Shown: in pieces, positions 1 to 64,000 of the stretch
Position numbering within the stretch: the stretch's first letter is position 1
Layout: each line of letters opens with the position of its first letter
Program-made: the position numbers and the translations under genes
DNA from: Rhizobiaceae bacterium
Lineage (GTDB): Bacteria > Pseudomonadota > Alphaproteobacteria > Rhizobiales > Rhizobiaceae
DNA length: 64,000 nucleotides
Reading direction: 5' to 3'
Assembly (NCBI GenBank): GCA_019635795.1
Contig: JAHBYV010000003.1
Span: forward strand, 62,001 to 126,000
The notes under the pieces: generated by a model
The model's database searches: none
Told to the model about the DNA's origin: nothing
The model's input: only the letters and a program-made list of their open reading frames with translations

Positions 1-81
1 CAGGTTCAGCGAGGCAAGCAACTTCATCGCAGGCAATGCGAGATGTTCGGCAATGGTGACGGCTGTAGCTGTTCTGGTCAT
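1..81 (-). CDS. Partial CDS, product unknown (5' end only)
   Basis: An open frame on the minus strand starts with ATG at 79-81 and runs off the left edge, giving 27 codons without a stop. The encoded start is MTRTATAVTIAEH. No strong Shine-Dalgarno sequence precedes it, and 27 residues are too few to assign a family. It would follow xerC on the same strand, with about 62 bases between xerC's stop and this ATG. It may be a real downstream gene or a chance frame. Confidence 0.3.
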   Translation of the reverse strand, partial: MTRTATAVTIAEHLALPAMKLLASLNL

Positions 82-143
82 GCACTCAAGCTAATGGCCA
101 AAGAACTGCAATTCGTTAAACCGATGGTTCGAATTGCAAGTTC

Positions 144-1082
144 TTACGCGCGCGGATGGGCCGCGTCATATATGTCGAGCAAGCGCGCTGTATCCACCCC
201 TGTATAGATCTGCGTGGTCGATAGGCTGGCGTGTCCCAGAAGCTCCTGAATTGCGCGCAAATCCCCACCGCGACCCAGCAAATGCGTTGCGAATGAATGG
301 CGCAAAGCGTGGGGAGTAGCTGTATCTGGCAGGTTTAGAGCTGAACGCATACGCTGCATTTCGCGCTGAATTATCGCGGGATTCAGCGGCCCGCCCTTGG
401 CACCGCGAAATAGCGGCCTATCCGCATCAAGTTGATATGGACACAATTTGCGGTAAACAGATACAGCCTCTCTTGTAACAGGCAGGATCGGCACGAGGCG
501 GGTTTTTCCGCCTTTGCCCGTCACGCGCAGAACACTCTCTTCAAGTGCCGCAAGGTCGGCCCCTTGCAGCCCAAGCGCTTCGGAAATGCGCATCCCGGAG
601 CCGTAAAGCAGTGTGAGAACTGCCGCGTTGCGTGCGGCAATCCACGGTTCCTCGGCCAGTTGCTCTCCATAATCGACAACCTTGCGCGCATCCGAAACAC
701 TTAGCGGCTTCGGCAACGACTTTGGCTGTTTCGGCGCGCGCAGTGCTGTCGCGCCCGCAGCATTCGCCAAACCTTTTCTTTCAAGGAAACGAAGAAACGA
801 CCGCACACCTGCCAGCCCCCGCCCAAGCGTTCGAGCGCCCGCGCCATCGGCCCGCCTCGCGGCCAGAAATCCGCGAATGTCGGCAGCCCGCAGTGCGCTG
901 ACATCTTCAATTCCGGGCGCACCTCCGCAATGCCCGGTCAGGAACTGCAGGAACTGGCGCGTATCACGCTCATAGGCCTCCACGGTCTTTTTTGACAATC
1001 GCCGCTCACTGGCCAGAGCCGTCAGCCAGTTCTGTCGGGCTTCGGCAAGATCGGGTCGGGCAGAGATAAGAAATTCCTGCAT
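144..1082 (-). CDS. xerC: Tyrosine site-specific recombinase XerC
   Basis: XerC acts with XerD at dif to resolve chromosome dimers. The 312-residue length is usual for Xer proteins. An N-terminal SAM-like core-binding domain (about residues 12-105) precedes the catalytic domain. Catalytic residues are visible as R165 (SGMRISEA), K190 (TGKGGK), H258/R261 (HALRHS), H284 (LGHAS) and Y293 (the nucleophile in QIYTGV). A compact Xer-like protein with no attachment sites, excisionase or cargo genes nearby is more likely the housekeeping recombinase than a phage integrase. XerC rather than XerD is judged from overall similarity and is less certain than the family. Confidence 0.87.
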   Translation of the reverse strand: MQEFLISARPDLAEARQNWLTALASERRLSKKTVEAYERDTRQFLQFLTGHCGGAPGIEDVSALRAADIRGFLAARRADGAGARTLGRGLAGVRSFLRFLERKGLANAAGATALRAPKQPKSLPKPLSVSDARKVVDYGEQLAEEPWIAARNAAVLTLLYGSGMRISEALGLQGADLAALEESVLRVTGKGGKTRLVPILPVTREAVSVYRKLCPYQLDADRPLFRGAKGGPLNPAIIQREMQRMRSALNLPDTATPHALRHSFATHLLGRGGDLRAIQELLGHASLSTTQIYTGVDTARLLDIYDAAHPRA

Positions 1083-1187
1083 GGGTCATCCTGACGTGCT
1101 GTCCAAACATTGAACGATAACATTCTTAAAGAGCTGAAAACGGCTTTCGCCCGGGACCTCCGCTGTGAACGACATTAGACAGGTTCA

Positions 1188-1216
1188 TTGACAAAGACAG
1201 AGATTCATCGCTACTG
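1188..1216 (+). promoter_or_regulatory. Candidate sigma70 promoter for the btu operon
   Basis: A perfect -35 hexamer TTGACA lies at 1188-1193. About 17-18 bases later there is only a weak -10 (CTACTG/TACTGG around 1211-1217). The implied transcription start near 1224 coincides with the 5' edge of the cobalamin riboswitch, which supports the assignment. The -10 match is poor, so confidence is limited. Confidence 0.4.
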
Positions 1217-1223
1217 GAAAGCG

Positions 1224-1402
1224 GAATCGGTTCTGCCCCAAAAAGGCGGATGAAAAGGGAACACGGTACGGCCTTGGCCAAATCCGTGACTGCCCCCGCA
1301 ACTGTGACCGTTGAGTCCTCCCGGTAAAGCCACTGGATGCAATCGCATCCGGGAAGGCGGGTAAGGGCGATGACGCGGAAGTCAGGAGACCTGCCGGTTT
1401 CA
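1224..1402 (+). promoter_or_regulatory. Cobalamin (adenosylcobalamin) riboswitch
   Basis: The conserved cobalamin-aptamer blocks appear in order. They are GGTTCTGCC near 1229, GGGAACACGGT near 1257, CTGCCCCCGCAACTGT near 1289, GCCACTGG near 1329, GGGAAGGCGGG near 1351 and the B12 box AGTCAGGAGACCTGCC at 1380-1395. The aptamer sits in the leader of the btuB-like gene and implies repression of the operon when B12 is plentiful. About 180 bases separate the B12 box from the btuB ATG at 1582. Confidence 0.95.
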
Positions 1403-1414
1403 GTCACCCATGCT

Positions 1415-1433
1415 TGATCACGGGGTGTGATCA
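1415..1433 (+). promoter_or_regulatory. Hairpin downstream of the riboswitch (possible expression platform)
   Basis: TGATCAC (1415-1421) and GTGATCA (1427-1433) form a perfect 7-bp stem with a 5-base loop, 20 bases after the B12 box. No U-run follows, so it is not an ordinary terminator. It could be part of the expression platform or a long-leader structure; its role is inferred from position only. Confidence 0.35.
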
Positions 1434-1581
1434 GGCGCGGCTCTCCGTGGCGGTGACATAAGTGTTGCTGCGTGGCGGAACCGGGATTTTGGTGCATCTT
1501 ACCCGTTCTCGTTTCATGTCTTTGCAGCTCGTCATTCGCACTGCGAGCAGCCTTGTCTGCTCGCCGAAAACCGAGGGGACT

Positions 1582-3534
1582 ATGGAACAGAAATTATTTC
1601 GTGCAGCTATAGCGGCAACGTTGCTTGGCGCCAGCATCTCAAGCCTTCCACACAATGCGGCAGCACAGGAACAGGAGGCCACCGAGCTTGCGCCCGTTCT
1701 GGTTACAGATGGCCTGACGCCAGTTGAGGAAGAAAAGTCAGGCCGCGCATTCACCGTTTTGACAGGTCAGGAACTTGAGCAAAAGCAGGTCCGGTACGTG
1801 GCCGACGCTCTTCGTCAGGTGCCAGGCTTTGCCGTATCCCGAACCGGATCATATGGCGGGAATACGCTGGTTCGCGTACGCGGAAATGAATCCAATCAGT
1901 TGCTGGTCATGATCGACGGCGTTGAGGCGAACGAACCTTCAAGCGGCGAGTTTGATTTTGGCGGTCTGCTGGTTTCGGACATTGACCGCATCGAGATTCT
2001 TCGCGGCCCGCAAAGCGCGTTCTGGGGCGCAAATGCTTCTGCCGGGGTTGTGAACATCATAACCAAACGCGGGGAACGAAATGGTTGGTCGACCAAGACG
2101 CGCGTTGAGACGGGTACAGACGGAACGGTCCTTGGCGCGGCCGCGCTCTCCGGTGGCAAGGAAAATTTCGATGCAGCCCTTTCTGCCGCTTTCCGTCGCA
2201 ATAAGGGGTTCAACGTCTCCGACTACGGCGATGAAAAGGACGGGGATCGAAACACGACATTGACCGGCAAATTCAACGCTGACATTTCGGAAAACCTGGC
2301 TCTGGACGGAACGCTTCGCTTCGTTGACCGCAAGAGCGACGTTGACCCGCAGGACTTCGTCTGGGGATCCCCGACTTATGGGCAGGTAATCGACGGAGAT
2401 GACTATACCGCAACGCGTGAGTTCTACGGGTCGCTCGGCGGAACCCTCGTGTCTCTGGATGGTGCGCTGACCCACAAGGCCCGCTTCACTGGCAGCGACA
2501 CCCATCGCGACAATTTCGATACTGGCGTTCTCTATTTCGATGATTCGAACCGCTACAACGGGACCTATCAGGCAAGCTATCAGTTCGATACGCCCGGAGC
2601 ACTCAATGCCCACCACCAGATAACCGGGGGGTATGAGTGGCAACGCGAAACCTATGCGCCATCTCACATTAGCGAAACGTTTGAGCGCGACACGAATTCG
2701 ATCGTCGGCGAATATCGGGGCGACTTTCTTGATCAGTTCTTTCTCAATGCCGCAATCCGGCAAGACTTCAACGACGCGTTTGCGGACGCTACGACCTATA
2801 GCATCAGCGGCGCGTGGAAGATTCCCGATACGGAAACGCGGCTACACGCTTCTGTCGGGACAGGTGTAACTGCCCCCACTTTTTATGAGCAGTTCGGCTA
2901 TCTGCCATCCACATTCACGGGCAATCCGGATCTCAAGCCTGAAAAGAGCTTTGGCTGGGATATCGGCATCGAGCACGGCTTCTTTGATCGCGCTTTGGTG
3001 GTCGATGTAACATATTTCAACCAGAACCTGACCGACGAGATAACGACCGTCTACGGCGGTCCGCCCAACTATGCCAGCCGTCCGGTTAATCTTGATGGTG
3101 AAAGCAGACGGCAGGGCGTGGAAATTGCCATGACCCTGAACCTGACAAACGGCTTCTCGGCCAGCGGAACCTACACTTACACAGACGCTACCCAGCAGGA
3201 TGCGTCAGGCGGAGAGCGCGTTCAGGAGCTTCGTCGCCCAAAGCATTCAGGGTCTGTGTCCGCAGCTTACACATTCTATGAAGATCGCGCCCGCGTCTTT
3301 GCGGAAGCGGTGTTCAACGGCAAGATGACCGACAATTCCTTTACCACGGGTGCTCCTACGCCGGTGACGCTCGACGCTTATACGGTTGTCACAGTTGGCG
3401 GCAGTTACAAATTCAACGACCGCTTCGAAGCTTTTGGCCGCATCGAGAATGTGCTGGACGAAGATTATGAAGAAGTTTTCGGCTATAATACGCCGGGCCG
3501 AACTGCATTTTTCGGGTTGAAGGGAACATTCTGA
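1582..3534 (+). CDS. btuB: TonB-dependent vitamin B12 receptor BtuB
   Basis: Outer-membrane receptor for cobalamin uptake, energised by TonB. The ATG at 1582 follows GAGGGGAC with good spacing. It begins a signal peptide (MEQKLFRAAIAATLLGA... ending near AAAQ) and gives 650 residues. The long in-frame extension upstream lies in the riboswitch leader and is not coding. A plug domain covers roughly residues 45-160 and contains a TonB-box-like ELAPVLVT. A 22-strand-type barrel follows and ends in a C-terminal Phe (GLKGTF), as usual for outer-membrane barrels. The cobalamin riboswitch upstream and btuFCD downstream fix the substrate as B12 or another corrinoid. Confidence 0.9.
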   Translation: MEQKLFRAAIAATLLGASISSLPHNAAAQEQEATELAPVLVTDGLTPVEEEKSGRAFTVLTGQELEQKQVRYVADALRQVPGFAVSRTGSYGGNTLVRVRGNESNQLLVMIDGVEANEPSSGEFDFGGLLVSDIDRIEILRGPQSAFWGANASAGVVNIITKRGERNGWSTKTRVETGTDGTVLGAAALSGGKENFDAALSAAFRRNKGFNVSDYGDEKDGDRNTTLTGKFNADISENLALDGTLRFVDRKSDVDPQDFVWGSPTYGQVIDGDDYTATREFYGSLGGTLVSLDGALTHKARFTGSDTHRDNFDTGVLYFDDSNRYNGTYQASYQFDTPGALNAHHQITGGYEWQRETYAPSHISETFERDTNSIVGEYRGDFLDQFFLNAAIRQDFNDAFADATTYSISGAWKIPDTETRLHASVGTGVTAPTFYEQFGYLPSTFTGNPDLKPEKSFGWDIGIEHGFFDRALVVDVTYFNQNLTDEITTVYGGPPNYASRPVNLDGESRRQGVEIAMTLNLTNGFSASGTYTYTDATQQDASGGERVQELRRPKHSGSVSAAYTFYEDRARVFAEAVFNGKMTDNSFTTGAPTPVTLDAYTVVTVGGSYKFNDRFEAFGRIENVLDEDYEEVFGYNTPGRTAFFGLKGTF

Positions 3535-3535
3535 G

Positions 3536-4384
3536 GTGCGCGCCGCCGCCTGGTTGTCAGCCATCATGATGGTTGCTCTTGGCGTTTCCGCCCCGGGCAC
3601 ATATGCACAGGACAAGCCCCAGGCGCGGCGGGTCGTTTCCATGAACCTTTGCACTGATCAGCTCGCATTGCTGATTGCAGCGCCTGGCCAGCTTCATTCG
3701 GTTTCGTGGCTGGCCGCCGACCCTCAAAGCTCCGCTCTTGCTGATGAAGCGCGGGGCTTTGCACTGAACCACGGCCTCGCGGAGGAAATATTCCTGATGC
3801 AGCCGGATCTGGTTATAGCCGGAACCTACACAGCACGCTCAACCGTCGAACTCTTGCGCAAACTGGGCATTCGGGTTGAGGAATTTGCCCCGGACTCCTC
3901 ACTTGAAGACATACGCCAGAACATTGCCCGCATGGGAGAGATTCTTGGACAGCAGCAGCGCGCCGATGCCCTCGGGGCTGCATTCGATTCTGCAATTGCC
4001 AATAGCAAGGCCACGAAACTTTCTGGCAAGCAAGCCGCAACATACTATCCAAACAGCTACACGTCGGGCGCAGGAACCTTGGTGGATTCAATCATTTCCG
4101 CTTCCGGGCTTGAGAACACCGCAGCAAAGCTGGGATTTTCCGGCACCGCAAAGCTTCCCCTCGAAGTCTTGCTCCTGTCAGCACCGGACGTAGTGATCAA
4201 CGATAGGGAACAGCCTGCTTCGCCTGCATTGGCGCACGAAAACTTCACCCATCCAGCCTATCGGCATCTTGCTGCAAACAGCGCAAATGCGGCCATTCCG
4301 GCCAAATACACCATATGCGGCGGACCGTTCACCGCAGACGCGATCCGGCTCTTGCGTGATGCCGCCGAAAAGGCTCCGCTATGA
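3536..4384 (+). CDS. btuF: Periplasmic cobalamin-binding protein BtuF
   Basis: Substrate-binding component of the BtuCDF importer; it takes B12 from BtuB and delivers it to BtuC. It is 282 residues with a signal peptide of about 24 residues (cut near TYA|QDK), then RRVVSMNLCTDQLALL, a typical start of the metal-chelate/B12 binding fold. The start is GTG at 3536, one base after the btuB stop, so translation is coupled. It overlaps btuC by 4 bases. Iron-siderophore binders share the fold; the operon's riboswitch decides for B12. Confidence 0.85.
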   Translation: MRAAAWLSAIMMVALGVSAPGTYAQDKPQARRVVSMNLCTDQLALLIAAPGQLHSVSWLAADPQSSALADEARGFALNHGLAEEIFLMQPDLVIAGTYTARSTVELLRKLGIRVEEFAPDSSLEDIRQNIARMGEILGQQQRADALGAAFDSAIANSKATKLSGKQAATYYPNSYTSGAGTLVDSIISASGLENTAAKLGFSGTAKLPLEVLLLSAPDVVINDREQPASPALAHENFTHPAYRHLAANSANAAIPAKYTICGGPFTADAIRLLRDAAEKAPL

Positions 4385-5382
4385 GGCCGCATATACGGTA
4401 CCGGCTCACTTTAAGTGCGCTCGGCATTCTCACTCTTGTTCTTTTCCTGCTGTCGCTCACCGTCGGCCCTGCCGCTCTCACATTCAGGGCGAGCATTGCT
4501 GCTCTATTCTCAGACAAGGCTGACGTAATTGCGCTTATCATGCAGGAAGTGCGATTGCCTCGCGCGCTCCTTGGACTGACAATCGGTGCTACGCTCGGGC
4601 TATCCGGCGCAGTCCTTCAAGGGCTGTTGCGCAATCCGCTGGCGGAGCCAGGTCTGATAGGAATAAGCGCTTCCGCCTCTCTCGGCGCGGTAATTGCTAT
4701 CTACACGGGCATAACACTGGTGTTTCCTCTGGCGCTGCCGCTTTCCGCCTTTGCAGGCGCTCTTGTTGCAGTCCTCCTTGTTCAGGCCCTTGCGGGCGCG
4801 CGCGGTTCCATTCTCACGATTATCCTTGCCGGAGTAGCTGTCTCCAGCTTTGCGGGCGCCATGACGTCGCTCGCCCTGAACCTCTCTCCGAACCCATTCG
4901 CTTCGCTGGAAATCATGTTCTGGATGCTGGGTTCGCTCACCGACAGGTCGATGCTTCACTTCTGGCTGGCCGCGCCTTTCATACTGGTCGGATGGCTGAT
5001 GTTGGGAACGCTTGGAAAGGCGCTTAATGCCCTGACGCTCGGAAACGACGCAGCCGCAAGCCTTGGCATAGACATGCGCCGGATCCAGATGCAGGCTGTG
5101 CTTGGAACCGCCGCCTCGGTAGGGGCTGCAACGGCAGTAGCCGGTGCGATCGGCTTTGTCGGGCTTGTGATTCCGCATCTTCTTCGCCCGCTTGTCGGAA
5201 ACCTTCCCTCTCGCCTCTTGCCGGCCAGCGCGCTTGGCGGGGCGTGCATGGTTCTTGCCGCAGACATTCTTGTGCGCATCATCGCGCCTGAACGTGACCT
5301 CAAGCTCGGTGTCCTGACGGCCATAGTCGGCGCGCCGTTCTTCCTCTGGCTTGTTCATGCCGAGAGGCGGAGGCTCGCATGA
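4381..5382 (+). CDS. btuC: Cobalamin ABC transporter permease BtuC
   Basis: A 333-residue FecCD/BtuC-family inner-membrane protein with about ten hydrophobic segments, forming the channel of the B12 importer as a dimer. Family signatures include GLSGAVLQGLLRNPLAEPGLIGIS near residue 80 and GFVGLVIPHLLRPLVG near residue 255. The start overlaps the btuF stop (ATGA) and the end overlaps the btuD start by 4 bases, a tight coupled operon. Its substrate is inferred from the riboswitch. Confidence 0.88.
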   Translation: MRPHIRYRLTLSALGILTLVLFLLSLTVGPAALTFRASIAALFSDKADVIALIMQEVRLPRALLGLTIGATLGLSGAVLQGLLRNPLAEPGLIGISASASLGAVIAIYTGITLVFPLALPLSAFAGALVAVLLVQALAGARGSILTIILAGVAVSSFAGAMTSLALNLSPNPFASLEIMFWMLGSLTDRSMLHFWLAAPFILVGWLMLGTLGKALNALTLGNDAAASLGIDMRRIQMQAVLGTAASVGAATAVAGAIGFVGLVIPHLLRPLVGNLPSRLLPASALGGACMVLAADILVRIIAPERDLKLGVLTAIVGAPFFLWLVHAERRRLA

Positions 5383-6161
5383 ACCTGCTTGCACTCGACA
5401 ATGTTCACATCAAACTTGGCAGTCGCGATGTTATCAAGGACATCTCTTTCACGGTCGCTCCGGGCGAGTTTGTCGGGCTGATCGGCCCCAACGGCGCAGG
5501 CAAATCCACATTGCTGCGCGCAATCACTGGCGGCGTTCCGTACTCAGGTTTCATAAAGATCAAAGGCAGCGAATGCCAAAACATAGCCGCGCCAGCGCGG
5601 GCCATGGAACTCGCCTTTCTTCCGCAAGAGCGCGACATTGTCTGGAACATATCCGTAGAAGAATTGGTAGGATTGGGCCGCTCGCCATACCTCACGCCTT
5701 TTGGCTCGCTTCGCTCAAATGACTTGCACGCCGTTGACGCCGCTATGAAGCGCATGGACATAGCCGCATTTCGTACACGCCCGGTTTCGGAACTATCCGG
5801 TGGCGAAAAGGCGCGGGTGTTGGTAGCCCGCGCTTTGGCCCAGGAAACCCCTTTGCTGCTGGCAGACGAACCAACGGCGGGCCTTGACCCTGCACATAAT
5901 CTGGCCCTGATGCAGATTCTCGCCGGACTTGCAGAGGAAGGCAAAGGCGTCATCGCCTCAACGCATGATCTTGGCTTTGCCGCAACATACTGCACTCGTC
6001 TGATCTTGCTGGACCAGGGCAGGATCGTTGCCGATGGCAAACCGCAAGAAGTGCTTACGAAAGAGCGAATGCGTACCGTCTACGGTGTTGAGGCATACCT
6101 TGCGACAGTTGAAGGTCGCACAGTCTTGCAACCCACAAGCCTCGCAGCAAAGCCGGGCTAA
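5379..6161 (+). CDS. btuD: Cobalamin ABC transporter ATPase BtuD
   Basis: A 260-residue ABC ATPase that powers BtuC. Walker A is GPNGAGKST (about residues 37-45), the signature is LSGGEKARV, Walker B is LLLADEPTAGLDP and the H-loop is STHDLGF. It is the last gene of the btuBFCD operon. It ends 14 bases from the stop of the opposing molybdoenzyme gene at 6176, and no hairpin is visible in that gap. Confidence 0.88.
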   Translation: MNLLALDNVHIKLGSRDVIKDISFTVAPGEFVGLIGPNGAGKSTLLRAITGGVPYSGFIKIKGSECQNIAAPARAMELAFLPQERDIVWNISVEELVGLGRSPYLTPFGSLRSNDLHAVDAAMKRMDIAAFRTRPVSELSGGEKARVLVARALAQETPLLLADEPTAGLDPAHNLALMQILAGLAEEGKGVIASTHDLGFAATYCTRLILLDQGRIVADGKPQEVLTKERMRTVYGVEAYLATVEGRTVLQPTSLAAKPG

Positions 6162-6175
6162 CTATTTCGCAATAA

Positions 6176-8461
6176 TCAGGCCGTGGCTGGTGGATCAAAT
6201 GCCCGAACCGGTGGCAATTCCCCCTCAAAGCGCTCAATCCTCACCGTCGTAAGCTGCCCTGTACACCCTTGAGCGAGGGATGAAGTGCCCACATCGCGCG
6301 TCAACACATTGGGGTTGCCGTGCACACACACGGGTGCGTCACCGGTCGGTTCGTAGGGATCATACCATGCGCCTGTCGAGAGGTTCAGCACACCCGGCCT
6401 GACCGCGTCGCTCACCTTTACCGCTGCAAGACATGCCCCTCGGTCATTGTAGAGCCGAACAATGTCTCCGTCCGAAAGACCTAGCCGTGCAGCGTCCTCC
6501 GTACTCACGCGCACCGGCTCGCGTCCGTGAATTTTCCCTTCAACACTGAAGTTCCCAAAATCCAGCTGGCTATGAAGCCTGCGGGAAGGCTGGTTGGAAA
6601 CCAGAACAAACTCGCCGGTTTCACGCGGCAAGTCGCTATGCTCAAACCATTTCGGATGTGCGCCACAATCGGCGTATCCGAATGAGCCAATCTTGTCTGA
6701 GTAAATCTCGATCTTGCCGGATGGCGTAGGTAATGGCGAGCCAACAGGATCGGCTCTGAAAGACCGCAGGATACCGCCATCGTCCGGTTCTTGAGGCAGA
6801 TCGATTTCCCCGCGTTCCCAGAACGCATCAAAGTCAGGAATCTCGTGCCCAGTGGTCTTCAGCGAGTCTTCCAGGGAACCATACATATGGCGCAACCACT
6901 CTTCCGCAGTTCGCCCCTCCGTGAAGGATTGCGCCGCACCCAGCCGCTCGGCAAGGCTTGCGAAGATGGAATAATCGTCGCGCGAAAGCTCATATGGTTC
7001 CATCAGCTTGTGCATTGCCAGAAGCACCGGATCGGTTGGACCGCCCGCAATGTCATTGCGTTCGACCGTCATGGTCGCCGGCAGGACAATATCGGCATGG
7101 CGCGCCATCGGCGTCCACGCCGTCTCGTGCACAACAATCGTTTCCACACGGTCAAACGCCGCCCGAAGCCTGTTTAAATCCTGATGGTGATGGAACGGGT
7201 TTCCTCCGATCCAATAGACGAGACGAATGTTCGGATAGGTCAGCGTCTGGCCGTCGTAGGAAAATTTCCCGCCGGGATTGAGAAGCATGTCGGAAATACG
7301 CGCAACCGGAATAAAGTCGCGCACGGCGTTGGTGCCTTGGGGCAGGGCGGGCAGCGAAACACCGGTCTGGCGGCGTCCGTAGTGAGCGAGTGAACCCAGC
7401 CCATAATTATAACCTCCACCGGGAAGTCCAAACTGCCCAAGCATCGCGGCCAGAACCGCTGCCATCCAGACTGGTTGTTCGCCATACTCTGCACGTTGAA
7501 GTGCCTGGGCGGTAACGATCAGGGTGCGACGACCGACGAGACTCCTCGCCAGAGTCTCGATCAACTCAGCGTTCAAACCGGTTATCCGGGATGCCCACGC
7601 CGGCATCTTTGGCACACCGTCCACCTGCCCGAGCAGATACGGTTCAAACTTTTCGTAGCCTTCGCAATATCTCTCAAGAAAGGCCTTGTCGTGCAGTCCC
7701 TCAGTGGCCAGCACATATGCCATGGCGAGCATCAGGGCGGTATCCGTGCCGGGCCGCAGCGCCACCCATTCAGCCCCGGCTTCTTGCGGTAGGTCGTCCT
7801 TCAGCGGGCTCACCAGAATGAAGCGTACGCCGCGCTTGCGCGCAGCGTCCATGGCTCCACGCTCGATATGCGCGCTGATTCCGCCTGACGCGACAGCGGT
7901 GTTCTTCAGCGGCATTCCACCGAAAGCCATCACCACATCTGTGTGCTGTTCAATCTGCTCCCAAGTAACATTGCGACGCGCGACGGCCTCCATGGGGCCC
8001 ATAATGTGCGGAAGCAGGACGAGTGCGGCACCGGCGCTGTAATTGTTCACCGAACGGACGTATCCACCCAGCGCGTGGTTCAGGAAGCGATGCAGCTGGC
8101 TTTGTGCATGGTGAAAACGGCCTGCGGACGCCCAGCCATATGAACCACCGAAAACAGCTTGAGGGCCATGTTCATTTTTTACCCGCGCAAGCTCCGCGGC
8201 AAGAATATCCAACACCTCGTCCCAGGGTAGCGAAACAAAGTCATTGCCGGACCTGCGTGTCGCAACCCCATGCTTGTTAAGCCACCCCTTGCGAACGACA
8301 GGGCGCGCAATCCTGGCAGGATTGCGGGCGGCGTTTTCAAGATTCCTGAGTATTCCCGAAGGATCGGGGTCGCCCGCTCGGGGCGACACGGAAAGTCGAT
8401 CGCCATCTACGGAGGCCGTGAACGCTCCCCAATGAGAGCTGTGGAAACGCCTGTCGTTCAT
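6176..8461 (-). CDS. Molybdopterin oxidoreductase of the BisC/TorZ (biotin sulfoxide/TMAO reductase) type
   Basis: A 761-residue DMSO-reductase-superfamily enzyme binding bis-MGD. It starts at HSSHWGAFTASV, lacks the N-terminal Cys cluster for 4Fe-4S, and has the Ser molybdenum ligand in GGSYGW (S107), all features of the biotin-sulfoxide/TMAO reductase branch. There is no twin-arginine signal, so it is probably cytoplasmic like BisC. The ATG follows a GGAGG and lies 15 bases after the TPR gene, making it the last gene of the leftward catabolic operon. S- or N-oxide reduction is inferred from family; its part in the pathway is unknown. Confidence 0.85.
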   Translation of the reverse strand: MNDRRFHSSHWGAFTASVDGDRLSVSPRAGDPDPSGILRNLENAARNPARIARPVVRKGWLNKHGVATRRSGNDFVSLPWDEVLDILAAELARVKNEHGPQAVFGGSYGWASAGRFHHAQSQLHRFLNHALGGYVRSVNNYSAGAALVLLPHIMGPMEAVARRNVTWEQIEQHTDVVMAFGGMPLKNTAVASGGISAHIERGAMDAARKRGVRFILVSPLKDDLPQEAGAEWVALRPGTDTALMLAMAYVLATEGLHDKAFLERYCEGYEKFEPYLLGQVDGVPKMPAWASRITGLNAELIETLARSLVGRRTLIVTAQALQRAEYGEQPVWMAAVLAAMLGQFGLPGGGYNYGLGSLAHYGRRQTGVSLPALPQGTNAVRDFIPVARISDMLLNPGGKFSYDGQTLTYPNIRLVYWIGGNPFHHHQDLNRLRAAFDRVETIVVHETAWTPMARHADIVLPATMTVERNDIAGGPTDPVLLAMHKLMEPYELSRDDYSIFASLAERLGAAQSFTEGRTAEEWLRHMYGSLEDSLKTTGHEIPDFDAFWERGEIDLPQEPDDGGILRSFRADPVGSPLPTPSGKIEIYSDKIGSFGYADCGAHPKWFEHSDLPRETGEFVLVSNQPSRRLHSQLDFGNFSVEGKIHGREPVRVSTEDAARLGLSDGDIVRLYNDRGACLAAVKVSDAVRPGVLNLSTGAWYDPYEPTGDAPVCVHGNPNVLTRDVGTSSLAQGCTGQLTTVRIERFEGELPPVRAFDPPATA

Positions 8462-8476
8462 GAGCCTCCGTTGGCG

Positions 8477-9874
8477 CTAACCTGCAACAATCAGTGATGC
8501 AGCTCTTGATCGCGCCTCAATCGCTTCTTCATCCCGCCCGAGATTGTGAAGTATTTCACCGTAGTTCTTCCAGGACCAGCTTGAATGCACCTTGTAAGCA
8601 AGCCGCTCGGCAAACAAGGCGCGCGCCTTGAGTATGTCCTGGCTGGCCTTCGTGACATCAAGCAGGATCATATGGAAAACGTCGCGCTGTGCACGGCTTC
8701 CGCCGATACGATCCAGCGTGTAACGGACTGGCTCCATGAGCCGGGCAGCCTCTTTATAGTTTCCTTCCCGCGCGAGCTTCAGCCCTTTTGCGAGCGCCAG
8801 ACCTGACTCTGCGCAAATCTGTGCCTGCGTGCCGTTCAGAGTTGACCACTGCTGTATATTCGCAATCATGCGGTCTGCAGCATCCTTATCTCCCGCAGCA
8901 ACGAGCGCCATCAGATAATGGAGCGAAACGAATATGAGGTCGGTATCCTCAACGTGCTTGCGCGCCACTTCCACGAGCTTCGACCACCTGTCTCCGATGT
9001 CCACGCCGAACATTTCCAGACGCCACAGGAGTGAAGATGCGTTGCAAATATCGAGGTAAAAGTCCGACTTGATGTCAGACACGATCTGCTGATCGTAAAG
9101 CTCAAGCACCACATCAAACTCGCCGCGTTCGAGGTGGTAGAGGCAACGGTGCCAATAAAGGTGGAACCGGAAATTGTTGACGGTGGACCAGTCTTGCTCC
9201 AGCCCGTTTACCCAGGCGATCCCCTCTTCCATGCGTTCCGTCATTTCGAGCACATGCGCAACAGAATGCACTGACCAGGCGTCGGCGGGATTGCGGGCGA
9301 CGGCCTCGCGACCATAGTGCTCGGCCTTCGCATATTCGCCAGACTCTTCGAGTCCGAAAGCATACATGCCGAGGAGGAAGCCATAATCGCGATGGTTTGG
9401 TGACCACAATGGAAGAATCCTTGCGATCGAATCTCTCATCCTGCGCGGATCGCCTGAATAGAAATGCGTGAAATGCGAAAGCCGCAATGCCAGTCCGTCC
9501 ATAGGATCGTCCAGCAAAATACCTTCCCAAAGCTCGGTCGTCTTTTCGAGGTCACCATCGCACCAGGCGGCAAGCGCGGCAGCGTGCTGCTTCTCGCGCT
9601 CATTCGCGCCAACCTTTCGAACGAGGTTTTCCAGATCGCCTGAAATCACCTTTGCGCGGGCGGATTGATTGGTGCTGCCAAATAGCTTGGCGAGATAACC
9701 ACGCGCGCACAAAGCCATCGGCATATCAGGATCGGCCTCGGCAAGATTCTTGACAATCTCGCCGGTGTTTCGACGAAATCCCATATAGGACGAGGTGAAG
9801 TCAGAAAACTGACTGGCGCTTTCGGCTGAACTTGCCGTAAACTTCAAACCGTCTGCGTTCTCGAACTGGGCCAT
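8477..9874 (-). CDS. Tetratricopeptide-repeat protein (TTC38-like)
   Basis: A 465-residue, mostly helical protein with repeated TPR-like pairs (for example MALCARGYLAKLFGS, ESGEYAKAEHYGREA, AWSVHSVAHVLEM), resembling the TTC38 family. The start is the ATG at 9874 preceded by AAGGAA; the frame is open further upstream but that part lies in the acyl-CoA dehydrogenase gene. There is no signal peptide. It sits between the acyl-CoA dehydrogenase and the molybdoenzyme and may scaffold or assemble one of them; this is inference from position. No enzymatic motif is visible. Confidence 0.75.
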   Translation of the reverse strand: MAQFENADGLKFTASSAESASQFSDFTSSYMGFRRNTGEIVKNLAEADPDMPMALCARGYLAKLFGSTNQSARAKVISGDLENLVRKVGANEREKQHAAALAAWCDGDLEKTTELWEGILLDDPMDGLALRLSHFTHFYSGDPRRMRDSIARILPLWSPNHRDYGFLLGMYAFGLEESGEYAKAEHYGREAVARNPADAWSVHSVAHVLEMTERMEEGIAWVNGLEQDWSTVNNFRFHLYWHRCLYHLERGEFDVVLELYDQQIVSDIKSDFYLDICNASSLLWRLEMFGVDIGDRWSKLVEVARKHVEDTDLIFVSLHYLMALVAAGDKDAADRMIANIQQWSTLNGTQAQICAESGLALAKGLKLAREGNYKEAARLMEPVRYTLDRIGGSRAQRDVFHMILLDVTKASQDILKARALFAERLAYKVHSSWSWKNYGEILHNLGRDEEAIEARSRAASLIVAG

Positions 9875-9905
9875 AGTAAATTCCTTCCCGTGAGATGCCG
9901 ATATT

Positions 9906-11144
9906 TCAACCAGCCGCGCTCGAACGATTACGCGACGCGTCGGATGCTGCTTGCCGCGCATAACCATCGCGCGTCTGCGGCACCTTGATCCCGAGGATTG
10001 TCGATGCGACCTGCGTTCGCAGGATCTGCGCCGTGCCACCTGCAATGGTAAACATGCGCGCATCGCGCATTGCGCGCTCCAGCGGAAGATTCCGTGAGTA
10101 CCCCATTGCCCCATGTATCTGCAGAGCGTTGCTGGTAACGCTCAAAGCAGTCTCAGAGGCGAGGATCTTTGCTTGCGCTGCAGCACACATATCCGGGAAC
10201 CCGTCCACGAGATTGGAGGCTGCGCTGCGCAACAGTGCGCGCGAGGCGTTGAGTCCGATAGACATGTCAGCAAGCATCCATTGCAGACCCTGGAATTCGG
10301 CTATAGGGCGGCCAAATTGTTCGCGTTCCAGCGCATAAGCCACAGCATGTTCGAAGGCACCCTGTGCAATTCCCAAAGCCACGGTCCCGGCACCGACACG
10401 CTGTGCATTGTAGGCCCGCATAAGGCCGGCAAAGCCGCGCTCAATACCTTCCGGCGGAACGACGATCATATCTTCAGAGATTTCCATGTCCTCGAAGATC
10501 ATTTCGGTTTCGGGAATCCCGCGCAAACCCATCGCCGGTTCGCGTTTGCCGACGATCAGGCCGGGGGTCTTGTCGCGCTGCGCGATAAATCCCGCGATGC
10601 CGCGCGGCGTGCCGTCCTCGATAAGACGTGCAAACACGAGGTGAAGCTTGGAAACGCCGCCACCGGTAATCCAGTGCTTCTTGCCATTGATAATGTACTT
10701 GTCCCCGCGCTTGACGGCGGTCGTGGTCATCTCGGTCGCTGCACTGCCAGCGCCCGGCTCTGTGATACAAATCGCAGGCTTGTCACCGGAAAGCACGAGG
10801 TCTGCCGCGAGGCGCTTTTGCTTTTCCGAACCGTAGCGCATGATCGCGCCAACCGCGCCCATATTTGCTTCGACGGTTATGCGCCCCATCGCGCCGCAGC
10901 AGCGCGCCATTTCCTCAATGACCGTTACAGCCGCGAGGTAGGACCAACCCTTGCCACCATACTCGGTCGGAAGGGTCATGCCCATGAAGCCAGCTTTGCA
11001 AAGCTTGTCGATATTGTCCCAGGGATATTGTTCCGAGCTATCGACATCGGCAGCACGCGGACGAAACTCGCGCTCCGCAAGCTCGCGGGCGCTGGCAGCG
11101 ATTTCGATCAGGTTTTCAGTTTCTTGCCTCATGGCCTGCGTCAA
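9906..11144 (-). CDS. Acyl-CoA dehydrogenase family flavoprotein
   Basis: A 412-residue acyl-CoA dehydrogenase with the usual helical N-domain, middle beta domain (ITEPGAGSAATEM about 128-139, with the WIT motif near 158) and C-terminal helices (EREQFGRPIAEFQ about 273-285). It would oxidise or reduce an acyl-CoA at the alpha-beta bond using FAD. By eye, the usual catalytic Glu sites are not Glu: the MCAD-type position reads IAGGT (G369) and the isovaleryl-CoA-type position reads NAQRV (Q248). The start overlaps the CoA-transferase stop by 4 bases, so the two are coupled and probably act on the same acid. Confidence 0.85.
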   Translation of the reverse strand: MTQAMRQETENLIEIAASARELAEREFRPRAADVDSSEQYPWDNIDKLCKAGFMGMTLPTEYGGKGWSYLAAVTVIEEMARCCGAMGRITVEANMGAVGAIMRYGSEKQKRLAADLVLSGDKPAICITEPGAGSAATEMTTTAVKRGDKYIINGKKHWITGGGVSKLHLVFARLIEDGTPRGIAGFIAQRDKTPGLIVGKREPAMGLRGIPETEMIFEDMEISEDMIVVPPEGIERGFAGLMRAYNAQRVGAGTVALGIAQGAFEHAVAYALEREQFGRPIAEFQGLQWMLADMSIGLNASRALLRSAASNLVDGFPDMCAAAQAKILASETALSVTSNALQIHGAMGYSRNLPLERAMRDARMFTIAGGTAQILRTQVASTILGIKVPQTRDGYARQAASDASRNRSSAAG

Positions 11145-12367
11145 TCCTCAATCTTTGCGAGTTCACCGGGTTGGAGCCCGAACTCCTGCAGAACTTCCTG
11201 AGTGTGCTCTCCGCAACGCGGCGGATGGCGACGGTAACTAACCGGTGTGCGGCTGAACTTGATCGGGTTGCCAATAAGGTTGACCTGACCGGAACCCGCC
11301 GCCGGATGGGGAATCGAAATCTTCATTTCCCGTGCTGCGACCTGATCGGAAGAGAACACCTCTTCCAGATTGTTAATCGGGCCGCCGGGCACGCCAGCAG
11401 CTTCCATCGCCGCAACAAGCGTTGATTTGTCTATCTGGCGCAGCGTCATTGCGATGTCCGCAACCAGTTCTTCCCGATGCTCTATCCTTGAACCGTTGGT
11501 GCTGTAGCGCGGGTCAGAAGCCAGATCATTGCGTGATATAGCCTTGCAGAAGGCACGGTACTGCGAGTCATTTCCAACGGCGACAACGACATGACCATCC
11601 GCCGTTTCAAAAACCTGATACGGCACGATATTGGGATGCTGATTGCCCAGGCGCCTCGGCAATTTGCCTGATGCGAGATAATTGGTGCCAGCGTTAACCA
11701 GCCAGGACACCTGCGAATCCACGAGGGCCAGGTCAATGTGCTGTCCTTCACCGGTTTGATCCCGGTGCCTGATTGCAGCAAGGATCGCAACAGTCGCGTA
11801 AAGACCGCAAATGACATCCGCGACCCCGACCCCAACCTTCATCGGCTCGCCTTCAGGTTCACCCGTGATGCTCATGATCCCGCCGAAGGCTTGCGCCAGC
11901 AGATCATAGCCGGGTCTGTGCGCGTTTGGTCCGGTCTGGCCAAACCCGGTTATCGAGCAATAAACGAGGTCTGGCTTGAGCTTGCTCAGGCTCTCATAGT
12001 CCAGTCCGTACTTCTTGAGCCCGCCAACTTTGAAATTTTCAACCACCACGTCGCACGACAACAGAAGTTCGCGAACCTTCTCCGCGTCTTGCGGCTTTGC
12101 AATGTCCAGCGCTACCGATCGCTTGTTGCGATTTGCGGAAAGGTAGTATGCACTTTCGCGCGTAGGGTTTCCTTGCACATCAACCACATAGGGCGGCCCC
12201 CAGGTTCGGGTATCATCGCCCTCGCCCGGCCGCTCAATCTTGATTACATCGGCCCCCATGTCGCCAAGCAACTGCGTGCAGGTGGGGCCTGCAAGGATTC
12301 TTGAAAGGTCCAGAATCCGCAGGCCCGACAGGGCGCCGCCCGACCTTTGAGAGTTAATCGCGCTCAT
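11141..12367 (-). CDS. CaiB/BaiF (class III) CoA-transferase
   Basis: A 408-residue family III CoA-transferase that moves CoA from an acyl-CoA donor to a carboxylic acid. The N-terminus GLRILDLSRILAGPTCTQLLGDMGADVIKIE is typical. The catalytic Asp is in GYDLLAQA near residue 160. Starts and stops overlap by 4 bases with the dehydrogenase downstream and the transketolase subunit upstream. It implies that the pathway passes through a CoA thioester. The acid substrate cannot be read from sequence. Confidence 0.87.
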   Translation of the reverse strand: MSAINSQRSGGALSGLRILDLSRILAGPTCTQLLGDMGADVIKIERPGEGDDTRTWGPPYVVDVQGNPTRESAYYLSANRNKRSVALDIAKPQDAEKVRELLLSCDVVVENFKVGGLKKYGLDYESLSKLKPDLVYCSITGFGQTGPNAHRPGYDLLAQAFGGIMSITGEPEGEPMKVGVGVADVICGLYATVAILAAIRHRDQTGEGQHIDLALVDSQVSWLVNAGTNYLASGKLPRRLGNQHPNIVPYQVFETADGHVVVAVGNDSQYRAFCKAISRNDLASDPRYSTNGSRIEHREELVADIAMTLRQIDKSTLVAAMEAAGVPGGPINNLEEVFSSDQVAAREMKISIPHPAAGSGQVNLIGNPIKFSRTPVSYRRHPPRCGEHTQEVLQEFGLQPGELAKIED

Positions 12368-13371
12368 GCTTGCTTTCCCTTGCCCGCCCGCATCTCGGCG
12401 CGCAAACAGGCGTCAACAATCGCTTCGGCTGAAAGGCCGTATTTCTGGAACAGATATGCTGTTGTTCCGCCCTCGGCGAAAACGTCCCTTATGCCAACTC
12501 TTTCGACCACGGCCCCAAGGCCAGCTTCCGCTACGGCTTCACAAACAGCTGAGCCGAGCCCGCCAATGATCGAATGATTTTCCGCCGCGATTACCAGTCG
12601 GCGGTCCCGCACCAGCGACGTCACGAATTCCACATCGAGCGGCTTGATCGTATGAATATTCGCGACCGCGGCTGATATCCCTTTTTCCTGCAAGAGCTCA
12701 GCGGCCTGCACTGCCAGCGAAACCATCATGCCACTCGCGAAAATGACAGCATCATTGCCATCGCGCACAAGCTGACCTTTTCCGATCTCGAATTGACGCG
12801 GCTTCTGTGTCTGGATCGGCTGCAAATCAGCCCGTCTCAGCCTCAGATAAACCGGACCATTCATCTTCGCTGCTGCAAAGAGAGATGCACGCAGCTCATC
12901 CGCGTCAGCCGGTTCAATAATGGTCATATTCGGCAATGCACGCATCAATGCCACATCATCAATGGCCTGGTGCGAGACGCCAAGCAGCGTCGTCAAACCC
13001 GGCAGGAAACCGGCAAGCTTCACGTTGGTTCGCGGATACGCCACTTGCATCGCAACCTGATCGTAAGCACGCCGCGTCAGAAAAACGGAGAAGGAATGAA
13101 CCACGGGTATGCCGCCGCTGCGCGCGATGCCGCCGGCAGCGCCGATCATATTCGCCTCGGCAATGCCGAAGTTCAAAAAGCGTTCGGGAATCTGGTCGCG
13201 GAAAAGGTTAGCCTCGGTCGCGGGCGTCAAATCGCCGGACAGGCAGAACACGTCAGGGTTTTGTTGCCCCAACTCAACCAGTGCCTCGCCATATATCGGA
13301 CCTTGCACGACAGGTGCCGTCACCGCAGATGTGGCGAAATCACGATCGATATTTTCAACGCTGTTCATCAC
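12364..13371 (-). CDS. Transketolase-like, C-terminal subunit (Pyr + C-terminal domains)
   Basis: A 335-residue protein matching the pyrimidine-binding and C-terminal domains of transketolase, with GDLTPATEANLF, the FLNFGIAEANMIGAAGGIA segment carrying the TPP-activating Glu, and a C-terminal HTIKPLD. The other half is the adjacent gene, overlapping by 4 bases, so the enzyme is a two-subunit transketolase. Split transketolases often serve specialised sugar catabolism (apulose-phosphate or sulfofructose enzymes are known examples). The particular donor and acceptor here are unknown. Confidence 0.85.
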   Translation of the reverse strand: MMNSVENIDRDFATSAVTAPVVQGPIYGEALVELGQQNPDVFCLSGDLTPATEANLFRDQIPERFLNFGIAEANMIGAAGGIARSGGIPVVHSFSVFLTRRAYDQVAMQVAYPRTNVKLAGFLPGLTTLLGVSHQAIDDVALMRALPNMTIIEPADADELRASLFAAAKMNGPVYLRLRRADLQPIQTQKPRQFEIGKGQLVRDGNDAVIFASGMMVSLAVQAAELLQEKGISAAVANIHTIKPLDVEFVTSLVRDRRLVIAAENHSIIGGLGSAVCEAVAEAGLGAVVERVGIRDVFAEGGTTAYLFQKYGLSAEAIVDACLRAEMRAGKGKQA

Positions 13372-14195
13372 GCAAGCTCTCTCAAGGCGCTTTCGGCCAA
13401 TTCCGGCGACATCCGCATAAAATGGCTGAGCTGGCCTTCGATTGCAGACACACCCTTCCCCGGAACCGTGCGCGCTATAATCACGGCAGGTTTATCCTTG
13501 ACGGAACGCGCCGCCTCGAATGCGCCAAGTATTTCCGGTATTGAATGGCCATCGATTTCCAGAACCGACCATCCGAAAGCTCGCCACTTGTCAGCAACCG
13601 GGGCCATCTTCATGGCGTTGTCGGTGTGGCCTTCCACCTGCATGTGGTTGAGATCAACCACAACGCAGAGATTATCCAGCTTGTAGTTGGCCGCAGACAT
13701 TGCAGCTTCCCAAACCTGCCCTTCCTGCATCTCGCCATCGCCGAGCATGACATAGCACCGATGTGAAAGGCCGCGTCTTTTTGCGTAGACTGCTGTGCCG
13801 ACTGCTACGGACATACCCTGCCCCAGCGATCCGGAAGTCGATTCAACGAGCGGCCCAAGTCTTTCCGACACGTTGATTTCGAGGGTTGAGCCGTCCTTGC
13901 AATAAGTCTCCAGCGCACTGCGCTCGATCAGGCCGCGCACCGCAAGCGTTGCATGAAATGCAGCCGAATTGTGCGCAGTTGACAGGAAGAACCGGTCTCG
14001 CCCCTGCCAGGAAGGATCCGCGGGATCGAGCCGCATCTCTGCGAAGTAGATTGCCGCGAAGAGGTCGGCAGCACCAAGGCCCTGTGCAACATACCCTTGC
14101 CCCTGCAGCGCAATCATCCTCACAACCTCGAGGCGAATGTCGCGGGCATAGCGCTGAATGTCAGCAACATTGTGCAGTCGGCCTGCGCTGCTCAT
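13368..14195 (-). CDS. Transketolase-like, N-terminal (TPP-binding) subunit
   Basis: A 275-residue N-terminal half of transketolase. The TPP/Mg motif is GDGEMQEGQVWEAAMSAA near residue 150, and DRFFLSTAHNSAAFHATL and SLGQGMSVAVG match the family. ATG at 14195. The C-terminal half follows with a 4-base overlap. No frameshift links the two, so the split is genuine. It transfers a C2 ketol unit by family; the substrate is unknown. Confidence 0.85.
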   Translation of the reverse strand: MSSAGRLHNVADIQRYARDIRLEVVRMIALQGQGYVAQGLGAADLFAAIYFAEMRLDPADPSWQGRDRFFLSTAHNSAAFHATLAVRGLIERSALETYCKDGSTLEINVSERLGPLVESTSGSLGQGMSVAVGTAVYAKRRGLSHRCYVMLGDGEMQEGQVWEAAMSAANYKLDNLCVVVDLNHMQVEGHTDNAMKMAPVADKWRAFGWSVLEIDGHSIPEILGAFEAARSVKDKPAVIIARTVPGKGVSAIEGQLSHFMRMSPELAESALRELA

Positions 14196-14231
14196 ATCGT
14201 TAAAACCCCGCCAAGATTTTCATCGCGCAAA

Positions 14232-14768
14232 CTAGCGGATGATGCCGTCTACATATGCAGCGCCGATACCCACTTTTTCGTAGTGCTCGCGCGCCTGTTC
14301 AATCTTCGTGTGAACATCGTCATATCCGGCGAGTTCCCCTTCCGGCCCCAGATAGATCATCGCGCCATTCACCTGAAAAAGCGTGATCATCTCATCAACC
14401 CCGTCACCCATAACCAGTGTGTGGGTTTCGCCCGGCGGCTCATAGACATAGCCACCCTCGGTAGCGATCCAGTCATGTTCCAGATAGCGCCAGGTTCCCT
14501 TGATTACGTATCCGTGCACCGGCTGGGGGTGGCGGTGCCGTGACAGGATACCGGCCTTCTTCGACCGCAAAAGCGTGACCCAATATCCGCGACTTGCGCA
14601 CAGCAGGAGGGGACGAATCCAGAGATTCGGCTCTTGCGGAATCCAGAGACGATCATCCAGCGGAACCGCGTCGGGGATCACCACCTCGCGAGCTGCGTCG
14701 ATCGGTCCGAAATTAAGCGGCTGCAAACCCAGCTTCTTTTTGAATGCGGCCTCAGACGCGTTTGTCAT
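14232..14768 (-). CDS. Cupin dioxygenase, Dke1 / 2,4'-dihydroxyacetophenone dioxygenase-like
   Basis: A 178-residue single-domain cupin. Three candidate iron ligands fit the three-His pattern of acetylacetone dioxygenase (Dke1) and 2,4'-dihydroxyacetophenone dioxygenase: H78 and H80 in SRHRHPQ and H116 in PGETHTL. Those enzymes cleave a C-C bond next to a carbonyl with O2. The second ATG (14768) is chosen because it sits about 10 bases after AAGGAGGA; the first ATG (14777) abuts that sequence. Substrate unknown; the enzyme class is an inference from fold and ligands. Confidence 0.7.
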   Translation of the reverse strand: MTNASEAAFKKKLGLQPLNFGPIDAAREVVIPDAVPLDDRLWIPQEPNLWIRPLLLCASRGYWVTLLRSKKAGILSRHRHPQPVHGYVIKGTWRYLEHDWIATEGGYVYEPPGETHTLVMGDGVDEMITLFQVNGAMIYLGPEGELAGYDDVHTKIEQAREHYEKVGIGAAYVDGIIR

Positions 14769-14795
14769 GGGTTCCATTCCTCCTTACGGGTACGA

Positions 14796-15320
14796 CTATT
14801 CGAAGATTTCCTCCGGCGGCGGACGCTGCCAGCCGGGCGGATTGCTCCAGACTTCAAACGTTGTGCTTGTCGCGTCTTCAGTGCTGAAATAGCCCCACGG
14901 CGTAAGGTCAAGCCAACGACCGGACTGAATGAGCTTGAAGCCACCCTTTTCAAAGCCGGCTACCTTTTCTTCCCAGCTCACATTGTTGCAATCAAAAGCA
15001 ACGTGGTGGATCCCCTCGCCATGTTGATCGAGGAAATCCTGCTGAACGCACGGACCTTTGAGCGGCTGGATAATTTCCCATATCATCGAGCCTGTGGTTG
15101 CGAAGCAAAGCTTCATCGCGAAGTCGGCAGGCTGGTCATAGTAACGAAGCTGGGTACAGCTCGTGGAATCGAAGGTGTACGTGGTCCATGGGCCGATGCC
15201 TGCCCGAAGCATACCCTGCACCGTCCGCTTGTAATCGGCGGTGACGATGCAGACCTGAATCACATTCCCGAGAAAACCTCTGGGCATCCGGTCAGGTATC
15301 TTGATGTCGGGCAGGATCAT
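14796..15320 (-). CDS. VOC-superfamily (glyoxalase/epimerase-like) protein
   Basis: A 174-residue vicinal-oxygen-chelate protein with two beta-alpha-beta-beta-beta modules: NVIQVCIVTADYKRTVQ near residue 17 and GEGIHHVAFDCNNV near residue 105, with metal-ligand-like His and Glu. It resembles methylmalonyl-CoA epimerase or glyoxalase-type members. The start at 15320 has GGGAGA eight bases upstream; the longer frame overlaps the aldolase gene. An isomerase, lyase or dioxygenase role is possible; the family does not decide. Confidence 0.75.
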   Translation of the reverse strand: MILPDIKIPDRMPRGFLGNVIQVCIVTADYKRTVQGMLRAGIGPWTTYTFDSTSCTQLRYYDQPADFAMKLCFATTGSMIWEIIQPLKGPCVQQDFLDQHGEGIHHVAFDCNNVSWEEKVAGFEKGGFKLIQSGRWLDLTPWGYFSTEDATSTTFEVWSNPPGWQRPPPEEIFE

Positions 15321-15342
15321 GGGTTGTCTCTCCCGATGGCTC

Positions 15343-16125
15343 TCAGCGCTTTGCAGCCGCTTCACGAACCGCATTGACCGCGCCCGTGAAACCGTTCCGC
15401 AATGTCACGACATCAGCCGTTGCGGCGAAGAAGTCGCAGCCAAGTTCTGCAAGGCGCGGCGGCGTCATCGTGCCGAATGGAGCTGTGCCCATCATCTTGC
15501 CCGCCCCTCGCGCTGCCTTTTCGATAGCTGCGTAAGCGTCGAGCATTTCCTGGCTACCCATATCGATACGCCCTGCCTCGAAGCTGTAATCGCTTGGGCC
15601 GAAGAACAGTGCATCTACGCCTTCGATCGCTGCGAGTTCGGGTGCCAGCGCGACACCCGCGCGGCTTTCGATCATGACGATCAGGATATTTTCTTCATCC
15701 GCGCGCTTCACAGCGCCGGCCGGATCGGCACCATAACGGGAGGCCCGGTTCACATAGGACGCCAGACCGCGCTTGCCGCGTGGACCGTAGGTCATATCCT
15801 CAATGGTCTTCTTCACTTCCTCGACGGATTCGACGTAGGGAAGGACAATACCGACAGCGCCAATGTCGAGCACGCGCTTGGTCAAGCCGGTAGAAACTTC
15901 AGGCAAACGGACCATGGGACGCATCCCGGTGCCCTTCATTGCCATCATCATGCGCTGTGCGCTCTCCAGCGATATCGCCGTATGTTCGAGATCAATCACT
16001 GCTGCCGGAAAGCCGCTTTCTGCCGCAACCTCAGCAATTTCCGGAGAAGGAAAGTTCAGCCAGCAAACCGGAACCGGCCCCGGGCCGAACACGCGATCAG
16101 CTTTCTCTCTTGCACTCAGCGCCAT
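15343..16125 (-). CDS. HpcH/HpaI-type (class II) 2-oxoacid aldolase
   Basis: A 260-residue TIM-barrel aldolase of the HpcH/HpaI family, which makes or cleaves 4-hydroxy-2-oxoacids to pyruvate (or another 2-oxoacid) and an aldehyde with a divalent metal. Motifs include AAVIDLEHTAISLE (about 41-54), IVMIESRAGV with the metal-binding Glu, and FFGPSDYS with the metal-binding Asp. Together with the sugar-acid dehydratase it fits the order dehydration then aldol cleavage. The aldehyde dehydrogenase of the second operon could take the aldehyde product; that link is inference. Confidence 0.85.
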   Translation of the reverse strand: MALSAREKADRVFGPGPVPVCWLNFPSPEIAEVAAESGFPAAVIDLEHTAISLESAQRMMMAMKGTGMRPMVRLPEVSTGLTKRVLDIGAVGIVLPYVESVEEVKKTIEDMTYGPRGKRGLASYVNRASRYGADPAGAVKRADEENILIVMIESRAGVALAPELAAIEGVDALFFGPSDYSFEAGRIDMGSQEMLDAYAAIEKAARGAGKMMGTAPFGTMTPPRLAELGCDFFAATADVVTLRNGFTGAVNAVREAAAKR

Positions 16126-16159
16126 GATTCATCTTCCTCTAAAAGGGGACTTTGCCAAC

Positions 16160-16399
16160 TCAGACCGGATTGACCTTGCACACCGGGGTGCCGACTTCGA
16201 TTTCGGACCCGGCAGGCGCAAGTATTTCAAGCAACACGCCGTCGCCTTCCGCCTCAATGTCGGAGGTAACTTTTTCGGTCTCAACCGAATAGAGAACATC
16301 GCCCTTGCGGAATGTCGCGCCTTCCTCAACGCCCCAGGAGACCAGTGTTGCCTCAACCATGTTCATCGAGATGCGCGGCAGTTTAAGAGTTATCGCCAT
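16160..16399 (-). CDS. Free-standing lipoyl-domain carrier protein
   Basis: A 79-residue protein that is nothing but a lipoyl/biotinyl domain. The modified lysine is K43 in SVETEKVTSDIEA, and the C-terminal half has the conserved GVLLEILAPAGSEIEVG. In ordinary 2-oxoacid dehydrogenases this domain is the N-terminus of E2; here it stands alone, 7 bases after the E1 beta stop. The E. coli-type catalytic E2 domain and an E3 are absent from the window. The start is the ATG at 16399; the frame extends upstream into E1 beta. Lipoyl is preferred to biotin because of the adjacent E1 pair. Confidence 0.82.
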   Translation of the reverse strand: MAITLKLPRISMNMVEATLVSWGVEEGATFRKGDVLYSVETEKVTSDIEAEGDGVLLEILAPAGSEIEVGTPVCKVNPV

Positions 16400-16406
16400 T
16401 GGTGTA

Positions 16407-17387
16407 CTATCCTGCCTTGTATGAAACGAGTTCTCTGATCGACGCCTCGATCTTTTCCGCATCGGGAAGAACGGCCCGTTCAAGCGGGGGTGAATACGGG
16501 ATAGCCAGATCAGGCACGGTCAGGCGGCGCACCGGCGCCTTCAGATCGCTAAAGCCTTGATCTGCGGCAACCGCTGCAATCTGACTGGCCGCAGAGCAAA
16601 GGTCCCGCGCCTCGTCCACGACAACGAGCCGGCCCGTTTTCGTCAGAGATTTGAGGATCAGGCTGGTATCCAGAGGAACCATCCACCGGGGATCAATAAC
16701 CTCAACCGATATCCCTTCCTTGGCGAGACGCTCAGCAACGGTCAGCGTTGGTCGCACCATGGAGCCAATGGGCACAACAGTTATGTCCGTTCCTTCTCGC
16801 GCGCAGAATGAAACGCCGATAGGGGTGGTTACATCCTCGTCAGGAACATCCCCCGCCGAGCCACCGCGCCCGCCAGCGGTCAGATAAATTGTCGGGTTGT
16901 CATCACGGATAGCGCTCTTCAGCATCCCTTTTGCATCTGCCGGAGTACCGGGCGTTGCGACATGCACACCGCCGAGGTTCATAAACATTGGATGCGGCGA
17001 GTCAGAGTGCTGGGCAGCCGACGACCGACCACCACCGCAAGACGCCATGAATACGATAGGCAGCTTGATCTGCCCGCCCGTCATATAGCGCAACTTTGCG
17101 GCCTGATTGGCGATTGCATCGAAGCCGGTGTAGAGGAAGTTCGCGTACATAAGGTGAAGCACGACACGGTAACCGGCAGCGGCAGCGCCGACCGCCATAC
17201 CAGTCAGCAGCACCTCACTGATCGGCGTGTCGCGCACGCGATCCGGTCCAAACTCCTCAAACAATCCCTTGGTGTCGCCGAACAGGCTCATGCGGACATC
17301 CTCACCGAAGAGGATAACCTTGGGGTCTCGTGCCATTTCCTCCCGGAGGGCGGAATTGATGGCTTGAATCATACGTAGACGCGCCAC
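16407..17387 (-). CDS. TPP-dependent 2-oxoacid (acetoin/pyruvate-type) dehydrogenase E1 beta subunit
   Basis: A 326-residue E1 beta. It opens with AINSALREEMARDPKVILFGEDV and contains TPISEVLLTGMAVGAAAAGYRVV, both typical of AcoB/PdhB. The GTG start at 17387 lies 7 bases after AGGAGG. It pairs with the E1 alpha gene just upstream and acts on a 2-oxoacid or on acetoin, passing the acyl group to a lipoyl carrier. The acetoin-type branch is suggested by overall look; the substrate is not determined. Confidence 0.87.
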   Translation of the reverse strand: MARLRMIQAINSALREEMARDPKVILFGEDVRMSLFGDTKGLFEEFGPDRVRDTPISEVLLTGMAVGAAAAGYRVVLHLMYANFLYTGFDAIANQAAKLRYMTGGQIKLPIVFMASCGGGRSSAAQHSDSPHPMFMNLGGVHVATPGTPADAKGMLKSAIRDDNPTIYLTAGGRGGSAGDVPDEDVTTPIGVSFCAREGTDITVVPIGSMVRPTLTVAERLAKEGISVEVIDPRWMVPLDTSLILKSLTKTGRLVVVDEARDLCSAASQIAAVAADQGFSDLKAPVRRLTVPDLAIPYSPPLERAVLPDAEKIEASIRELVSYKAG

Positions 17388-17399
17388 AGCTTATCCTCC

Positions 17400-18374
17400 T
17401 TACGCAAACATGTGCTTGAAAGCAGCTTCCGGATCCGGCCAGGGATCGGCGGCAGCTTCTGCCGCAGCCTCTTCAACCAATGCTGCGATTTCCTGCTCGA
17501 TAGCCTCCAGCTCCTGCGCGGAAGCAATTCCGTCGCTGAGCATCGCAGCGAACGCCTTGATAGGATCGCGTTCACGCCATGCTTCAACTTCGCTTTCCTC
17601 GCGGTATGCTTTCGGCAAGAATGTGTGTTCTGACTCAACATGGCCGTGAAGGCGATAAGTGCGCGCTTCCAGGAAAGTTGGCCCCTCTCCATTGCGCGCC
17701 CGTGCCACGGCGCGGCCCGCGGCCCGCCACACTTCCATGAAATCGTTGCCGTCCACCTGTTCCGAAGGAACCCCATAGGCCTTGGCGCGATCGGAGAGAA
17801 CACCAGCGGTAACATCGGCGGCTTTCGAAAATTCGGAATAGCCGTTATTTTCGCAGACCAGAATTAGTGGCAGCTTCCAGAGGGCCGCAACGTTCATCGC
17901 CTCGCACATGACACCTTGATTTGCCGCGCCATCACCGAAGAAAGCGATTGCGCAGCGACCCTTGCCATCCAGCTGGGCAGCCAGCGCCGCACCTGTTGCA
18001 AGAGCGATGCCGCCGCCGACAATACCATTTGCGCCGATTATGCCGCGCGAAAAATCCGCAACGTGCATTGAGCCGCCCTTGCCGCCACAGATGCCGGTTT
18101 CGCGGCCATAGATTTCCTTCATCAAAGCCGCAGGCGTGCCGCCCTTGGCAAGAAAATGGCCATGCCCGCGATGGGTCGAAGTGATCCAGTCATCATCGGT
18201 CAGTTGGGCGCATATGCCGACCGCGACTGCTTCCTGACCAATATAGACATGGACGGGTCCGGGCAGAATTCCTGATTTGGATTCCGCCGACAAACGTTCT
18301 TCAAACTGACGAATCGTTACCATCGAGCGGTAAATCGAAAGCAGTTCGTCCTTGGAAAGATTCTTGTTGCTCAC
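17400..18374 (-). CDS. TPP-dependent 2-oxoacid (acetoin/pyruvate-type) dehydrogenase E1 alpha subunit
   Basis: A 324-residue E1 alpha. It has GPVHVYIGQEAVAVGI near residue 35, a THRGHGHFLAKG substrate-loop segment, and the TPP-binding motif FFGDGAANQGVMCEAMN near residue 150. The GTG start at 18374 is preceded by AGGAGAAG. It lies 12 bases before E1 beta and 21 bases after the dehydratase gene, in the same operon. No E2 acyltransferase or E3 gene follows, only the small lipoyl protein. Confidence 0.87.
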   Translation of the reverse strand: MSNKNLSKDELLSIYRSMVTIRQFEERLSAESKSGILPGPVHVYIGQEAVAVGICAQLTDDDWITSTHRGHGHFLAKGGTPAALMKEIYGRETGICGGKGGSMHVADFSRGIIGANGIVGGGIALATGAALAAQLDGKGRCAIAFFGDGAANQGVMCEAMNVAALWKLPLILVCENNGYSEFSKAADVTAGVLSDRAKAYGVPSEQVDGNDFMEVWRAAGRAVARARNGEGPTFLEARTYRLHGHVESEHTFLPKAYREESEVEAWRERDPIKAFAAMLSDGIASAQELEAIEQEIAALVEEAAAEAAADPWPDPEAAFKHMFA

Positions 18375-18395
18375 GCTCTTCTCCTGACTCGTCCG

Positions 18396-19580
18396 TCAGC
18401 CGACTGATCGTACGACTGCAAGCTGCTCGGCCTTCTTCGAAAGCTCCATGCCAAAACCGGGTTCAAGCGGTACGGCGAAGCGTCCGTTCTCCGGCTGCAG
18501 ATCACGTTCAAAAAGGCTGACATTGCAATCCTTGAGTGCATAGGTGTGATGCTCATGCACTATGAAGTTGGGGATAGCGGCTTCCACTTGCAGCGCAATC
18601 GCTGTGGAGAGCGGCGAACCGCAAACATGGACCTGCACACCGACATCATAGATATGTGCAAGGTCGGCAATCTTTTTGGTTTCAGAGACGCCACCGGCCA
18701 AGCCAATATCCGGCTGGATCATGTCCACCGCGCCAGCTTCGAGGTAAGGCTGGAAGCCCCACCGGGTGTAGATGCGCTCTCCCATTGCCACACGCACGGG
18801 CGATCTCTGAACGAACGCCAGATGCGCACTTGGCGAATTATAGTGGGTCGGCTCCTCAATATACATGATATCAAGGTCCTGAAGCAGTTCCGCAATCTGC
18901 ACCGCAGTACCGGTCGACGTGAACGAATGAAGCTCGACGATTATATCGCAATCATCCCCCAATCCTTCGCGCATAGCTTCCATACGCTTGCGGAACATCT
19001 GGCGGCGTGAAGGCTCAAAATACCCACGCAGATTGGTTTCGCGCGTTCCATCAGGCGCTACCATCAGTGGATCAACCTTTATGCAATCGTAGCCCTGCTC
19101 TCGAACCTGCTGACCAACCGTCCGGTACTCCTCCGGATCGGTAAGGTTCTTGACCCTGTCTGACCAGTCGAATTGAAGCTGGCTCGCATAAGTCCGCAAC
19201 GGAGCAGGAGTTTTAGCGCCAAGCAGGCGATGAACCGGCAGCCCCGCCGCCTTGCCCTTGATATCCCAGAGAGCAGAATCGAGAGCGCTCATGGCGCCGA
19301 ACACTATAGGACCGCCTCCTTCCGCCCAGAACGAACGGCGAAGCATCGTCTCCCAAATCGTTTCGGTCTCCAGCGCATTCTGGCCGATCAAGAAGCGCTC
19401 AGCCAAAGCGAGAATCATATCGGGTCCGGCCTTTGCGCCTGACCCATACGCCATTCCAAGCTCGCCCAATCCGACGATGCCATCCTCTGTCGTGACGCGG
19501 GCAAAGACCGGGCACCACAATGGAATTCCATCAGCACCGGACAAGTCAATGCACAGCGACTCGACGCTTTTGATCTTCAT
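18396..19580 (-). CDS. Enolase-superfamily (mandelate racemase/GalD-type) sugar-acid dehydratase
   Basis: A 394-residue MR/MLE protein. Candidate metal ligands are E216 (VELHS), E242 (YIEEP) and E268 (MGERI). H218, two residues after the first ligand, matches the galactonate-dehydratase general acid. D291 (QPDIGLAGG) and H318 (VHVCGSP) form the His-Asp dyad. K168-x-D170 replaces the KxK of mandelate racemase, also as in acid-sugar dehydratases. The start is ATG 19580; the longer frame covers the promoter. It is the first gene of the leftward operon, so it probably performs the first committed step, dehydration of a sugar acid to a 2-keto-3-deoxy acid. Confidence 0.8.
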   Translation of the reverse strand: MKIKSVESLCIDLSGADGIPLWCPVFARVTTEDGIVGLGELGMAYGSGAKAGPDMILALAERFLIGQNALETETIWETMLRRSFWAEGGGPIVFGAMSALDSALWDIKGKAAGLPVHRLLGAKTPAPLRTYASQLQFDWSDRVKNLTDPEEYRTVGQQVREQGYDCIKVDPLMVAPDGTRETNLRGYFEPSRRQMFRKRMEAMREGLGDDCDIIVELHSFTSTGTAVQIAELLQDLDIMYIEEPTHYNSPSAHLAFVQRSPVRVAMGERIYTRWGFQPYLEAGAVDMIQPDIGLAGGVSETKKIADLAHIYDVGVQVHVCGSPLSTAIALQVEAAIPNFIVHEHHTYALKDCNVSLFERDLQPENGRFAVPLEPGFGMELSKKAEQLAVVRSVG

Positions 19581-19608
19581 TGTGTGGCAAGCCCTCTTCC
19601 GATTTTCA

Positions 19609-19642
19609 GTGTACTGTATACCGAATATCGATTCATTGGCAA
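19609..19642 (-). promoter_or_regulatory. Promoter with overlapping putative GntR operator, before the dehydratase operon
   Basis: Read on the minus strand there is TTGCCA (19642-19637), a 16-base spacer, and TATACA (19620-19615). The motif CGATATTCGGTATACA spans the spacer end and the -10; the same motif with two changes occupies the same place in the tctC promoter. The extension GTATACAGTACAC (19621-19609) recurs with one change before the AhpD-like gene. Repression by the adjacent GntR protein is inferred. Confidence 0.6.
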
Positions 19643-19694
19643 GCGCGGAAAAAAGAAATATTCTGTAGTCGGGTCGACTCGCGATCACGTGGGG

Positions 19695-20345
19695 ATGGAA
19701 AGAAAAATGCAGAAGATAGAGAAAAGATCGTCGGCGGAAGTGGTTGCCGACCGGTTGCGGGAGGCAATCGTTTTGGGTGACCTGAGGATGGGTTCCGTCC
19801 TCTCCGAGTCAGAGCTTGGAGACAGACTTGGCGTAAGCCGGACCCCCGTTCGGGAAGCTTTTCGGCAGTTGAGTCAAGAAGGTTTGATCGAGATCACACC
19901 TTACAGGGGCGCATCGGTTTTCAGCCTGAGTGACAATGAACTGGTTCAGGTCATCGATTTTCGTGAGCTGATCGAGTGCAAGGCGCTTGATATGGCAATG
20001 CGGGAAAACGCGGAGGTGCTGACAAAGGCGATGTCCGCCGTCATCGACCGTATGAGCGAGGCAGTAAAGGCAGGCGATGTGAGATCGTACCTTGCTGAAG
20101 ATGCCGAGTTCCACCTTACGATCGTGCGGTCTGCTGGAAACGCATATCTGCTGGGTGCAAATAATTTGATTGCTTCCAAGATGGCAGCTATCCGCACCGT
20201 GCTGGGCGGCGACAGGGATATGTTCTCCGGTTCGTGGAAGACTCACAAGGAGATATTCGCACTCATCAAGAAGCACGATATCGAAGGCGCGAACGCCAGG
20301 CTGCGCAAGCACATTCTGGATGGCAAGGCGCTATTCGCGCCCTGA
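19695..20345 (+). CDS. GntR-family (FadR/FCD type) transcriptional regulator
   Basis: A 216-residue regulator with an N-terminal winged helix (LREAIVLGDLRMGSVLSESELGDRLGVSRTPVREAFRQL) and a C-terminal FCD ligand-binding domain that often binds small carboxylates through a metal (D/E-x-H-x pattern, here EDAEFHLTI). It lies between the two catabolic operons, divergent from the dehydratase gene and convergent with the aldehyde dehydrogenase, so it probably controls both. The start may be ATG 19695 or 19707; the latter has GGAAAGA upstream. Frames further upstream overlap the promoter. Confidence 0.88.
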   Translation: MERKMQKIEKRSSAEVVADRLREAIVLGDLRMGSVLSESELGDRLGVSRTPVREAFRQLSQEGLIEITPYRGASVFSLSDNELVQVIDFRELIECKALDMAMRENAEVLTKAMSAVIDRMSEAVKAGDVRSYLAEDAEFHLTIVRSAGNAYLLGANNLIASKMAAIRTVLGGDRDMFSGSWKTHKEIFALIKKHDIEGANARLRKHILDGKALFAP

Positions 20346-20357
20346 GCGCATCTGCCT

Positions 20358-21803
20358 CTATTGCCTGTAAGCTTGCGATACGAGCCGTGTCACCAGGTAC
20401 GGCTCGATGGCCTCAGCCCCACCCTCGCTTCCGTAACCGGATTCCTTGATGCCACCAAATGGCACTTCCGGAAGCCCAATGCCATTGTGGTTGATGGTCA
20501 ACATCCCTGCCTCAATATCGCGCCGCAACAGATGTGCAACATCTTCCGAGCCGGTGAATGCATAGCTGGCAAGGCCGAAGGGCAATCTGTTCGCTTCCGC
20601 AAGAGCATCGGAAACTGAATCGAACGAGTTCGCGATTGCAACCGGCCCGAACGGCTCCTCATTCATAATCCTGGCATGTGTAGGCACGTTCGCCAGAATG
20701 GTCGGCTCAAAGAAAAAGCCTCGGTTCCCGATCCGTCTGCCACCGGTCACCACCTGCGCACCCTGATTGACCGCATCTTCGATCAAGGCGGTCAAAGCAA
20801 AGATTCGACGCTCATTGGCCAGCGGACCCATGGTCGTTCTGGTATCCGATCCGTCACCGACAACGAGGTTGCCGGCAAAGCCCGCGAACTCTTCGACAAA
20901 GCGTGAATAAGCTGCCTTCTCTATAAGAAATCGCGTCGGTGCCACGCACACCTGGCCGGCATTGCGGAACTTGGCCGCACCGAGCACAGCAACGGCTTGA
21001 TCGATATTTGCATCGGCAGTGACTATGGCTGGCGCATGGCCGCCCAGCTCCATGGTGGCCGGTTTCATATGCTGCCCGGCAAGTGAAGCCAGATGCTTTC
21101 CTATCGGCGTTGAACCGGTAAAAGACACTTTGCGTATTATCGGGCTTGCAATCAGATATTCCGATATTTCGGATGGATTGCCGTACAACAGGTTGAGGAC
21201 GCCAGCAGGCAAGCCTGCGTCAACGAACGCTCCGATGAGCGCGGCCGGCGAAGCCGGCGTTTCCTCAGCCGCCTTCACAACGATTGAACAACCGGCAGAC
21301 AAAGCGGCGCAAACCTTCCGCACCACCTGATTGACAGGGAAATTCCACGGCGTGAAAGCTGCAACCGGCCCGATCGGTTGCCTCAGCGACATTTGCGTTA
21401 CAGCAGGACTTCTTGAAGGAATGATCCTGCCATAAGCACGCCGTCCCTCTTCCGCGAACCATTCGGCAACATCCGCAGCAAGGCCCACTTCCGCCATGGC
21501 TTCCGCGATTGGCTTGCCCTGCTCAAGCATCATCAGCCCTGCGATCTTTTCGCGACGCTCGCGGATATTGGCCGCTGCCCGGCGCATGATTTGCGATCGT
21601 TCATATGCGGACATGGCGCGCCAAACCCGAAACGCGTTGTCAGCCGCAGCAAGCGCCAGGTCCATATCCGATTTGTCGGCGTGCGATACAGCGCCGATTG
21701 TTTCGCCCGTTGCCGGATTCAGAACGTCCAGCGTCCGTCCCGATTTTGAAGGACACCATGTGCCCGCGATATGAAGCAGGGTATCGGGATAGGTCGAATG
21801 CAT
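20358..21803 (-). CDS. NAD(P)-dependent aldehyde dehydrogenase (succinate-semialdehyde type)
   Basis: A 481-residue ALDH-superfamily enzyme oxidising an aldehyde to a carboxylate. Catalytic Cys is C286 (NAGQVCVAP), general base E252 (MELGGHAP), and N154 lies in PWNFP. FTGSTPIGKHL forms the cofactor-binding turn. Overall similarity is to succinate-semialdehyde and 2,5-dioxovalerate dehydrogenases. It is the last gene of the tct operon, 21 bases after the FAH gene, and converges on the regulator with 12 bases between stops. Substrate unknown. Confidence 0.87.
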   Translation of the reverse strand: MHSTYPDTLLHIAGTWCPSKSGRTLDVLNPATGETIGAVSHADKSDMDLALAAADNAFRVWRAMSAYERSQIMRRAAANIRERREKIAGLMMLEQGKPIAEAMAEVGLAADVAEWFAEEGRRAYGRIIPSRSPAVTQMSLRQPIGPVAAFTPWNFPVNQVVRKVCAALSAGCSIVVKAAEETPASPAALIGAFVDAGLPAGVLNLLYGNPSEISEYLIASPIIRKVSFTGSTPIGKHLASLAGQHMKPATMELGGHAPAIVTADANIDQAVAVLGAAKFRNAGQVCVAPTRFLIEKAAYSRFVEEFAGFAGNLVVGDGSDTRTTMGPLANERRIFALTALIEDAVNQGAQVVTGGRRIGNRGFFFEPTILANVPTHARIMNEEPFGPVAIANSFDSVSDALAEANRLPFGLASYAFTGSEDVAHLLRRDIEAGMLTINHNGIGLPEVPFGGIKESGYGSEGGAEAIEPYLVTRLVSQAYRQ

Positions 21804-21824
21804 GGGTTTGGCCGTCTTAATTCT

Positions 21825-22661
21825 TCAAGCAATCACAGAGCGTTGGGAACCAAGACCCTCAACACCGAGGGTCATGACATTTCCCTTCTGGAGGAAAACT
21901 TTCGGCTCCAGATTCGATCCGACCCCTGCCGGGCTACCTGTCAGGATTATGTCACCCGGAACCAGCGTCATGTGCCGGCTGGCAAAACTGACAAGCTCAT
22001 CAATCTTGAAGATCATGCCGCCCGCACGCTCACGCTGGAAGGGCTTCCCATCAAGTTCCAGATGCAATTCGAGCTCATATGGATCGTTGATTTCCGAGGC
22101 GCGAACAAGCCACGGACCAATCGGCGTGAACGTGTCGAAGTTCTTACCCAGCCACCATTGGCCGCTTTTGTGGCGACCAAAGGAAACCTCGGTCAGATCG
22201 TTTGCCGTGAGATAGCCGGCAATGTGTGACATCGCCTCGCTCTCATTGACGTTACGAGCGGTCTTGCCGATCACAACGCCAACTTCGACTTCCCAGACCG
22301 TTTCGGTCAAACCTTCCGGCAGCACGACAGTATCGGTCGGACCACAAAGCGTTCCCGGTGCCTTGAAGAACAGGATCGGCGTTTCAGGCGTTCCCATTTT
22401 TCTTTCGGCGACCATCGAGTGATAGTTGACACCAAAGCCGATGACCTTCGTAACCCCGGCGACCGGAGGACCAAGCCTTTCTCCCGCATCGACGACTGGA
22501 AGATTCTTTATCGCGTTGTTGTCCAGTTCAGCAAAAATCTTTGACGCGAGGAACTCACCATCAATATCAGAGGTGAGGGAGCTCAGATCACGGATGACAC
22601 CATCATTGTCCAGAGCACCCGGACGCTCCTTGCCCGGAGCGCCATATCTTACAAAGCGCAT
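21825..22661 (-). CDS. Fumarylacetoacetate hydrolase (FAH)-fold protein
   Basis: A 278-residue FAH-family protein with the metal-binding VWEVEVGVVIGK near residue 122, KAPGTLCGPTDTVVLP, and GDIILTGSPAGVG near the C-terminus. The family includes 2-keto-3-deoxy-sugar-acid hydrolases, ureidoglycolate lyase and oxaloacetate decarboxylases, which cut or decarboxylate 2-oxo or 2,4-dioxo acids. The neighbouring dehydratase, aldehyde dehydrogenase and aldolases favour a sugar-acid or dioxoacid substrate. The precise reaction cannot be read here. Confidence 0.83.
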   Translation of the reverse strand: MRFVRYGAPGKERPGALDNDGVIRDLSSLTSDIDGEFLASKIFAELDNNAIKNLPVVDAGERLGPPVAGVTKVIGFGVNYHSMVAERKMGTPETPILFFKAPGTLCGPTDTVVLPEGLTETVWEVEVGVVIGKTARNVNESEAMSHIAGYLTANDLTEVSFGRHKSGQWWLGKNFDTFTPIGPWLVRASEINDPYELELHLELDGKPFQRERAGGMIFKIDELVSFASRHMTLVPGDIILTGSPAGVGSNLEPKVFLQKGNVMTLGVEGLGSQRSVIA

Positions 22662-22703
22662 TCAAACTTCTCCCAGAATTTTGTCAGACGAATGCGGACG
22701 CCG

Positions 22704-23393
22704 TCAGGCATCAACCACACTGGTGTTCTGCTCGATAAAGGCCGCGATTTCCGGCTTCAGGATCATGCCAGCGTCCAGATCTTTTTCGAAGGCTTGCTCC
22801 AGCGCCAGCAATTGCGGAAGCTTTTCCGAAAGTTCTGAAGCCCTGTCCGGCGAAACAATGACCACCCCATCAGGATCGCCGAAAACCATGTCGCCCTGAT
22901 TCACGATCACGCCGCCGATGGAAATCGGGAACCCTATGGCTGCAGGCGCTGCACGACTTGGCGCATTCGGGGAAACCCCGCGGCAATAGATGGGAACGGG
23001 CACCGGTCTCATTCCAACTGAATCGCGGATAAGGCCGTCCGTCACTATTGCTGCTATGCCGCGATTGCGCGCCATCATCAGCATCAGGTCGCCCATCAAC
23101 CCTGTGCCTGTGTAGTTGGTTGTTGAAATAACCAGCACATCGCCTGGCTTCGCGTTATGGATCGCAGCATATACGCCGAGATTATCTCCGGGCGATGCTT
23201 TGACGGTCAGCGCCGGTCCCAGATAGCCGGTCTTTTGCCCTGCTTGCCCGGCGAGCGGCTTGATTGTGTAATCAAGCGCGGTCTTTAGACCAAGGGCGTC
23301 CAGAACCTGAGCAACACCGGCACCAGCAAAGGCGTCGGTATTCACCCCCTCGGGACGATAAAGGTTTGAACTCAGCGTTATCAGCGGTGCCAT
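22704..23393 (-). CDS. RraA-like / 4-hydroxy-4-methyl-2-oxoglutarate aldolase-family protein
   Basis: A 229-residue member of the RraA fold, with AGVAQVLDALG near the start, PGDNLGVYAAIHNAKPGDVLVI, AAIVTDGLIRDSVGM and the C-terminal GDPDGVVIV. Some members are divalent-metal HMG/CHA aldolases cleaving 4-hydroxy-4-methyl-2-oxoglutarate or oxaloacetate to pyruvate; RraA itself inhibits RNase E. The catabolic setting favours the aldolase/decarboxylase role. The start is ATG 23393, four bases after the upstream stop; the longer frame would lie inside the reductase gene. Confidence 0.78.
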   Translation of the reverse strand: MAPLITLSSNLYRPEGVNTDAFAGAGVAQVLDALGLKTALDYTIKPLAGQAGQKTGYLGPALTVKASPGDNLGVYAAIHNAKPGDVLVISTTNYTGTGLMGDLMLMMARNRGIAAIVTDGLIRDSVGMRPVPVPIYCRGVSPNAPSRAAPAAIGFPISIGGVIVNQGDMVFGDPDGVVIVSPDRASELSEKLPQLLALEQAFEKDLDAGMILKPEIAAFIEQNTSVVDA

Positions 23394-23397
23394 ATCG

Positions 23398-24336
23398 TCA
23401 AGCCTTCTTCGCCTGCCGTTCCCGGCGAGCCAAAGTCGCTTCCATATGAATCCAGATAATCCTGAACAGCGGCATTGGCAGGCCAAAGGCTCGCCCGCGT
23501 CGATAGAAATCCCCAATCAGATGATCCGCCTCAATGGCATTGCCTGCTTCAAGGTCACGCAGAATCGACGCGGTCAATTCAGATGCAGGGTCAGAAAGCT
23601 GTTTGAGGAAGAATGAATAGACACCGGGAGGCGAAGTGTGGCCAGCCTGATGAGCGACACCGGCAGCCTCGCTGAAAAGGTCTGCAAGAAAAGCGCGTCC
23701 TTCCATAGCCGAAGCGATGCACCCGATCGGAGCGCGCATCAGGCAGGTAGCACCTGCGAGAGTCACCAGCGTGTAGAACTTCTCCCACATAGTCTGATCG
23801 ATATCAGGCGATACGCTGAAATCAATTTTCGTCTTTGCAGCGAAAGCCTTGAGACCATCGAGAATATTGTCGCCGCCCTTGCCGCGCTTGCCAAACACGT
23901 AGGTGTGACCCGCTCCCAGGTGCCGCAACGTGCCATCAGCTTCCTGAACCATTGAAATGCGGCATAAACCGCCGAACACGGTTTCGCGCCCGAAAACGGC
24001 ATCAAGCCTGTCCATATGCTGCATACCGTTCAGCAATGGAGCGACATAGCAGCCGTCGCGCTTTGTCTTTGCCAGGTCCTTCAGCAAATCGTCCGTGAGG
24101 TGATATGCCTTGGTTGCCACCACAACTAGATCATAGTCGGGCCCAAGATCGGCGGCTCCGATGGTTTTCACCTTGTTGGTGAAATCGCCAAACTCGCTTC
24201 GTACCACGAGGCCTTTTTCGCCAAGTTGCTTGCCGCGTGCCTCGCGAACAAGAAATGTAACGTCAGCACCGGCTTCGATAAGCCTTGCACCGAGATAGCC
24301 GCCAACTCCGCCAGCACCTGCAATAAGTATTCTCAT
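23398..24336 (-). CDS. Ketopantoate reductase (PanE/ApbA)-family 2-oxoacid reductase
   Basis: A 312-residue NADP-dependent reductase with the Rossmann motif GAGGVGGYLGARL (about 7-19), the catalytic-Lys region KFYTLVTLAGATCLMRAPIG, and the NAIEADHL segment containing the substrate-site Asn and Glu. The family reduces 2-oxoacids to 2-hydroxyacids. Placed inside a transporter-catabolism operon it probably interconverts an imported 2-hydroxy or 2-oxo acid rather than making pantoate. It starts 3 bases after the tctA stop. Confidence 0.82.
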   Translation of the reverse strand: MRILIAGAGGVGGYLGARLIEAGADVTFLVREARGKQLGEKGLVVRSEFGDFTNKVKTIGAADLGPDYDLVVVATKAYHLTDDLLKDLAKTKRDGCYVAPLLNGMQHMDRLDAVFGRETVFGGLCRISMVQEADGTLRHLGAGHTYVFGKRGKGGDNILDGLKAFAAKTKIDFSVSPDIDQTMWEKFYTLVTLAGATCLMRAPIGCIASAMEGRAFLADLFSEAAGVAHQAGHTSPPGVYSFFLKQLSDPASELTASILRDLEAGNAIEADHLIGDFYRRGRAFGLPMPLFRIIWIHMEATLARRERQAKKA

Positions 24337-24339
24337 CGT

Positions 24340-25851
24340 CTACTCTCCCTGCGGTTTGATCGACCGCCGTGTTCCAATTAGGTTTCGCACCAGACTGAAA
24401 ATCTGGAAGCTCCACAAAATACCTACGCAGACCGCCAATGCCGTCGCTGTTGGCCGTGTCAAAAGTCCGAATGGGTCACCGCCATACTTCTGGAGCGACG
24501 CCACGAAATATTGCTCAAGCGGCCTACCGAGAATGAAGCCCAGAACAACCGGTCCAAGCGGGATCTTGTTGGATTCAAGGATCCAGCCAAGAATGCCGAA
24601 AACCACCATTACCCAAATACCAAAGCTGTCATTGTCTGCCGCATATGCCCCGACAACACAGACTGTCAGGATCATCGGTACAATCGCATAGCGCGGCACC
24701 TGCATCAGAAGGTTCATTGCACGCACACACATCCAGGCCATCGGCAGAAGCAGGATGTTTGCGAGGATGAAGATGATGAAGATGGCGAATACTTCCGGCC
24801 CGCTTTCAGTGAATATTGAAGGTCCGGGCCGAATGCCCTGAACATAGAGAACACTGATCACCAGCGCCGTGAGTGTATCGCCCGGAATGCCGAATACCAG
24901 TGCAGGCACCCACGCACCGCCAAGCGCAGCGTTGTTGGCGGCAGAAGCATTCGCCACGCCCTGCAAACGCCACTCTGTGGTTTCCGGCTTGAGCTTGGTA
25001 AAGCGACGCGAAAGACCGTATGTAATCCAGGCGGCAACGTCCGAACCCGCGCCCGGAACAACACCTATGACTGCACCAAGATTGGAGCTGGCCAGAATTC
25101 CGCGCTTGTAGCGCCACACATCCGCTATGCTGTCCAGGAACAGTCGCCCTTTGACTTTGACGATGCGCGCGGCATTGTCGGCGACAGGGCGCGCCATCTT
25201 GATGAGTTCGGGAACCGCGAAGAGTCCGATCAGCGCAGGAATCAGCGGAATGCCGCCCAGCAACTCCGTATACCCGCCGGTGAATCGCGGAACGCCGCCC
25301 TCAACGCTGAGACCAACCGTGCCCAATCCAAGCCCAATGAAAACCGCTATAGCGCTGCGGATTGTTGAGCCGCCACCGATCAGCGTCGTGCAGCTAAGCC
25401 CTAGCAGCGTCAGCCAGAAATATTCATCGCTCGAAAAGTAGAACGCAACTTCTGCCAATGTCGGGGCGATCAGCATGAGATAGATCGCGCCCAGAATGCC
25501 GCCAAAAGCGCTGACTATAATGCCAACACCCAGTGCCCGGTGCGCTTTGCCTTCAAGGCCAAGTGTGTAGGAGTCCATCGTATAGGCGGCAGATGCTGGC
25601 GTACCCGGAACACGCATTAGAGCGCCTGGAATATCGCCTGCGGTCATGGCCATGGCCGATGCGGACACCATTGCAGCGGCTGCCGCAACAGGGCTCATGT
25701 AGAATGTGAACGGAAGGATGAGAGCCAGCGCCATGAGGGCGGTGAGGCCCGGTATTGCTCCCATTACAATTCCGAGAAAACTCGACGCGATAACGGTAAG
25801 CAGTACCTCACTGGTGAAGACCAGTCCGACTGCTGCGACAAGGGTTTCCAC
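24340..25851 (-). CDS. tctA: Tripartite tricarboxylate transporter, large membrane subunit TctA
   Basis: A 503-residue TctA-family protein with about twelve membrane segments and the family signature GIVMGAIPGLTALMALALILPFTF near residue 28, repeated as GAVIGVVPGAGSDVAAW near residue 262. It forms the secondary-transport pathway of a TTT system, together with the small TctB and the periplasmic TctC. TTT systems import citrate, other carboxylates or aromatic acids using ion gradients. It follows tctB by 30 bases. Confidence 0.9.
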   Translation of the reverse strand: METLVAAVGLVFTSEVLLTVIASSFLGIVMGAIPGLTALMALALILPFTFYMSPVAAAAAMVSASAMAMTAGDIPGALMRVPGTPASAAYTMDSYTLGLEGKAHRALGVGIIVSAFGGILGAIYLMLIAPTLAEVAFYFSSDEYFWLTLLGLSCTTLIGGGSTIRSAIAVFIGLGLGTVGLSVEGGVPRFTGGYTELLGGIPLIPALIGLFAVPELIKMARPVADNAARIVKVKGRLFLDSIADVWRYKRGILASSNLGAVIGVVPGAGSDVAAWITYGLSRRFTKLKPETTEWRLQGVANASAANNAALGGAWVPALVFGIPGDTLTALVISVLYVQGIRPGPSIFTESGPEVFAIFIIFILANILLLPMAWMCVRAMNLLMQVPRYAIVPMILTVCVVGAYAADNDSFGIWVMVVFGILGWILESNKIPLGPVVLGFILGRPLEQYFVASLQKYGGDPFGLLTRPTATALAVCVGILWSFQIFSLVRNLIGTRRSIKPQGE

Positions 25852-25881
25852 TACAAATCTCCCCTTTATTTCAAGGCCGCG

Positions 25882-26319
25882 TCAGGGCAGCGGAACCGCA
25901 AGGAGCGTTTTGAATACGACGTAGACCACGGCAACAACCAGTACGCCGGTTACAATCGAAGCGATGATGCGCCGTGATTGCAGATAGGCCAGCGCAACCG
26001 CGACAGCACCGCAGCTTTCGATAAATCCTAGAACATCAAAAGACAGGGCAAGCAGGATAAGCACCCCGATCAGGGCGACTCCTGTCATGAACTCCGACAT
26101 TCCCATATTGGCCGAGGCATCTTCATCGGCAACCGGCTGCGCTGTTTTGCGAAAGGTTCCGATCAGGAGCAAAAGCCCACAAACCATGACCCCGGCAGCA
26201 AGGAGCGAAGGGAACGTACCCGGATCAACGGGCGAGAACATGGATTTCGGATATGAGCGCGCAGTGTAGAAGGCCATCGCGCCGGCGCAGATCAGGGCAA
26301 TGGGAAATACTCGCTCCAT
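25882..26319 (-). CDS. tctB: Tripartite tricarboxylate transporter, small membrane subunit TctB
   Basis: A 145-residue protein with four hydrophobic segments (starting FPIALICAGAMAFYTARSYP, ending VVAVVYVVFKTLLAVPLP), as in TctB. It lies between tctC and tctA, in the usual TTT gene order. Its exact role in the transporter is poorly defined. Confidence 0.85.
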   Translation of the reverse strand: MERVFPIALICAGAMAFYTARSYPKSMFSPVDPGTFPSLLAAGVMVCGLLLLIGTFRKTAQPVADEDASANMGMSEFMTGVALIGVLILLALSFDVLGFIESCGAVAVALAYLQSRRIIASIVTGVLVVAVVYVVFKTLLAVPLP

Positions 26320-26344
26320 AGCAAATACCTTTCCGCCGCGATGC

Positions 26345-26370
26345 GCCGTCTCCCCGGACAGGGAGACGGC
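26345..26370 (-). other. Intercistronic hairpin between tctC and tctB
   Basis: GCCGTCTCCC and GGGAGACGGC form a perfect 10-bp stem with a 6-base loop just after the tctC stop. On the transcribed strand no U-run follows, so full termination is unlikely. Such structures commonly protect the upstream message, giving more binding protein than membrane subunits; that role is inferred. Confidence 0.6.
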
Positions 26371-26382
26371 ATCGTGTCGAGT

Positions 26383-27357
26383 TTATTTTACAACGCCAAT
26401 CTGCTTGAGAGCTTCGCCAGCAGCAGCTTCTGACTTGTCGACAAATGCCTCAATCTGGTCTTGCGGCACTGTGAACACATCGAAGCCCTGAGCCGACATC
26501 AATTGCTTGAACTGGTCCGTCGCATAGGCCTCGGCAAAAGCCGTACGCATTTTCTCCAGCACCGCAGGATCGGTGTTCTTGGGCGCTGCTACACCGCGCC
26601 AAACGCCGAACTGCCAATCAACATCCAGCGCTTCCTTGGCGGTTGGCAGGTCTGGCATCGCAGATGCCTTTTCCTGACCCAGTACAAGCAGAGGACGAAC
26701 CTTGCCCGAACGCATCAGCGCATCGGCTTCAGCGAGAGCGGCCAGCGAGAAATCAACAGCGCCAGCTGCAAGTTCCTGAACGCCGTTGACGGCACCCGTG
26801 CCGGTTACAGTCGGAACTTCCGCAGGATTAATGCCATAGGCCGCAGCAATACCGACAAAGCTGATGTGGTAGCTGTTGCCGATTGAGCTGCCGATATGCA
26901 GTTTGTACTTCTTCGGATCTGCCTTGATCGCGTCAAACGCTTCCTTGGCGGTCTTGAACGGCGAATCTTCTGCCACCATCAATGTCGGGAACGCCATATT
27001 ATAGATACCGACCATCGCAACGTCACGATAGGTCAGCGTGGTCTGGCCGAACCACTTGAATGTGCTCAGATCGGCCGATGTCACGCCGATCACGCTGCCA
27101 TCCGCCTTTGCGTTGACCAGAGCTTCCAGGCCAACAATACCACCGCCACCGGTGCGGTTTACAACGTTGAATGGCTGGTTGAGCTTTTCCTGAAATACCT
27201 GAGCCAGAAAGCGAGCAGTCGCGTCTGTACCACCGCCTGCAGCGTAAGGAACAATAACCTCAACAGGACCGCTCGGCCAATCCGCAGCCTTCGCCGCACC
27301 TGACAGCCCCACTGCCAATGTAATAGCGCCCAAAAGCGCCTTGCATCCACGTAGCAT
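26383..27357 (-). CDS. tctC: Tripartite tricarboxylate transporter, periplasmic binding protein TctC
   Basis: A 324-residue TctC/Bug-family binding protein. The signal peptide MLRGCKALLGAITLAVGLSG... ends near AKA|ADW. The mature part has VEVIVPYAAGGGTDATAR and VNRTGGGGIVGLEAL, hallmarks of the family. ATG 27357 is preceded by GGGAGG; the longer frame overlaps the promoter. It captures the carboxylate in the periplasm and is the first gene of a seven-gene operon, controlled by a promoter whose -10 lies inside a putative operator. Confidence 0.9.
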   Translation of the reverse strand: MLRGCKALLGAITLAVGLSGAAKAADWPSGPVEVIVPYAAGGGTDATARFLAQVFQEKLNQPFNVVNRTGGGGIVGLEALVNAKADGSVIGVTSADLSTFKWFGQTTLTYRDVAMVGIYNMAFPTLMVAEDSPFKTAKEAFDAIKADPKKYKLHIGSSIGNSYHISFVGIAAAYGINPAEVPTVTGTGAVNGVQELAAGAVDFSLAALAEADALMRSGKVRPLLVLGQEKASAMPDLPTAKEALDVDWQFGVWRGVAAPKNTDPAVLEKMRTAFAEAYATDQFKQLMSAQGFDVFTVPQDQIEAFVDKSEAAAGEALKQIGVVK

Positions 27358-27385
27358 CTGAATCCTCCCAACTTGGATAGGGAGA

Positions 27386-27413
27386 TGTATACCGCATTTC
27401 GTATGCAAGTCAA
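27386..27413 (-). promoter_or_regulatory. tctC promoter with overlapping putative GntR operator
   Basis: On the minus strand TTGACT (27413-27408), a 16-base spacer and TATACA (27391-27386) form a near-consensus sigma70 promoter. The implied start lies about 20 bases before the tctC ATG. The segment CGAAATGCGGTATACA overlaps the spacer and -10 and matches the dehydratase promoter at 14 of 16 positions. A repressor bound here would block polymerase. Confidence 0.65.
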
Positions 27414-27526
27414 TTCACCTTATGAGTGTTTCAGGTGCCCTATAACACAGGCGAAGCACTGGTGTTTAATTGACTCGATTTGATCACATTAAACATTGCT
27501 TGCTAAAATAATCGACCTGAGCTATT

Positions 27527-27539
27527 GTATGCAGTACAC
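27527..27539 (+). promoter_or_regulatory. Putative operator before the AhpD-like gene
   Basis: GTATGCAGTACAC matches GTATACAGTACAC of the dehydratase promoter at 12 of 13 positions. It sits inside an imperfect palindrome (ATTGT...ACAAT, 27524-27542), 28 bases before the gene start. A common regulator is inferred. Confidence 0.5.
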
Positions 27540-27566
27540 AATTACCAGAAAGATGAGGTGTATGAA

Positions 27567-28148
27567 ATGGAAGAGCTCAAAGCCGGTCGATTCCCCATTC
27601 CGGACCTCGCCGAAATGCCCGACGATATTCGAGAGCGAATTCTGGCGGTGAACGAAAAGTCCGGCTTTATCCCGAATGTGTTTCTTGTGCTGGCTTACAG
27701 GCCGGATGAGTTCAGAGCGTTCTTCGCTTACCACGACGCATTGATGGAACGGCCGGGTAATCTGAGCAAAGCCGAAAGGGAAATGATTGTCGTTGCGACT
27801 TCCAACGCAAATCAATGCCAGTATTGCGTGGTAGCCCATGGCGCTATTCTTCGCATTCGCGCCAAGGATCCTTACATCGCGGACCAGGTCGCAATAAACT
27901 ATCGCAAGGCAGACATCACCGAACGCCAGCGCGCAATGCTCGATTTCGCAATGAAGGTTTCGCAAAGTGCCTATGCGGTGAACGAAGATGATTTCCGCGC
28001 GCTTGGCGAATATGGATTCACGCAAGATGACTGCTGGGACATAGCCGCAATTTCTGCATTTTTCGGCATGTCAAATCGGCTGGCCAATGTAACCAACATG
28101 CGCCCCAACACCGAATTCTACTCCTTGGGCCGCTCCGCACAGACTTGA
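27567..28148 (+). CDS. Carboxymuconolactone decarboxylase/AhpD-family peroxidase-related protein
   Basis: A 193-residue AhpD-like helical protein with the redox motif CQYC followed by VVAHG (about residues 86-94). This motif supports peroxidase or disulfide activity in AhpD. ATG 27567 is preceded by GAGGTG; the upstream in-frame ATG lies in the operator region. It is transcribed away from tctC, and the similar operator suggests co-regulation with the catabolic operons. It may deal with peroxides or quinones formed by the pathway; that is inference. Confidence 0.8.
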   Translation: MEELKAGRFPIPDLAEMPDDIRERILAVNEKSGFIPNVFLVLAYRPDEFRAFFAYHDALMERPGNLSKAEREMIVVATSNANQCQYCVVAHGAILRIRAKDPYIADQVAINYRKADITERQRAMLDFAMKVSQSAYAVNEDDFRALGEYGFTQDDCWDIAAISAFFGMSNRLANVTNMRPNTEFYSLGRSAQT

Positions 28149-28407
28149 TCGGGAAGCGGCTCGTCGCTTTTGATACAAACGAACTCAGATCCAACGTAGA
28201 TACGCCTACTTGAGACCGATGATAGCCTAAGCATCTTGGTCGCCTCACGGGGAGGGGGACAAGAAGCGCACTACGTGATGCCGGTATGCGGTATTGGATA
28301 CAAACGGAAATCCTGTTCACACACCCAAGTCGTAGACAATTATGATTGCAATCGCTGTTTGCGACGGGAATATTAGCAGAACATACATAATCTTCTGCTT
28401 CGAGGTG

Positions 28408-29667
28408 ATGGTGAACTCCACGAACAAGGGCGATGTGCTGGAGAATGCGTTCTACAGCTATCTTACTGACCAACAGAATCGTGGAGAACTCGTTTTTGAC
28501 ACCCACCCGCCACAGAACTGCAAGATCTACAAAAAGAAACGATACTACTGCCGTGAGCGGCAAGGATACGTTGAATTTGATGTTGTAATAGAGGTTTACG
28601 GTACGCGCAGAACGTCACCATCTATCTACGTGATATTTGAGTGCAAAAACCACCGCGCCAGAATTTCAGAAAGTCGCGTCACTGACTTTTTACACAAAAT
28701 CGGTCGGCTCTTCCCTCACAATTCGAAAGGCATTCTAGTTGTAACCTCTAAGCTGCAAGCTGGAGCAGAGAATATAGCAAGAAATGCCGGAATAGGGATA
28801 GTAAAATACAATGAACACGGATTTGAAATAGTCGCTGATCGTAAAGAAAATACCCCCTTCGATCAACGCTTCGTGCACTCCCAGATATTCCAAGTTGATA
28901 ACAACACAAAACCGTTGAAGTTTTCAGGGTTCCACGACGGAAAGTATTTTGCTTCCATAGCAGATTTGATTAATAGCTTAGATGGCAAAATAGCCGAAAC
29001 GCCGAAACGTGAGCGCTCTTCAAAAAGACAGAGTTTGCCATTCCTGTCATTCGATCAAATAAAGCTGACCGCGACGCAATTACTTGAACAGCTAGGCTAC
29101 ACGGCCGGCGCTGTGGACGTTAGAAAGATTTGCCAAAACTTATCCATCGACTTGCAATTCTCTGATCGCAAAGTGATAGACGCTGCTGGAGTTGCGGTAT
29201 TAGGGTCGGCAAACTTCGCTAGAAAAACAATCATTGTAAATCCGCACTCATATGAGGCACGCGAGCGATTTACGATTGCTCATGAGATAGGTCATTTCGC
29301 TTTAGGCCACGGAAGATATTTGCGCTTCGAAACCATTGCCGAAGAAGACCTTTTAGTTGCGTCCGAAAAGCCCGACGACTGCGACTATGGACGTTTGGAG
29401 TATCAAGCAAATACGTTCGCAGCTGAGCTGCTATTGCCTGACCAATTTTTTCTGCACAGAACCTCGCAGATTCGTCGCGATCTAGAATTTAAGGATAGAG
29501 GGCATGGCTATATATTCGTCGACGATGAATATTGGAACTATATACCATACAATGAACTAATATCGCGCCTGTCGACATATTTTGAAGCTTCAAAGCAAGC
29601 AATTGAATATAAGCTGAAGCGGTCTAATCTAGTTACCGACCATAGAAGAAAAAAGGGCTTTAGCTAA
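28408..29667 (+). CDS. PD-(D/E)XK nuclease domain fused to an ImmA/IrrE metallopeptidase
   Basis: About 419 residues. The N-terminal third resembles Mrr-type endonucleases: E12 (DVLENAF), D58 (VEFDVV) and E78-C-K80 (IFECKN) fit the PD-(D/E)XK core. A linker with basic residues (about 195-210) leads to an ImmA/IrrE peptidase with HEIGH (292-296) and a third zinc-ligand candidate E331 in LEYQANTFAAELLLP. Codon use is much more AT-rich than in the flanks, which suggests recent acquisition. The start may be ATG 28408 or GTG 28411; GAGG at 28402 suits the latter. No cognate XRE repressor or methylase is adjacent. A defence or element-control role is inferred; the fusion itself is seen. Confidence 0.75.
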   Translation: MVNSTNKGDVLENAFYSYLTDQQNRGELVFDTHPPQNCKIYKKKRYYCRERQGYVEFDVVIEVYGTRRTSPSIYVIFECKNHRARISESRVTDFLHKIGRLFPHNSKGILVVTSKLQAGAENIARNAGIGIVKYNEHGFEIVADRKENTPFDQRFVHSQIFQVDNNTKPLKFSGFHDGKYFASIADLINSLDGKIAETPKRERSSKRQSLPFLSFDQIKLTATQLLEQLGYTAGAVDVRKICQNLSIDLQFSDRKVIDAAGVAVLGSANFARKTIIVNPHSYEARERFTIAHEIGHFALGHGRYLRFETIAEEDLLVASEKPDDCDYGRLEYQANTFAAELLLPDQFFLHRTSQIRRDLEFKDRGHGYIFVDDEYWNYIPYNELISRLSTYFEASKQAIEYKLKRSNLVTDHRRKKGFS

Positions 29668-29806
29668 ACACCTTTGAATAAGATGAATTGCACGAAACGG
29701 TCAGACAGGAACTTGGGTTAGAACAATTCCTTCACAAGACAATATGGCCGCTTATTGGACCGACGCTGAAACAATTTACACACCCCTATCCGCCTCAGAA
29801 ACACAA

Positions 29807-29828
29807 AAGCCGCGTGGGAACGCGGCTT
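29807..29828 (-). terminator. Rho-independent terminator of tRNA-Gly
   Basis: AAGCCGCGT and ACGCGGCTT form a 9-bp stem with a 4-base loop. On the minus strand it is followed by TTGTGTTT, a short T-rich tail, 18 bases beyond the tRNA 3' end. Confidence 0.75.
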
Positions 29829-29846
29829 CGGACTGGTTGGGAAAAC

Positions 29847-29921
29847 TGGAGCGGGCGATGGGATTCGAACCCACGACCCCAACCTTGGCAAGGTTGTGCT
29901 CTACCCCTGAGCTACACCCGC
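29847..29921 (-). tRNA. tRNA-Gly (GCC anticodon)
   Basis: A complete cloverleaf of 75 bases including an encoded CCA (TGG at 29847-29849 on the plus strand). The acceptor GCGGGTG pairs with CGCCCGC, with T as discriminator. The D-arm is GTAGCTCAG-type, the T-loop is GTTCGAATC, and the anticodon GCC lies at 29889-29887. The 3' end faces the AT-rich nuclease-peptidase gene; tRNA 3' ends are common integration sites, but I found no copy of the 3' sequence within the adjacent 1.7 kb. Confidence 0.95.
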
Positions 29922-30085
29922 TCGTGCGGCAACGCCGCAAGCCGCGCCTATATGGCCGAAGAGCCGGGACTTTGCAACAGGGAAAATCGCGAAATTTAGA
30001 GCTTTCTTTCACAGCCCTGCTTTGCGCGATTTTTCTTGTTTCCAGCCGCCCCTTTGCTAAGACCCCAACAGGATAAGGACTGCAA

Positions 30086-30577
30086 ATGACGGCAACACCC
30101 GAACAGCTTTTTGCTTTTCTCGAACGACTCGGCATCAGCGTGAGCACTTTTGAGCACCCGCCGCTGTACACCGTGGCCGAATCACAGGCCCTGCGCGGCA
30201 AAATCTCCGGTGCGCACACGAAAAACCTGTTCCTGAAGGACAAGAAGGACAATTTCTTCCTGGTAACAGTGGAAGAATCAGCCACCGTCGATCTCAAGAC
30301 GATCCACCATGCCATTGGCGCGGCCAGCAAGGTGTCGTTCGGAAAGCCGGAAGCCTTGATGGAATTGCTTGGCGTTGTGCCGGGTTCGGTCACAATGTTC
30401 GGCCTCATCAACGATAGCGCGCACAAGGTGCAGCCATTCATTGCCGCAGACCTTCTGGAGAGCGAGGTTGTGAACGCCCATCCGCTCGTTAATACTGCAA
30501 CCACCTCAATCAGATCAGCCGATCTCGTCCGGTTTGCCGAAGCGACCGGCCACAATCTGCAGGTCTTGAAACTTTAA
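30086..30577 (+). CDS. YbaK/ProX-type aminoacyl-tRNA trans-editing deacylase (ProXp-ala-like)
   Basis: A 163-residue single-domain member of the YbaK/INS superfamily. It hydrolyses mischarged tRNA, typically Ala-tRNA-Pro, in trans. TKNLFLKDKKDNFFLVT near residue 45 carries the conserved Lys, and GVVPGSVTMFGLIND near residue 98 is the GxxPG region. Related proteins replace the missing editing domain of alphaproteobacterial prolyl-tRNA synthetase. The gene stands 165 bases from the divergent tRNA-Gly and 65 bases before the thioredoxin-TPR gene. Confidence 0.85.
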   Translation: MTATPEQLFAFLERLGISVSTFEHPPLYTVAESQALRGKISGAHTKNLFLKDKKDNFFLVTVEESATVDLKTIHHAIGAASKVSFGKPEALMELLGVVPGSVTMFGLINDSAHKVQPFIAADLLESEVVNAHPLVNTATTSIRSADLVRFAEATGHNLQVLKL

Positions 30578-30642
30578 CCGGGATCGCCACATCCCGTGCA
30601 ACCAACGCGGCCGTTCTTGCCGCAAACAGAAAGGCTGGTTCC

Positions 30643-31602
30643 ATGAGCGATCAAAGCAGCTACGGAGCAGGCAGCGGCTATACGTTCAACGCGCCTCAGT
30701 ATTCAAACACATCCGAGGATGCGCCCGCGCCCGAAGGCCTGATCAAAGACACCACTACGTCCGGCTTTGCCGCAGACGTTATACAGGAATCGCGAAAGCA
30801 GCCGGTTCTGGTTGATTTCTGGGCACCCTGGTGCGGACCCTGCAAGCAATTGACGCCCGTTTTGGAAAAAGCCGTTCAGTCAGCCCGCGGCGCGGTGAAG
30901 TTGGTCAAGATGAACATTGATGAGCATCCTGCCATCGCTGGACAGCTCGGCATCCAGTCCATACCAGCCGTGATTGCGTTCAAGAACGGCCAGCCCGTCG
31001 ATGGCTTCATGGGAGCAATTCCCGAAAGTCAGGTTCAGACATTCATCAGCAAGCTGGGCGGGGACAGCGCAAAGGCGGAGCTCGAGGAAGCGATGGCAGC
31101 AGCGGCCGAAGCGCGCGCGTCCGGCGACAAGCAAACCGCAATGCAAATTTACGAAATGGCGCTCCAGCACAGCCCGGAATCTGTTGACGCACTGGGCGGC
31201 CTTGGTGAGCTTTTGCTGGAAGCGGGCGAAACCGACACCGTCAAGCAATTGCTGGAGAACGTCCCGCAATCGAGCGCCGATGCAGCACCCATTGCTGCCC
31301 TGCGCGCTCGGATAGCGCTTGCGGAACAGGCTGAAGCACTAGGAGACGCTGCCCCGCTGGAAAAGCGGCTGGCCGAAAACCCGAAAGATCATCAGGCAAG
31401 GTTTGATCTTGCCATGATTCAAAATGAACGCGGCGACCGCGAGGCCGCCGCTGACAATCTGCTGGCGATCATTAAAGCGGACCGGACCTGGAATGATGAT
31501 GGCGCGCGCGCGCAATTGCTCAAACTGTTCGAGGCGTGGGGCCCCACCGATGATGCAACGCTAACAGCGCGGCGCAAGCTTTCCTCGATCCTGTTTTCAT
31601 AG
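30643..31602 (+). CDS. Thioredoxin-TPR protein, YbbN/CnoX family
   Basis: A 319-residue protein with a thioredoxin domain (about 35-145) carrying WCGPC (Cys64 and Cys67), followed by TPR-like helices to the C-terminus. CnoX (E. coli YbbN) is a holdase that protects proteins from oxidative damage and passes them to GroEL/DnaK. Unlike E. coli, which has SxxC, this protein keeps both Cys, so thioredoxin-type redox activity is expected, as in Caulobacter CnoX. No signal peptide; cytoplasmic. Confidence 0.85.
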   Translation: MSDQSSYGAGSGYTFNAPQYSNTSEDAPAPEGLIKDTTTSGFAADVIQESRKQPVLVDFWAPWCGPCKQLTPVLEKAVQSARGAVKLVKMNIDEHPAIAGQLGIQSIPAVIAFKNGQPVDGFMGAIPESQVQTFISKLGGDSAKAELEEAMAAAAEARASGDKQTAMQIYEMALQHSPESVDALGGLGELLLEAGETDTVKQLLENVPQSSADAAPIAALRARIALAEQAEALGDAAPLEKRLAENPKDHQARFDLAMIQNERGDREAAADNLLAIIKADRTWNDDGARAQLLKLFEAWGPTDDATLTARRKLSSILFS

Positions 31603-31627
31603 GCGCTTTGCGCCACATCCTGAAACA

Positions 31628-31655
31628 AAAAAGCGGCCCATGCAGGCCGCTTTTT
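31628..31655. terminator. Bidirectional rho-independent terminator
   Basis: AAAAAGCGGCC and GGCCGCTTTTT form an 11-bp stem with a 6-base loop. A-run and T-run lie on the two sides, so it can terminate both the thioredoxin-TPR gene (plus) and rplS (minus), which converge here. Confidence 0.85.
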
Positions 31656-31677
31656 CCTGGAGAAACTTTCGCCGATC

Positions 31678-32196
31678 TTATTCGGAAGCGCCAGCCTCAG
31701 CAGCCTTCTTTTCAGCAGCTTCCTGTGCTGCCTTCTCGGCGGCCAATGCCTGTGCTGCGGCAACCTTTTCAGCTTCAAGACGCGCCTGCTCCTGCTGGAG
31801 GGCAGCGCGCTCGTTGTCGTTCAGCTTGCGCGCGCGAACGCCGGTGTTCTCGGAAATGCGAGCTGACTTGCCGCGACGGTCACGCAGATAATAGAGCTTC
31901 GCGCGGCGAACCTTACCGCGACGGATAACTTCAACGCCCTCAACGAGCGGAGAGTAAACGGGGAAAACGCGCTCTACGCCTTCGCCATAGGAAATCTTGC
32001 GAACGGTGAAGCTCTCATGAATGCCAGCGCCCGAGCGAGCAATGCATACGCCTTCATAGGCCTGAACACGGGTACGGGTGCCTTCAGTCACGCGCACCTG
32101 AACGCGCAGCGTGTCACCGGACTGAAATTCGGGAAGCTTGCGCTTTGCTTCGATGCGGGCGGCCTGCTCGGCCTCAAGCTGACGGATGATGTCCAT
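31678..32196 (-). CDS. rplS: 50S ribosomal protein L19
   Basis: A 172-residue L19. The core (about 1-125) includes [25 protein letters not shown] and [13 protein letters not shown]. The tail from about residue 130 is a charged, Ala/Glu/Lys-rich helix not found in the ~115-residue E. coli protein; such tails occur in alphaproteobacterial L19. It lies in the large subunit at the interface with 16S rRNA. It is separated from trmD by a permease gene on the other strand, so it must have its own promoter. Confidence 0.93.
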
Positions 32197-32473
32197 CTCA
32201 AAAATCCACTTCTTGTTCTTTCCGACAGTCAGAGCGCCCTACTCTCGCCGTTCAGTGAACCCACCGCCCGACTATGCCTTTCCTGTGATGGTCCGGCAGA
32301 AGCGAATATACCGCCATTGTTGACGGGACCGGGACTTTGCCCGATTTCGAGCGCGCCGATACAACAGTTTTGCACCTTTGTCACGCCTTGGCAGGCATTT
32401 TTGTTGAATTCCCGGCTCTTGCGGGGGGAGCACCAAGCTTGTAAACGCGCAATTGTGTGCGGGGGAAATAAAA

Positions 32474-33226
32474 TTGAGCATCTTTGACGCAGTACTTCTG
32501 TTTGTTGCGGCATGGCTGGGTGGCGTCGTCAACGCTATTGCGGGTGGCGGAACCTTTCTCACCTTCGGCGCTCTGACGCTCACAGGCATCCCGCCAATCG
32601 TTGCCAATGCGACCTCTTCGATCACACAGTTTCCCGGCTACATTACCTCTACATTGGCCTATTGGAGCGACATCAAAACTTTCTGGCGTGAAGCACTTCT
32701 GCTCAGCCTTGTTTCTGCCATCGGTGCTCTCGTTGGTGCCATTGTCCTACTGGCGCTGGACAATCCTTCGTTTCGTGCGCTTGTGCCTTGGCTGCTGATT
32801 GCGGCCACCGCGCTTTTCGCTGCCGGTCCATGGCTCAAGCCAAATCCGAAACCCGGCGCGCCTGCTCACTCAGGAACTCTGACGGGAGCAGTCGTGCAAT
32901 TCTTTACATCCATATATGGCGGCTTTTTCGGCGCAGGCATGGGCGTCATGATGCTTGCCACGCTGGGCCTGACGCAAAGCGGCGACTACCACCGCCTGAA
33001 TGCACTGAAAAACATGCTGTCCATAGTGATCGCAGCCGTCGCGATTCTTGTTTTCGTTCTTGGCGGCGTTGTCGCATGGCCACAGGCGATCGTCATGATT
33101 CCTGCCGTGGCCCTTGGCGGTTATTCGGGCGTGTGGGCGGCCAAGCGGATGCCGCTCGTCATTGTGCGCGCCTTCGTCATCGCGGTCGGAATTCTGCTGG
33201 CGATCTATTACTTCGTCACAGGCTGA
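32474..33226 (+). CDS. TSUP-family (TauE/SafE) membrane permease
   Basis: About 250 residues with eight hydrophobic segments and the two-half repeat typical of TauE/SafE anion permeases: [19 protein letters not shown] near the N-terminus and [18 protein letters not shown] in the second half. TTG 32474 is preferred because GGGGGA lies eight bases upstream; an earlier TTG at 32453 lacks this. The family exports or imports sulfite, sulfoacetate and related organic anions. Substrate unknown. Its 3' end overlaps that of trmD by 19 bases. Confidence 0.83.
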
Positions 33227-33903
33227 ATAAGGTCCGGGCGGCGTTCAGCGGTCAGGCTCTCTGACTGTTCACGCCGCCAGGCCGCTATCTTTCCGTGATT
33301 TCCACTTGTCAGGATTTCCGGTATCGCCACCCCCTCAAACTCCGCCGGTCGGGTATAATGAGGATGCTCCAGCAAGCCGTTCTCAAAGCTCTCCTGCACT
33401 CCAGATTCCTCATTGCCCATCACGCCCGGCAGAAGCCGGACAACCGCGTCCAGCAGCACAAGCGCTGCTGGCTCTCCACCCGACAAAATGTAATCGCCGA
33501 TAGAAATTTCTTCGAGGCCCCGCGCATCTATTACGCGCTGGTCGACCCCTTCAAAGCGTCCGCAAAGTATCACAGCTCCAGGCCCGGCCGCGAGCTCTCG
33601 CACACGCGCCTGCGTGAGAGGCTTGCCTCGCGGGCTCATCAAGATACGCGGACGATTGTCTGTTTCAGGCGAGGCATGGTCGATCGCGCGAGCCAGAACA
33701 TCGGCACGCATCACCATGCCCGCGCCACCGCCAGCAGGCGTGTCATCAACGGTTCGATGCTTGTCCGTTGCGAAATCTCGAATCTGAACCGTGTCGAGCG
33801 ACCAGCTACCCGCTTGCATGGCGCGCCCAGCCAGCGAATGCCCGAGCGCACCGGGAAACATTTCCGGATAGAGCGTCAAAACCGTGGCGTGAAAGCCGGT
33901 CAT
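33208..33903 (-). CDS. trmD: tRNA (guanine-37-N1)-methyltransferase TrmD
   Basis: A 231-residue SPOUT (knotted) methyltransferase that makes m1G37 in tRNAs reading CNN, preventing +1 frameshifts. Family motifs are [17 protein letters not shown] near residue 53, [24 protein letters not shown] and [19 protein letters not shown]. The start overlaps the rimM stop by 4 bases. The 3' end overlaps the opposing permease gene. Confidence 0.93.
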
Positions 33904-34499
33904 CGGTTGCCCCCGGCTTCTTTCGGCCCACGGTTGCGCCGGCGCACTTTAAGGCTCTGCAAATCGTCTCCGGGTTCGGATTCGTCGGTGTCGATCAGGC
34001 CCGCGGCGACCGTATCCACTTTCAGATAGCCATCCGCTACCGCAATTTCCGGTACAGCGGCATGGGTGAAAGGAATGAGCACCCCTTTGCGACCATGAAC
34101 ACGCAGTTCCAGCACATCGCCGCCGCCAAAATTCTGCACCGCCGTAACCTTGCCGATGGTCGCTCCACTCTCGTCACGCACATTCAGCCCAACCAGATCG
34201 TCATGGTAGAATTCACCATCTTCGGCTGGCGGCAGACGCGAGCGATCAACAAACAGTTCGGTACCGTTCAGGCGCTCGGCCTGTGTGCGGTCGGAAATGC
34301 CCTTAAGACGAACGACAACGACTTCCTGCTGAGGACGTATGGATTCGACTTCATACGAATTGCCGTCGCGGTCAAACAATAGTCCGTAATCAGCAAGCGC
34401 AAGGGGATCGCCAGTAAAGGTTTTGACGCGCAGTTCTCCCTTAATGCCGTGCGCAGCGCCAATCACTGCAAGCATTACTGGGTTTTTTGGTTGATCCAT
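33900..34499 (-). CDS. rimM: 16S rRNA processing protein RimM
   Basis: A 199-residue ribosome maturation factor acting on the 30S head with S19. The N-terminal RimM domain starts [18 protein letters not shown], followed by a PRC-barrel domain ([19 protein letters not shown], near residue 95). ATG 34499. rpsP, which usually precedes rimM, is absent: the next 300 bases hold no gene and then a divergent ABC transporter begins. Confidence 0.9.
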
Positions 34500-34800
34500 G
34501 CGGTTCGCGCCTCTTCAATTTCGCTGTCCGTTTGCCACTGATGGACTCCTCTGGGCAAGACAGCAAATTAATGTTCTCCGACTTGCCAGGAATGAAAAGA
34601 CTTTTCATGGCACGGTCTTTCTTTCATGTTATCCACCCAGTTGGCGAAGCGCTGATTTTGCGCCACGATAGGGCTGTAACGACGAACGCTTGGTTCAGAC
34701 CTGCGTTGGTTCTTCTCTGCGGGCGCTGTGAGTGCTATTTGATCCGCTGATTGCGGTTACCGCCGATGTTGGGCCCCTTCGATATGGGCAATGAAGAGCG
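34500..34800. other. Intergenic region between rimM and the ABC importer
   Basis: This divergent promoter region contains no convincing gene. The one clear structure is a perfect inverted repeat, ATGAAAAG-A-CTTTTCAT, at 34592-34608, which could be an operator dyad for either side. I see no strong sigma70 promoter. Confidence 0.4.
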
Positions 34801-36405
34801 ATGAGAGTGATTTCGACAACCAGACGTGAATTGCTGCAAGGCGCAGCGTTGGCCGCAGTAACAAGCATTGTTCCGCGATTTGCTTTGGCGCAAAGCGCGC
34901 CCCGACGACTGATCGTCGCGGCTGATTCCGAGCCGCGAAACATGAACCCGGCAATGGTTGCCTCGAACGGCGTTTTCTTTGTTGCAAGCAAGATCGTCGA
35001 GCCTTTGGCAGAGGCGTCTTTCGATGGAACAAACGGGCTGGAGCCTCGCCTCGCCGTGAGCTGGACCGGCTCGGACGATGGCCTGAGCGTGACTTTCAAA
35101 TTGCGTGATGGCGTTAAATGGCATGATGGCAAGCCCTTCACATCCGCAGACGTTGCTTTCTCGGCCATCGAGATATGGAAGCCGCTTCAGAATCTGGGAC
35201 GCATCGTGTTCAAGGATCTGGAAGCGGTGGAAACGCCAGACAATCTGACCGCAGTTTTCCGTTTTTCACGGCCAACGCCTTTCCAGCTGGTGCGCAATGC
35301 CCTGCCCGCGCTCACCAGCGTCGTTCCCAGGCACATCTACGAGGGCACCGACATTGCCGCCAATCCGGCCAATACCGCTCCCGTTGGCACTGGCCCGTTC
35401 CGGTTTGGAGAGCACAAGCCCGGCGAGTATTACAAGCTGGTTCGCAACGAAGACTACTGGCACAAAGACCAGCCCAAGCTGGACGAGATACTCTACCGCG
35501 TTCTTCCTGACCGCGCAGCGGCAGCGAACGCTATCGAGGCAGACGAGATTCAGCTTGCGGCTTTCTCTGCCGTGCCTCTGGCCGATCTCGAACGCATCTC
35601 GAAGATAGAAGGCATCGCGGTTGTAACTACCGGTTACGAAGCGCTGACATACCAACTCATCGTCGAGATAAATCATCGCCGCAAGGAACTGGCGGATCTC
35701 AAGGTGAGACGAGCCATCGCCCACGCGATCGACCGGGATTATGTCGTCCGCACGATTTTCCTCGGCCACGCCACGGCATCAACTGGCCCGGTTCCGCGCA
35801 ACGACACGCAGTTTTATACCGGCGATGTGCCTTCCTATCCGTATGACGTTGCCAAGGCCAATGCCTTGCTGGATGAAGCTGGCTATCGTCGCGATACAAA
35901 TGGCCGTCGTTTCACGCTGAAACTTCTGCCGGCACCCTATTTCAACGAAACCAGACAATTTGGCGATTATCTGCGTCAGGCGCTGGCAGAGATTGGCATT
36001 GATGCGCAACTCGTCTCCAATGACGCTGCCGCTCACCAGAAGGCTGTCTACACCGATCACGAGTTCGATCTGGCTATCGCCCCGCCCGTGTTCCGCGGCG
36101 ATCCGGCGATTTCCACCACGATTCTGGCCCGCAGCGGCACGCCCGATGGCGTTCCATTCTCCAATCAGGGCGGCTATGTGAATTCCGAACTGGACAACCT
36201 GATCGACCGGGCAGCCGTCACGCTGGACGAGCAGGCGCGCATTGCTCTCTATCAGGAGTTTCAGCGTAAGGTCGTGGATGACCTGCCATTTATCAATGTG
36301 GTCGAATGGAATTTCATCACGGTTAGCCGCTGGTCGGTCAAGAACGTATCGAACAATCCCCGTTGGGCAGTTTCCAACTGGGCCGATACCGCGATCGAAC
36401 CCTGA
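34801..36405 (+). CDS. ABC transporter substrate-binding protein, family 5 (peptide/nickel type)
   Basis: A 534-residue periplasmic binding protein. The N-terminus TTRRELLQGAALAAVTS is a twin-arginine-like signal ending near ALA|QSA. The mature part shows the family-5 pattern: GLEPRLAVSWTGSDDGLSVTFKLRDGVKWHDGKPFTSADV (about 78-120), and LKVRRAIAHAIDRDYVV near residue 300. It captures a small peptide, opine, amide or similar molecule. It is first in a five-gene importer followed by an ATC-hydrolase-like enzyme, which hints at a thiazoline or related N/S compound. Confidence 0.87.
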   Translation: MRVISTTRRELLQGAALAAVTSIVPRFALAQSAPRRLIVAADSEPRNMNPAMVASNGVFFVASKIVEPLAEASFDGTNGLEPRLAVSWTGSDDGLSVTFKLRDGVKWHDGKPFTSADVAFSAIEIWKPLQNLGRIVFKDLEAVETPDNLTAVFRFSRPTPFQLVRNALPALTSVVPRHIYEGTDIAANPANTAPVGTGPFRFGEHKPGEYYKLVRNEDYWHKDQPKLDEILYRVLPDRAAAANAIEADEIQLAAFSAVPLADLERISKIEGIAVVTTGYEALTYQLIVEINHRRKELADLKVRRAIAHAIDRDYVVRTIFLGHATASTGPVPRNDTQFYTGDVPSYPYDVAKANALLDEAGYRRDTNGRRFTLKLLPAPYFNETRQFGDYLRQALAEIGIDAQLVSNDAAAHQKAVYTDHEFDLAIAPPVFRGDPAISTTILARSGTPDGVPFSNQGGYVNSELDNLIDRAAVTLDEQARIALYQEFQRKVVDDLPFINVVEWNFITVSRWSVKNVSNNPRWAVSNWADTAIEP

Positions 36406-36430
36406 TGCGGCGAGGCCGAACCGCCCGCTG

Positions 36431-37414
36431 ATGAATCGCGCCCTTCGCCTGATCGGTCGCAGGCTGCTTGGAGCCATACCGGTTCTGGCAATCGTCATTG
36501 TCGGAACCTTCCTGCTGCTGGAACTCGCACCGGGTGACGCGGTGGATGCCTACATCGCTTCCACCGGCGGGGATGCGGCCATGATTTCGGCCCTGCGCGA
36601 GTCGTGGGGGCTGAACCAGTCAGCATCCGCCCGCTTCTGGCTCTTTGTTTCACGGTTGGCACAAGGGGACCTTGGTTGGTCCGTCAGCTTTTCTCGGCCC
36701 GTGCTTGATGTCATTCTCGAACGCCTGCCGCGAACCCTTTTGCTTATGGGATCGGCCACCGCGCTTTCTTTCGCGCTTGGTTCACTGTTCGGGGTTATGG
36801 CTGGAGCGCGGCCCGGCAGCCTCAGAGACCGATTCCTGTCTGTGACCTCTCTAGCGCTTTATGCCATGCCAAGTTTCTGGCTGGGTTTGGTCCTGAGTGT
36901 CATCTTCGCTGTCAATCTGCGCTGGTTCCCTCTCTCAGGCTTTGAAACCATAGCATCAAACAGGGTCGGGCTGGACAGGGCGAGCGACATTGCGATTCAT
37001 CTCGCCCTGCCCGTCATTGCGCTCGGCCTCGTCTACATGGCGCTTTACATGCGCGTCATGCGTGCGGGCATGGCTGAAGTCTGGCGGGAGGATTTCGTGC
37101 GAGCGCTGATTGCGCGTGGCTTTTCCCATGGTCGCATTGTGCGGCACATTGCGAGAAATGCGCTCTTGCCACTTACCACCATGCTTGGGGTGCAAGCAGC
37201 GGTCATGCTTGGTGGATCGGTGGTAATCGAAAGCGTTTTCGCCATTCCCGGCCTCGGTCGGCTGACACAGGAAGCAGTCGCCGGTCGCGACACTCCGCTC
37301 CTGCTCGGGATCATTCTGGTCAGCGCTCTTTTCGTGGTTGCCGTCAACCTTGTCATCGACCTCGTCTATGCATGGCTTGACCCGCGCATTGGCGCCAGCG
37401 GGGAAACGCTATGA
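36431..37414 (+). CDS. ABC transporter permease, DppB type
   Basis: A 327-residue membrane protein with six hydrophobic segments. It starts MNRALRLIGRRLLGAIPVLAIVIVG and carries the EAA-loop signature EDFVRALIARGFSHGRIVRHIARNA near residue 222. The start is ATG 36431, 25 bases after the binding-protein stop; the longer frame overlaps that gene. It overlaps the next permease by 4 bases. It pairs with the DppC-like subunit to form the channel. Confidence 0.88.
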   Translation: MNRALRLIGRRLLGAIPVLAIVIVGTFLLLELAPGDAVDAYIASTGGDAAMISALRESWGLNQSASARFWLFVSRLAQGDLGWSVSFSRPVLDVILERLPRTLLLMGSATALSFALGSLFGVMAGARPGSLRDRFLSVTSLALYAMPSFWLGLVLSVIFAVNLRWFPLSGFETIASNRVGLDRASDIAIHLALPVIALGLVYMALYMRVMRAGMAEVWREDFVRALIARGFSHGRIVRHIARNALLPLTTMLGVQAAVMLGGSVVIESVFAIPGLGRLTQEAVAGRDTPLLLGIILVSALFVVAVNLVIDLVYAWLDPRIGASGETL

Positions 37415-38241
37415 CCGGCGTGAAGCGCTTCCTGTCAACCGGCGAAACACGCGCGGGCCTTGCCCTGCTCCTGCCATTGCTGGCCTTTGCTCTACTTGCT
37501 CCGGCAATGTTTCCCGGAGACCCGATGGCAATCGTCGGCGAACCGCTACTGCGCCCGTTCCAGAACAGCGCTTTCCCGCTCGGTACGGATCGGCTCGGTC
37601 GCGATGTATTGGCAGGGCTGGCGCATGGGGCCCGCACCTCTCTCCTTGTCGGTCTGGCCGCAGCCCTTTCCGCGCTCTGTGTCGGTGCCGTTATCGGCAC
37701 GATCGCAGGTTTCGGCGGCAGGTTGCTGGATGAAACGCTTATGCGCCTGACAGAAGCGTTCCAGACGGTCCCCGCCTTTCTTCTTGCCCTCGCTTTTGTA
37801 AGCGTCATCGGCCCCTCGCTCTCGTCGGTCGTTCTTGCAATCGCTCTTGGCGCGTGGCCCGCGCCTGCCCGTGTTGCACGTGCCGAAGTGCTCTCCATTC
37901 GGGAAAAGGATTACGTTGCCGCAGCGCGCGTGGTTGGAAAGCGGCCTGCCCAGATTGCATTCATCGAAATACTTCCCAATGCTCTTCCGCCGGTTCTCGC
38001 GCTCTCGTCGGTCATTGTGGCGAGCGCGATTCTGATCGAGGCGGCGCTCTCTTTCCTTGGCCTTGGTGATCCCAATCGCGTCACCTGGGGCGGCATGATT
38101 GCGGAAGGACGCACGGTGCTTCGCAGCGCCTCATACCTCTCCATAATACCCGGCGTCGCGCTGGTTATCACGGTTCTGGCCATCTATCTGCTCGGAGAAG
38201 GCGCGGCAAAGGCACGGCTGGCGAAACGGAGCTACGTTTGA
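37411..38241 (+). CDS. ABC transporter permease, DppC type
   Basis: A 276-residue membrane protein. GTDRLGRDVLAGLAHGARTSLLVG near residue 58 is the DppC signature, and REKDYVAAARVVGKRPAQIAFIEILPNAL near residue 168 is the EAA loop that contacts the ATPases. The TGA overlaps the ATG of the next gene by one base (TGATG). Confidence 0.88.
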   Translation: MTGVKRFLSTGETRAGLALLLPLLAFALLAPAMFPGDPMAIVGEPLLRPFQNSAFPLGTDRLGRDVLAGLAHGARTSLLVGLAAALSALCVGAVIGTIAGFGGRLLDETLMRLTEAFQTVPAFLLALAFVSVIGPSLSSVVLAIALGAWPAPARVARAEVLSIREKDYVAAARVVGKRPAQIAFIEILPNALPPVLALSSVIVASAILIEAALSFLGLGDPNRVTWGGMIAEGRTVLRSASYLSIIPGVALVITVLAIYLLGEGAAKARLAKRSYV

Positions 38242-39029
38242 TGGCGCTGCTCAATATCGAAAACCTGACTGTGAGCTATAACGGTAAGCGGAATGCAATC
38301 GAGAACGCGACACTGAGCATTTCGCCCGGCGAGCGCGTCGGGCTGATCGGTGAAAGCGGGTCCGGCAAGAGCACGCTGGCGCTGGCGACGGCACGCCTGC
38401 TGCCCGCCACGGCAACGCAGTCTGGCACAATCAATTGGCTTGGCGGGCAAGCAGCTCCGCGCAACGGGCTTGATATAGGCTACGTATTTCAGGACCCCGC
38501 AGGCAGCCTCGACCCCGTGCAGCGGGTTGGCGATCAAATCGCAGAAGCTGTGTCCGTACTACGCGGCAAGACCAGATCGGAATCCCGGGCAATTGCCCTC
38601 GACCTGATCGAGCGTGTGGGCTTTTCAGAAACGGAGCAAATCGCCCGTCGTTATCCGCACCAGCTATCGGGCGGGCAAAAGCAGCGCATTGCGATAGCCT
38701 GTGCGCTTGCCGGGCAGCCACGCCTGTTGATTGCTGATGAAGCGACCAGCGCGCTCGACACAATTGTTCAGGCTGGCATTGTGAGGTTGTTGAATGAACT
38801 CGTTTCGCGGCAAGGCGTCGCCCTGCTCTTCATCACGCATGATCTTGCGCTAGCCAGTACACTGGGCGACCGGCTCATCGTTTTGCGTGGCGGAAGAATC
38901 GTCGAAAATGGCACGCCACTGCAGATCATAACCGAGCCGAAGCACCCTTATGTGGCGGAACTCGTCGCTTCGCACCTTTCGACTGAAATGCCTCCATTGA
39001 TGGAAACCTACGTTGGAGGCGATTCGTAG
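38241..39029 (+). CDS. ABC transporter ATPase, DppD type
   Basis: A 262-residue ATPase with Walker A GESGSGKST (about residues 37-45), signature LSGGQKQRI, Walker B LLIADEATSALD and H-loop ITHDLAL. A C-terminal HPYVAELVASHL matches the oligopeptide ATPase tail, though the Cys-rich Fe-S extension seen in many DppD proteins is missing. ATG 38241 overlaps the preceding stop. Confidence 0.87.
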   Translation: MALLNIENLTVSYNGKRNAIENATLSISPGERVGLIGESGSGKSTLALATARLLPATATQSGTINWLGGQAAPRNGLDIGYVFQDPAGSLDPVQRVGDQIAEAVSVLRGKTRSESRAIALDLIERVGFSETEQIARRYPHQLSGGQKQRIAIACALAGQPRLLIADEATSALDTIVQAGIVRLLNELVSRQGVALLFITHDLALASTLGDRLIVLRGGRIVENGTPLQIITEPKHPYVAELVASHLSTEMPPLMETYVGGDS

Positions 39030-39799
39030 TGGTCGCTGTTTTGTCGGTTAAGGGCCTCTGCAAGTCTTTTGCCAATGTGCGAGCGGTGGATGACGTGTCA
39101 TTCGATCTGCCAGCGGGCGAAACGCTGGCACTTGCCGGTCCTTCAGGCAGCGGAAAATCAACAATTGCGAGATTGGTTGTCCGGCTGCTCGAACCGGATG
39201 CGGGACAGATCGCATTTATGGGCAAGGACATAAGCCGCCTGTCCGGTGAACCGCTTCGCGTCTTGCGCCGACAGTTTCAGATGGTCTTTCAGGACACGAA
39301 TTCTTCGTTCAATCCGCGCGCAACAGTCGGTTCTGCACTTCTCGACCCACTCAATGCTTTTGCTATCGGAAATGCGCGCGCGCGTCCCGAAGAAGCGCGG
39401 CATCTGCTGGAACGTGTCGGCCTTGATGCAGACCTGTTTGATCGTCCTATCCACGAGCTTTCAGGCGGACAAAGGCAGCGTGTGGGCATTGCCCGCGCTA
39501 TCGCCAGCCGTCCTGCCCTGATCGTACTTGATGAAGCGCTTTCAGCCATTGATGCGTCTATACGGATCGACCTGTTGAAGCTTCTGATTGACCTGCAGCG
39601 TGAACACACAATTTCCTATCTGTTCATTGCGCACGACCTTGGTATGATCAACGCAATTGCCCATCGCATTGCGATCCTCGACGGTGGCCGTATCGTAGAA
39701 CAAGGGCCAACACACCAGATTATCCAGAATCCGAAATCGGAAACCGGCAGGCAACTTCTGGGCGCTGCCGCGCGTTTGCCGGCAAGGAGTTCTTCATGA
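39029..39799 (+). CDS. ABC transporter ATPase, DppF type
   Basis: A 256-residue ATPase with Walker A GPSGSGKST, FQDTNSSFNPRATVGSALLDPL (Q-loop region typical of DppF/OppF), signature LSGGQRQRV and Walker B LIVLDEALSAID. The GTG start overlaps the upstream stop by one base. Its end overlaps the ATG of the ATC-hydrolase-like gene by 4 bases, so all six genes are coupled. Confidence 0.87.
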   Translation: MVAVLSVKGLCKSFANVRAVDDVSFDLPAGETLALAGPSGSGKSTIARLVVRLLEPDAGQIAFMGKDISRLSGEPLRVLRRQFQMVFQDTNSSFNPRATVGSALLDPLNAFAIGNARARPEEARHLLERVGLDADLFDRPIHELSGGQRQRVGIARAIASRPALIVLDEALSAIDASIRIDLLKLLIDLQREHTISYLFIAHDLGMINAIAHRIAILDGGRIVEQGPTHQIIQNPKSETGRQLLGAAARLPARSSS

Positions 39800-40299
39800 C
39801 AGACAAGACCCCACGGATTCAGCGACTGAGAGCAGAACTGGAAGCAGCGTTTGCAAATCGCGGCGACCTGTACCGGCTGGTTCTGGATCAGCTTGAGGAG
39901 GCGCTGGATGCAGAGCAGGCAGAATCAATTCTTGCATCCGCAATTGAAATGCGGGGTCGCGAGGTTGCCCGCACCGCTTTTGCCCGGTTCGGTGCCGAAG
40001 ACGCGCTTGCAATAGGCGAAGCGTTTCTCGATGTAAGCCCGGATGAGGGCCAGATGTACCCTGCGGACGTTACCCGATATGACAACGGCATAGAGTTCAA
40101 GGTTCGGCGCTGTCCTTTGAAGGATTCATGGGTAAATGCGGGACTGAGCGAGGAGCGGATTGCGACTCTGTGCCGAATCGCAGGGGCATTTGATCGGGGT
40201 CTTTTTGAAGAAACCGGCGTGAGATTTGAGAACTGGACCTGGCAGCCGGGCGATGGTCCGGGATGCTGCCGCATTCGATTGCTCGACAACCCCGCCTGA
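39796..40299 (+). CDS. L-2-amino-thiazoline-4-carboxylic acid (ATC) hydrolase-family protein
   Basis: A 167-residue protein resembling the ATC-hydrolase family: an alpha-helical N-terminal half, then a compact C-terminal part with YDNGIEFKVRRCPLKDSW (Cys106), ATLCRIAGAFDRGLF (Cys126) and GPGCCRIRL (Cys157/158). The characterised Pseudomonas enzyme opens the thiazoline ring of ATC on the way to L-cysteine. Translational coupling to the ABC importer suggests that the imported compound is its substrate. The family call rests on motif recall and is moderate. Confidence 0.6.
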   Translation: MTDKTPRIQRLRAELEAAFANRGDLYRLVLDQLEEALDAEQAESILASAIEMRGREVARTAFARFGAEDALAIGEAFLDVSPDEGQMYPADVTRYDNGIEFKVRRCPLKDSWVNAGLSEERIATLCRIAGAFDRGLFEETGVRFENWTWQPGDGPGCCRIRLLDNPA

Positions 40300-40318
40300 T
40301 TACTGATACCCACCCGAA

Positions 40319-41359
40319 ATGGCCCAGAAGAAAGCGCATGAAGTTGAGGGCTGGCTCGCCAGACCAGAATCGAACCGGAGCATCATCCTGCTTTACGGTC
40401 CTGACCACGGATTGGTTTCAGAACGCGCTGCCCGCTTCGTGAAATCGACCGGCCTGCCTCTCGACGATCCGTTCACCGTGGTGCGCCTCGATGCGAGCGA
40501 AGCGGATGAGCAGGGAAAGCTGCACGATGAAGCAAACACTGTCTCGATGTTTGCCGACAAGCGCCTGTTATGGGTGCGCAACGCGCAAGGCCAACGGGCC
40601 CTGGCGGAAGAGGTGAAGGCATTATGTGCCGAGCCGCCAGCAGAAACGATAATTGTCATTGAAGCTGGCGATTTGAAGAAGGGCGCCCCATTGCGTACGG
40701 CAGTGGAAGCTTCCGCCAGCGCCATGGCCCTGCCCTGCTATGCCGATGCTGAGCGCGACCTTGATATGTTGATCGATCAGACGCTAAACGCTTCCGGGCT
40801 GTCGATCTCTCTGGAGGCCCGCACGGCCTTGCGCCGAAATCTCGGCGGAGACCGGCTCGCAACGAGGGCCGAACTGGACAAGCTGGCGCTCTACGCGCAT
40901 GGCAAACAGCGGATCGAACTGTCAGATGTTCTGGATTTGACCGGCGATGTAGCCGAATTGTCTCTCGACGACGCAGTTGACGCCGTTCTCGACGGGCGTC
41001 TGGAAGCATTCGATATGCTTTTCCAGCGCTATACGCGCGCCGGATCAGCAGCATTTCTCATTGCAAATGCCATGATGCGGCAATTGCAGGCATTACGCGT
41101 TTTGCGCGCGGAACTGGACATAGGAAAGCGCAGCGCTACAGAAATCGTTGCCTCCGCACGACCACCTGTTTTCTTTTCCCGCAAACGCATAGTCGAAAAC
41201 GCTGTGAGAAAATGGTCCCTGCAGGCAATAGACCGAGCTTTGGAGCGACTTCATCACGCGGTTTTGGAAACGCGGCGGCGGCCTGACCTCGCAAACGCGG
41301 TCATAAGCCGCGCTTTAACCGCGATCGCTGCCGAATCCTCAAGATTTTCGAGAAATTAG
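40319..41359 (+). CDS. holA: DNA polymerase III delta subunit (clamp-loader wrench)
   Basis: A 346-residue HolA. GPDHGLVSERAARFVKST near residue 23 is the family's N-terminal region, followed by an AAA-like fold without a P-loop and a C-terminal helical collar (RPPVFFSRKRIVENAVRKWSLQAIDRALERL). It opens the beta clamp within the clamp loader. It starts 19 bases after the ATC-hydrolase-like gene, so may be co-transcribed from upstream. It converges on parB across a strong hairpin. Confidence 0.85.
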   Translation: MAQKKAHEVEGWLARPESNRSIILLYGPDHGLVSERAARFVKSTGLPLDDPFTVVRLDASEADEQGKLHDEANTVSMFADKRLLWVRNAQGQRALAEEVKALCAEPPAETIIVIEAGDLKKGAPLRTAVEASASAMALPCYADAERDLDMLIDQTLNASGLSISLEARTALRRNLGGDRLATRAELDKLALYAHGKQRIELSDVLDLTGDVAELSLDDAVDAVLDGRLEAFDMLFQRYTRAGSAAFLIANAMMRQLQALRVLRAELDIGKRSATEIVASARPPVFFSRKRIVENAVRKWSLQAIDRALERLHHAVLETRRRPDLANAVISRALTAIAAESSRFSRN

Positions 41360-41387
41360 CCGGCAAAATGAACGTATTTGCCGGCTA
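41357..41387. terminator. Terminator hairpin between convergent holA and parB
   Basis: TAGCCGGCAAA and TTTGCCGGCTA form an 11-bp stem with a 9-base loop. The left arm contains the holA stop codon. A T-rich stretch (TTGTTATTAATTTT) follows on the plus strand, so it can end holA transcription. Confidence 0.75.
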
Positions 41388-41393
41388 TTGTTA

Positions 41394-42275
41394 TTAATTT
41401 TGCAATCGCCTGCAAAGTGCGTCTAGCTGATCGAGCGTTTTGTAGAAAATGCGGACTTCACCGCCCTTTTCTTTATGATTGATCGAGACATTCAAACCGG
41501 AGATATCGGAGAGAAGTTTTTCCAATGCGCGTGTGTCGGGGTCTTTTTCTGGCGGCTGACGTTTCGCAGAAGGTGCCGAATCCCCTCGTTCCGAAGGCGG
41601 CATTTGAGCCAAAGCTTCCGCCTGGCGCACCGAAAGCCCCTCTTCCACAATGCGCTTGGCTAACCAGGCAGGGTCCTCAGCTGTTACGAGGGTACGCGCG
41701 TGGCCAGCCGACAGAACCCCATCCACCAGCATATCGCGTATGACAGGCGGAAGTTTCAGCAGTCGCAGTGTGTTTGCTACGTGGCTGCGGCTCTTGCCAA
41801 TAACCTGTCCGAGATCAGCCTGCGTGTATCCATGCTCGTCAATGAGTTGCTGATAACCGGCAGCCTCTTCAACAGGGTTCAAGTCAGAACGCTGCACGTT
41901 CTCGATAATTGCAAGCTCAAGCGCGGTCCGGTCATTCACCTCGCGCACAATCACCGGGATTGAGGTCAATCCCGCACGCTGCGCCGCGCGCCAACGGCGC
42001 TCACCGGCAATGATTTCGTAATGGCCGCTTTCAGCACCGGGACGAACGACGACGGGCTGGACGACCCCGTGTTCGCGAATCGACTGCGCCAGATCAACCA
42101 GATCATCCTCTCCAAACGTCCGTCGCGGATTGCGCGGGTTTGGAGAGATCAACTCTATTGGAACAGTTCCATCTGCCCGCATAGCAGGCGCAGCCGGCGC
42201 AACAGGCTTGTCCATCTCGCCAATGAGGGCGGCAAGTCCACGGCCCAGTCGCTTCTTTGTCGTATCATCGTTCAT
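41394..42275 (-). CDS. parB: Chromosome-partitioning protein ParB
   Basis: A 293-residue ParB/Spo0J. The CTP-binding N-terminal domain contains PNPRNPRRTF (about 46-55) and GERRWRAAQRAG (about 92-103). A helix-turn-helix domain follows (GYTQADLGQVIGKSRSHVANTLRLL), then a basic linker and a C-terminal dimerisation domain. It loads at parS and slides along DNA as a clamp, and with ParA segregates the origins. Five parS-like sites lie within 14 kb to the right. It follows parA by 25 bases. Confidence 0.93.
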   Translation of the reverse strand: MNDDTTKKRLGRGLAALIGEMDKPVAPAAPAMRADGTVPIELISPNPRNPRRTFGEDDLVDLAQSIREHGVVQPVVVRPGAESGHYEIIAGERRWRAAQRAGLTSIPVIVREVNDRTALELAIIENVQRSDLNPVEEAAGYQQLIDEHGYTQADLGQVIGKSRSHVANTLRLLKLPPVIRDMLVDGVLSAGHARTLVTAEDPAWLAKRIVEEGLSVRQAEALAQMPPSERGDSAPSAKRQPPEKDPDTRALEKLLSDISGLNVSINHKEKGGEVRIFYKTLDQLDALCRRLQN

Positions 42276-42300
42276 CTGATATTTCCTGTTCCGGCTATGC

Positions 42301-43107
42301 TTAAGCGGCTTTCAGACGCCGTTCGCGGCGAATGACCTCTGACGCGAGTTGCAGATATGCCTGACTTCCTGATGACTTCAGATCATACAGGATTGCTGGC
42401 TTCCCGTGAGACGGGGCCTCTGAAACGCGGACATTCCTCGGTATAACGGTCTGGTAAACAGCATCACCCATATTGGCGCGCACATCCTCAACCACTTGAT
42501 TCGCAAGGTTATTTCTACCGTCAAACATCGTCATGACGATGCCCTGGATAGAGAGCCCCGGATTTATCGACGCCCGAACCTGCTCAACTGTCTGCAAGAG
42601 CTGGCTGAGCCCTTCAAGTGCAAAGAACTCGCATTGCAGCGGTACAAGCACTGAATCTGCTGCTGCCATTGAATTGAGCGTCAAAAGATTGAGCGACGGC
42701 GGGCAATCTATAAGCACATATGTATATTCGCGAGCCGCAGCGCTGCTCAGCGCGTTCCGCAAGCGCAACACACGATCCGGAGCAGCCGAAATTTCCATTT
42801 CCAGACCCAAAAGGTCGAGGGTCGAAGGAACAATAGCGAGTCCGGGTACTGCCGTTTCAACAACAGCGTCACCAAGCGATGTTTCACCAGTCAAAACATC
42901 ATAGGAAGAGTGCTCACGGGACTGACGATCAATTCCAAGCCCTGTGCTGGCATTGCCCTGCGGGTCAATATCTACGATCAGAACTTTCTCGCCGATTGCA
43001 GCTAGCGCAGTCGCCAGATTGATCGCCGTTGTGGTTTTGCCAACGCCGCCTTTCTGGTTTGCTACGGTAATAATCCTGGGTCCGCCAATCATTTCATCAC
43101 CCGGCAT
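42301..43107 (-). CDS. parA: Chromosome-partitioning ATPase ParA
   Basis: A 268-residue Walker-type ATPase with the deviant Walker A KGGVGKTTTAINLA near residue 20, VLIVDIDPQGNASTGLG, and YVLIDCPPSLNLLTLNS. It moves ParB-bound origins by binding the nucleoid as an ATP dimer. The start at 43107 overlaps rsmG by 11 bases; the ATG at 43092 (MIGGPRIITV) is an equally good start and would remove most of the overlap. Confidence 0.93.
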   Translation of the reverse strand: MPGDEMIGGPRIITVANQKGGVGKTTTAINLATALAAIGEKVLIVDIDPQGNASTGLGIDRQSREHSSYDVLTGETSLGDAVVETAVPGLAIVPSTLDLLGLEMEISAAPDRVLRLRNALSSAAAREYTYVLIDCPPSLNLLTLNSMAAADSVLVPLQCEFFALEGLSQLLQTVEQVRASINPGLSIQGIVMTMFDGRNNLANQVVEDVRANMGDAVYQTVIPRNVRVSEAPSHGKPAILYDLKSSGSQAYLQLASEVIRRERRLKAA

Positions 43108-43738
43108 TTATGCGCGCCACGTCTGAGACTTCCAGAATAACGCTGTCAGCGTCAATCCGGCTCCGGTGTTCTATCAAATTGAACCGCCAGTTGGCAGTGC
43201 TTTCTTCTATTTCACGGTGGTAATCCCGGCCTTTATGAAAAATCCCCCGCGAACCGGATGTGAACCACGGCTCTGCAAGGGCAAGGAGTGTGGACAACGA
43301 AGCCAATGCTCTCGCAGTGATTATCCGTGGGGCAGGGGTGGTCGAAACGGCCTTTTCAATCCGCTCGGGCAATACTTTTGCAGGCAATTTCAGTGCTCCG
43401 ACAGCATTCTGCAGGAAACTTGCCTTTTTCCGGTTGCTTTCAACCAATCGAATTGAGCCACCGCTCTTCTGCTTCAGCAAGGTTGCCAAAACAAGTCCCG
43501 GAAATCCACCACCAGACCCAAGGTCCGCAAGATCCGCGGCTTCTCCTATCAAAGGCCAAAGCTGCGCACTGTCGAGAATGTGACGCTCCCACGATTGGCC
43601 GATAGTTGATGGCGCGACAAGATTTATTGATGCATTCCACCGGTGAAGCATTTCATCCAAGTGCAATAATGATTCAAATGTTTCACGTGAAACTTCTCCC
43701 GCAACAGTACGGAGAGAATCATAACTCCGTTGGGTCAA
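43097..43738 (-). CDS. rsmG: 16S rRNA m7G527 methyltransferase RsmG (GidB)
   Basis: A 213-residue SAM-dependent methyltransferase with [19 protein letters not shown] (SAM-binding loop near residue 70) and a [16 protein letters not shown] motif. It methylates G527 of 16S rRNA; loss gives low-level streptomycin resistance in several bacteria. The start overlaps the mnmG stop (ATGA). Its 5' coding part contains a near-perfect parS (43680-43695), read as EVSRETF. Confidence 0.92.
43680..43695. other. parS site inside rsmG
   Basis: TGTTTCACGTGAAACT matches the parS consensus TGTTTCACGTGAAACA at 15 of 16 positions. It is embedded in rsmG coding sequence, about 3.4 kb from parB's start codon-distal end and 8.4 kb from oriC. 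Confidence 0.88.
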
Positions 43739-45612
43739 GCTGCACCCCGTGCGTGGTCGCGTTCATGCTGCCTGATACGCATTAGCAGAATTGCCAGCGC
43801 CGCAGGTGTCATACCATCAATACGCTTGGCTTCACCGAGGGAAGCTGGACGGCGCATTGTGAGCTTCTGTTGAAGCTCCATAGACAATCCAGGCACACTG
43901 GTAAAATCCATATCCGCAGGAATGAGCCTGCCTTCCTCTTTGCGCAACTCGACGACATCGGCAGACTGCCGCTCTAAATAAACTGCGTAGCGGGCTTCCG
44001 TCTTCACGGCTTCTAACGCGATCTTTGGATGGGATGCAATTTCAGACCATAAAACTTCCAAGTTAGTTTCATCAACATCTGGATAGGAAAGAAGCTGGAA
44101 CCCCGACCGTCGAGCACCATCGAGATTCACAGTAATTCCGGCGCGCCTTGCTTCGGTTGGCGAAACCGAAACCGTCTTTAGAAAATCCCGCGCCGATGCA
44201 ATATCTTGCTGCTGTTGTTCAAATGCGGCAACTCGTTCACTGGAGGCGATTCCAAGACTTATCGCAAGCGGCGTCAGTCGTTCATCGGCATTATCAGCAC
44301 GCAGAGATAGCCTGAATTCTGCCCTCGATGTAAACATGCGATATGGTTCCGAAACGCCCCTGGATGTTAAGTCATCCAGCATTACGCCAATATAGGAATC
44401 CGTTCGAGCAAATCGGACCTTCTCCGATCCGCCAGTGATTCGAGCAGCGTTCAGACCAGCAACCAACCCTTGAGCGGCCGCCTCTTCATATCCGGTCGTT
44501 CCATTGATCTGACCGGCAAGAAACAAGCCAGAGATCTTACGTGTCTCCAGAGTGACATCGAGTTCCCGCGGATCGATATGATCATACTCAATAGCGTACC
44601 CCGGTTGCAGAATCTGCGCACACTCCAAACCCGGAATAGTCTTTAGAAACTCGTGCTGAACTTCCTCCGGAAGCGAGGTCGAGATGCCATTCGGATAAAC
44701 AGTATCATCGTCAAGCCCCTCCGGTTCCAGAAATATCTGGTGTCCGTCTCGATCACCAAACTTGACAATCTTGTCCTCGACAGAGGGGCAGTAACGCGGT
44801 CCAATTCCCTCGATGGAGCCGGAATACATCGCGGAGCGATGTAAATTTTCTCGAATAATTCTATGAGTCGCCGGCGTGGTTTTAGTAATACCACAATCAA
44901 TCTGCGGGTTCGTGATCTGGCTAGTCAGCAGTGAGAATGGCTGCAATTCGTCATCGGCCTTCTGCGTATCCAGACTTGCCCAATCTATAGTTTTGCCATC
45001 AAGCCGGGCAGGGGTTCCCGTCTTGAGACGGCCGAGCTTGAACCCATGCCTCGCGAGCGTTTCCGACAGGCCATCGGATGGCTTCTCGCTCATGCGTCCC
45101 GCGCGAATTTTCCGCTCACCTATATGTATCAAGCCGCGAAGGAATGTGCCCGTGGTGAGAACCACAGCACCGCATCGATACGCCCCTTGATCAGTTATAA
45201 CAGCAGAGATTGCCCCGCTACTCACTTCCAGGTCCAACGCTTCGCCTTCAATCACCGTAAGGTTCGGGTGCTCGTTGATCGCCGCTTGCATCGCCAAACG
45301 ATAAAGCTTTCGGTCGGCCTGGGTCCGTGGACCCCTAACAGCTGGGCCTTTGCGCCTATTGAGCATCCGAAACTGGATACCCCCGGCATCAGCCATTCTT
45401 CCCATGAGACCGTCGAGAGCGTCTATTTCTCTGACCAAATGTCCCTTGCCCAACCCCCCAATGGCCGGGTTGCAGGACATGACCCCAATGGTACTGGCGT
45501 TCAGCGTCAAAAGCATAGTGTCGGCACCAGCACGCGCGGACGCGCTTGCTGCTTCACAGCCTGCATGGCCGCCACCGACTACTATAACGTCGAACTTCAT
45601 ATCACTGCTCAT
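43735..45612 (-). CDS. mnmG: tRNA uridine-5-carboxymethylaminomethyl modification enzyme MnmG (GidA)
   Basis: A 625-residue FAD protein. [17 protein letters not shown] at residue 12 is the dinucleotide-binding motif. [21 protein letters not shown] and the two GidA signatures ([15 protein letters not shown] and [17 protein letters not shown]) are present. With MnmE it makes (c)mnm5U34 in tRNAs for two-codon boxes. It lies 88 bases after the mnmE stop, and that gap contains two parS sites. Confidence 0.95.
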
Positions 45613-45648
45613 TTGCGGGCGCTGACATACTGAATCCAGCGAGTCAAG

Positions 45649-45664
45649 TGTTTCACGTGAAACA
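45649..45664. other. Perfect parS site between mnmE and mnmG
   Basis: TGTTTCACGTGAAACA, identical to the consensus, lies 36 bases before the mnmG ATG. ParB loading here could affect mnmG transcription; this is inference. Confidence 0.95.
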
Positions 45665-45687
45665 ATAACACAATTTCACAATGCCAA

Positions 45688-45703
45688 TGTTTCACGTGAA
45701 TCA
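45688..45703. other. parS site overlapping the mnmE stop codon
   Basis: TGTTTCACGTGAATCA matches parS at 15 of 16 positions, 24 bases from the perfect site. Read on the minus strand its first three bases are the TGA stop of mnmE, and the single mismatch falls in that stop codon. Confidence 0.88.
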
Positions 45704-46996
45704 TTTTCCGATGCAAAACCGCGAAAAGATTACGTCAAGAATATCTTCTACGTCCACCCTTCCAGTTACTTTACCAACTTCGTCAGAAGCGTAACGCAGT
45801 GCTTCAGCCTGTAGTTCGACAAGGCCGCCATAGCCACCCAGCGCATCCCGCAGATGTCCAACGGCGTTCTTTAGCAAACTAATGTGCCGTTCACGCGAAG
45901 GCAGGAGATCACCTTGTCGGCCAAGCGCGTCCCGGGCCCGTCGCTCAATCAAATCTAATAGGGCAGATATACCCTGACCGGTCTGGGTCGAGATCACCAA
46001 ATCACCCGATATGGCGTCGAACAAATCAGCTTTTGTACCGATCTTCACTGCGTCGGGAAACTCATCGATGGGTCCAGCTGACGTTAAATCACGCAGGTGT
46101 AGAACCAAATCCGCCTTGCTCGCGCGCTCTTTTGCACGCTCAATGCCCAGCGTTTCAACCTTCCCAGCGCCTTCGCGAATTCCCGCAGTATCCGTCACCC
46201 GAACCTTGATCCCGTTCAGATCAAGCGCTACTTCAATAAGGTCTCGCGTGGTACCAGGTTCGTCGGAAACAAGCGCAACATCGCGCCGAGTGAGCGCATT
46301 TAGCAAACTCGATTTGCCTGCATTTGGCGCGCCTACTATGACGACATCAAAGCCGTCACGAATGATTTCTGCCCTATGAAAAGTCGCAATGTGTTCTTCG
46401 ATCGAGCGAACCAAGTGTGATAGGTCGGCCAGCACTGAATCCGATACAGAACCGGGCACATCTTCTTGGTCTGAAAAATCGAGTTCTGCCTCCAGCAGAG
46501 CCCGTGACGAAATCAATTGAGTGCGCCAGCTTTCATAAAGCTCTTTTTGGCCACCGCCCGCATTCAACAGCGCAAATCGCCTTTGGGCCTCGGTCTGCGC
46601 TTCAATTAGATCAGCAAGCGCCTCCGCTTCCGTGAGGTCAAGCTTGCCGTTTAGGAATGCACGTTTGGTAAACTCCCCTTGCTCGGCCTGTCTTACGCCT
46701 GAAAACGCTGCCAACACATTGAGCATCCTTGCGACTACGGCACGGCCCCCATGCAAATGCAACTCTGCGACGTCCTCACCGGTGAAGCTACGCGGATTCT
46801 CGAAGAACATCACCAAGCCGCGATCAATCTCGTCACCTTCGGGCGAGCTGATCTTGCAATAATGTGCCAGTCTTGGTTGCGGTACTAAACCACAAATGGA
46901 CATCAGTATGTCGCGAACACGTGAACCAGAAACTCGGATCAACGCCACGCCTGAAGGCAAGGCTCCGCTGGAAAGCGCAAAGATCGTATCGGTCAT
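45701..46996 (-). CDS. mnmE: tRNA modification GTPase MnmE (TrmE)
   Basis: A 431-residue GTPase. The N-terminal tetrahydrofolate-binding domain (TIFALSSGALPSGVALIRVSG) leads to a G domain inserted in a helical domain: G1 GAPNAGKSS near residue 224, G3 DTAGI, and G4 as TKAD instead of the usual NKxD. The C-terminal CIGK motif is complete. It works with MnmG on U34. The divergent thioredoxin-like gene starts 36 bases from its ATG. Confidence 0.93.
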   Translation of the reverse strand: MTDTIFALSSGALPSGVALIRVSGSRVRDILMSICGLVPQPRLAHYCKISSPEGDEIDRGLVMFFENPRSFTGEDVAELHLHGGRAVVARMLNVLAAFSGVRQAEQGEFTKRAFLNGKLDLTEAEALADLIEAQTEAQRRFALLNAGGGQKELYESWRTQLISSRALLEAELDFSDQEDVPGSVSDSVLADLSHLVRSIEEHIATFHRAEIIRDGFDVVIVGAPNAGKSSLLNALTRRDVALVSDEPGTTRDLIEVALDLNGIKVRVTDTAGIREGAGKVETLGIERAKERASKADLVLHLRDLTSAGPIDEFPDAVKIGTKADLFDAISGDLVISTQTGQGISALLDLIERRARDALGRQGDLLPSRERHISLLKNAVGHLRDALGGYGGLVELQAEALRYASDEVGKVTGRVDVEDILDVIFSRFCIGK

Positions 46997-47032
46997 TGCC
47001 GCGAGCTTCCTACAGGCATAGTCTTACGAGCT

Positions 47033-49057
47033 ATGGAACAGACTGACTTCAACTTTGTACCTCGCAACCTGCTCGACAGGGAAGCAAGCCCCTATCTTTT
47101 GCAACACGCCTCGAACCCCGTCTTTTGGCGACCTTGGGGCAAAGATGCAATGGCTGAAGCGCGGCAACGTGATTGTCCGATCCTGCTTTCCGTTGGATAT
47201 GCCGCCTGCCACTGGTGTCACGTGATGGCGCATGAGTCGTTTGAGAACCCGGAAACCGCCAATCTTATGAACTCTTTTTACGTAAACGTAAAAGTTGATC
47301 GCGAAGAAAGACCGGACATCGACCAGATCTATATGGCAGCATTGTCGTCTATGGGCCAACAGGGCGGTTGGCCACTTACGATGTTTCTTACACCTGACGG
47401 CAAGCCATTCTGGGGTGGCACATATCTCCCGCCGACGCCGCGCCACGGCCAACCGTCATTCTCACAAATATTGTTTGCAGTCCACGACGCCTGGAAAACA
47501 AAACGAGCAGATATTGAACACAATGCAACCGCACTCGCCGCGCATGTGCAGACGCAGTTGGCAAGGGCAGGAGTGCCATCAGAAGTTGATCTTCATGAAA
47601 TGCTGGCAGAAGCGCTTCTGCCGCGAATCGATGAGGAGCGTGGCGGAATGTCGGGTGCTCCAAAATTCCCGAACGCTCCCTTTATGTATGCTCTGTGGCT
47701 GAACTGGTTGAAGACCCGCGATCCTCGGTATTGTGAAGCTACACTCAATTCACTACGCCACATGCTATGCGGTGGAATTTACGATCACATAGGCGGAGGT
47801 CTTGCCCGCTATTCGACCGACGCGGACTGGATGATCCCCCATTTTGAGAAGATGCTCTACGATAATGCCCAGATGATCAGGCAAACAAATTGGGCATATT
47901 CTGCCTGTGGAGATAATTTGTTTCGGTCACGAATCAAACAGACTGTCCAATGGCTTTGTAATGAAATGCTCACGCCGCAAGGGTTTGCATCAAGCCTGGA
48001 CGCCGACAATGCCGGTGAAGAGGGACAATTTTACTGCTGGACAGCCCATGAGATCGAAGCAGTCACGGGACTGAATTATCACCAGTTTTCGACGTTCTTC
48101 TCACTCGGTAGCAATCCGCATTGGGAAGGCTCGCCAGTTGTGTTTCAAACCCGGGAGCAGTTCAAGGCAGAACAGAATGATCCCGAGCCGGCGAATCTGA
48201 TACGCCAGAAGCTGCTAGAGTTTCGTAACGACAATCGCGTCAAGCCTCCGCGTGACGACAAGGTTCTCACTGACTGGAACGGCCTAGCTATTCAGGCGCT
48301 CGCTGAGGCAGGACGCAGTCTTGGAAAGCCGGACTGGATAGAAACGGCGGCTTCGGTTTTCAGCACGATCGCCGGCTCAGGTCAGGCTGATGGCCGGTTG
48401 CCACACTCAAATCTTGACGGCCGAAAGCAATTTCCAGCCTTTTCCAGCGACTATGCGGCAATGATAAATGCTGCCGTTTCGCTATTCGAAGCGACGGGTA
48501 ACGCGAACTACCTCAATACTGCGCAAGAATGGGTAAGCCTGCTGGATAGGTGGTATGCTGATGACCCACGCACAGGATATTTCCTGACAGCGTCAGATGC
48601 GCAGGACGTTCCGCTCAGGCTGCGCGGAGACGTGGACGAAGCAACACCTTCGGCAAATGCACAAATAATTGAGGCGCTAACGCGCTTGGCATCCGCGACG
48701 GGTAATCAACATCTCGCGTTGCAAGCGCAAAAAATTGCGAGCGAAGCAATCGGTCGTGTGAGCAATCAAAGCTATGGTCAAGCTGGAATAGCCGTTGCTC
48801 ATAATTTGGCCGCCAACCCATCAAAGCTGGTCCTGGTTGGTCCAGAAAATTCCGAACTCGTTGCGGTAGCGAATCGAAACCCCGACCCGCGCCGCGTTGA
48901 TGTGGTTCATGTTCTAGGGCAGGGCGGGAGGATTGAAGCACTCCCGGACGGCACACTTCCATCATCAAACAGCCCCGGTGCATGGCTTTGCACAAACCGG
49001 AGCTGTCGTCCTGTTATAACGAACCCGAGCGAGCTCGAACGAGCTCTTCAAGAATGA
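47033..49057 (+). CDS. DUF255 / YyaL-family thioredoxin-domain protein
   Basis: A 674-residue protein (spermatogenesis-associated protein 20 family). The N-terminal thioredoxin-like domain carries YAACHWCHVM (CxxC near residues 60-63) and is preceded by SPYLLQHASNPVFW. The rest is an (alpha/alpha)6-barrel resembling GlcNAc 2-epimerase or glycosidase folds (KVLTDWNGLAIQALAEAG). The function is not established. It begins 36 bases from mnmE and ends 8 bases before the rho stop. Confidence 0.85.
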   Translation: MEQTDFNFVPRNLLDREASPYLLQHASNPVFWRPWGKDAMAEARQRDCPILLSVGYAACHWCHVMAHESFENPETANLMNSFYVNVKVDREERPDIDQIYMAALSSMGQQGGWPLTMFLTPDGKPFWGGTYLPPTPRHGQPSFSQILFAVHDAWKTKRADIEHNATALAAHVQTQLARAGVPSEVDLHEMLAEALLPRIDEERGGMSGAPKFPNAPFMYALWLNWLKTRDPRYCEATLNSLRHMLCGGIYDHIGGGLARYSTDADWMIPHFEKMLYDNAQMIRQTNWAYSACGDNLFRSRIKQTVQWLCNEMLTPQGFASSLDADNAGEEGQFYCWTAHEIEAVTGLNYHQFSTFFSLGSNPHWEGSPVVFQTREQFKAEQNDPEPANLIRQKLLEFRNDNRVKPPRDDKVLTDWNGLAIQALAEAGRSLGKPDWIETAASVFSTIAGSGQADGRLPHSNLDGRKQFPAFSSDYAAMINAAVSLFEATGNANYLNTAQEWVSLLDRWYADDPRTGYFLTASDAQDVPLRLRGDVDEATPSANAQIIEALTRLASATGNQHLALQAQKIASEAIGRVSNQSYGQAGIAVAHNLAANPSKLVLVGPENSELVAVANRNPDPRRVDVVHVLGQGGRIEALPDGTLPSSNSPGAWLCTNRSCRPVITNPSELERALQE

Positions 49058-49065
49058 AACCTTTA

Positions 49066-50331
49066 TCAGGTGTTCATTGAATCGAAGAAGTCGGCATTCG
49101 TTTTTGTCTGCTTCAACTTGTCGATCAGGAACTCGATCGCGTCTGTCGTTCCCATCGGTGCAAGAATGCGGCGCAGAACAAATATCTTCTGGAGGTCCTG
49201 CTTCTGGACGAGCAGGTCTTCCTTACGCGTACCAGACTTGAGAATGTCCATCGCCGGATAGATGCGCTTGTCAGCAACCTTGCGGTCGAGCACAATTTCA
49301 CTGTTACCGGTGCCTTTGAACTCTTCAAAGATCACTTCGTCCATACGGCTGCCCGTATCGATCAGCGCAGTGGCGATGATTGTGAGCGAGCCACCTTCTT
49401 CAATGTTACGGGCTGCGCCAAAGAACCGCTTCGGGCGTTGCAACGCATTCGCATCGACACCACCGGTCAGAACCTTACCGGATGAAGGCACAACCGTGTT
49501 GTAGGCGCGGCCGAGACGGGTAATCGAGTCGAGCAGAATGACGACGTCACGCCCGTGTTCGACCAACCGCTTGGCTTTCTCGATGACCATTTCAGCCACC
49601 TGAACGTGACGCGCGGCCGGCTCGTCGAATGTCGAGGAAACAACCTCGCCTTTCACTGAACGCTGCATGTCCGTGACTTCCTCGGGACGTTCGTCGATGA
49701 GAAGCACGATGAGATAGCATTCAGGATGATTGGTCGTGATTGAATGCGCGATGTTCTGTAGCAGCACAGTTTTACCCGTGCGCGGTTGAGCAACAATCAG
49801 CGCACGCTGCCCCTTGCCGAGCGGTGCAACAAGATCAATCACCCGCGGAGAGATGTCCTTGCCCGTTGGCACAGCCATTTCCATCTTCAACCTTTCGGTC
49901 GGATAGAGCGGCGTCAGATTGTCAAAATGGATCTTGTGCCGGATTTTTTCCGGGTCATCAAAATTGATCGTGTTGACTTTCAAAAGCGCGAAATAGCGTT
50001 CGCCTTCCTTGGGGCTGCGGATCGGGCCTTCCACAGTATCGCCGGTTTTCAGGGAGAAGCGGCGAATCTGCGAGGGCGAAATATAGATATCATCGGGACC
50101 CGGAAGGTAATTCGCGTTGGCGGAGCGGAGGAAGCCGAAGCCATCCTGCAAGACTTCGACAACACCGTCGCCGATAATTTCAATATCCTGCGCTGCGAGC
50201 TTTTTCAAAATCGCAAACATCAATTCCTGTTTGCGCATGACACTGGCGTTTTCGACTTCAAGTGATTCGGCGAACGCGATCAGATCGGTCGGCTTCTTGT
50301 TCTTGAAATCCTGGAGTTTCATTTCCTGCAT
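49066..50331 (-). CDS. rho: Transcription termination factor Rho
   Basis: A 421-residue hexameric RNA helicase. The N-terminal Rho domain starts [19 protein letters not shown], the RNA-binding cold-shock fold contains [22 protein letters not shown], Walker A is [15 protein letters not shown], and the C-terminal part carries the Q-loop/R-loop ([12 protein letters not shown]). The start is ATG 50331, or ATG 50322 three codons later. Confidence 0.95.
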
Positions 50332-50488
50332 GAGTTTAGCTCTGAATATAGGGGAGGTCTGCCGGCTATGCTTTGAATGCCGAACGCGGTCGGTTTGGAG
50401 AAACCTGCAACGCGAAGTAAAGGAAGGAAGGAACCCTCTTTACGACGGACACGTTAAAAGAGCAAGAGGTGCTAATGTACCAAAAGCA

Positions 50489-51022
50489 CTAAAACGGCTT
50501 TACGATCACCAGAATAACAATCGCAATCATAAGGACCGTCGGCACTTCATTGACGATCCGCCAATGGCGCGCTGGCTTGATGTTCTCATCATTGGCAAAG
50601 CGTCGCACCGCGCCTGACAGATAGCCATGCACCCCTGACAAAACAAGGACCGCAGCAATCTTGGCGTGAAGCCAACCGCCCATAAAGCCGAAACCTTTCC
50701 AGGCGAGCCAGAGGCCAAAAGCCCAGGCAACAATCATGGCGGGATTTATGATTCCATGCAAAAGCCGCCGTTCCATGACCTTGAAAGTCTCCGATTGAAC
50801 GGAACCCTTCTCCGCGTCCGCGTGATATACGAACAGGCGTGGCAGATACAGCATGCCGGCCATCCATGCGATGATCGCAATCACGTGTATAGCCTTTGCC
50901 CATAGGTAAAAGCCGTCACCCGCGCCGAAAAACAGAAGCAAGGTCGTTGCCGCAAGAATCGCAATCGCAACGAACATGCGCATATATGCAACCTTTGGCG
51001 TTGAAGAGGACGGCTTGTTCAT
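50489..51022 (-). CDS. hemJ: Protoporphyrinogen IX oxidase HemJ
   Basis: A 177-residue inner-membrane protein with four to five hydrophobic segments, including the conserved [24 protein letters not shown] (heme-ligand His). HemJ oxidises protoporphyrinogen IX in the penultimate step of heme synthesis. Its start overlaps the hemE stop by 4 bases, so two heme genes form a coupled pair beside oriC, as in related alphaproteobacteria. The 157 bases to rho hold no evident gene. Confidence 0.88.
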
Positions 51023-52056
51023 CGCGACCAGCTCCTGACTTGCTCCAGCATTGCTTCAACATTCGCTATTGGAGTCGGAGGGGTAATACCGTGACCGAGG
51101 TTGAATACCAATGGTCCCGAGCCGAGATTCTTCAAAATTGCCTCGACGCCTTCTTTGAGAGCACGACCACCAGCGACAAGCCGCAGAGGATCAAGGTTGC
51201 CCTGAACTGCGCCTTCGCTCTGAAGAGAGCGCGCCTGTTCCAGTGGAACAGTCCAATCAAGGCCCAGAGCCGTAGCACCGGTTTGTTGGCGATATCCGTT
51301 ATACCTCGTTCCCGCTCCTCGCGGGAATGCAATGATTGGAACATCAGGATGCGCGGCACGGACACGGCTTACTATTTTGGCCACCGGTTCGATTGCGCAA
51401 GTCTGGAAACTCTCCTCATCCAGCACGCCAGCCCAGGAGTCGAATATCTGCACAACATCGGCGCCTTCTGCGATCTGCCTGATAAGATATTCTGCAGATA
51501 TTTCAGCAAGCAGGTCGAGAAGCTGCCGCATTTCATTCGGGTATCGGTAAGCGAATTCCCGGGCAGGGGCCTGATCGCTCGTGCCATGTCCGGCAATCAT
51601 ATAAGTCGCGACCGTCCACGGCGCGCCACAAAAGCCGATAAGCGTTGTTTCCTGCGGCAACTCTTTTCTCAATCGCCGGACAGTTTCATAAACCGGTGAA
51701 AGATTCACGTGAAACGCTTCGCTATTGAGCGCCGCAATTTCCTGCGGCTCAATCGGCGTCATCAAAGGCCCACGACCTTCCTCAAACCTCAGATCGCGCC
51801 CGAGTGCGTGAGGCACCACCAGAATATCAGAAAACAGGATCGAAGCATCAAAGCCAAATCGGCGAATAGGTTGAAGGGTGACTTCGACGGCCAGATCAGG
51901 ATTGTAGCAAAGGTCGAGAAAGCTGCCCGCCTGCTTTCGGGTCTCCCTGTATTCGGGAAGATAACGACCTGCCTGGCGCATCATCCAGACAGGAGGCGTC
52001 TCAAGCGTCTTTCCCTTCAAAACCTGAACAACGCGACGTTCGGAAGATCGAGTCAT
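51019..52056 (-). CDS. hemE: Uroporphyrinogen decarboxylase HemE
   Basis: A 345-residue enzyme converting uroporphyrinogen III to coproporphyrinogen III. The signatures [20 protein letters not shown] (about 21-40) and [18 protein letters not shown] (about 140) are intact, and the catalytic Asp is in [14 protein letters not shown]. It is the first gene left of oriC; the hemE-oriC neighbourhood is well known from Caulobacter and rhizobia. Confidence 0.95.
51701..51716. other. Degenerate parS-like sequence inside hemE
   Basis: AGATTCACGTGAAACG matches parS at 13 of 16 positions and keeps the central TTCACGTGAA. It lies about 350 bases from oriC. Binding would probably be weaker than at the perfect site. 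Confidence 0.55.
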
Positions 52057-52428
52057 AAATAATTAATCTTTTAATAAGAGAGTCTTTTGATTCTTAGACT
52101 CTGTTGGAATCGGGATAGCAGCATTTTTCACAGAGGCACCTTCGGAAGCCAGAACACATAGTGTCGCGCAACTTCTGAAAACCGCCTGTGAACTTTGTGG
52201 ATACGCCGATTTCGCCAATCATGCCAGACATTTGCCGACCCCCTCGCTGAGGGCGGTTCGATAAGTCTGCGTGGGCGCTCTGAATTTCACATTTTCCTCC
52301 ACAGGCGTGGACTCCGCCCCTTGCGCATGTGAATTGTGGACAATTCACGATCTGATACATAGGTGTCTGAACGGGGAGGACCTTTCTCCAGCTTTTTCCA
52401 CAGTTGCCCACAGGGCTGGGAATAACCA
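52057..52428. other. Probable chromosomal replication origin (oriC)
   Basis: A 372-base gene-free region between divergent hemE and ppsR. DnaA-box-like 9-mers include TTTTTCACA (52124-52132), GTATCCACA (minus, 52204-52196), TTGTCCACA (minus, 52343-52335, inside a perfect inverted repeat 52329-52348) and TTTTCCACA (52394-52402); weaker ones are at 52295-52303 and 52404-52412. An AT-rich stretch at about 52053-52095 beside hemE may be the unwinding element. Three GANTC sites cluster at 52089-52111, with a fourth at 52310. The hemE context and parS cluster support the call. Origin activity itself is inferred. Confidence 0.85.
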
Positions 52429-53250
52429 TTGAACAAGTCGCAGAATTTCTTCCACCTTCACCTGATTTCAGACGCAACAGGCGAAACATTGCTTGCTGCT
52501 GGCCGCGCTGCATCCGCGCAATATAAGGAAGCGCGAGCGATTGAGCACATCTATCCGCTCATTCGCACGGAAAAGCAGCTGACCAAAGTTTTCGAAGACA
52601 TCGAGGATGAACCCGGAATCGTCCTCTATACGGTGGTCGATCAATCACTGAGCCGTCGCATTGATGAACATTGCGCGGGCCTTGGTCTGCCATGCGTCTC
52701 TGTGCTTGAACCGGTATTGCTTGTGTTTCAAACGTTTCTCGGTGCACCAGCCGGTCGAAGGGTAGGCGCACAACACGCTCTTGATGCTGATTATTTCAAG
52801 CGTATCGATGCCCTGAACTATACGATGGAGCATGATGACGGTCAGCTTCAACATGACCTTGACGAGGCTGACGTCGTATTGATCGGGATCTCTCGCACAT
52901 CGAAAACCCCGACCAGCATCTATCTGGCCAATCGCGGCATAAAGACTGCCAACATTCCTATCGTGCTCGGCGTGCCATTGCCGCAAAGTCTGATTGAGAC
53001 AAAAGGACCGCTGATTGTCGGGCTCATAGCGACAGCCGAACGCATTTCGCATGTGCGCCAAAACCGGCTATTGGGCGCGACTTCCGGTTTTGATTCGAAT
53101 TCATATGCTGATCGCGCGCATATTTCGGAAGAGCTTGCCTATGCCCGCCAGCTTTGCACACGCTATGGGTGGCCATTAATTGATGTGAGTCGTCGTTCCA
53201 TTGAAGAGACTGCCGCTGCAATCGTTGCCCTGCGGCGCAAGAATAGGTAG
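52429..53250 (+). CDS. ppsR: Bifunctional PEP synthase/PPDK regulatory kinase-phosphorylase (DUF299)
   Basis: A 273-residue member of the ADP-dependent kinase/Pi-dependent pyrophosphorylase family that switches PEP synthase or pyruvate phosphate dikinase on and off. The P-loop-like [11 protein letters not shown] lies at residues 153-163, and it starts [15 protein letters not shown]. The start is TTG 52429. First gene right of oriC; it starts an apparent operon with maf, aroE and coaE. The actual target kinase (PPDK in alphaproteobacteria) is inferred. Confidence 0.88.
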
Positions 53251-53258
53251 GTCAGGCC

Positions 53259-53858
53259 ATGGCTGAAAAACTTGTCCTTGCTTCGGCAAGCCCTCATCGC
53301 AAAGCGCTCCTCCAGAATGCAGGAATAGATTTCGATGCTGTAGCGGCTCAGGTTGACGAGCGCGCAATCGAGGCTCCGTTGAAAGACGCAGGCTTGTCTG
53401 CTGAAGACGTTGCTCTGGTTCTTGCAGAAGCCAAGGCTGCGAATGTGAGTGAAAGACACGGCACCGCTCTGGTGCTGGGTTGTGACCAGACCTTATCCCT
53501 TGAAGACGAGGTTTTGCACAAACCTGCCGATATGGAAGCTGCGCGCCGTCAACTGCTTCGTCTTTCTGGAAAAACGCACCATCTCAACAGCGCCCTGGTG
53601 CTAGTGCGCAATGGCGAAACTTTGTGGCGTCATGTCTCTGTGGCTTCGCTGACAATGCGTGAGCTTCAACCGGCCTTTGTCGGTCGCTATCTGGCGAAGG
53701 TGGGTGAAAAAGCCCTGACGAGCGTTGGAGCCTACCAGATCGAAGGTGAAGGCATCCAACTTTTCTCTGACGTGGAGGGTGATTTCTTCACGATTGTTGG
53801 GTTGCCGCTGATCCCATTGCTCGAAGAACTTCGCCGCATCGGGGCAATCGATGGCTGA
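53259..53858 (+). CDS. maf: Maf-family nucleotide pyrophosphatase
   Basis: A 199-residue Maf/YceF protein, starting [19 protein letters not shown], with EAKAANV and [16 protein letters not shown] (active-site Asp in the CDQ motif). It hydrolyses m7GTP or dTTP/UTP-type nucleotides, probably clearing modified nucleotides. Eight bases after ppsR; overlaps aroE by 8 bases. Confidence 0.9.
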
Positions 53859-54693
53859 AACTATACGTCGCGCATTCGTTTGCGGTCATCCGATCGCCCA
53901 TTCGCGCTCTCCGATCATTCACGGTCACTGGTTACATGTGCATGGGCTGAATGGCACTTATGAAGCCATTGACGTTGCGCCGTCCCAGTTTGAAGCTTTC
54001 ATCAGCACTCTTTCGGAGAAGGGTTTTGCCGGCGGCAATGTCACCATTCCACATAAGGAAGCTGCATTCCGTCTGGTACAGCGCAAAGACCATGCCGCTG
54101 AGGAAATCGGCGCGGTGAATACGCTCTGGATGGAAGACGGGATACTCAACGGTACGAATACAGACGCTTACGGCTTTGCTGCAAACCTGGACGATCACAA
54201 GCCGGGTTGGGACAAGGTCGACACCGCCATTGTGCTGGGAGCAGGGGGTGCGGCACGGGCCATCATTCATGCTTTGCTTGAGCGCGGCATTGGTGAAGTT
54301 CGCATTCTCAATCGCACCCTCGCACGCGCCCGCGAGCTTGCAGACACATTTGGCGCACGGACCAGCGCTCATGATTTGAGCGGAGCTAAAGAGTTGGTTT
54401 CCGATGCCGGCTTGGTGGTGAACACGACAGCGCTTGGCATGGATGGAGACTCCAACCTTCCGGCTGATCCCGAGCATATGCCGGACCGGGCGCTGGTGAC
54501 TGACATTGTATATGTGCCCCTTGAAACGCCTTTTCTGCGTGCTGCCCGCCGTCGTGGACTGGCGACTGTCGATGGTCTGGGAATGCTGCTTCATCAGGCA
54601 GTTCCCGGTTTCGAACGCTGGTTCGGCGTTCGGCCGCGCGCCACACCACAGCTTCGTGAACTTGTTCTCAAGAGCATGGAAGATCATTCATGA
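53851..54693 (+). CDS. aroE: Shikimate dehydrogenase AroE
   Basis: A 280-residue NADP-dependent enzyme reducing 3-dehydroshikimate. [16 protein letters not shown] (about 10-25) binds shikimate, [13 protein letters not shown] contains the catalytic Lys, and [19 protein letters not shown] is the Rossmann motif. Overlaps maf by 8 and coaE by 4 bases. Confidence 0.93.
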
Positions 54694-55277
54694 TTGTGCT
54701 TGGCCTTACCGGTTCGATAGGCATGGGCAAATCGACTACCGCAAACATGTTCGTCGAGGCCGGGGTGCCGGTTCATGATTCCGACGCAGCGGTGCACCGT
54801 CTTTATGCGGGTAAAGCCGCACCGCTGATCGAGGAAGCCTTTCCGGGAACCACAGTTGATGGGGTTGTTGATCGCACATTGCTTGCATCAAAAGTGCTGG
54901 GCGATGCCGCAGCGCTCAAGCGCCTGGAGGCTATTGTTCACCCGCTGGTGCGCGCCGACGCTGATGCATTTCTCCAAACGCAACGGCAGGCGGGTGCAAA
55001 GATTGCCGTTCTGGATATTCCGCTCCTGTTTGAGACAGGCGGGCGCGAACGTGTAGACAAGGTTGTGGTAGTTACGGCCCCAGCTGAAATTCAGCGCAAA
55101 AGAGTTCTTGAACGCCCGGGGATGACCTTCGAAAAATTCGAAGCGATCCTCGCAAAGCAAATGCCAGATTCCGAAAAGCGCAAGCGCGCCGATTATATCA
55201 TTGATACGGGATCAGGCATGGAGGCGGCCCGCGCTGCCGTGACTGAAATAGTCGCCGATATCCACCGCAATCACTAA
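54690..55277 (+). CDS. coaE: Dephospho-CoA kinase CoaE
   Basis: A 195-residue P-loop kinase for the last step of coenzyme A synthesis. [17 protein letters not shown] is at residue 5, [15 protein letters not shown] is the lid/substrate segment, and [24 protein letters not shown] is the family helix. The maf-aroE-coaE-dnaQ order is common in this group. Confidence 0.93.
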
Positions 55278-55319
55278 ATATTGCCGCGACGGGATTCCCC
55301 CCGCGACTCAAACGCTCTA

Positions 55320-55335
55320 CGATTCACGTGAAACA
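55320..55335. other. parS-like site upstream of dnaQ
   Basis: CGATTCACGTGAAACA matches parS at 14 of 16 positions. It lies in the coaE-dnaQ gap, 2.9 kb right of oriC, on the opposite side from the other four. Confidence 0.7.
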
Positions 55336-55349
55336 GGGCGGCATAAAAC

Positions 55350-56093
55350 ATGCGTGAAATAATCTTCGATACGGAAACGACCGGGCTTGATTTCAAACTG
55401 GATCGCGTAATCGAAATCGGTGCAATCGAAATCGTAAACCGCTTTCCGACGGGCCGTGTTTTTCACGAGTATATTCATCCGGATGGTCGCGAGATCCATC
55501 CCGACGCCGAAGCAGTACACGGCATCTCGCTTGCATCCCTCACCGGGAAGCCTGTTTTTGCTGCGATTGCGGACAAATTTCTCGAATTTATCGAGGGAGC
55601 AAAGCTGGTCGCACACAACGCAACATTCGACATGAACTTCATCAATGCCGAGTTTGCGCGGTTGGGCTTCCCGCCTGTGGAACCTGATCTCGTGGTGGAC
55701 ACACTGGTTCTGGCGCGCCGGAAACATCCAATGGGTCCAAACTCATTGGATGCCTTGTGTCGCCGCTATGGCATAGACAACAGCAAGCGCACCAAACACG
55801 GCGCGTTGCTGGATTCTGAACTGCTGGCGGAAGTTTATGTAGAACTCATCGGCGGCAAGCAGGCGGCAATGCTGCTCGATAGTCCGATAGGTGCAAGTCA
55901 AGCAAATGGTGGTGGCAACAACCTGGCTGTAACAGTGCGCCCACGTCCGGCACCTCTGGCTTCGCGTATCAGCGCCGAAGAGAAAGAGGCCCACAACCGT
56001 TTGGTCGCGGGCCTCGGAGAAAATTCGATCTGGTCGAAAATCGAAGCCGGAGCGAATCCGGCTAAGGAAGAAAATCAGGCGTTGGCGGGCTGA
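55350..56093 (+). CDS. dnaQ: DNA polymerase III epsilon subunit (3'-5' exonuclease)
   Basis: A 247-residue DEDDh proofreading exonuclease. Exo I is FDTETTGL (Asp6/Glu8 region), Exo [12 protein letters not shown] and Exo [17 protein letters not shown]. The C-terminal part after about residue 180 is the polymerase-alpha-binding tail. Its 3' end overlaps that of secB by 19 bases. Confidence 0.93.
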
Positions 56094-56566
56094 ACCTTGG
56101 CGCGTGCCTGATCTTCGGCAATGCGCTGCTGGAACATCTGAACGAAATCGATCGGGTCAAGCATCAGTGGCGGGAAGCCACCATTGCGTGAGGCGTCTGC
56201 GATGATCTGCCGTGCGAACGGGAAAAGAAGTCGTGGGCATTCGATGAACAGAACAGGAAGCATGTGCTCCTGAGGGAAATTCTCCACGTGGAACACGCCG
56301 CCGTAAACCAGCTCGACGTTAAACATCACGTCGTTGTCGATCTGAGCCTTCGCATTGAGCGAAAGAACAACGTCAAATTCGGTATCCGAAAGTGGATTGG
56401 CGTTCACATTGACGCCGATATTGATGTTCGGAGCCTTTTCACGGGCGCGAAGAGAATTGGGTGCGCCAGGGCTTTCGAAAGAAAGATCCTTCAGATATTG
56501 CACCAGCACATTCAAAACTGGCGGCTTTCCATTTCCAGCGGGAGCACCCGTATTCTGTGTAGCCAT
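56075..56566 (-). CDS. secB: Protein-export chaperone SecB
   Basis: A 163-residue tetrameric chaperone keeping preproteins unfolded for Sec[20 protein letters not shown] near residue 18 and [32 protein letters not shown] near residue 108 are diagnostic. The start is ATG 56566 with AGGAAA upstream; the longer frame adds residues unlike SecB. Converges on dnaQ. Confidence 0.93.
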
Positions 56567-56657
56567 CTGGCACGTTTCCTTATTGCGACTTACAACGGCC
56601 AAACGGCCATCAGATAAAACTGCGCCTCGCTAGCACGATGCTTGAATAAGCACAAGC

Positions 56658-57143
56658 TTATCTGTCTCTCTTGTCGATTCTGCGCCAGGGAGAATCAGGG
56701 TCGGGCTCGGATTTGTAATCGTCCTCGTCAAGGTCGATAGTTTTTTCCTTTCCGGAGCCGGAGCGAAAGCCGCGATTGACCACCACGGTTGAGAAATCGA
56801 CGTTTCGTTTGATGAACGACCATGCCAGATCGCGCACTGGTGGTATGAAGAGCGCCAGGCCGATCACATCGCTTACAAAGCCGGGAATGACGAGCAGCAG
56901 GCCAGCGACGAGTATCATCAGCCCGTGTGCAACTTCCCTTCCGGGATCACGACCGGAATTTACTTCGGCCTGAATGCGTGAGAGCACGCCAAAGCCCTGA
57001 TAGCGCAGCAGCGCTCCGCCCAGCAACGTCATGGCAACAACAAGCAGAATCGTGCTGAGCACCCCGATCTGGCTGCCGACGACAACGAAACCGGCAATTT
57101 CAACCAGTGGCCAAAGAAGAAGCAAAATTCCTGAAAAGCGCAA
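56658..57143 (-). CDS. fxsA: FxsA-family membrane protein
   Basis: A 161-residue protein with a hydrophobic N-terminal part (LRFSGILLLLWPLVEIAGFVVVGSQIG), the amphipathic GGALLRYQGFGVLSRIQAEVNSGRDPGREV and a fourth helix GLALFIPPVRDL, as in FxsA. The start is proposed as TTG 57143, seven bases after GAGGG; an upstream ATG would add 37 residues unlike the family. E. coli FxsA eases phage T7 exclusion by F; its role here is unknown. Confidence 0.82.
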   Translation of the reverse strand: MRFSGILLLLWPLVEIAGFVVVGSQIGVLSTILLVVAMTLLGGALLRYQGFGVLSRIQAEVNSGRDPGREVAHGLMILVAGLLLVIPGFVSDVIGLALFIPPVRDLAWSFIKRNVDFSTVVVNRGFRSGSGKEKTIDLDEDDYKSEPDPDSPWRRIDKRDR

Positions 57144-57298
57144 AAGAGGGCCCTCAAAGTTGGAAATGTTATGAAACTGGCGACCTGAAACGCATATAGG
57201 GACAATATTGCTTGATTTGAATGATGTGTTGATGCGTTCTATATGCGATGGCAAAAGAGCGCGATTGCGCGATTGGCGTCAACAAGGATAATTGAAGC

Positions 57299-58003
57299 GT
57301 GGAATTCCTGGATTTCGGCACGGTTATATTCATGGTCGCGGCTGTGGTGATTTTCTACCAGCTGCGCAGTGTGCTTGGGCGGCGCACAGGCAATGAGCGT
57401 CCGCCATTCGATCCGTATTCCCGGCCCAATGGCAATGGCGGGAAAGATTCCGCCCAGTCTGATAATGTTGTTTCGCTGCCGCGCAAACGCGCGCCGGGCG
57501 AATCCGAGATTGCCTATCTCGCTATCGATTCCGTTGCAAAGCCCGGCACTGATCTGAACAAGGGCCTTCGCGCCATACGTGACGCAGACCCTACATTCGA
57601 TCCAAAGGCTTTTCTTGAAGGCGCTAAAATGGCCTACGAGATGATCGTGACCGCCTTCGCCTCCGGCGACCGCAAGACGCTGAAAAACCTGCTTTCGAAA
57701 GAGGTCTATGATGGTTTCGTTGCCGCCATCAATGATCGAGAAAGCCGGTCTGAGCAGATTCAGTCCTCATTCGTTGGTATCGACAAGGCTGACTATGTTT
57801 CCGCCGAATTGAAAGGCACCGAAGCTCACCTTACGCTTCGGCTTATAAGTGAGTTGATCTCTGCCACGCGTGACAAGTCCGGCGCCGTCATCAATGGCGA
57901 CCCGGAGGCCGTTGCTGAGGTGAAAGACGTTTGGACATTCGCTCGTGACACCCGCTCCAAAGATCCGAACTGGAAGCTGGTTGCGACCGAAGAGGAAGAG
58001 TGA
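57299..58003 (+). CDS. Tim44-like (TimA-type) membrane-anchored protein
   Basis: A 234-residue protein with one N-terminal membrane helix (FGTVIFMVAAVVIFYQL) and a C-terminal Tim44 domain (FDPKAFLEGAKMAYEMIVTAFASGD, VDVW-like end DVWTFARDTRSKDPNWKLVAT). Related to mitochondrial Tim44 and bacterial TimA, which form inner-membrane complexes in alphaproteobacteria. The GTG start follows AAGGA. First gene of a rightward run with mltA. Confidence 0.85.
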   Translation: MEFLDFGTVIFMVAAVVIFYQLRSVLGRRTGNERPPFDPYSRPNGNGGKDSAQSDNVVSLPRKRAPGESEIAYLAIDSVAKPGTDLNKGLRAIRDADPTFDPKAFLEGAKMAYEMIVTAFASGDRKTLKNLLSKEVYDGFVAAINDRESRSEQIQSSFVGIDKADYVSAELKGTEAHLTLRLISELISATRDKSGAVINGDPEAVAEVKDVWTFARDTRSKDPNWKLVATEEEE

Positions 58004-58024
58004 TCGCGGGAAAGGAAGGCGCAC

Positions 58025-59128
58025 ATGCCTTTTCCTCCCGGCTTCAGGCCAGTTTCGTTTGACGATTTGCCCGGCTGGCGACAGGACAATCCTCAACAGG
58101 CCTATGAGGCTTTTCGGCGAAGCGCCGGTCATGTTCAGCACAAGCCATACAAGACCGGCGAACTGGGTGTAGCCTTCGAAAGTTTCTGCGACCCATATGC
58201 CGAAGCGCAGCGCATTCCGTCCATGGACGAACAGGGCGCGCGGAATTTCTTTGAGCGGCATTTTGTGCCCGCCGTGGTGGCAGGGGAGGCAGGCGAAACT
58301 GGGCTTGTCACGGGATATTACGAGCCACAGGTCGCTGCGTCCTTGCAAAGAACCGAGAAATTTACGGTTCCGTTGCTTGCCCGTCCTGCTGACCTGGTCG
58401 ATGTGGATGATAGCAATCGTCCTGCAACATTTGACCCGTATCTTGCCTTTGCTCGCTTCACTGATGGCGGACTGGTTGAATACTATGACCGCGAAGCAAT
58501 TGATCGAGGTGCGCTTTCCGGCAGAAACCTTGAAATTGCTTGGCTAACCGATCCGGTTGATGCCTATTTCATTCACGTTCAGGGGGCAGCTCGCCTTGTG
58601 CTGCCCGATGGTTCAGTTAAGCGCATCACCTATGCTGCCAAATCTGCCCAGCGCTTCACAGGTGCAGGTAAGGTTCTTGTCGAGCTTGGAGAAATTCCCT
58701 TCGAGCAGGTAACGATGCAATCCATCCGTGCCTGGTTTCGTAAAAATCCTGAAAGGGTGAACGAGATTCTGTGGCGCAACAGGTCTTACATCTTCTTTCG
58801 AGAGGAGCCGGTGGATGATCCGGCGCTCGGCCCTGTCGCTGCCGCAAAAGTTCCGTTGGCACCGGGACGCTCTGTTGCTGTTGATCGCAGGCTCCATACG
58901 TTCGGTACGCCGTTCTTTATCGTCTCCGAAAGCCTTACGGCATTTGACGGCAAGCCTTTCGCTCGCCTTATGATCGCTCAGGATACAGGCTCTGCTATTG
59001 TTGGTGCTGCACGGGGCGATCTCTTTGCAGGGTCTGGCGACGCTGCCGGAGAAATTGCAGGCGTGGTGCGAAACAAGGCCACGTTCTATGCTTTGTTGCC
59101 TCGCGCACTTGTTGAGGGGCGGCAATGA
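58025..59128 (+). CDS. mltA: Membrane-bound lytic murein transglycosylase A (MltA family)
   Basis: A 367-residue MltA: barrel domain with GLVTGYYEPQVAAS near residue 97, and a C-terminal 3D domain with the catalytic Asp in AQDTGSAIVGAARGDLFAG near residue 319. It cleaves the glycan strand with formation of 1,6-anhydro-MurNAc. No signal peptide or lipobox is visible at the start MPFPPGFRPVSF, so how it would reach the periplasm is unclear. Overlaps the Smr gene by 4 bases. Confidence 0.87.
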   Translation: MPFPPGFRPVSFDDLPGWRQDNPQQAYEAFRRSAGHVQHKPYKTGELGVAFESFCDPYAEAQRIPSMDEQGARNFFERHFVPAVVAGEAGETGLVTGYYEPQVAASLQRTEKFTVPLLARPADLVDVDDSNRPATFDPYLAFARFTDGGLVEYYDREAIDRGALSGRNLEIAWLTDPVDAYFIHVQGAARLVLPDGSVKRITYAAKSAQRFTGAGKVLVELGEIPFEQVTMQSIRAWFRKNPERVNEILWRNRSYIFFREEPVDDPALGPVAAAKVPLAPGRSVAVDRRLHTFGTPFFIVSESLTAFDGKPFARLMIAQDTGSAIVGAARGDLFAGSGDAAGEIAGVVRNKATFYALLPRALVEGRQ

Positions 59129-59682
59129 GCAGGGGCAAAGGCAAAGCGCTTTCCGAAGAAGATCGCATTTTGTGGGAAACGATTGCGCGCTCGGTGACAC
59201 CAGCGCCCAAGCCCAAGCGTTTGGCTATTGCAAAGCCCGTCGCCAGCACTCCTGTCGCGAGCCCTGAAGCAGAAAAGCCGAAGAAAAGCAAAGAAGTCGC
59301 TACGGCTCCACCTGCACCGGCGGTCCAGCCTCCGCGTCCAGCGCCTCGCCTGCATCTGGATGCTCAAACGGTCGGCAAGCTTGCGAAGGGGCGGTTACAA
59401 CTCGAAGCGCGTGTTGATCTGCACGGCATGAGGCAGGACGAAGCCTATAGCCTGCTGCTTTCCTTCGTCGCACGGGCTCACGCTCGCGGCGTTCGCTACG
59501 TTCTTGTCATTACAGGGAAGGGGTCTTCGTCAGGTGGTGACGGCGTGCTGAAGCGGTCTGTTCCCGGCTGGCTTTCAACCGCGCCCTTCCGACCGTATGT
59601 TTCGGCTCACGAAAGCGCGGCACGTGGCCATGGCGGTTCTGGTGCGCTCTACGTTCGGTTGAAACGGATACGCAACCCATGA
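59125..59682 (+). CDS. Smr-domain protein
   Basis: A 185-residue protein. A disordered Pro/Ala/Lys-rich region (about 25-75) precedes an Smr domain with ARVDLHGMRQDEA (DLHG near residue 99), LVITGKGSS and the C-terminal HGGSGALYVRLKR. Small Smr proteins can be nucleases acting on nucleic acids or stalled-ribosome mRNA; the exact role is unknown. It is coupled by ATGA overlaps to both mltA and the downstream regulator. Confidence 0.85.
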   Translation: MSRGKGKALSEEDRILWETIARSVTPAPKPKRLAIAKPVASTPVASPEAEKPKKSKEVATAPPAPAVQPPRPAPRLHLDAQTVGKLAKGRLQLEARVDLHGMRQDEAYSLLLSFVARAHARGVRYVLVITGKGSSSGGDGVLKRSVPGWLSTAPFRPYVSAHESAARGHGGSGALYVRLKRIRNP

Positions 59683-60047
59683 CTCCCTTTGGGTTGCGAA
59701 TTCGCGAACTGCGCGAGCAAAAGGGCGTCTCGCAAAAGGAAATGGCTTCTGCACTTGGCGTATCACCAGCCTATCTGTCAGCGTTGGAACATGGGCGTCG
59801 TGGAACCCCAAGCTGGCCTCTGCTCCAAAAGATGATTGGGTACTTCAACATTATTTGGGATGAGGCCGAAGAGCTTGGTCGGCTCGCACATTCGTCCGAT
59901 CCGAAAGTAGTCGTCGACACATCAGGATTATCGCCCAAGGCGACCGAACTGGCCAACTTGCTGTCGGAGCGTATTTCGGCTCTGGATGAGGCTCTGATGG
60001 ATAGTTTTATAGCGCAAATTCGAGAAAATACGGCCATAAAAAAGTAA
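59679..60047 (+). CDS. XRE-family helix-turn-helix regulator
   Basis: A 122-residue regulator. The Cro/CI helix-turn-helix is at about residues 5-60 (GLRIRELREQKGVSQKEMASALGVSPAYLSALEHGRRG), followed by a helical C-terminal part without a known ligand fold. The 4-base overlap with the Smr gene suggests it is part of the mltA-Smr unit. Targets are unknown. Confidence 0.87.
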   Translation: MTPFGLRIRELREQKGVSQKEMASALGVSPAYLSALEHGRRGTPSWPLLQKMIGYFNIIWDEAEELGRLAHSSDPKVVVDTSGLSPKATELANLLSERISALDEALMDSFIAQIRENTAIKK

Positions 60048-60085
60048 AATGCCGAGATTCTGCGACGAGAAACGCCCTGTTTACA

Positions 60086-61045
60086 TCAGAAAAGTTTGTT
60101 CAATTCGGGCATTTTCTCGTTCACCAGCCAGCCGTAGTAATTTTCTTCCGGTAACTTTTCTGGCTCGCCTGCTGCCTTTCGCCGTTCGTTTTCGTCACGA
60201 AGTGCTGCCGCCCGTGCTTCGGGATTTCCGATGTTATACAAGGTAGCGGTGACGCCCGGATTCTGCGAAATGTCGAAGTCTGCAATATTGCGATAGGCGT
60301 CTATAGATTTCTTCAGCGTTGCTGCGACGTAAGGTATTGATTTATCAGGGTCCATGATTGTTTCATAGACCTCGTTCGGGTCAGAGGGATCCAATCTCGG
60401 AAGTCCAGAAACCCTGCTGACGAGATCGCTCATTTGCAGCGCGGTGAGCGGGTTGAGCTGACCCAGACCGAAAGTCTGCCCGGCATAAAAGGGCTGGAAA
60501 AAAACCGCGCTGAACCGATTGTTCGGATAGGGACGTCCATCCACCGTTTTGCCCCGGAAAGTGCTGTTCCAAACTTGCTCACGGCATGTCCACAATGAAT
60601 AACTATCTGATTTTCCAGAGCAAACAGAAAATTGTGGTCGCTTGATAAAGTCAGATATGTCCTCGCCCTGGTAGGCAAACTCCAGCCTGTTCCCGAGATA
60701 GGCAATGGCTTTTACGTAGTAGGTCTGGAGGCGGTCATATGCATCTACGTTGTATGTATGCTCGCCGACAATTGCTCCGACAATATGCATTGGACTGATG
60801 CCATAGGCACCTGCCACCTGCCTGATTTTGGAGCGGAGCTTGGCATCACTCGCCAACAGGTTGTAAACTTTACGATATTTCCCTTCGAAGGTTCCGTTTG
60901 AAGCCTTTGTTCGCTTTATTGAAGCACCCGGAATTGCCGGCTGTTCTACGTTCCGGTTGCCCGGCGGAACAATACTCGCAGCATGAGCCGGAACCTGCGA
61001 AATGGTAAGGGCTACAAGCAACCCTGCTAGAATGGTTCTTTTCAT
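60086..61045 (-). CDS. DUF1402-family exported protein, lytic-transglycosylase-like
   Basis: A 319-residue protein with a signal peptide (cut near AHA|ASI). Three motifs resemble the soluble lytic transglycosylase fold: a helix ending in GEHTYN with candidate catalytic E95, FGLGQLNP (193-200, like the GLMQ motif), and TATLYNIGNP (266-275, like AYNAG). C142 and C154 may form a disulfide. Muramidase-type activity is inference from these motifs. It follows hslU on the same strand after 85 bases and could share its transcript. Confidence 0.75.
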   Translation of the reverse strand: MKRTILAGLLVALTISQVPAHAASIVPPGNRNVEQPAIPGASIKRTKASNGTFEGKYRKVYNLLASDAKLRSKIRQVAGAYGISPMHIVGAIVGEHTYNVDAYDRLQTYYVKAIAYLGNRLEFAYQGEDISDFIKRPQFSVCSGKSDSYSLWTCREQVWNSTFRGKTVDGRPYPNNRFSAVFFQPFYAGQTFGLGQLNPLTALQMSDLVSRVSGLPRLDPSDPNEVYETIMDPDKSIPYVAATLKKSIDAYRNIADFDISQNPGVTATLYNIGNPEARAAALRDENERRKAAGEPEKLPEENYYGWLVNEKMPELNKLF

Positions 61046-61063
61046 GGCTTTCGTGGACGTTGG

Positions 61064-61137
61064 AACCTTACAAGTTCTCTAAACGGTCAGACGGCGAAAG
61101 TCACCCTTCGCCGCCTTGCACGCTGAAACCTTACAAG
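61064..61137. repeat. 11-bp direct repeat flanking the hslU-DUF1402 gap
   Basis: AACCTTACAAG occurs at 61064-61074, just upstream of the DUF1402 gene, and again at 61127-61137, over the hslU stop codon. The copies are 63 bases apart, in the same orientation. Possibly the trace of a small duplication, or chance. Confidence 0.5.
61092..61113 (-). terminator. Weak hairpin after hslU
   Basis: CGGCGAA and TTCGCCG form a 7-bp stem with an 8-base loop, 18 bases beyond the hslU stop. There is no T-run on the transcribed strand, so it may only attenuate read-through into the DUF1402 gene. Confidence 0.35.
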
Positions 61138-62438
61138 ATAAACCTTGAAAGATCCGTGTTCTTTGCTAGTGAACCGACCTGCTTGCTCACATAGTCCGCG
61201 TCGATGGTGATCTTCGATTCGGATTGATCGGGGGCAGTGAATGAAATTTCATCCAGCACCCTCTCCATCACCGTTTGAAGTCGCCGTGCGCCGATATTCT
61301 CAACGGATGCGTTCAGGTCCACAGCGATCCCTGCGAGCGAGTCAATTGCGTCATCAGTGAAGTCCAGATCAACGCCCTCGGTACCCATCAAGGCGATGTA
61401 CTGCTTGATGAGGCTGGCTTCTGTTTCCGTCAAAATTCGGCGGAAATCGTCCTTTTCCAGCGCCCGAAGCTCCACCCGGATGGGGAGGCGACCCTGCAAT
61501 TCAGGCAACAGATCGGAAGGTTTGGCAACATGGAATGCACCGGACGCGATGAATAGAATGTGGTCAGTTTTGACCGGACCATACTTCGTCGCAACCGTCG
61601 TTCCTTCGACAAGCGGCAGCAGGTCGCGCTGCACGCCCTCGCGTGACGGCCCGCCGGATATATCACTCCGGGCTGCGATCTTGTCGATCTCATCGAGGAA
61701 GACAATGCCGTCGTTTTCCGCAGAAATCAGGGCCTGCCGAATAACCTCGTCCTGATCCAGAAGCTTGTCGGATTCGTCATTGAGCAGCACGTCATATGAT
61801 TTCTTGACGGTCGTCTTGACGGCCTTTGTCCGCATACCGCCCATCGCCTTCTGCATCATGTCAGAAAGGTTTATCATACCTACTCCGCCGGGCATTCCGG
61901 GTATCTCGAACCCCGGCATGCCGCCTGTCCCGGTATCGGCTATCTCGATTTCGATTTCCTTGTCGTCCAGTTCGCCTTCGCGAAGCTTCTTGCGAAATGA
62001 ATCGCGAGTGCCGGGGCTAGCGGCCTTGCCTACCAAAGCGTCCAGGACGCGTTCTTCCGCGTTGATGTGCGCTCGGGCCTTAACATCCTCGCGCATTTTA
62101 TCGCGCACGAGGCCAATCGCGACTTCGACCAGATCGCGAATGATCTGTTCAACATCGCGGCCGACATAACCAACTTCCGTAAATTTGGTAGCTTCAACCT
62201 TGATGAATGGCGCGCCTGCCAACTTTGCGAGGCGGCGCGAGATTTCTGTTTTGCCGACGCCCGTGGGGCCAATCATCAGAATGTTTTTCGGCATGACTTC
62301 TTCACGCATCTGGCCTTCAAGCTGCTGGCGCCGCCAGCGGTTGCGCAGCGCGATTGCAACGGCGCGCTTTGCATCCTTCTGCCCGATTATGAAACGGTCG
62401 AGTTCGGAAACGATCTCGCGGGGGGAAAAATTACTCAT
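61131..62438 (-). CDS. hslU: HslUV protease ATPase subunit HslU (ClpY)
   Basis: A 435-residue AAA+ unfoldase. It starts [32 protein letters not shown], has Walker [11 protein letters not shown] near residue 57, Walker [13 protein letters not shown], the pore motif region GYVGRDVEQ, and the C-terminal tail DLSRFIL that activates HslV. The start is ATG 62438; a TTG eight codons earlier overlaps the hslV stop and is less likely. Confidence 0.95.
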
Positions 62439-62458
62439 ACTGTTCTCAAGACTCCGGC

Positions 62459-63013
62459 TCAATTTTCCGACGCATCGAGTGTTTCGACCACGACATTATG
62501 GTTGGTATAAACGCAGATATCGGCTGCAATCTGCATTGCTTTACGTGCGATTTCTTCGGCATCCGCATCCGTGTCTATCAAGGCTCTTGCTGCGGCCAGC
62601 GCGTAATTCCCGCCTGACCCGATAGCCATGACGCCATGTTCCGGCTCAAGCACATCGCCCGTACCGGTAAGCGCGAGCGTTACTGTTTTGTCAGCAACCA
62701 GCATCATTGCTTCAAGACGGCGCAAATAGCGGTCAGTTCGCCAATCCTTGGCAAGCTCCACGCAAGCGCGCGTCAACTGGTCTGGATATTGTTCGAGCTT
62801 TGCCTCAAGGCGTTCCAGAAGGGTGAAGGCGTCTGCGGTCGCGCCCGCAAATCCAGCAATTACGTTACCTTTTCCGATGCGCCGAACCTTCCGGGCATTG
62901 CCTTTCATGACAGTCTGGCCGAGGCTGACCTGTCCGTCGCCCGCGATCACGACCTTATTGCCCTTGCGCACGGTCACGATTGTTGTGGCGTGCATACTCT
63001 GTTCATTAGCCAT
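62459..63013 (-). CDS. hslV: HslUV protease peptidase subunit HslV (ClpQ)
   Basis: A 184-residue proteasome-related peptidase. Processing before [21 protein letters not shown] would expose the catalytic Thr (after MHAT-, near residue 10-11). [14 protein letters not shown] and the C-terminal [15 protein letters not shown] are typical. It forms a double hexamer capped by HslU, encoded just downstream. Confidence 0.94.
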
Positions 63014-63104
63014 ACGCTTCTCCGATGACGCGCGGCCCTGAAAGCAGCCGCGCGGTACGAGTTATGAAGCGATATGTAGGCCGCTGTTGCGCGATTGCAA
63101 ACTG

Positions 63105-64000
63105 CTAATCCAAAGGCTTCAGATTGGCTTCTATTTCGGCGCGGCGTGGTTCAAGGAAAGGCGGAAGGGCGAGCCGCTCGCCAAGGCTCTCCAAGGGCTC
63201 ATCCACGGCGAAACCAGGGCCGTCCGTCGCAATCTCAAACAGATTGCCGCCGGGCTCGCGGAAATAAAGAGAACGGAAATAATAGCGTTCAACCTCGCCA
63301 GAATTTGGAATGCGCAATTCGGAAAGCCTCTTCGCCCATTCGTGGATCGTTTTGGCATCGGGCGTGCGAAATGCGACATGGTGTACTCCACCCGCCCCTT
63401 GCTGCGCAATTGGAAGCCCGGGTTGAACAGCAACGTGCAATTCCGAAGCTGGACCTTCTCCGCCCATTTTATAAACGTGAACTACTCCTTGTCCGTCCGG
63501 CGAGGCATATTCACGAATTTCGCTCATGCCCATGACGCGGGTCAGAACGATGTCCGTTGCATATTTATCAGGTATCGAAATCATGACGGGACCTAGCCCC
63601 TTGATCTGATGTGCGGCTGGTACGTCGGTTCCGGCCCAGGGATTTTGCGGCGCGCCGCCTCCGTCATCGACGAGGCGGAACCGCTGGCCTTCAGGGTCCT
63701 CGAAATGCAGGCTGGCGCGACCATCTATATTTTCAATGTCGGAAGTGGTGGCACCAGAGCCGGACAACCGGCTTTTCCAATACTCGAGGCTTTGCTCCCC
63801 GGAGACGCGAAGTCCGGTCAGATTGATGGAATGCGTACCGCGTTTTTCCTGCCCAACAGGCCAGTCGAAAAAGGTTACATCCGTTCCCGGCGTGGCGCGG
63901 GCGTCAGCATAGAAGAGATGGTAGGCGCTGGTGTCGTCCTGATTGACCGTCTTCTTGACCAGCCGAAGGCCAAGCGTCTGTGTATAGAAGTGCTTGTTGC
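63105..64000 (-). CDS. Ring-cleaving dioxygenase-like VOC protein (PcpA/LinE type), partial
   Basis: The frame is open from its stop at 63105 to the right edge, so the N-terminus is missing. The visible 298 residues include KHFYTQTLGLRLVKKTVNQDD (first VOC module) and GAGGVHHVAFRTPDAKTIHEW (second), with the C-terminal RSLYFREPGGNLFEIATDGPGF containing the Glu ligand. The family includes (chloro)hydroquinone 1,2-dioxygenases and many uncharacterised glyoxalase-like proteins. The substrate is unknown. Confidence 0.8.
   Translation of the reverse strand, partial: NKHFYTQTLGLRLVKKTVNQDDTSAYHLFYADARATPGTDVTFFDWPVGQEKRGTHSINLTGLRVSGEQSLEYWKSRLSGSGATTSDIENIDGRASLHFEDPEGQRFRLVDDGGGAPQNPWAGTDVPAAHQIKGLGPVMISIPDKYATDIVLTRVMGMSEIREYASPDGQGVVHVYKMGGEGPASELHVAVQPGLPIAQQGAGGVHHVAFRTPDAKTIHEWAKRLSELRIPNSGEVERYYFRSLYFREPGGNLFEIATDGPGFAVDEPLESLGERLALPPFLEPRRAEIEANLKPLD

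What the first reader, a model, noticed from the sequence alone, without database searches (positions are those of the whole stretch)
6176..28148. Two-operon catabolic block of unassigned function around one GntR regulator
About 19 genes combine enzymes I cannot place in a known route: a GalD-type dehydratase, E1 alpha/beta with a free lipoyl protein, HpcH aldolase, VOC protein, Dke1-like cupin, split transketolase, CaiB CoA-transferase, acyl-CoA dehydrogenase, TPR protein and BisC-type molybdoenzyme. Beside it sit a TTT importer, 2-oxoacid reductase, RraA and FAH proteins and an aldehyde dehydrogenase. The gene content, tight overlaps and shared promoter motifs are seen. Known family chemistry suggests import of an organic acid, dehydration, C-C cleavage and oxidation through a lipoyl- and CoA-bound intermediate. 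The substrate and order are inference.
Basis: partly seen in the sequence, partly recalled or inferred. Interest (0 to 1): 0.75.

Follow-up and report, generated by a model that had tools for sequence, protein, structure and literature searches.

The report
Bacterial regulon for breaking down organosulfur acids
A bacterium carries a jointly controlled set of about 22 genes that probably imports a sulfur-containing organic acid and ends by cutting its carbon-sulfur bond to release sulfite; the last steps look like known enzymes, but the starting compound and the middle steps are not known.

Summary
The genes are real: 22 by my count, two minus-strand operons plus a GntR gene and a divergent peroxidase-like gene. 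The adjacent CaiB resembles CoA-transferases found beside desulfinases. So the route's end is probably sulfinate, CoA ester, then sulfite plus propionyl-CoA. Dehydratase relatives share their stretch with BisC S/N-oxide reductases in six of eight non-window loci; nearby are a PatB C-S lyase or a thiol dioxygenase, and two lie on plasmids with nif or nod genes. Near-identical sites lie upstream of both operons; one recurs between a related GntR and dehydratase elsewhere. I read the locus as an organosulfur-acid regulon: TTT import, S-oxide reduction, chain-shortening by dehydratase, TPP enzymes and aldolase, CoA transfer, desulfination. Against it: no known-type thiol dioxygenase was found in this genome; E1-lipoyl-aldolase genes form a block of their own elsewhere without sulfur marks; no fetched neighbourhood had the whole set. 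Substrate and order are inference. New variant of a known kind.

The parts
6176..8461 (-). BisC-type molybdopterin S/N-oxide reductase, 761 aa
   Evidence: TIGR00509 933.8 bits (subfamily cut-off 1017.55; next model 650.3), Pfam Molybdopterin
8477..9874 (-). TPR-repeat protein, 465 aa from the first likely ATG (longer frame to 10114)
   Evidence: weak TPR hits; 42-44% identical to three TPR proteins near desulfinase genes elsewhere, 31% to a fourth, 19-21% to two near dehydratase genes
9906..11144 (-). 3-sulfinopropanoyl-CoA desulfinase-group protein (ACAD fold)
   Evidence: NF042439 655.6 vs cut-off 600; best solved chain 5af7 529.6 bits, next 270.9; R88/Q248/G369
11141..12367 (-). family III (CaiB) CoA-transferase, likely Act-type
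   Evidence: PF02515; 56-69% to CaiB in six loci with a desulfinase
12364..13371 (-). transketolase C-terminal half
   Evidence: Pfam; best solved relative is a split transketolase chain 6yaj
13368..14195 (-). transketolase N-terminal half
   Evidence: Pfam
14232..14777 (-). Cupin_7 protein related to 2,4'-dihydroxyacetophenone dioxygenase
   Evidence: PF12973; 4p9g 137 bits; HRH and ETH patterns
14796..15374 (-). VOC (Glyoxalase_4) protein
   Evidence: PF13669; 11 of 249 genomes of the order, own included, match at 1e-10
15343..16125 (-). HpcH/HpaI-family aldolase
   Evidence: PF03328; 7v8t 112.8 bits
16160..16399 (-). free-standing lipoyl-domain protein, 79 aa, ETEK motif
   Evidence: PF00364, start codon, motif read in the sequence
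16407..17387 (-). 2-oxoacid dehydrogenase E1 beta-like
   Evidence: Pfam/NCBIfam
17400..18374 (-). 2-oxoacid dehydrogenase E1 alpha-like
   Evidence: Pfam/NCBIfam; E1a-E1b-lipoyl triad kept at 58-64% in four other genera
18396..19580 (-). enolase-superfamily (MR group) dehydratase-like protein
   Evidence: PF13378/PF02746; best solved 4e6m, 2gl5; active-site pattern
19581..19706 (.). divergent promoter region dehydratase/GntR with sites TGTATACCGAATATCG (19615-19630) and GTATACAGTACA (19610-19621, minus)
19707..20345 (+). GntR/FCD transcription regulator
   Evidence: PF00392 + PF07729; 45% to the GntR between BisC and dehydratase in L072
20358..21803 (-). aldehyde dehydrogenase
   Evidence: PF00171
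21825..22661 (-). fumarylacetoacetate-hydrolase-family protein
   Evidence: PF01557; NF053535 302 vs cut-off 500
22704..23393 (-). RraA-like protein (longer frame to 23516)
   Evidence: PF03737
23398..24336 (-). PanE/ApbA-like 2-oxoacid reductase
   Evidence: PF02558, TIGR00745 181.8 vs cut-off 141.35
24340..25851 (-). TctA, large permease of a TTT importer
   Evidence: 46% to a permease annotated as TTT
25882..26319 (-). TctB-like small membrane protein
   Evidence: position between TctA and TctC only
26383..27357 (-). TctC solute-binding protein
   Evidence: PF03401
27358..27566 (.). divergent promoter region TctC/CMD with sites TGTATACCGCATTTCG (27386-27401) and GTATGCAGTACA (27527-27538)
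   Evidence: 15 of 16 bases shared with the GntR/dehydratase intergenic stretch of L072, 0 of 400 shuffles as good
27567..28148 (+). peroxidase-related CMD (AhpD-like) protein with CQYC
   Evidence: TIGR01926 212.4 vs 81.8; 75% to the one between dehydratase and BisC in Sulfitobacter

Best explanation
The block is one regulon for an organosulfur carboxylic acid, most likely a thioether or S-oxide of a hydroxy acid. Steps: (1) the TTT importer takes it up; (2) the BisC-type enzyme reduces an S-oxide to the thioether; (3) the enolase-superfamily enzyme, HpcH aldolase, PanE/FAH/RraA/ALDH and the E1-lipoyl and split-transketolase TPP enzymes shorten or split the carbon chain, leaving a three-carbon sulfur acid, with the cupin the candidate for making the sulfinate; (4) the CaiB protein loads the sulfinate on CoA; (5) the desulfinase breaks the C-S bond to give sulfite and propionyl-CoA or a close analogue. 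The GntR protein binds sites upstream of both operons. Backed by family tests and neighbourhoods: the enzyme class of (5), the likely class of (4), the kinds of proteins in (1)-(3), the shared sites. Inferred: all substrates, the order, binding by the GntR protein, and everything inside (3).
For: Desulfinase equivalog above cut-off, closest solved chain 5af7 by a wide margin, R/Q/G residues in 44 of 44 other rows at 58% or more (43 distinct places) and in 0 of 11 rows under 37%. CaiB 56-69% to CaiB in loci with desulfinases; act and acdA have neighbouring locus numbers in Variovorax (PMC6370202, found passages). In Mesorhizobium loti NZP2037 the pair lies 3.5-9.5 kb from acyl-CoA carboxylase and methylmalonyl-CoA mutase genes and next to a putative sulfate exporter. 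Dehydratase clade (100/99 support): BisC in the held stretch in 7 of 8 rows, window included. Relatives with thiol dioxygenase (L067, outside that clade, and L071; PF05995 above cut-off), PatB C-S lyase (L222 above cut-off; L223 and L224 by annotation), sulfate-exporter homologues (L067, L071). The L071 thiol dioxygenase is 69% identical to the one in the Paraburkholderia cluster with PatB, CaiB and AcdA. TTT uptake of an organosulfur acid is shown for thiodipropionate (PMC8102459, abstract). Shared sites.
Against: No thiol dioxygenase of the CDO/Mdo type was found in this genome, by family or by protein, so the source of the sulfinate is open. In 15 fetched BisC loci of other alphaproteobacteria and the own second copy, six of them at 60-62%, no dehydratase match appeared, so BisC alone does not mark this route. 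E1a-E1b-lipoyl-HpcH in this order, with a GntR, VOC and CaiB match near, occurs in L061 (32-50% identity) without desulfinase, BisC or dehydratase match, which suggests a separate block. Cupin relatives sit beside SDRs and TTT, TRAP, MFS or sugar importers, with no sulfur mark that I recognised. The dehydratase/GntR stretch of the window and that of L072 are no more alike than shuffles (158 and 181 of 400 as good); only the TctC/CMD site recurs there. No fetched neighbourhood held the whole set.
Confidence: 0.55

Rival explanations
1. Two pathways under one regulator: a sugar-acid, hydroxy-acid or diketo-acid route (dehydratase, E1-lipoyl, HpcH, VOC, transketolase, cupin, FAH, RraA, ALDH) plus a separate sulfinate-CoA module (CaiB, desulfinase, TPR) that share only location and control.
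For: Modules separate in relatives: E1-lipoyl-HpcH with VOC, GntR and CaiB matches in L061 and E1-lipoyl without the rest in L057-L060; cupin with TTT or TRAP, RraA, GntR or SDR; 30 of 40 desulfinase neighbourhoods with neither a close CaiB nor a TPR match.
Against: Dehydratase and BisC, at opposite ends of operon A, travel together elsewhere, and two dehydratase loci carry thiol dioxygenases, linking both ends to sulfur; one motif lies before both operons.
Confidence: 0.23
2. The BisC enzyme reduces an N-oxide or N-hydroxy compound, and the desulfinase-group protein serves another substrate; the route is not mainly about sulfur.
For: The BisC family covers S- and N-oxides; amino-acid importers and FAD oxidoreductases sit beside relatives.
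Against: PatB C-S lyase and thiol dioxygenases in related loci; desulfinase equivalog with the group's residues.
Confidence: 0.1
3. One reading: sugar acid or beta-dicarbonyl acid, dehydration, C-C cleavage and oxidation by an ordinary acyl-CoA dehydrogenase.
For: Dehydratase fold, aldolase, FAH and RraA families.
Against: The ACAD lacks the catalytic glutamate at both usual places (places recalled) and sits in the desulfinase group.
Confidence: 0.07

Closest known systems
3-mercaptopropionate / 3,3'-thiodipropionate catabolism of Variovorax paradoxus TBEA6 and Advenella mimigardefordensis (Mdo, Act or SucCD, Acd)
   Same: family III CoA-transferase beside a desulfinase; TTT-type importer in the same regulon (in TBEA6 one TctC is needed for growth on thiodipropionate, PMC8102459 abstract)
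   Different: no CDO-type Mdo found in this genome; here there are also a dehydratase, E1-lipoyl, split transketolase, HpcH, VOC, cupin and BisC; no substrate was tested
Plasmid clusters of Sinorhizobium chiapasense (L222) and Methylobacterium nodulans (L223)
   Same: dehydratase at 63% and BisC at 59-60% in one block, TPR protein near
   Different: amino-acid ABC importer and MalY/PatB protein instead of TTT and CaiB-desulfinase; their dehydratase has N for H219 and C or S for D171
Sulfitobacter sp. THAF37 plasmid cluster (L225)
   Same: dehydratase 52%, CMD 75%, BisC 44%, GntR 37% in one block; a desulfinase on the same plasmid
   Different: TRAP importer and two-subunit CoA-transferase; no E1, lipoyl, HpcH, VOC or cupin match in the stretch
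   Same: E1a, E1b, lipoyl, HpcH in the window's order, with GntR, VOC and CaiB matches near
   Different: 32-50% identity; no dehydratase, BisC or desulfinase match in the 19.9 kb stretch
2,4'-dihydroxyacetophenone dioxygenase (cupin)
   Same: best solved relative, same HxH and ETH/GHT site in the alignment
   Different: no aromatic pathway gene recognised here; substrate unknown

Membership tests
3-sulfinopropanoyl-CoA desulfinase (Acd) | passes the NCBIfam equivalog cut-off | tested here: met
   655.6 vs 600 bits
3-sulfinopropanoyl-CoA desulfinase (Acd) | Arg84/Gln246 of 5af7 kept, catalytic Glu lost (meaning of the residues recalled) | tested here: met
   R88, Q248, G369; 44 of 44 other rows at 58% or more agree, 0 of 11 under 37%
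3-sulfinopropanoyl-CoA desulfinase (Acd) | releases sulfite from 3-sulfinopropionyl-CoA | not testable with these tools
   needs an enzyme assay
3-mercaptopropionate pathway | CDO-type 3-mercaptopropionate dioxygenase in the genome | tested here: not met
   no match by PF05995 or by a 198-aa thiol dioxygenase in G000, 99.28% complete
3-mercaptopropionate pathway | CoA-transferase next to the desulfinase | tested here: met
   CaiB and ACAD frames overlap by 4 bases with the TTG start
Act-type succinyl-CoA CoA-transferase | closest to CaiB proteins in loci with desulfinases | tested here: met
   56-69% in L013, L017, L153, L177, L182, L192 (7 kb off in L192); other CaiB matches seen 45% or less
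Succinate-glutarate CoA-transferase | NCBIfam equivalog cut-off | tested here: not met
   497.5 vs 750
D-galactonate dehydratase (GalD) | NCBIfam equivalog cut-off | tested here: not met
   208.8 vs 311
BisC-type S/N-oxide reductase | TIGR00509 subfamily cut-off | tested here: inconclusive
   933.8 vs 1017.55 over nearly the full model; next model TorA 650.3
2-oxoacid dehydrogenase complex | E2 acyltransferase and E3 encoded with E1 | tested here: not met
   only a 79-aa lipoyl domain among the 22 genes; the rest of the genome was not searched for E2 or E3
2,4'-dihydroxyacetophenone dioxygenase | sequence relation and histidine site | tested here: met
   137 bits to 4p9g; HRH and ETH
2,4'-dihydroxyacetophenone dioxygenase | cleaves an alpha-hydroxyketone with O2 | not testable with these tools
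   needs an assay

The most novel reading that the evidence does not exclude
A new route for organosulfur hydroxy acids in which the enolase-superfamily enzyme, not a PLP enzyme, splits or prepares the C-S part (beta-elimination of a thiol or sulfinate from a 3-thio-lactate-type acid after BisC has set the sulfur's oxidation state), and a non-CDO cupin or the elimination itself supplies the sulfinate for Act and the desulfinase. The amino-acid version with PatB, on rhizobial plasmids, would be its sister: there the same enzyme has Asn in place of His219 and Cys or Ser in place of Asp171.
Probability: 0.17. Interest if true: 0.8.

Novelty: new variant of a known kind. Interest (0 to 1): 0.5.

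Why it matters
It turns a block 'of unassigned function' into a testable sulfur hypothesis with a cheap read-out (sulfite or sulfate release). It links an uncharacterised dehydratase clade to S-oxide reductases and C-S cleavage, and shows that this clade, with BisC and a MalY/PatB-type protein, lies on plasmids of legume symbionts, one copy on a plasmid with nif genes. That suggests that such bacteria may use host sulfur compounds, a question growth tests could settle.

Tried and rejected
Thiol dioxygenase in the own genome: none by PF05995 or by protein. PF05995 is a weak model for these proteins (28.0 and 30.6 bits for two, no hit at 1e-5 for the Paraburkholderia one), so alone would not have been enough. 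PatB orthologue in the own genome: only a 26% match.

VOC protein as a probe for the whole cluster: the three relatives whose surroundings I fetched (L033, L034, L048) do not carry the set. Cupin as a probe: SDR, TTT, TRAP, MFS or sugar-importer neighbours. Transketolase as a probe: Variovorax and Rhizobium plasmids at 57-58%, no sulfur mark recognised; the Rhizobium record has no annotation.

Genomic island at tRNA-Gly 29847-29921: the right flank is kept in two genus mates and the left is not, but no exact repeat of 14 bases or more of the tRNA end was found in the window and no integrase was recognised there, so an island is not shown. Promoter scan: 9 sites against 5.3 expected.

Site tests against the reading: TTGTATRCAGTAYA with two mismatches has 22 hits in the genome, as many as the reversed control; GTATRCAGTAYA is not exact in L225, L071, L073, L066, L067 or L222-L224.

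Papers: searches listed no description of this gene set; the library lacks most subscription journals, so this is weak. One search was useless (the acronym BISC). Two J Bacteriol papers on the desulfinase and Act were not held; the roles of Arg84 and Gln246 and the identity of 5af7 with Advenella Acd are recalled. Mimosoid S-carboxyethylcysteine as the substrate for the plasmid clusters: a passage in PMC9658407 places it in over 60 Phyllodineae acacias, but calls the amino-acid pattern of a series that includes a segregate of A. angustissima distinct, which speaks against it for the Acaciella isolates; kept as an idea only. No structure prediction was run.

Full report
What is there. The frames at 6176-28148 match the named families. 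I count 13 genes in operon A, 7 in operon B, one GntR regulator and one peroxidase-related CMD protein. The genome (G000, 3.26 Mb, 30 contigs, 99.28% complete) comes unnamed; 109 genera of its family were sampled, and it looks like Rhizobiaceae by my own judgement (not a tool result).

The end of the route. The acyl-CoA-dehydrogenase-like protein scores 655.6 bits against NF042439, 3-sulfinopropanoyl-CoA desulfinase, cut-off 600; the next model scores 321.1 with a cut-off of 640. Its nearest solved chain is 5af7 at 529.6 bits, the next is 270.9. In the printed alignment, counted by me, Arg84 and Gln246 of 5af7 are kept; I recall these as that enzyme's special residues. Of the two places where I recall the catalytic glutamate of the superfamily, one is Gln and one is Gly. 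In a table over the loci then held, 44 of 44 other rows at 58% identity or more (43 distinct places) keep R/Q/G, and 0 of 11 rows under 37% do. In the class, 50 of 385 genomes, own included, have a match at 1e-120. I fetched 40 of the 50 non-own places. Close CaiB relatives (56-66%) lay in 4 of the 40 stretches, one of them 7 kb away (L192), and TPR relatives (38-45%) in 6 of 40; 30 show neither. In Mesorhizobium loti NZP2037 the pair (69% and 71%) lies next to a putative sulfate exporter, 3.5-9.5 kb from acyl-CoA carboxylase and methylmalonyl-CoA mutase genes. In Variovorax TBEA6 act and acdA have neighbouring locus numbers, and Mdo, Act and AcdA lead from 3-mercaptopropionate to propionyl-CoA and sulfite (PMC6370202, abstract and found passages; PMC5373536, found passages).

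The beginning of operon A. The dehydratase is not a galactonate dehydratase by the curated cut-off; its best solved relatives are 'putative dehydratases' and 'putative mandelate racemases'. Four further relatives came from elsewhere: L066, L222, L223 and L225 (52%); a fifth, L224, matches in three pieces with only a 216-base annotated frame, which suggests a broken gene, and has no BisC match in its stretch. Window, L066, L071-L073, L222, L223 and L225 form one clade (100/99, 19 rows; L225 is a long branch and was flagged as less sure). BisC lies in the held stretch in 7 of these 8, window included (all but L071). Counting the eight non-window loci with L224, it is 6 of 8. Outside the clade, among the 77 further loci plus L067 and L068, BisC was seen in L067 (46%) and weakly in L124 (22%). 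Stretch lengths differ, so absences are soft. The reverse does not hold: of 15 BisC stretches fetched from a BisC search (six at 60-62%, one of the 15 the own second copy), none showed a dehydratase match.

Sulfur marks around relatives. L071 (Pseudorhodoferax) and L067 (G321) carry a thiol dioxygenase (PF05995, 28.0 and 30.6 bits, cut-off 23), related CaiB (62%) and enoyl-CoA hydratase (39%) proteins, and PF03601-type putative sulfate exporters. The L071 dioxygenase is 69% identical to the protein annotated as cysteine dioxygenase in the Paraburkholderia phenoliruptrix symbiotic-plasmid cluster with MalY/PatB, CaiB and AcdA. L222 has a PatB-family C-S lyase above cut-off (413 vs 340); L223 and L224 have MalY/PatB by annotation, L073 by my reading of its frame. 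L222 has nifS at about 10 kb from its BisC gene and L224 has nodD2 at about 7 kb from its dehydratase; both isolates come from Acaciella angustissima by record.

Two versions of the dehydratase. Window, L071, L072 and L225 have KVDP and ELH; L066, L073, L222 and L223 have KLCP or KVSP and ELN. The second group is one sub-clade (100/100). L222 and L223 (annotation) and L073 (frames read by eye) have an amino-acid-type ABC importer and PatB-like protein in the stretch; G353, source of L066, has a PatB at 76% on another contig. The first group has TTT (window), TRAP (L072 by eye; L225 by annotation) or TctC-like matches at 22-26% (L071). I infer that the window's version acts on a hydroxy acid and the other on an amino-acid analogue.

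One regulon. TGTATACCGMATWTCG is exact only at 19615 and 27386 in the whole genome; at two mismatches there are 5 hits, as many as for the reversed control. Between the two intergenic stretches 5 of 400 shuffled pairs reached 14 of 16. A second site near 27523-27538 shares 15 of 16 bases with the GntR/dehydratase intergenic stretch of L072, whose GntR is 45% identical; 0 of 400 shuffles did as well. The window's own dehydratase/GntR stretch and that of L072 are not more alike than shuffles (158 of 400 at 16 bases, 181 of 400 at 12). The 12-base core GTATRCAGTAYA is exact at 19610, 27527 and L072:2506, and once in 1.09 Mb of 60 other held loci; it is not exact in L225, L071, L073, L066, L067 or L222-L224. 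The longer TTGTATRCAGTAYA is exact once in the genome, and at two mismatches equals its control (22 and 22). All patterns were made after seeing the sites.

The unexplained middle. E1 alpha, E1 beta and the lipoyl protein stay together at 58-64% in four other genera (L057-L060), beside TRAP importers, ligases and hydrolases as I read the frames. In L061 (G310) the order E1a-E1b-lipoyl-HpcH recurs at 32-50%, with GntR, VOC and CaiB matches near and no dehydratase, BisC or desulfinase match: this favours a block of its own. No E2 or E3 is in the window's block. The cupin's kin lie beside SDRs and TTT, TRAP, MFS or sugar importers, and once behind a transketolase pair and a TTT importer (L032). 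The own genome showed no CDO-type thiol dioxygenase, so the sulfinate may come from the cupin, from an elimination, or from outside. This is the weakest link.

Accessory nature. Both genus mates lack the cupin at 0.001 and the dehydratase at 1e-60. To the right of tRNA-Gly the gene order is kept in both; in the 15 kb to the left it is not. None of the neighbourhoods fetched held the whole set; most genomes were searched with one protein only, so a full set elsewhere is not excluded.

Verdict. The end of the route is probably a desulfination (I put about 0.8 on the enzyme class); a sulfur acid as the regulon's substrate is my best reading (0.55); the substrate itself and the order are open. The pieces are known kinds; the combination is a new variant.

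Noticed in passing
window 1462-6161: TonB receptor plus BtuF-, BtuC- and BtuD-like genes (named by reading the translations) end 15 bases from the BisC gene; B12 uptake would suit a B12-dependent mutase for propionyl-CoA, but this is only position.
   Followed up: no
window 28342-29667: A gene in a low-GC stretch (0.469 for 28001-30000) with an HEIGH motif (ImmA-like by eye) between the CMD gene and tRNA-Gly.
   Followed up: no
window 29847-29921 and left of it; L217, L218: tRNA-Gly marks a break in gene order between this genome and two genus mates; no exact repeat of its end of 14 bases or more found in the window.
   Followed up: partly
L137 and L129: An Oscillospiraceae and a Eubacteriales contig with seven and five dehydratase-family matches within 21 kb and 15 kb; function of such arrays unknown.
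   Followed up: no
L224 12001-13118: Sinorhizobium mexicanum: the dehydratase matches in three pieces and no BisC match is in the stretch, while much of the rest of the L222 cluster is kept.
   Followed up: partly
L159, L164, L174, L175, L178, L185: A TPR-repeat protein (38-45% to the window's) recurs near desulfinase genes; its role is unknown.
   Followed up: partly
L159 and L164: Betaine-type ABC importer (L159) and acyl-CoA-carboxylase-like genes (both), named by eye, near the desulfinase, hinting at sulfonium or betaine substrates there.
   Followed up: no
window 27567-28148 and 16160-16399: An AhpD-like CxxC protein and a free lipoyl protein in one regulon recall the lipoyl-AhpD relay (recalled); not tested.
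   Followed up: no
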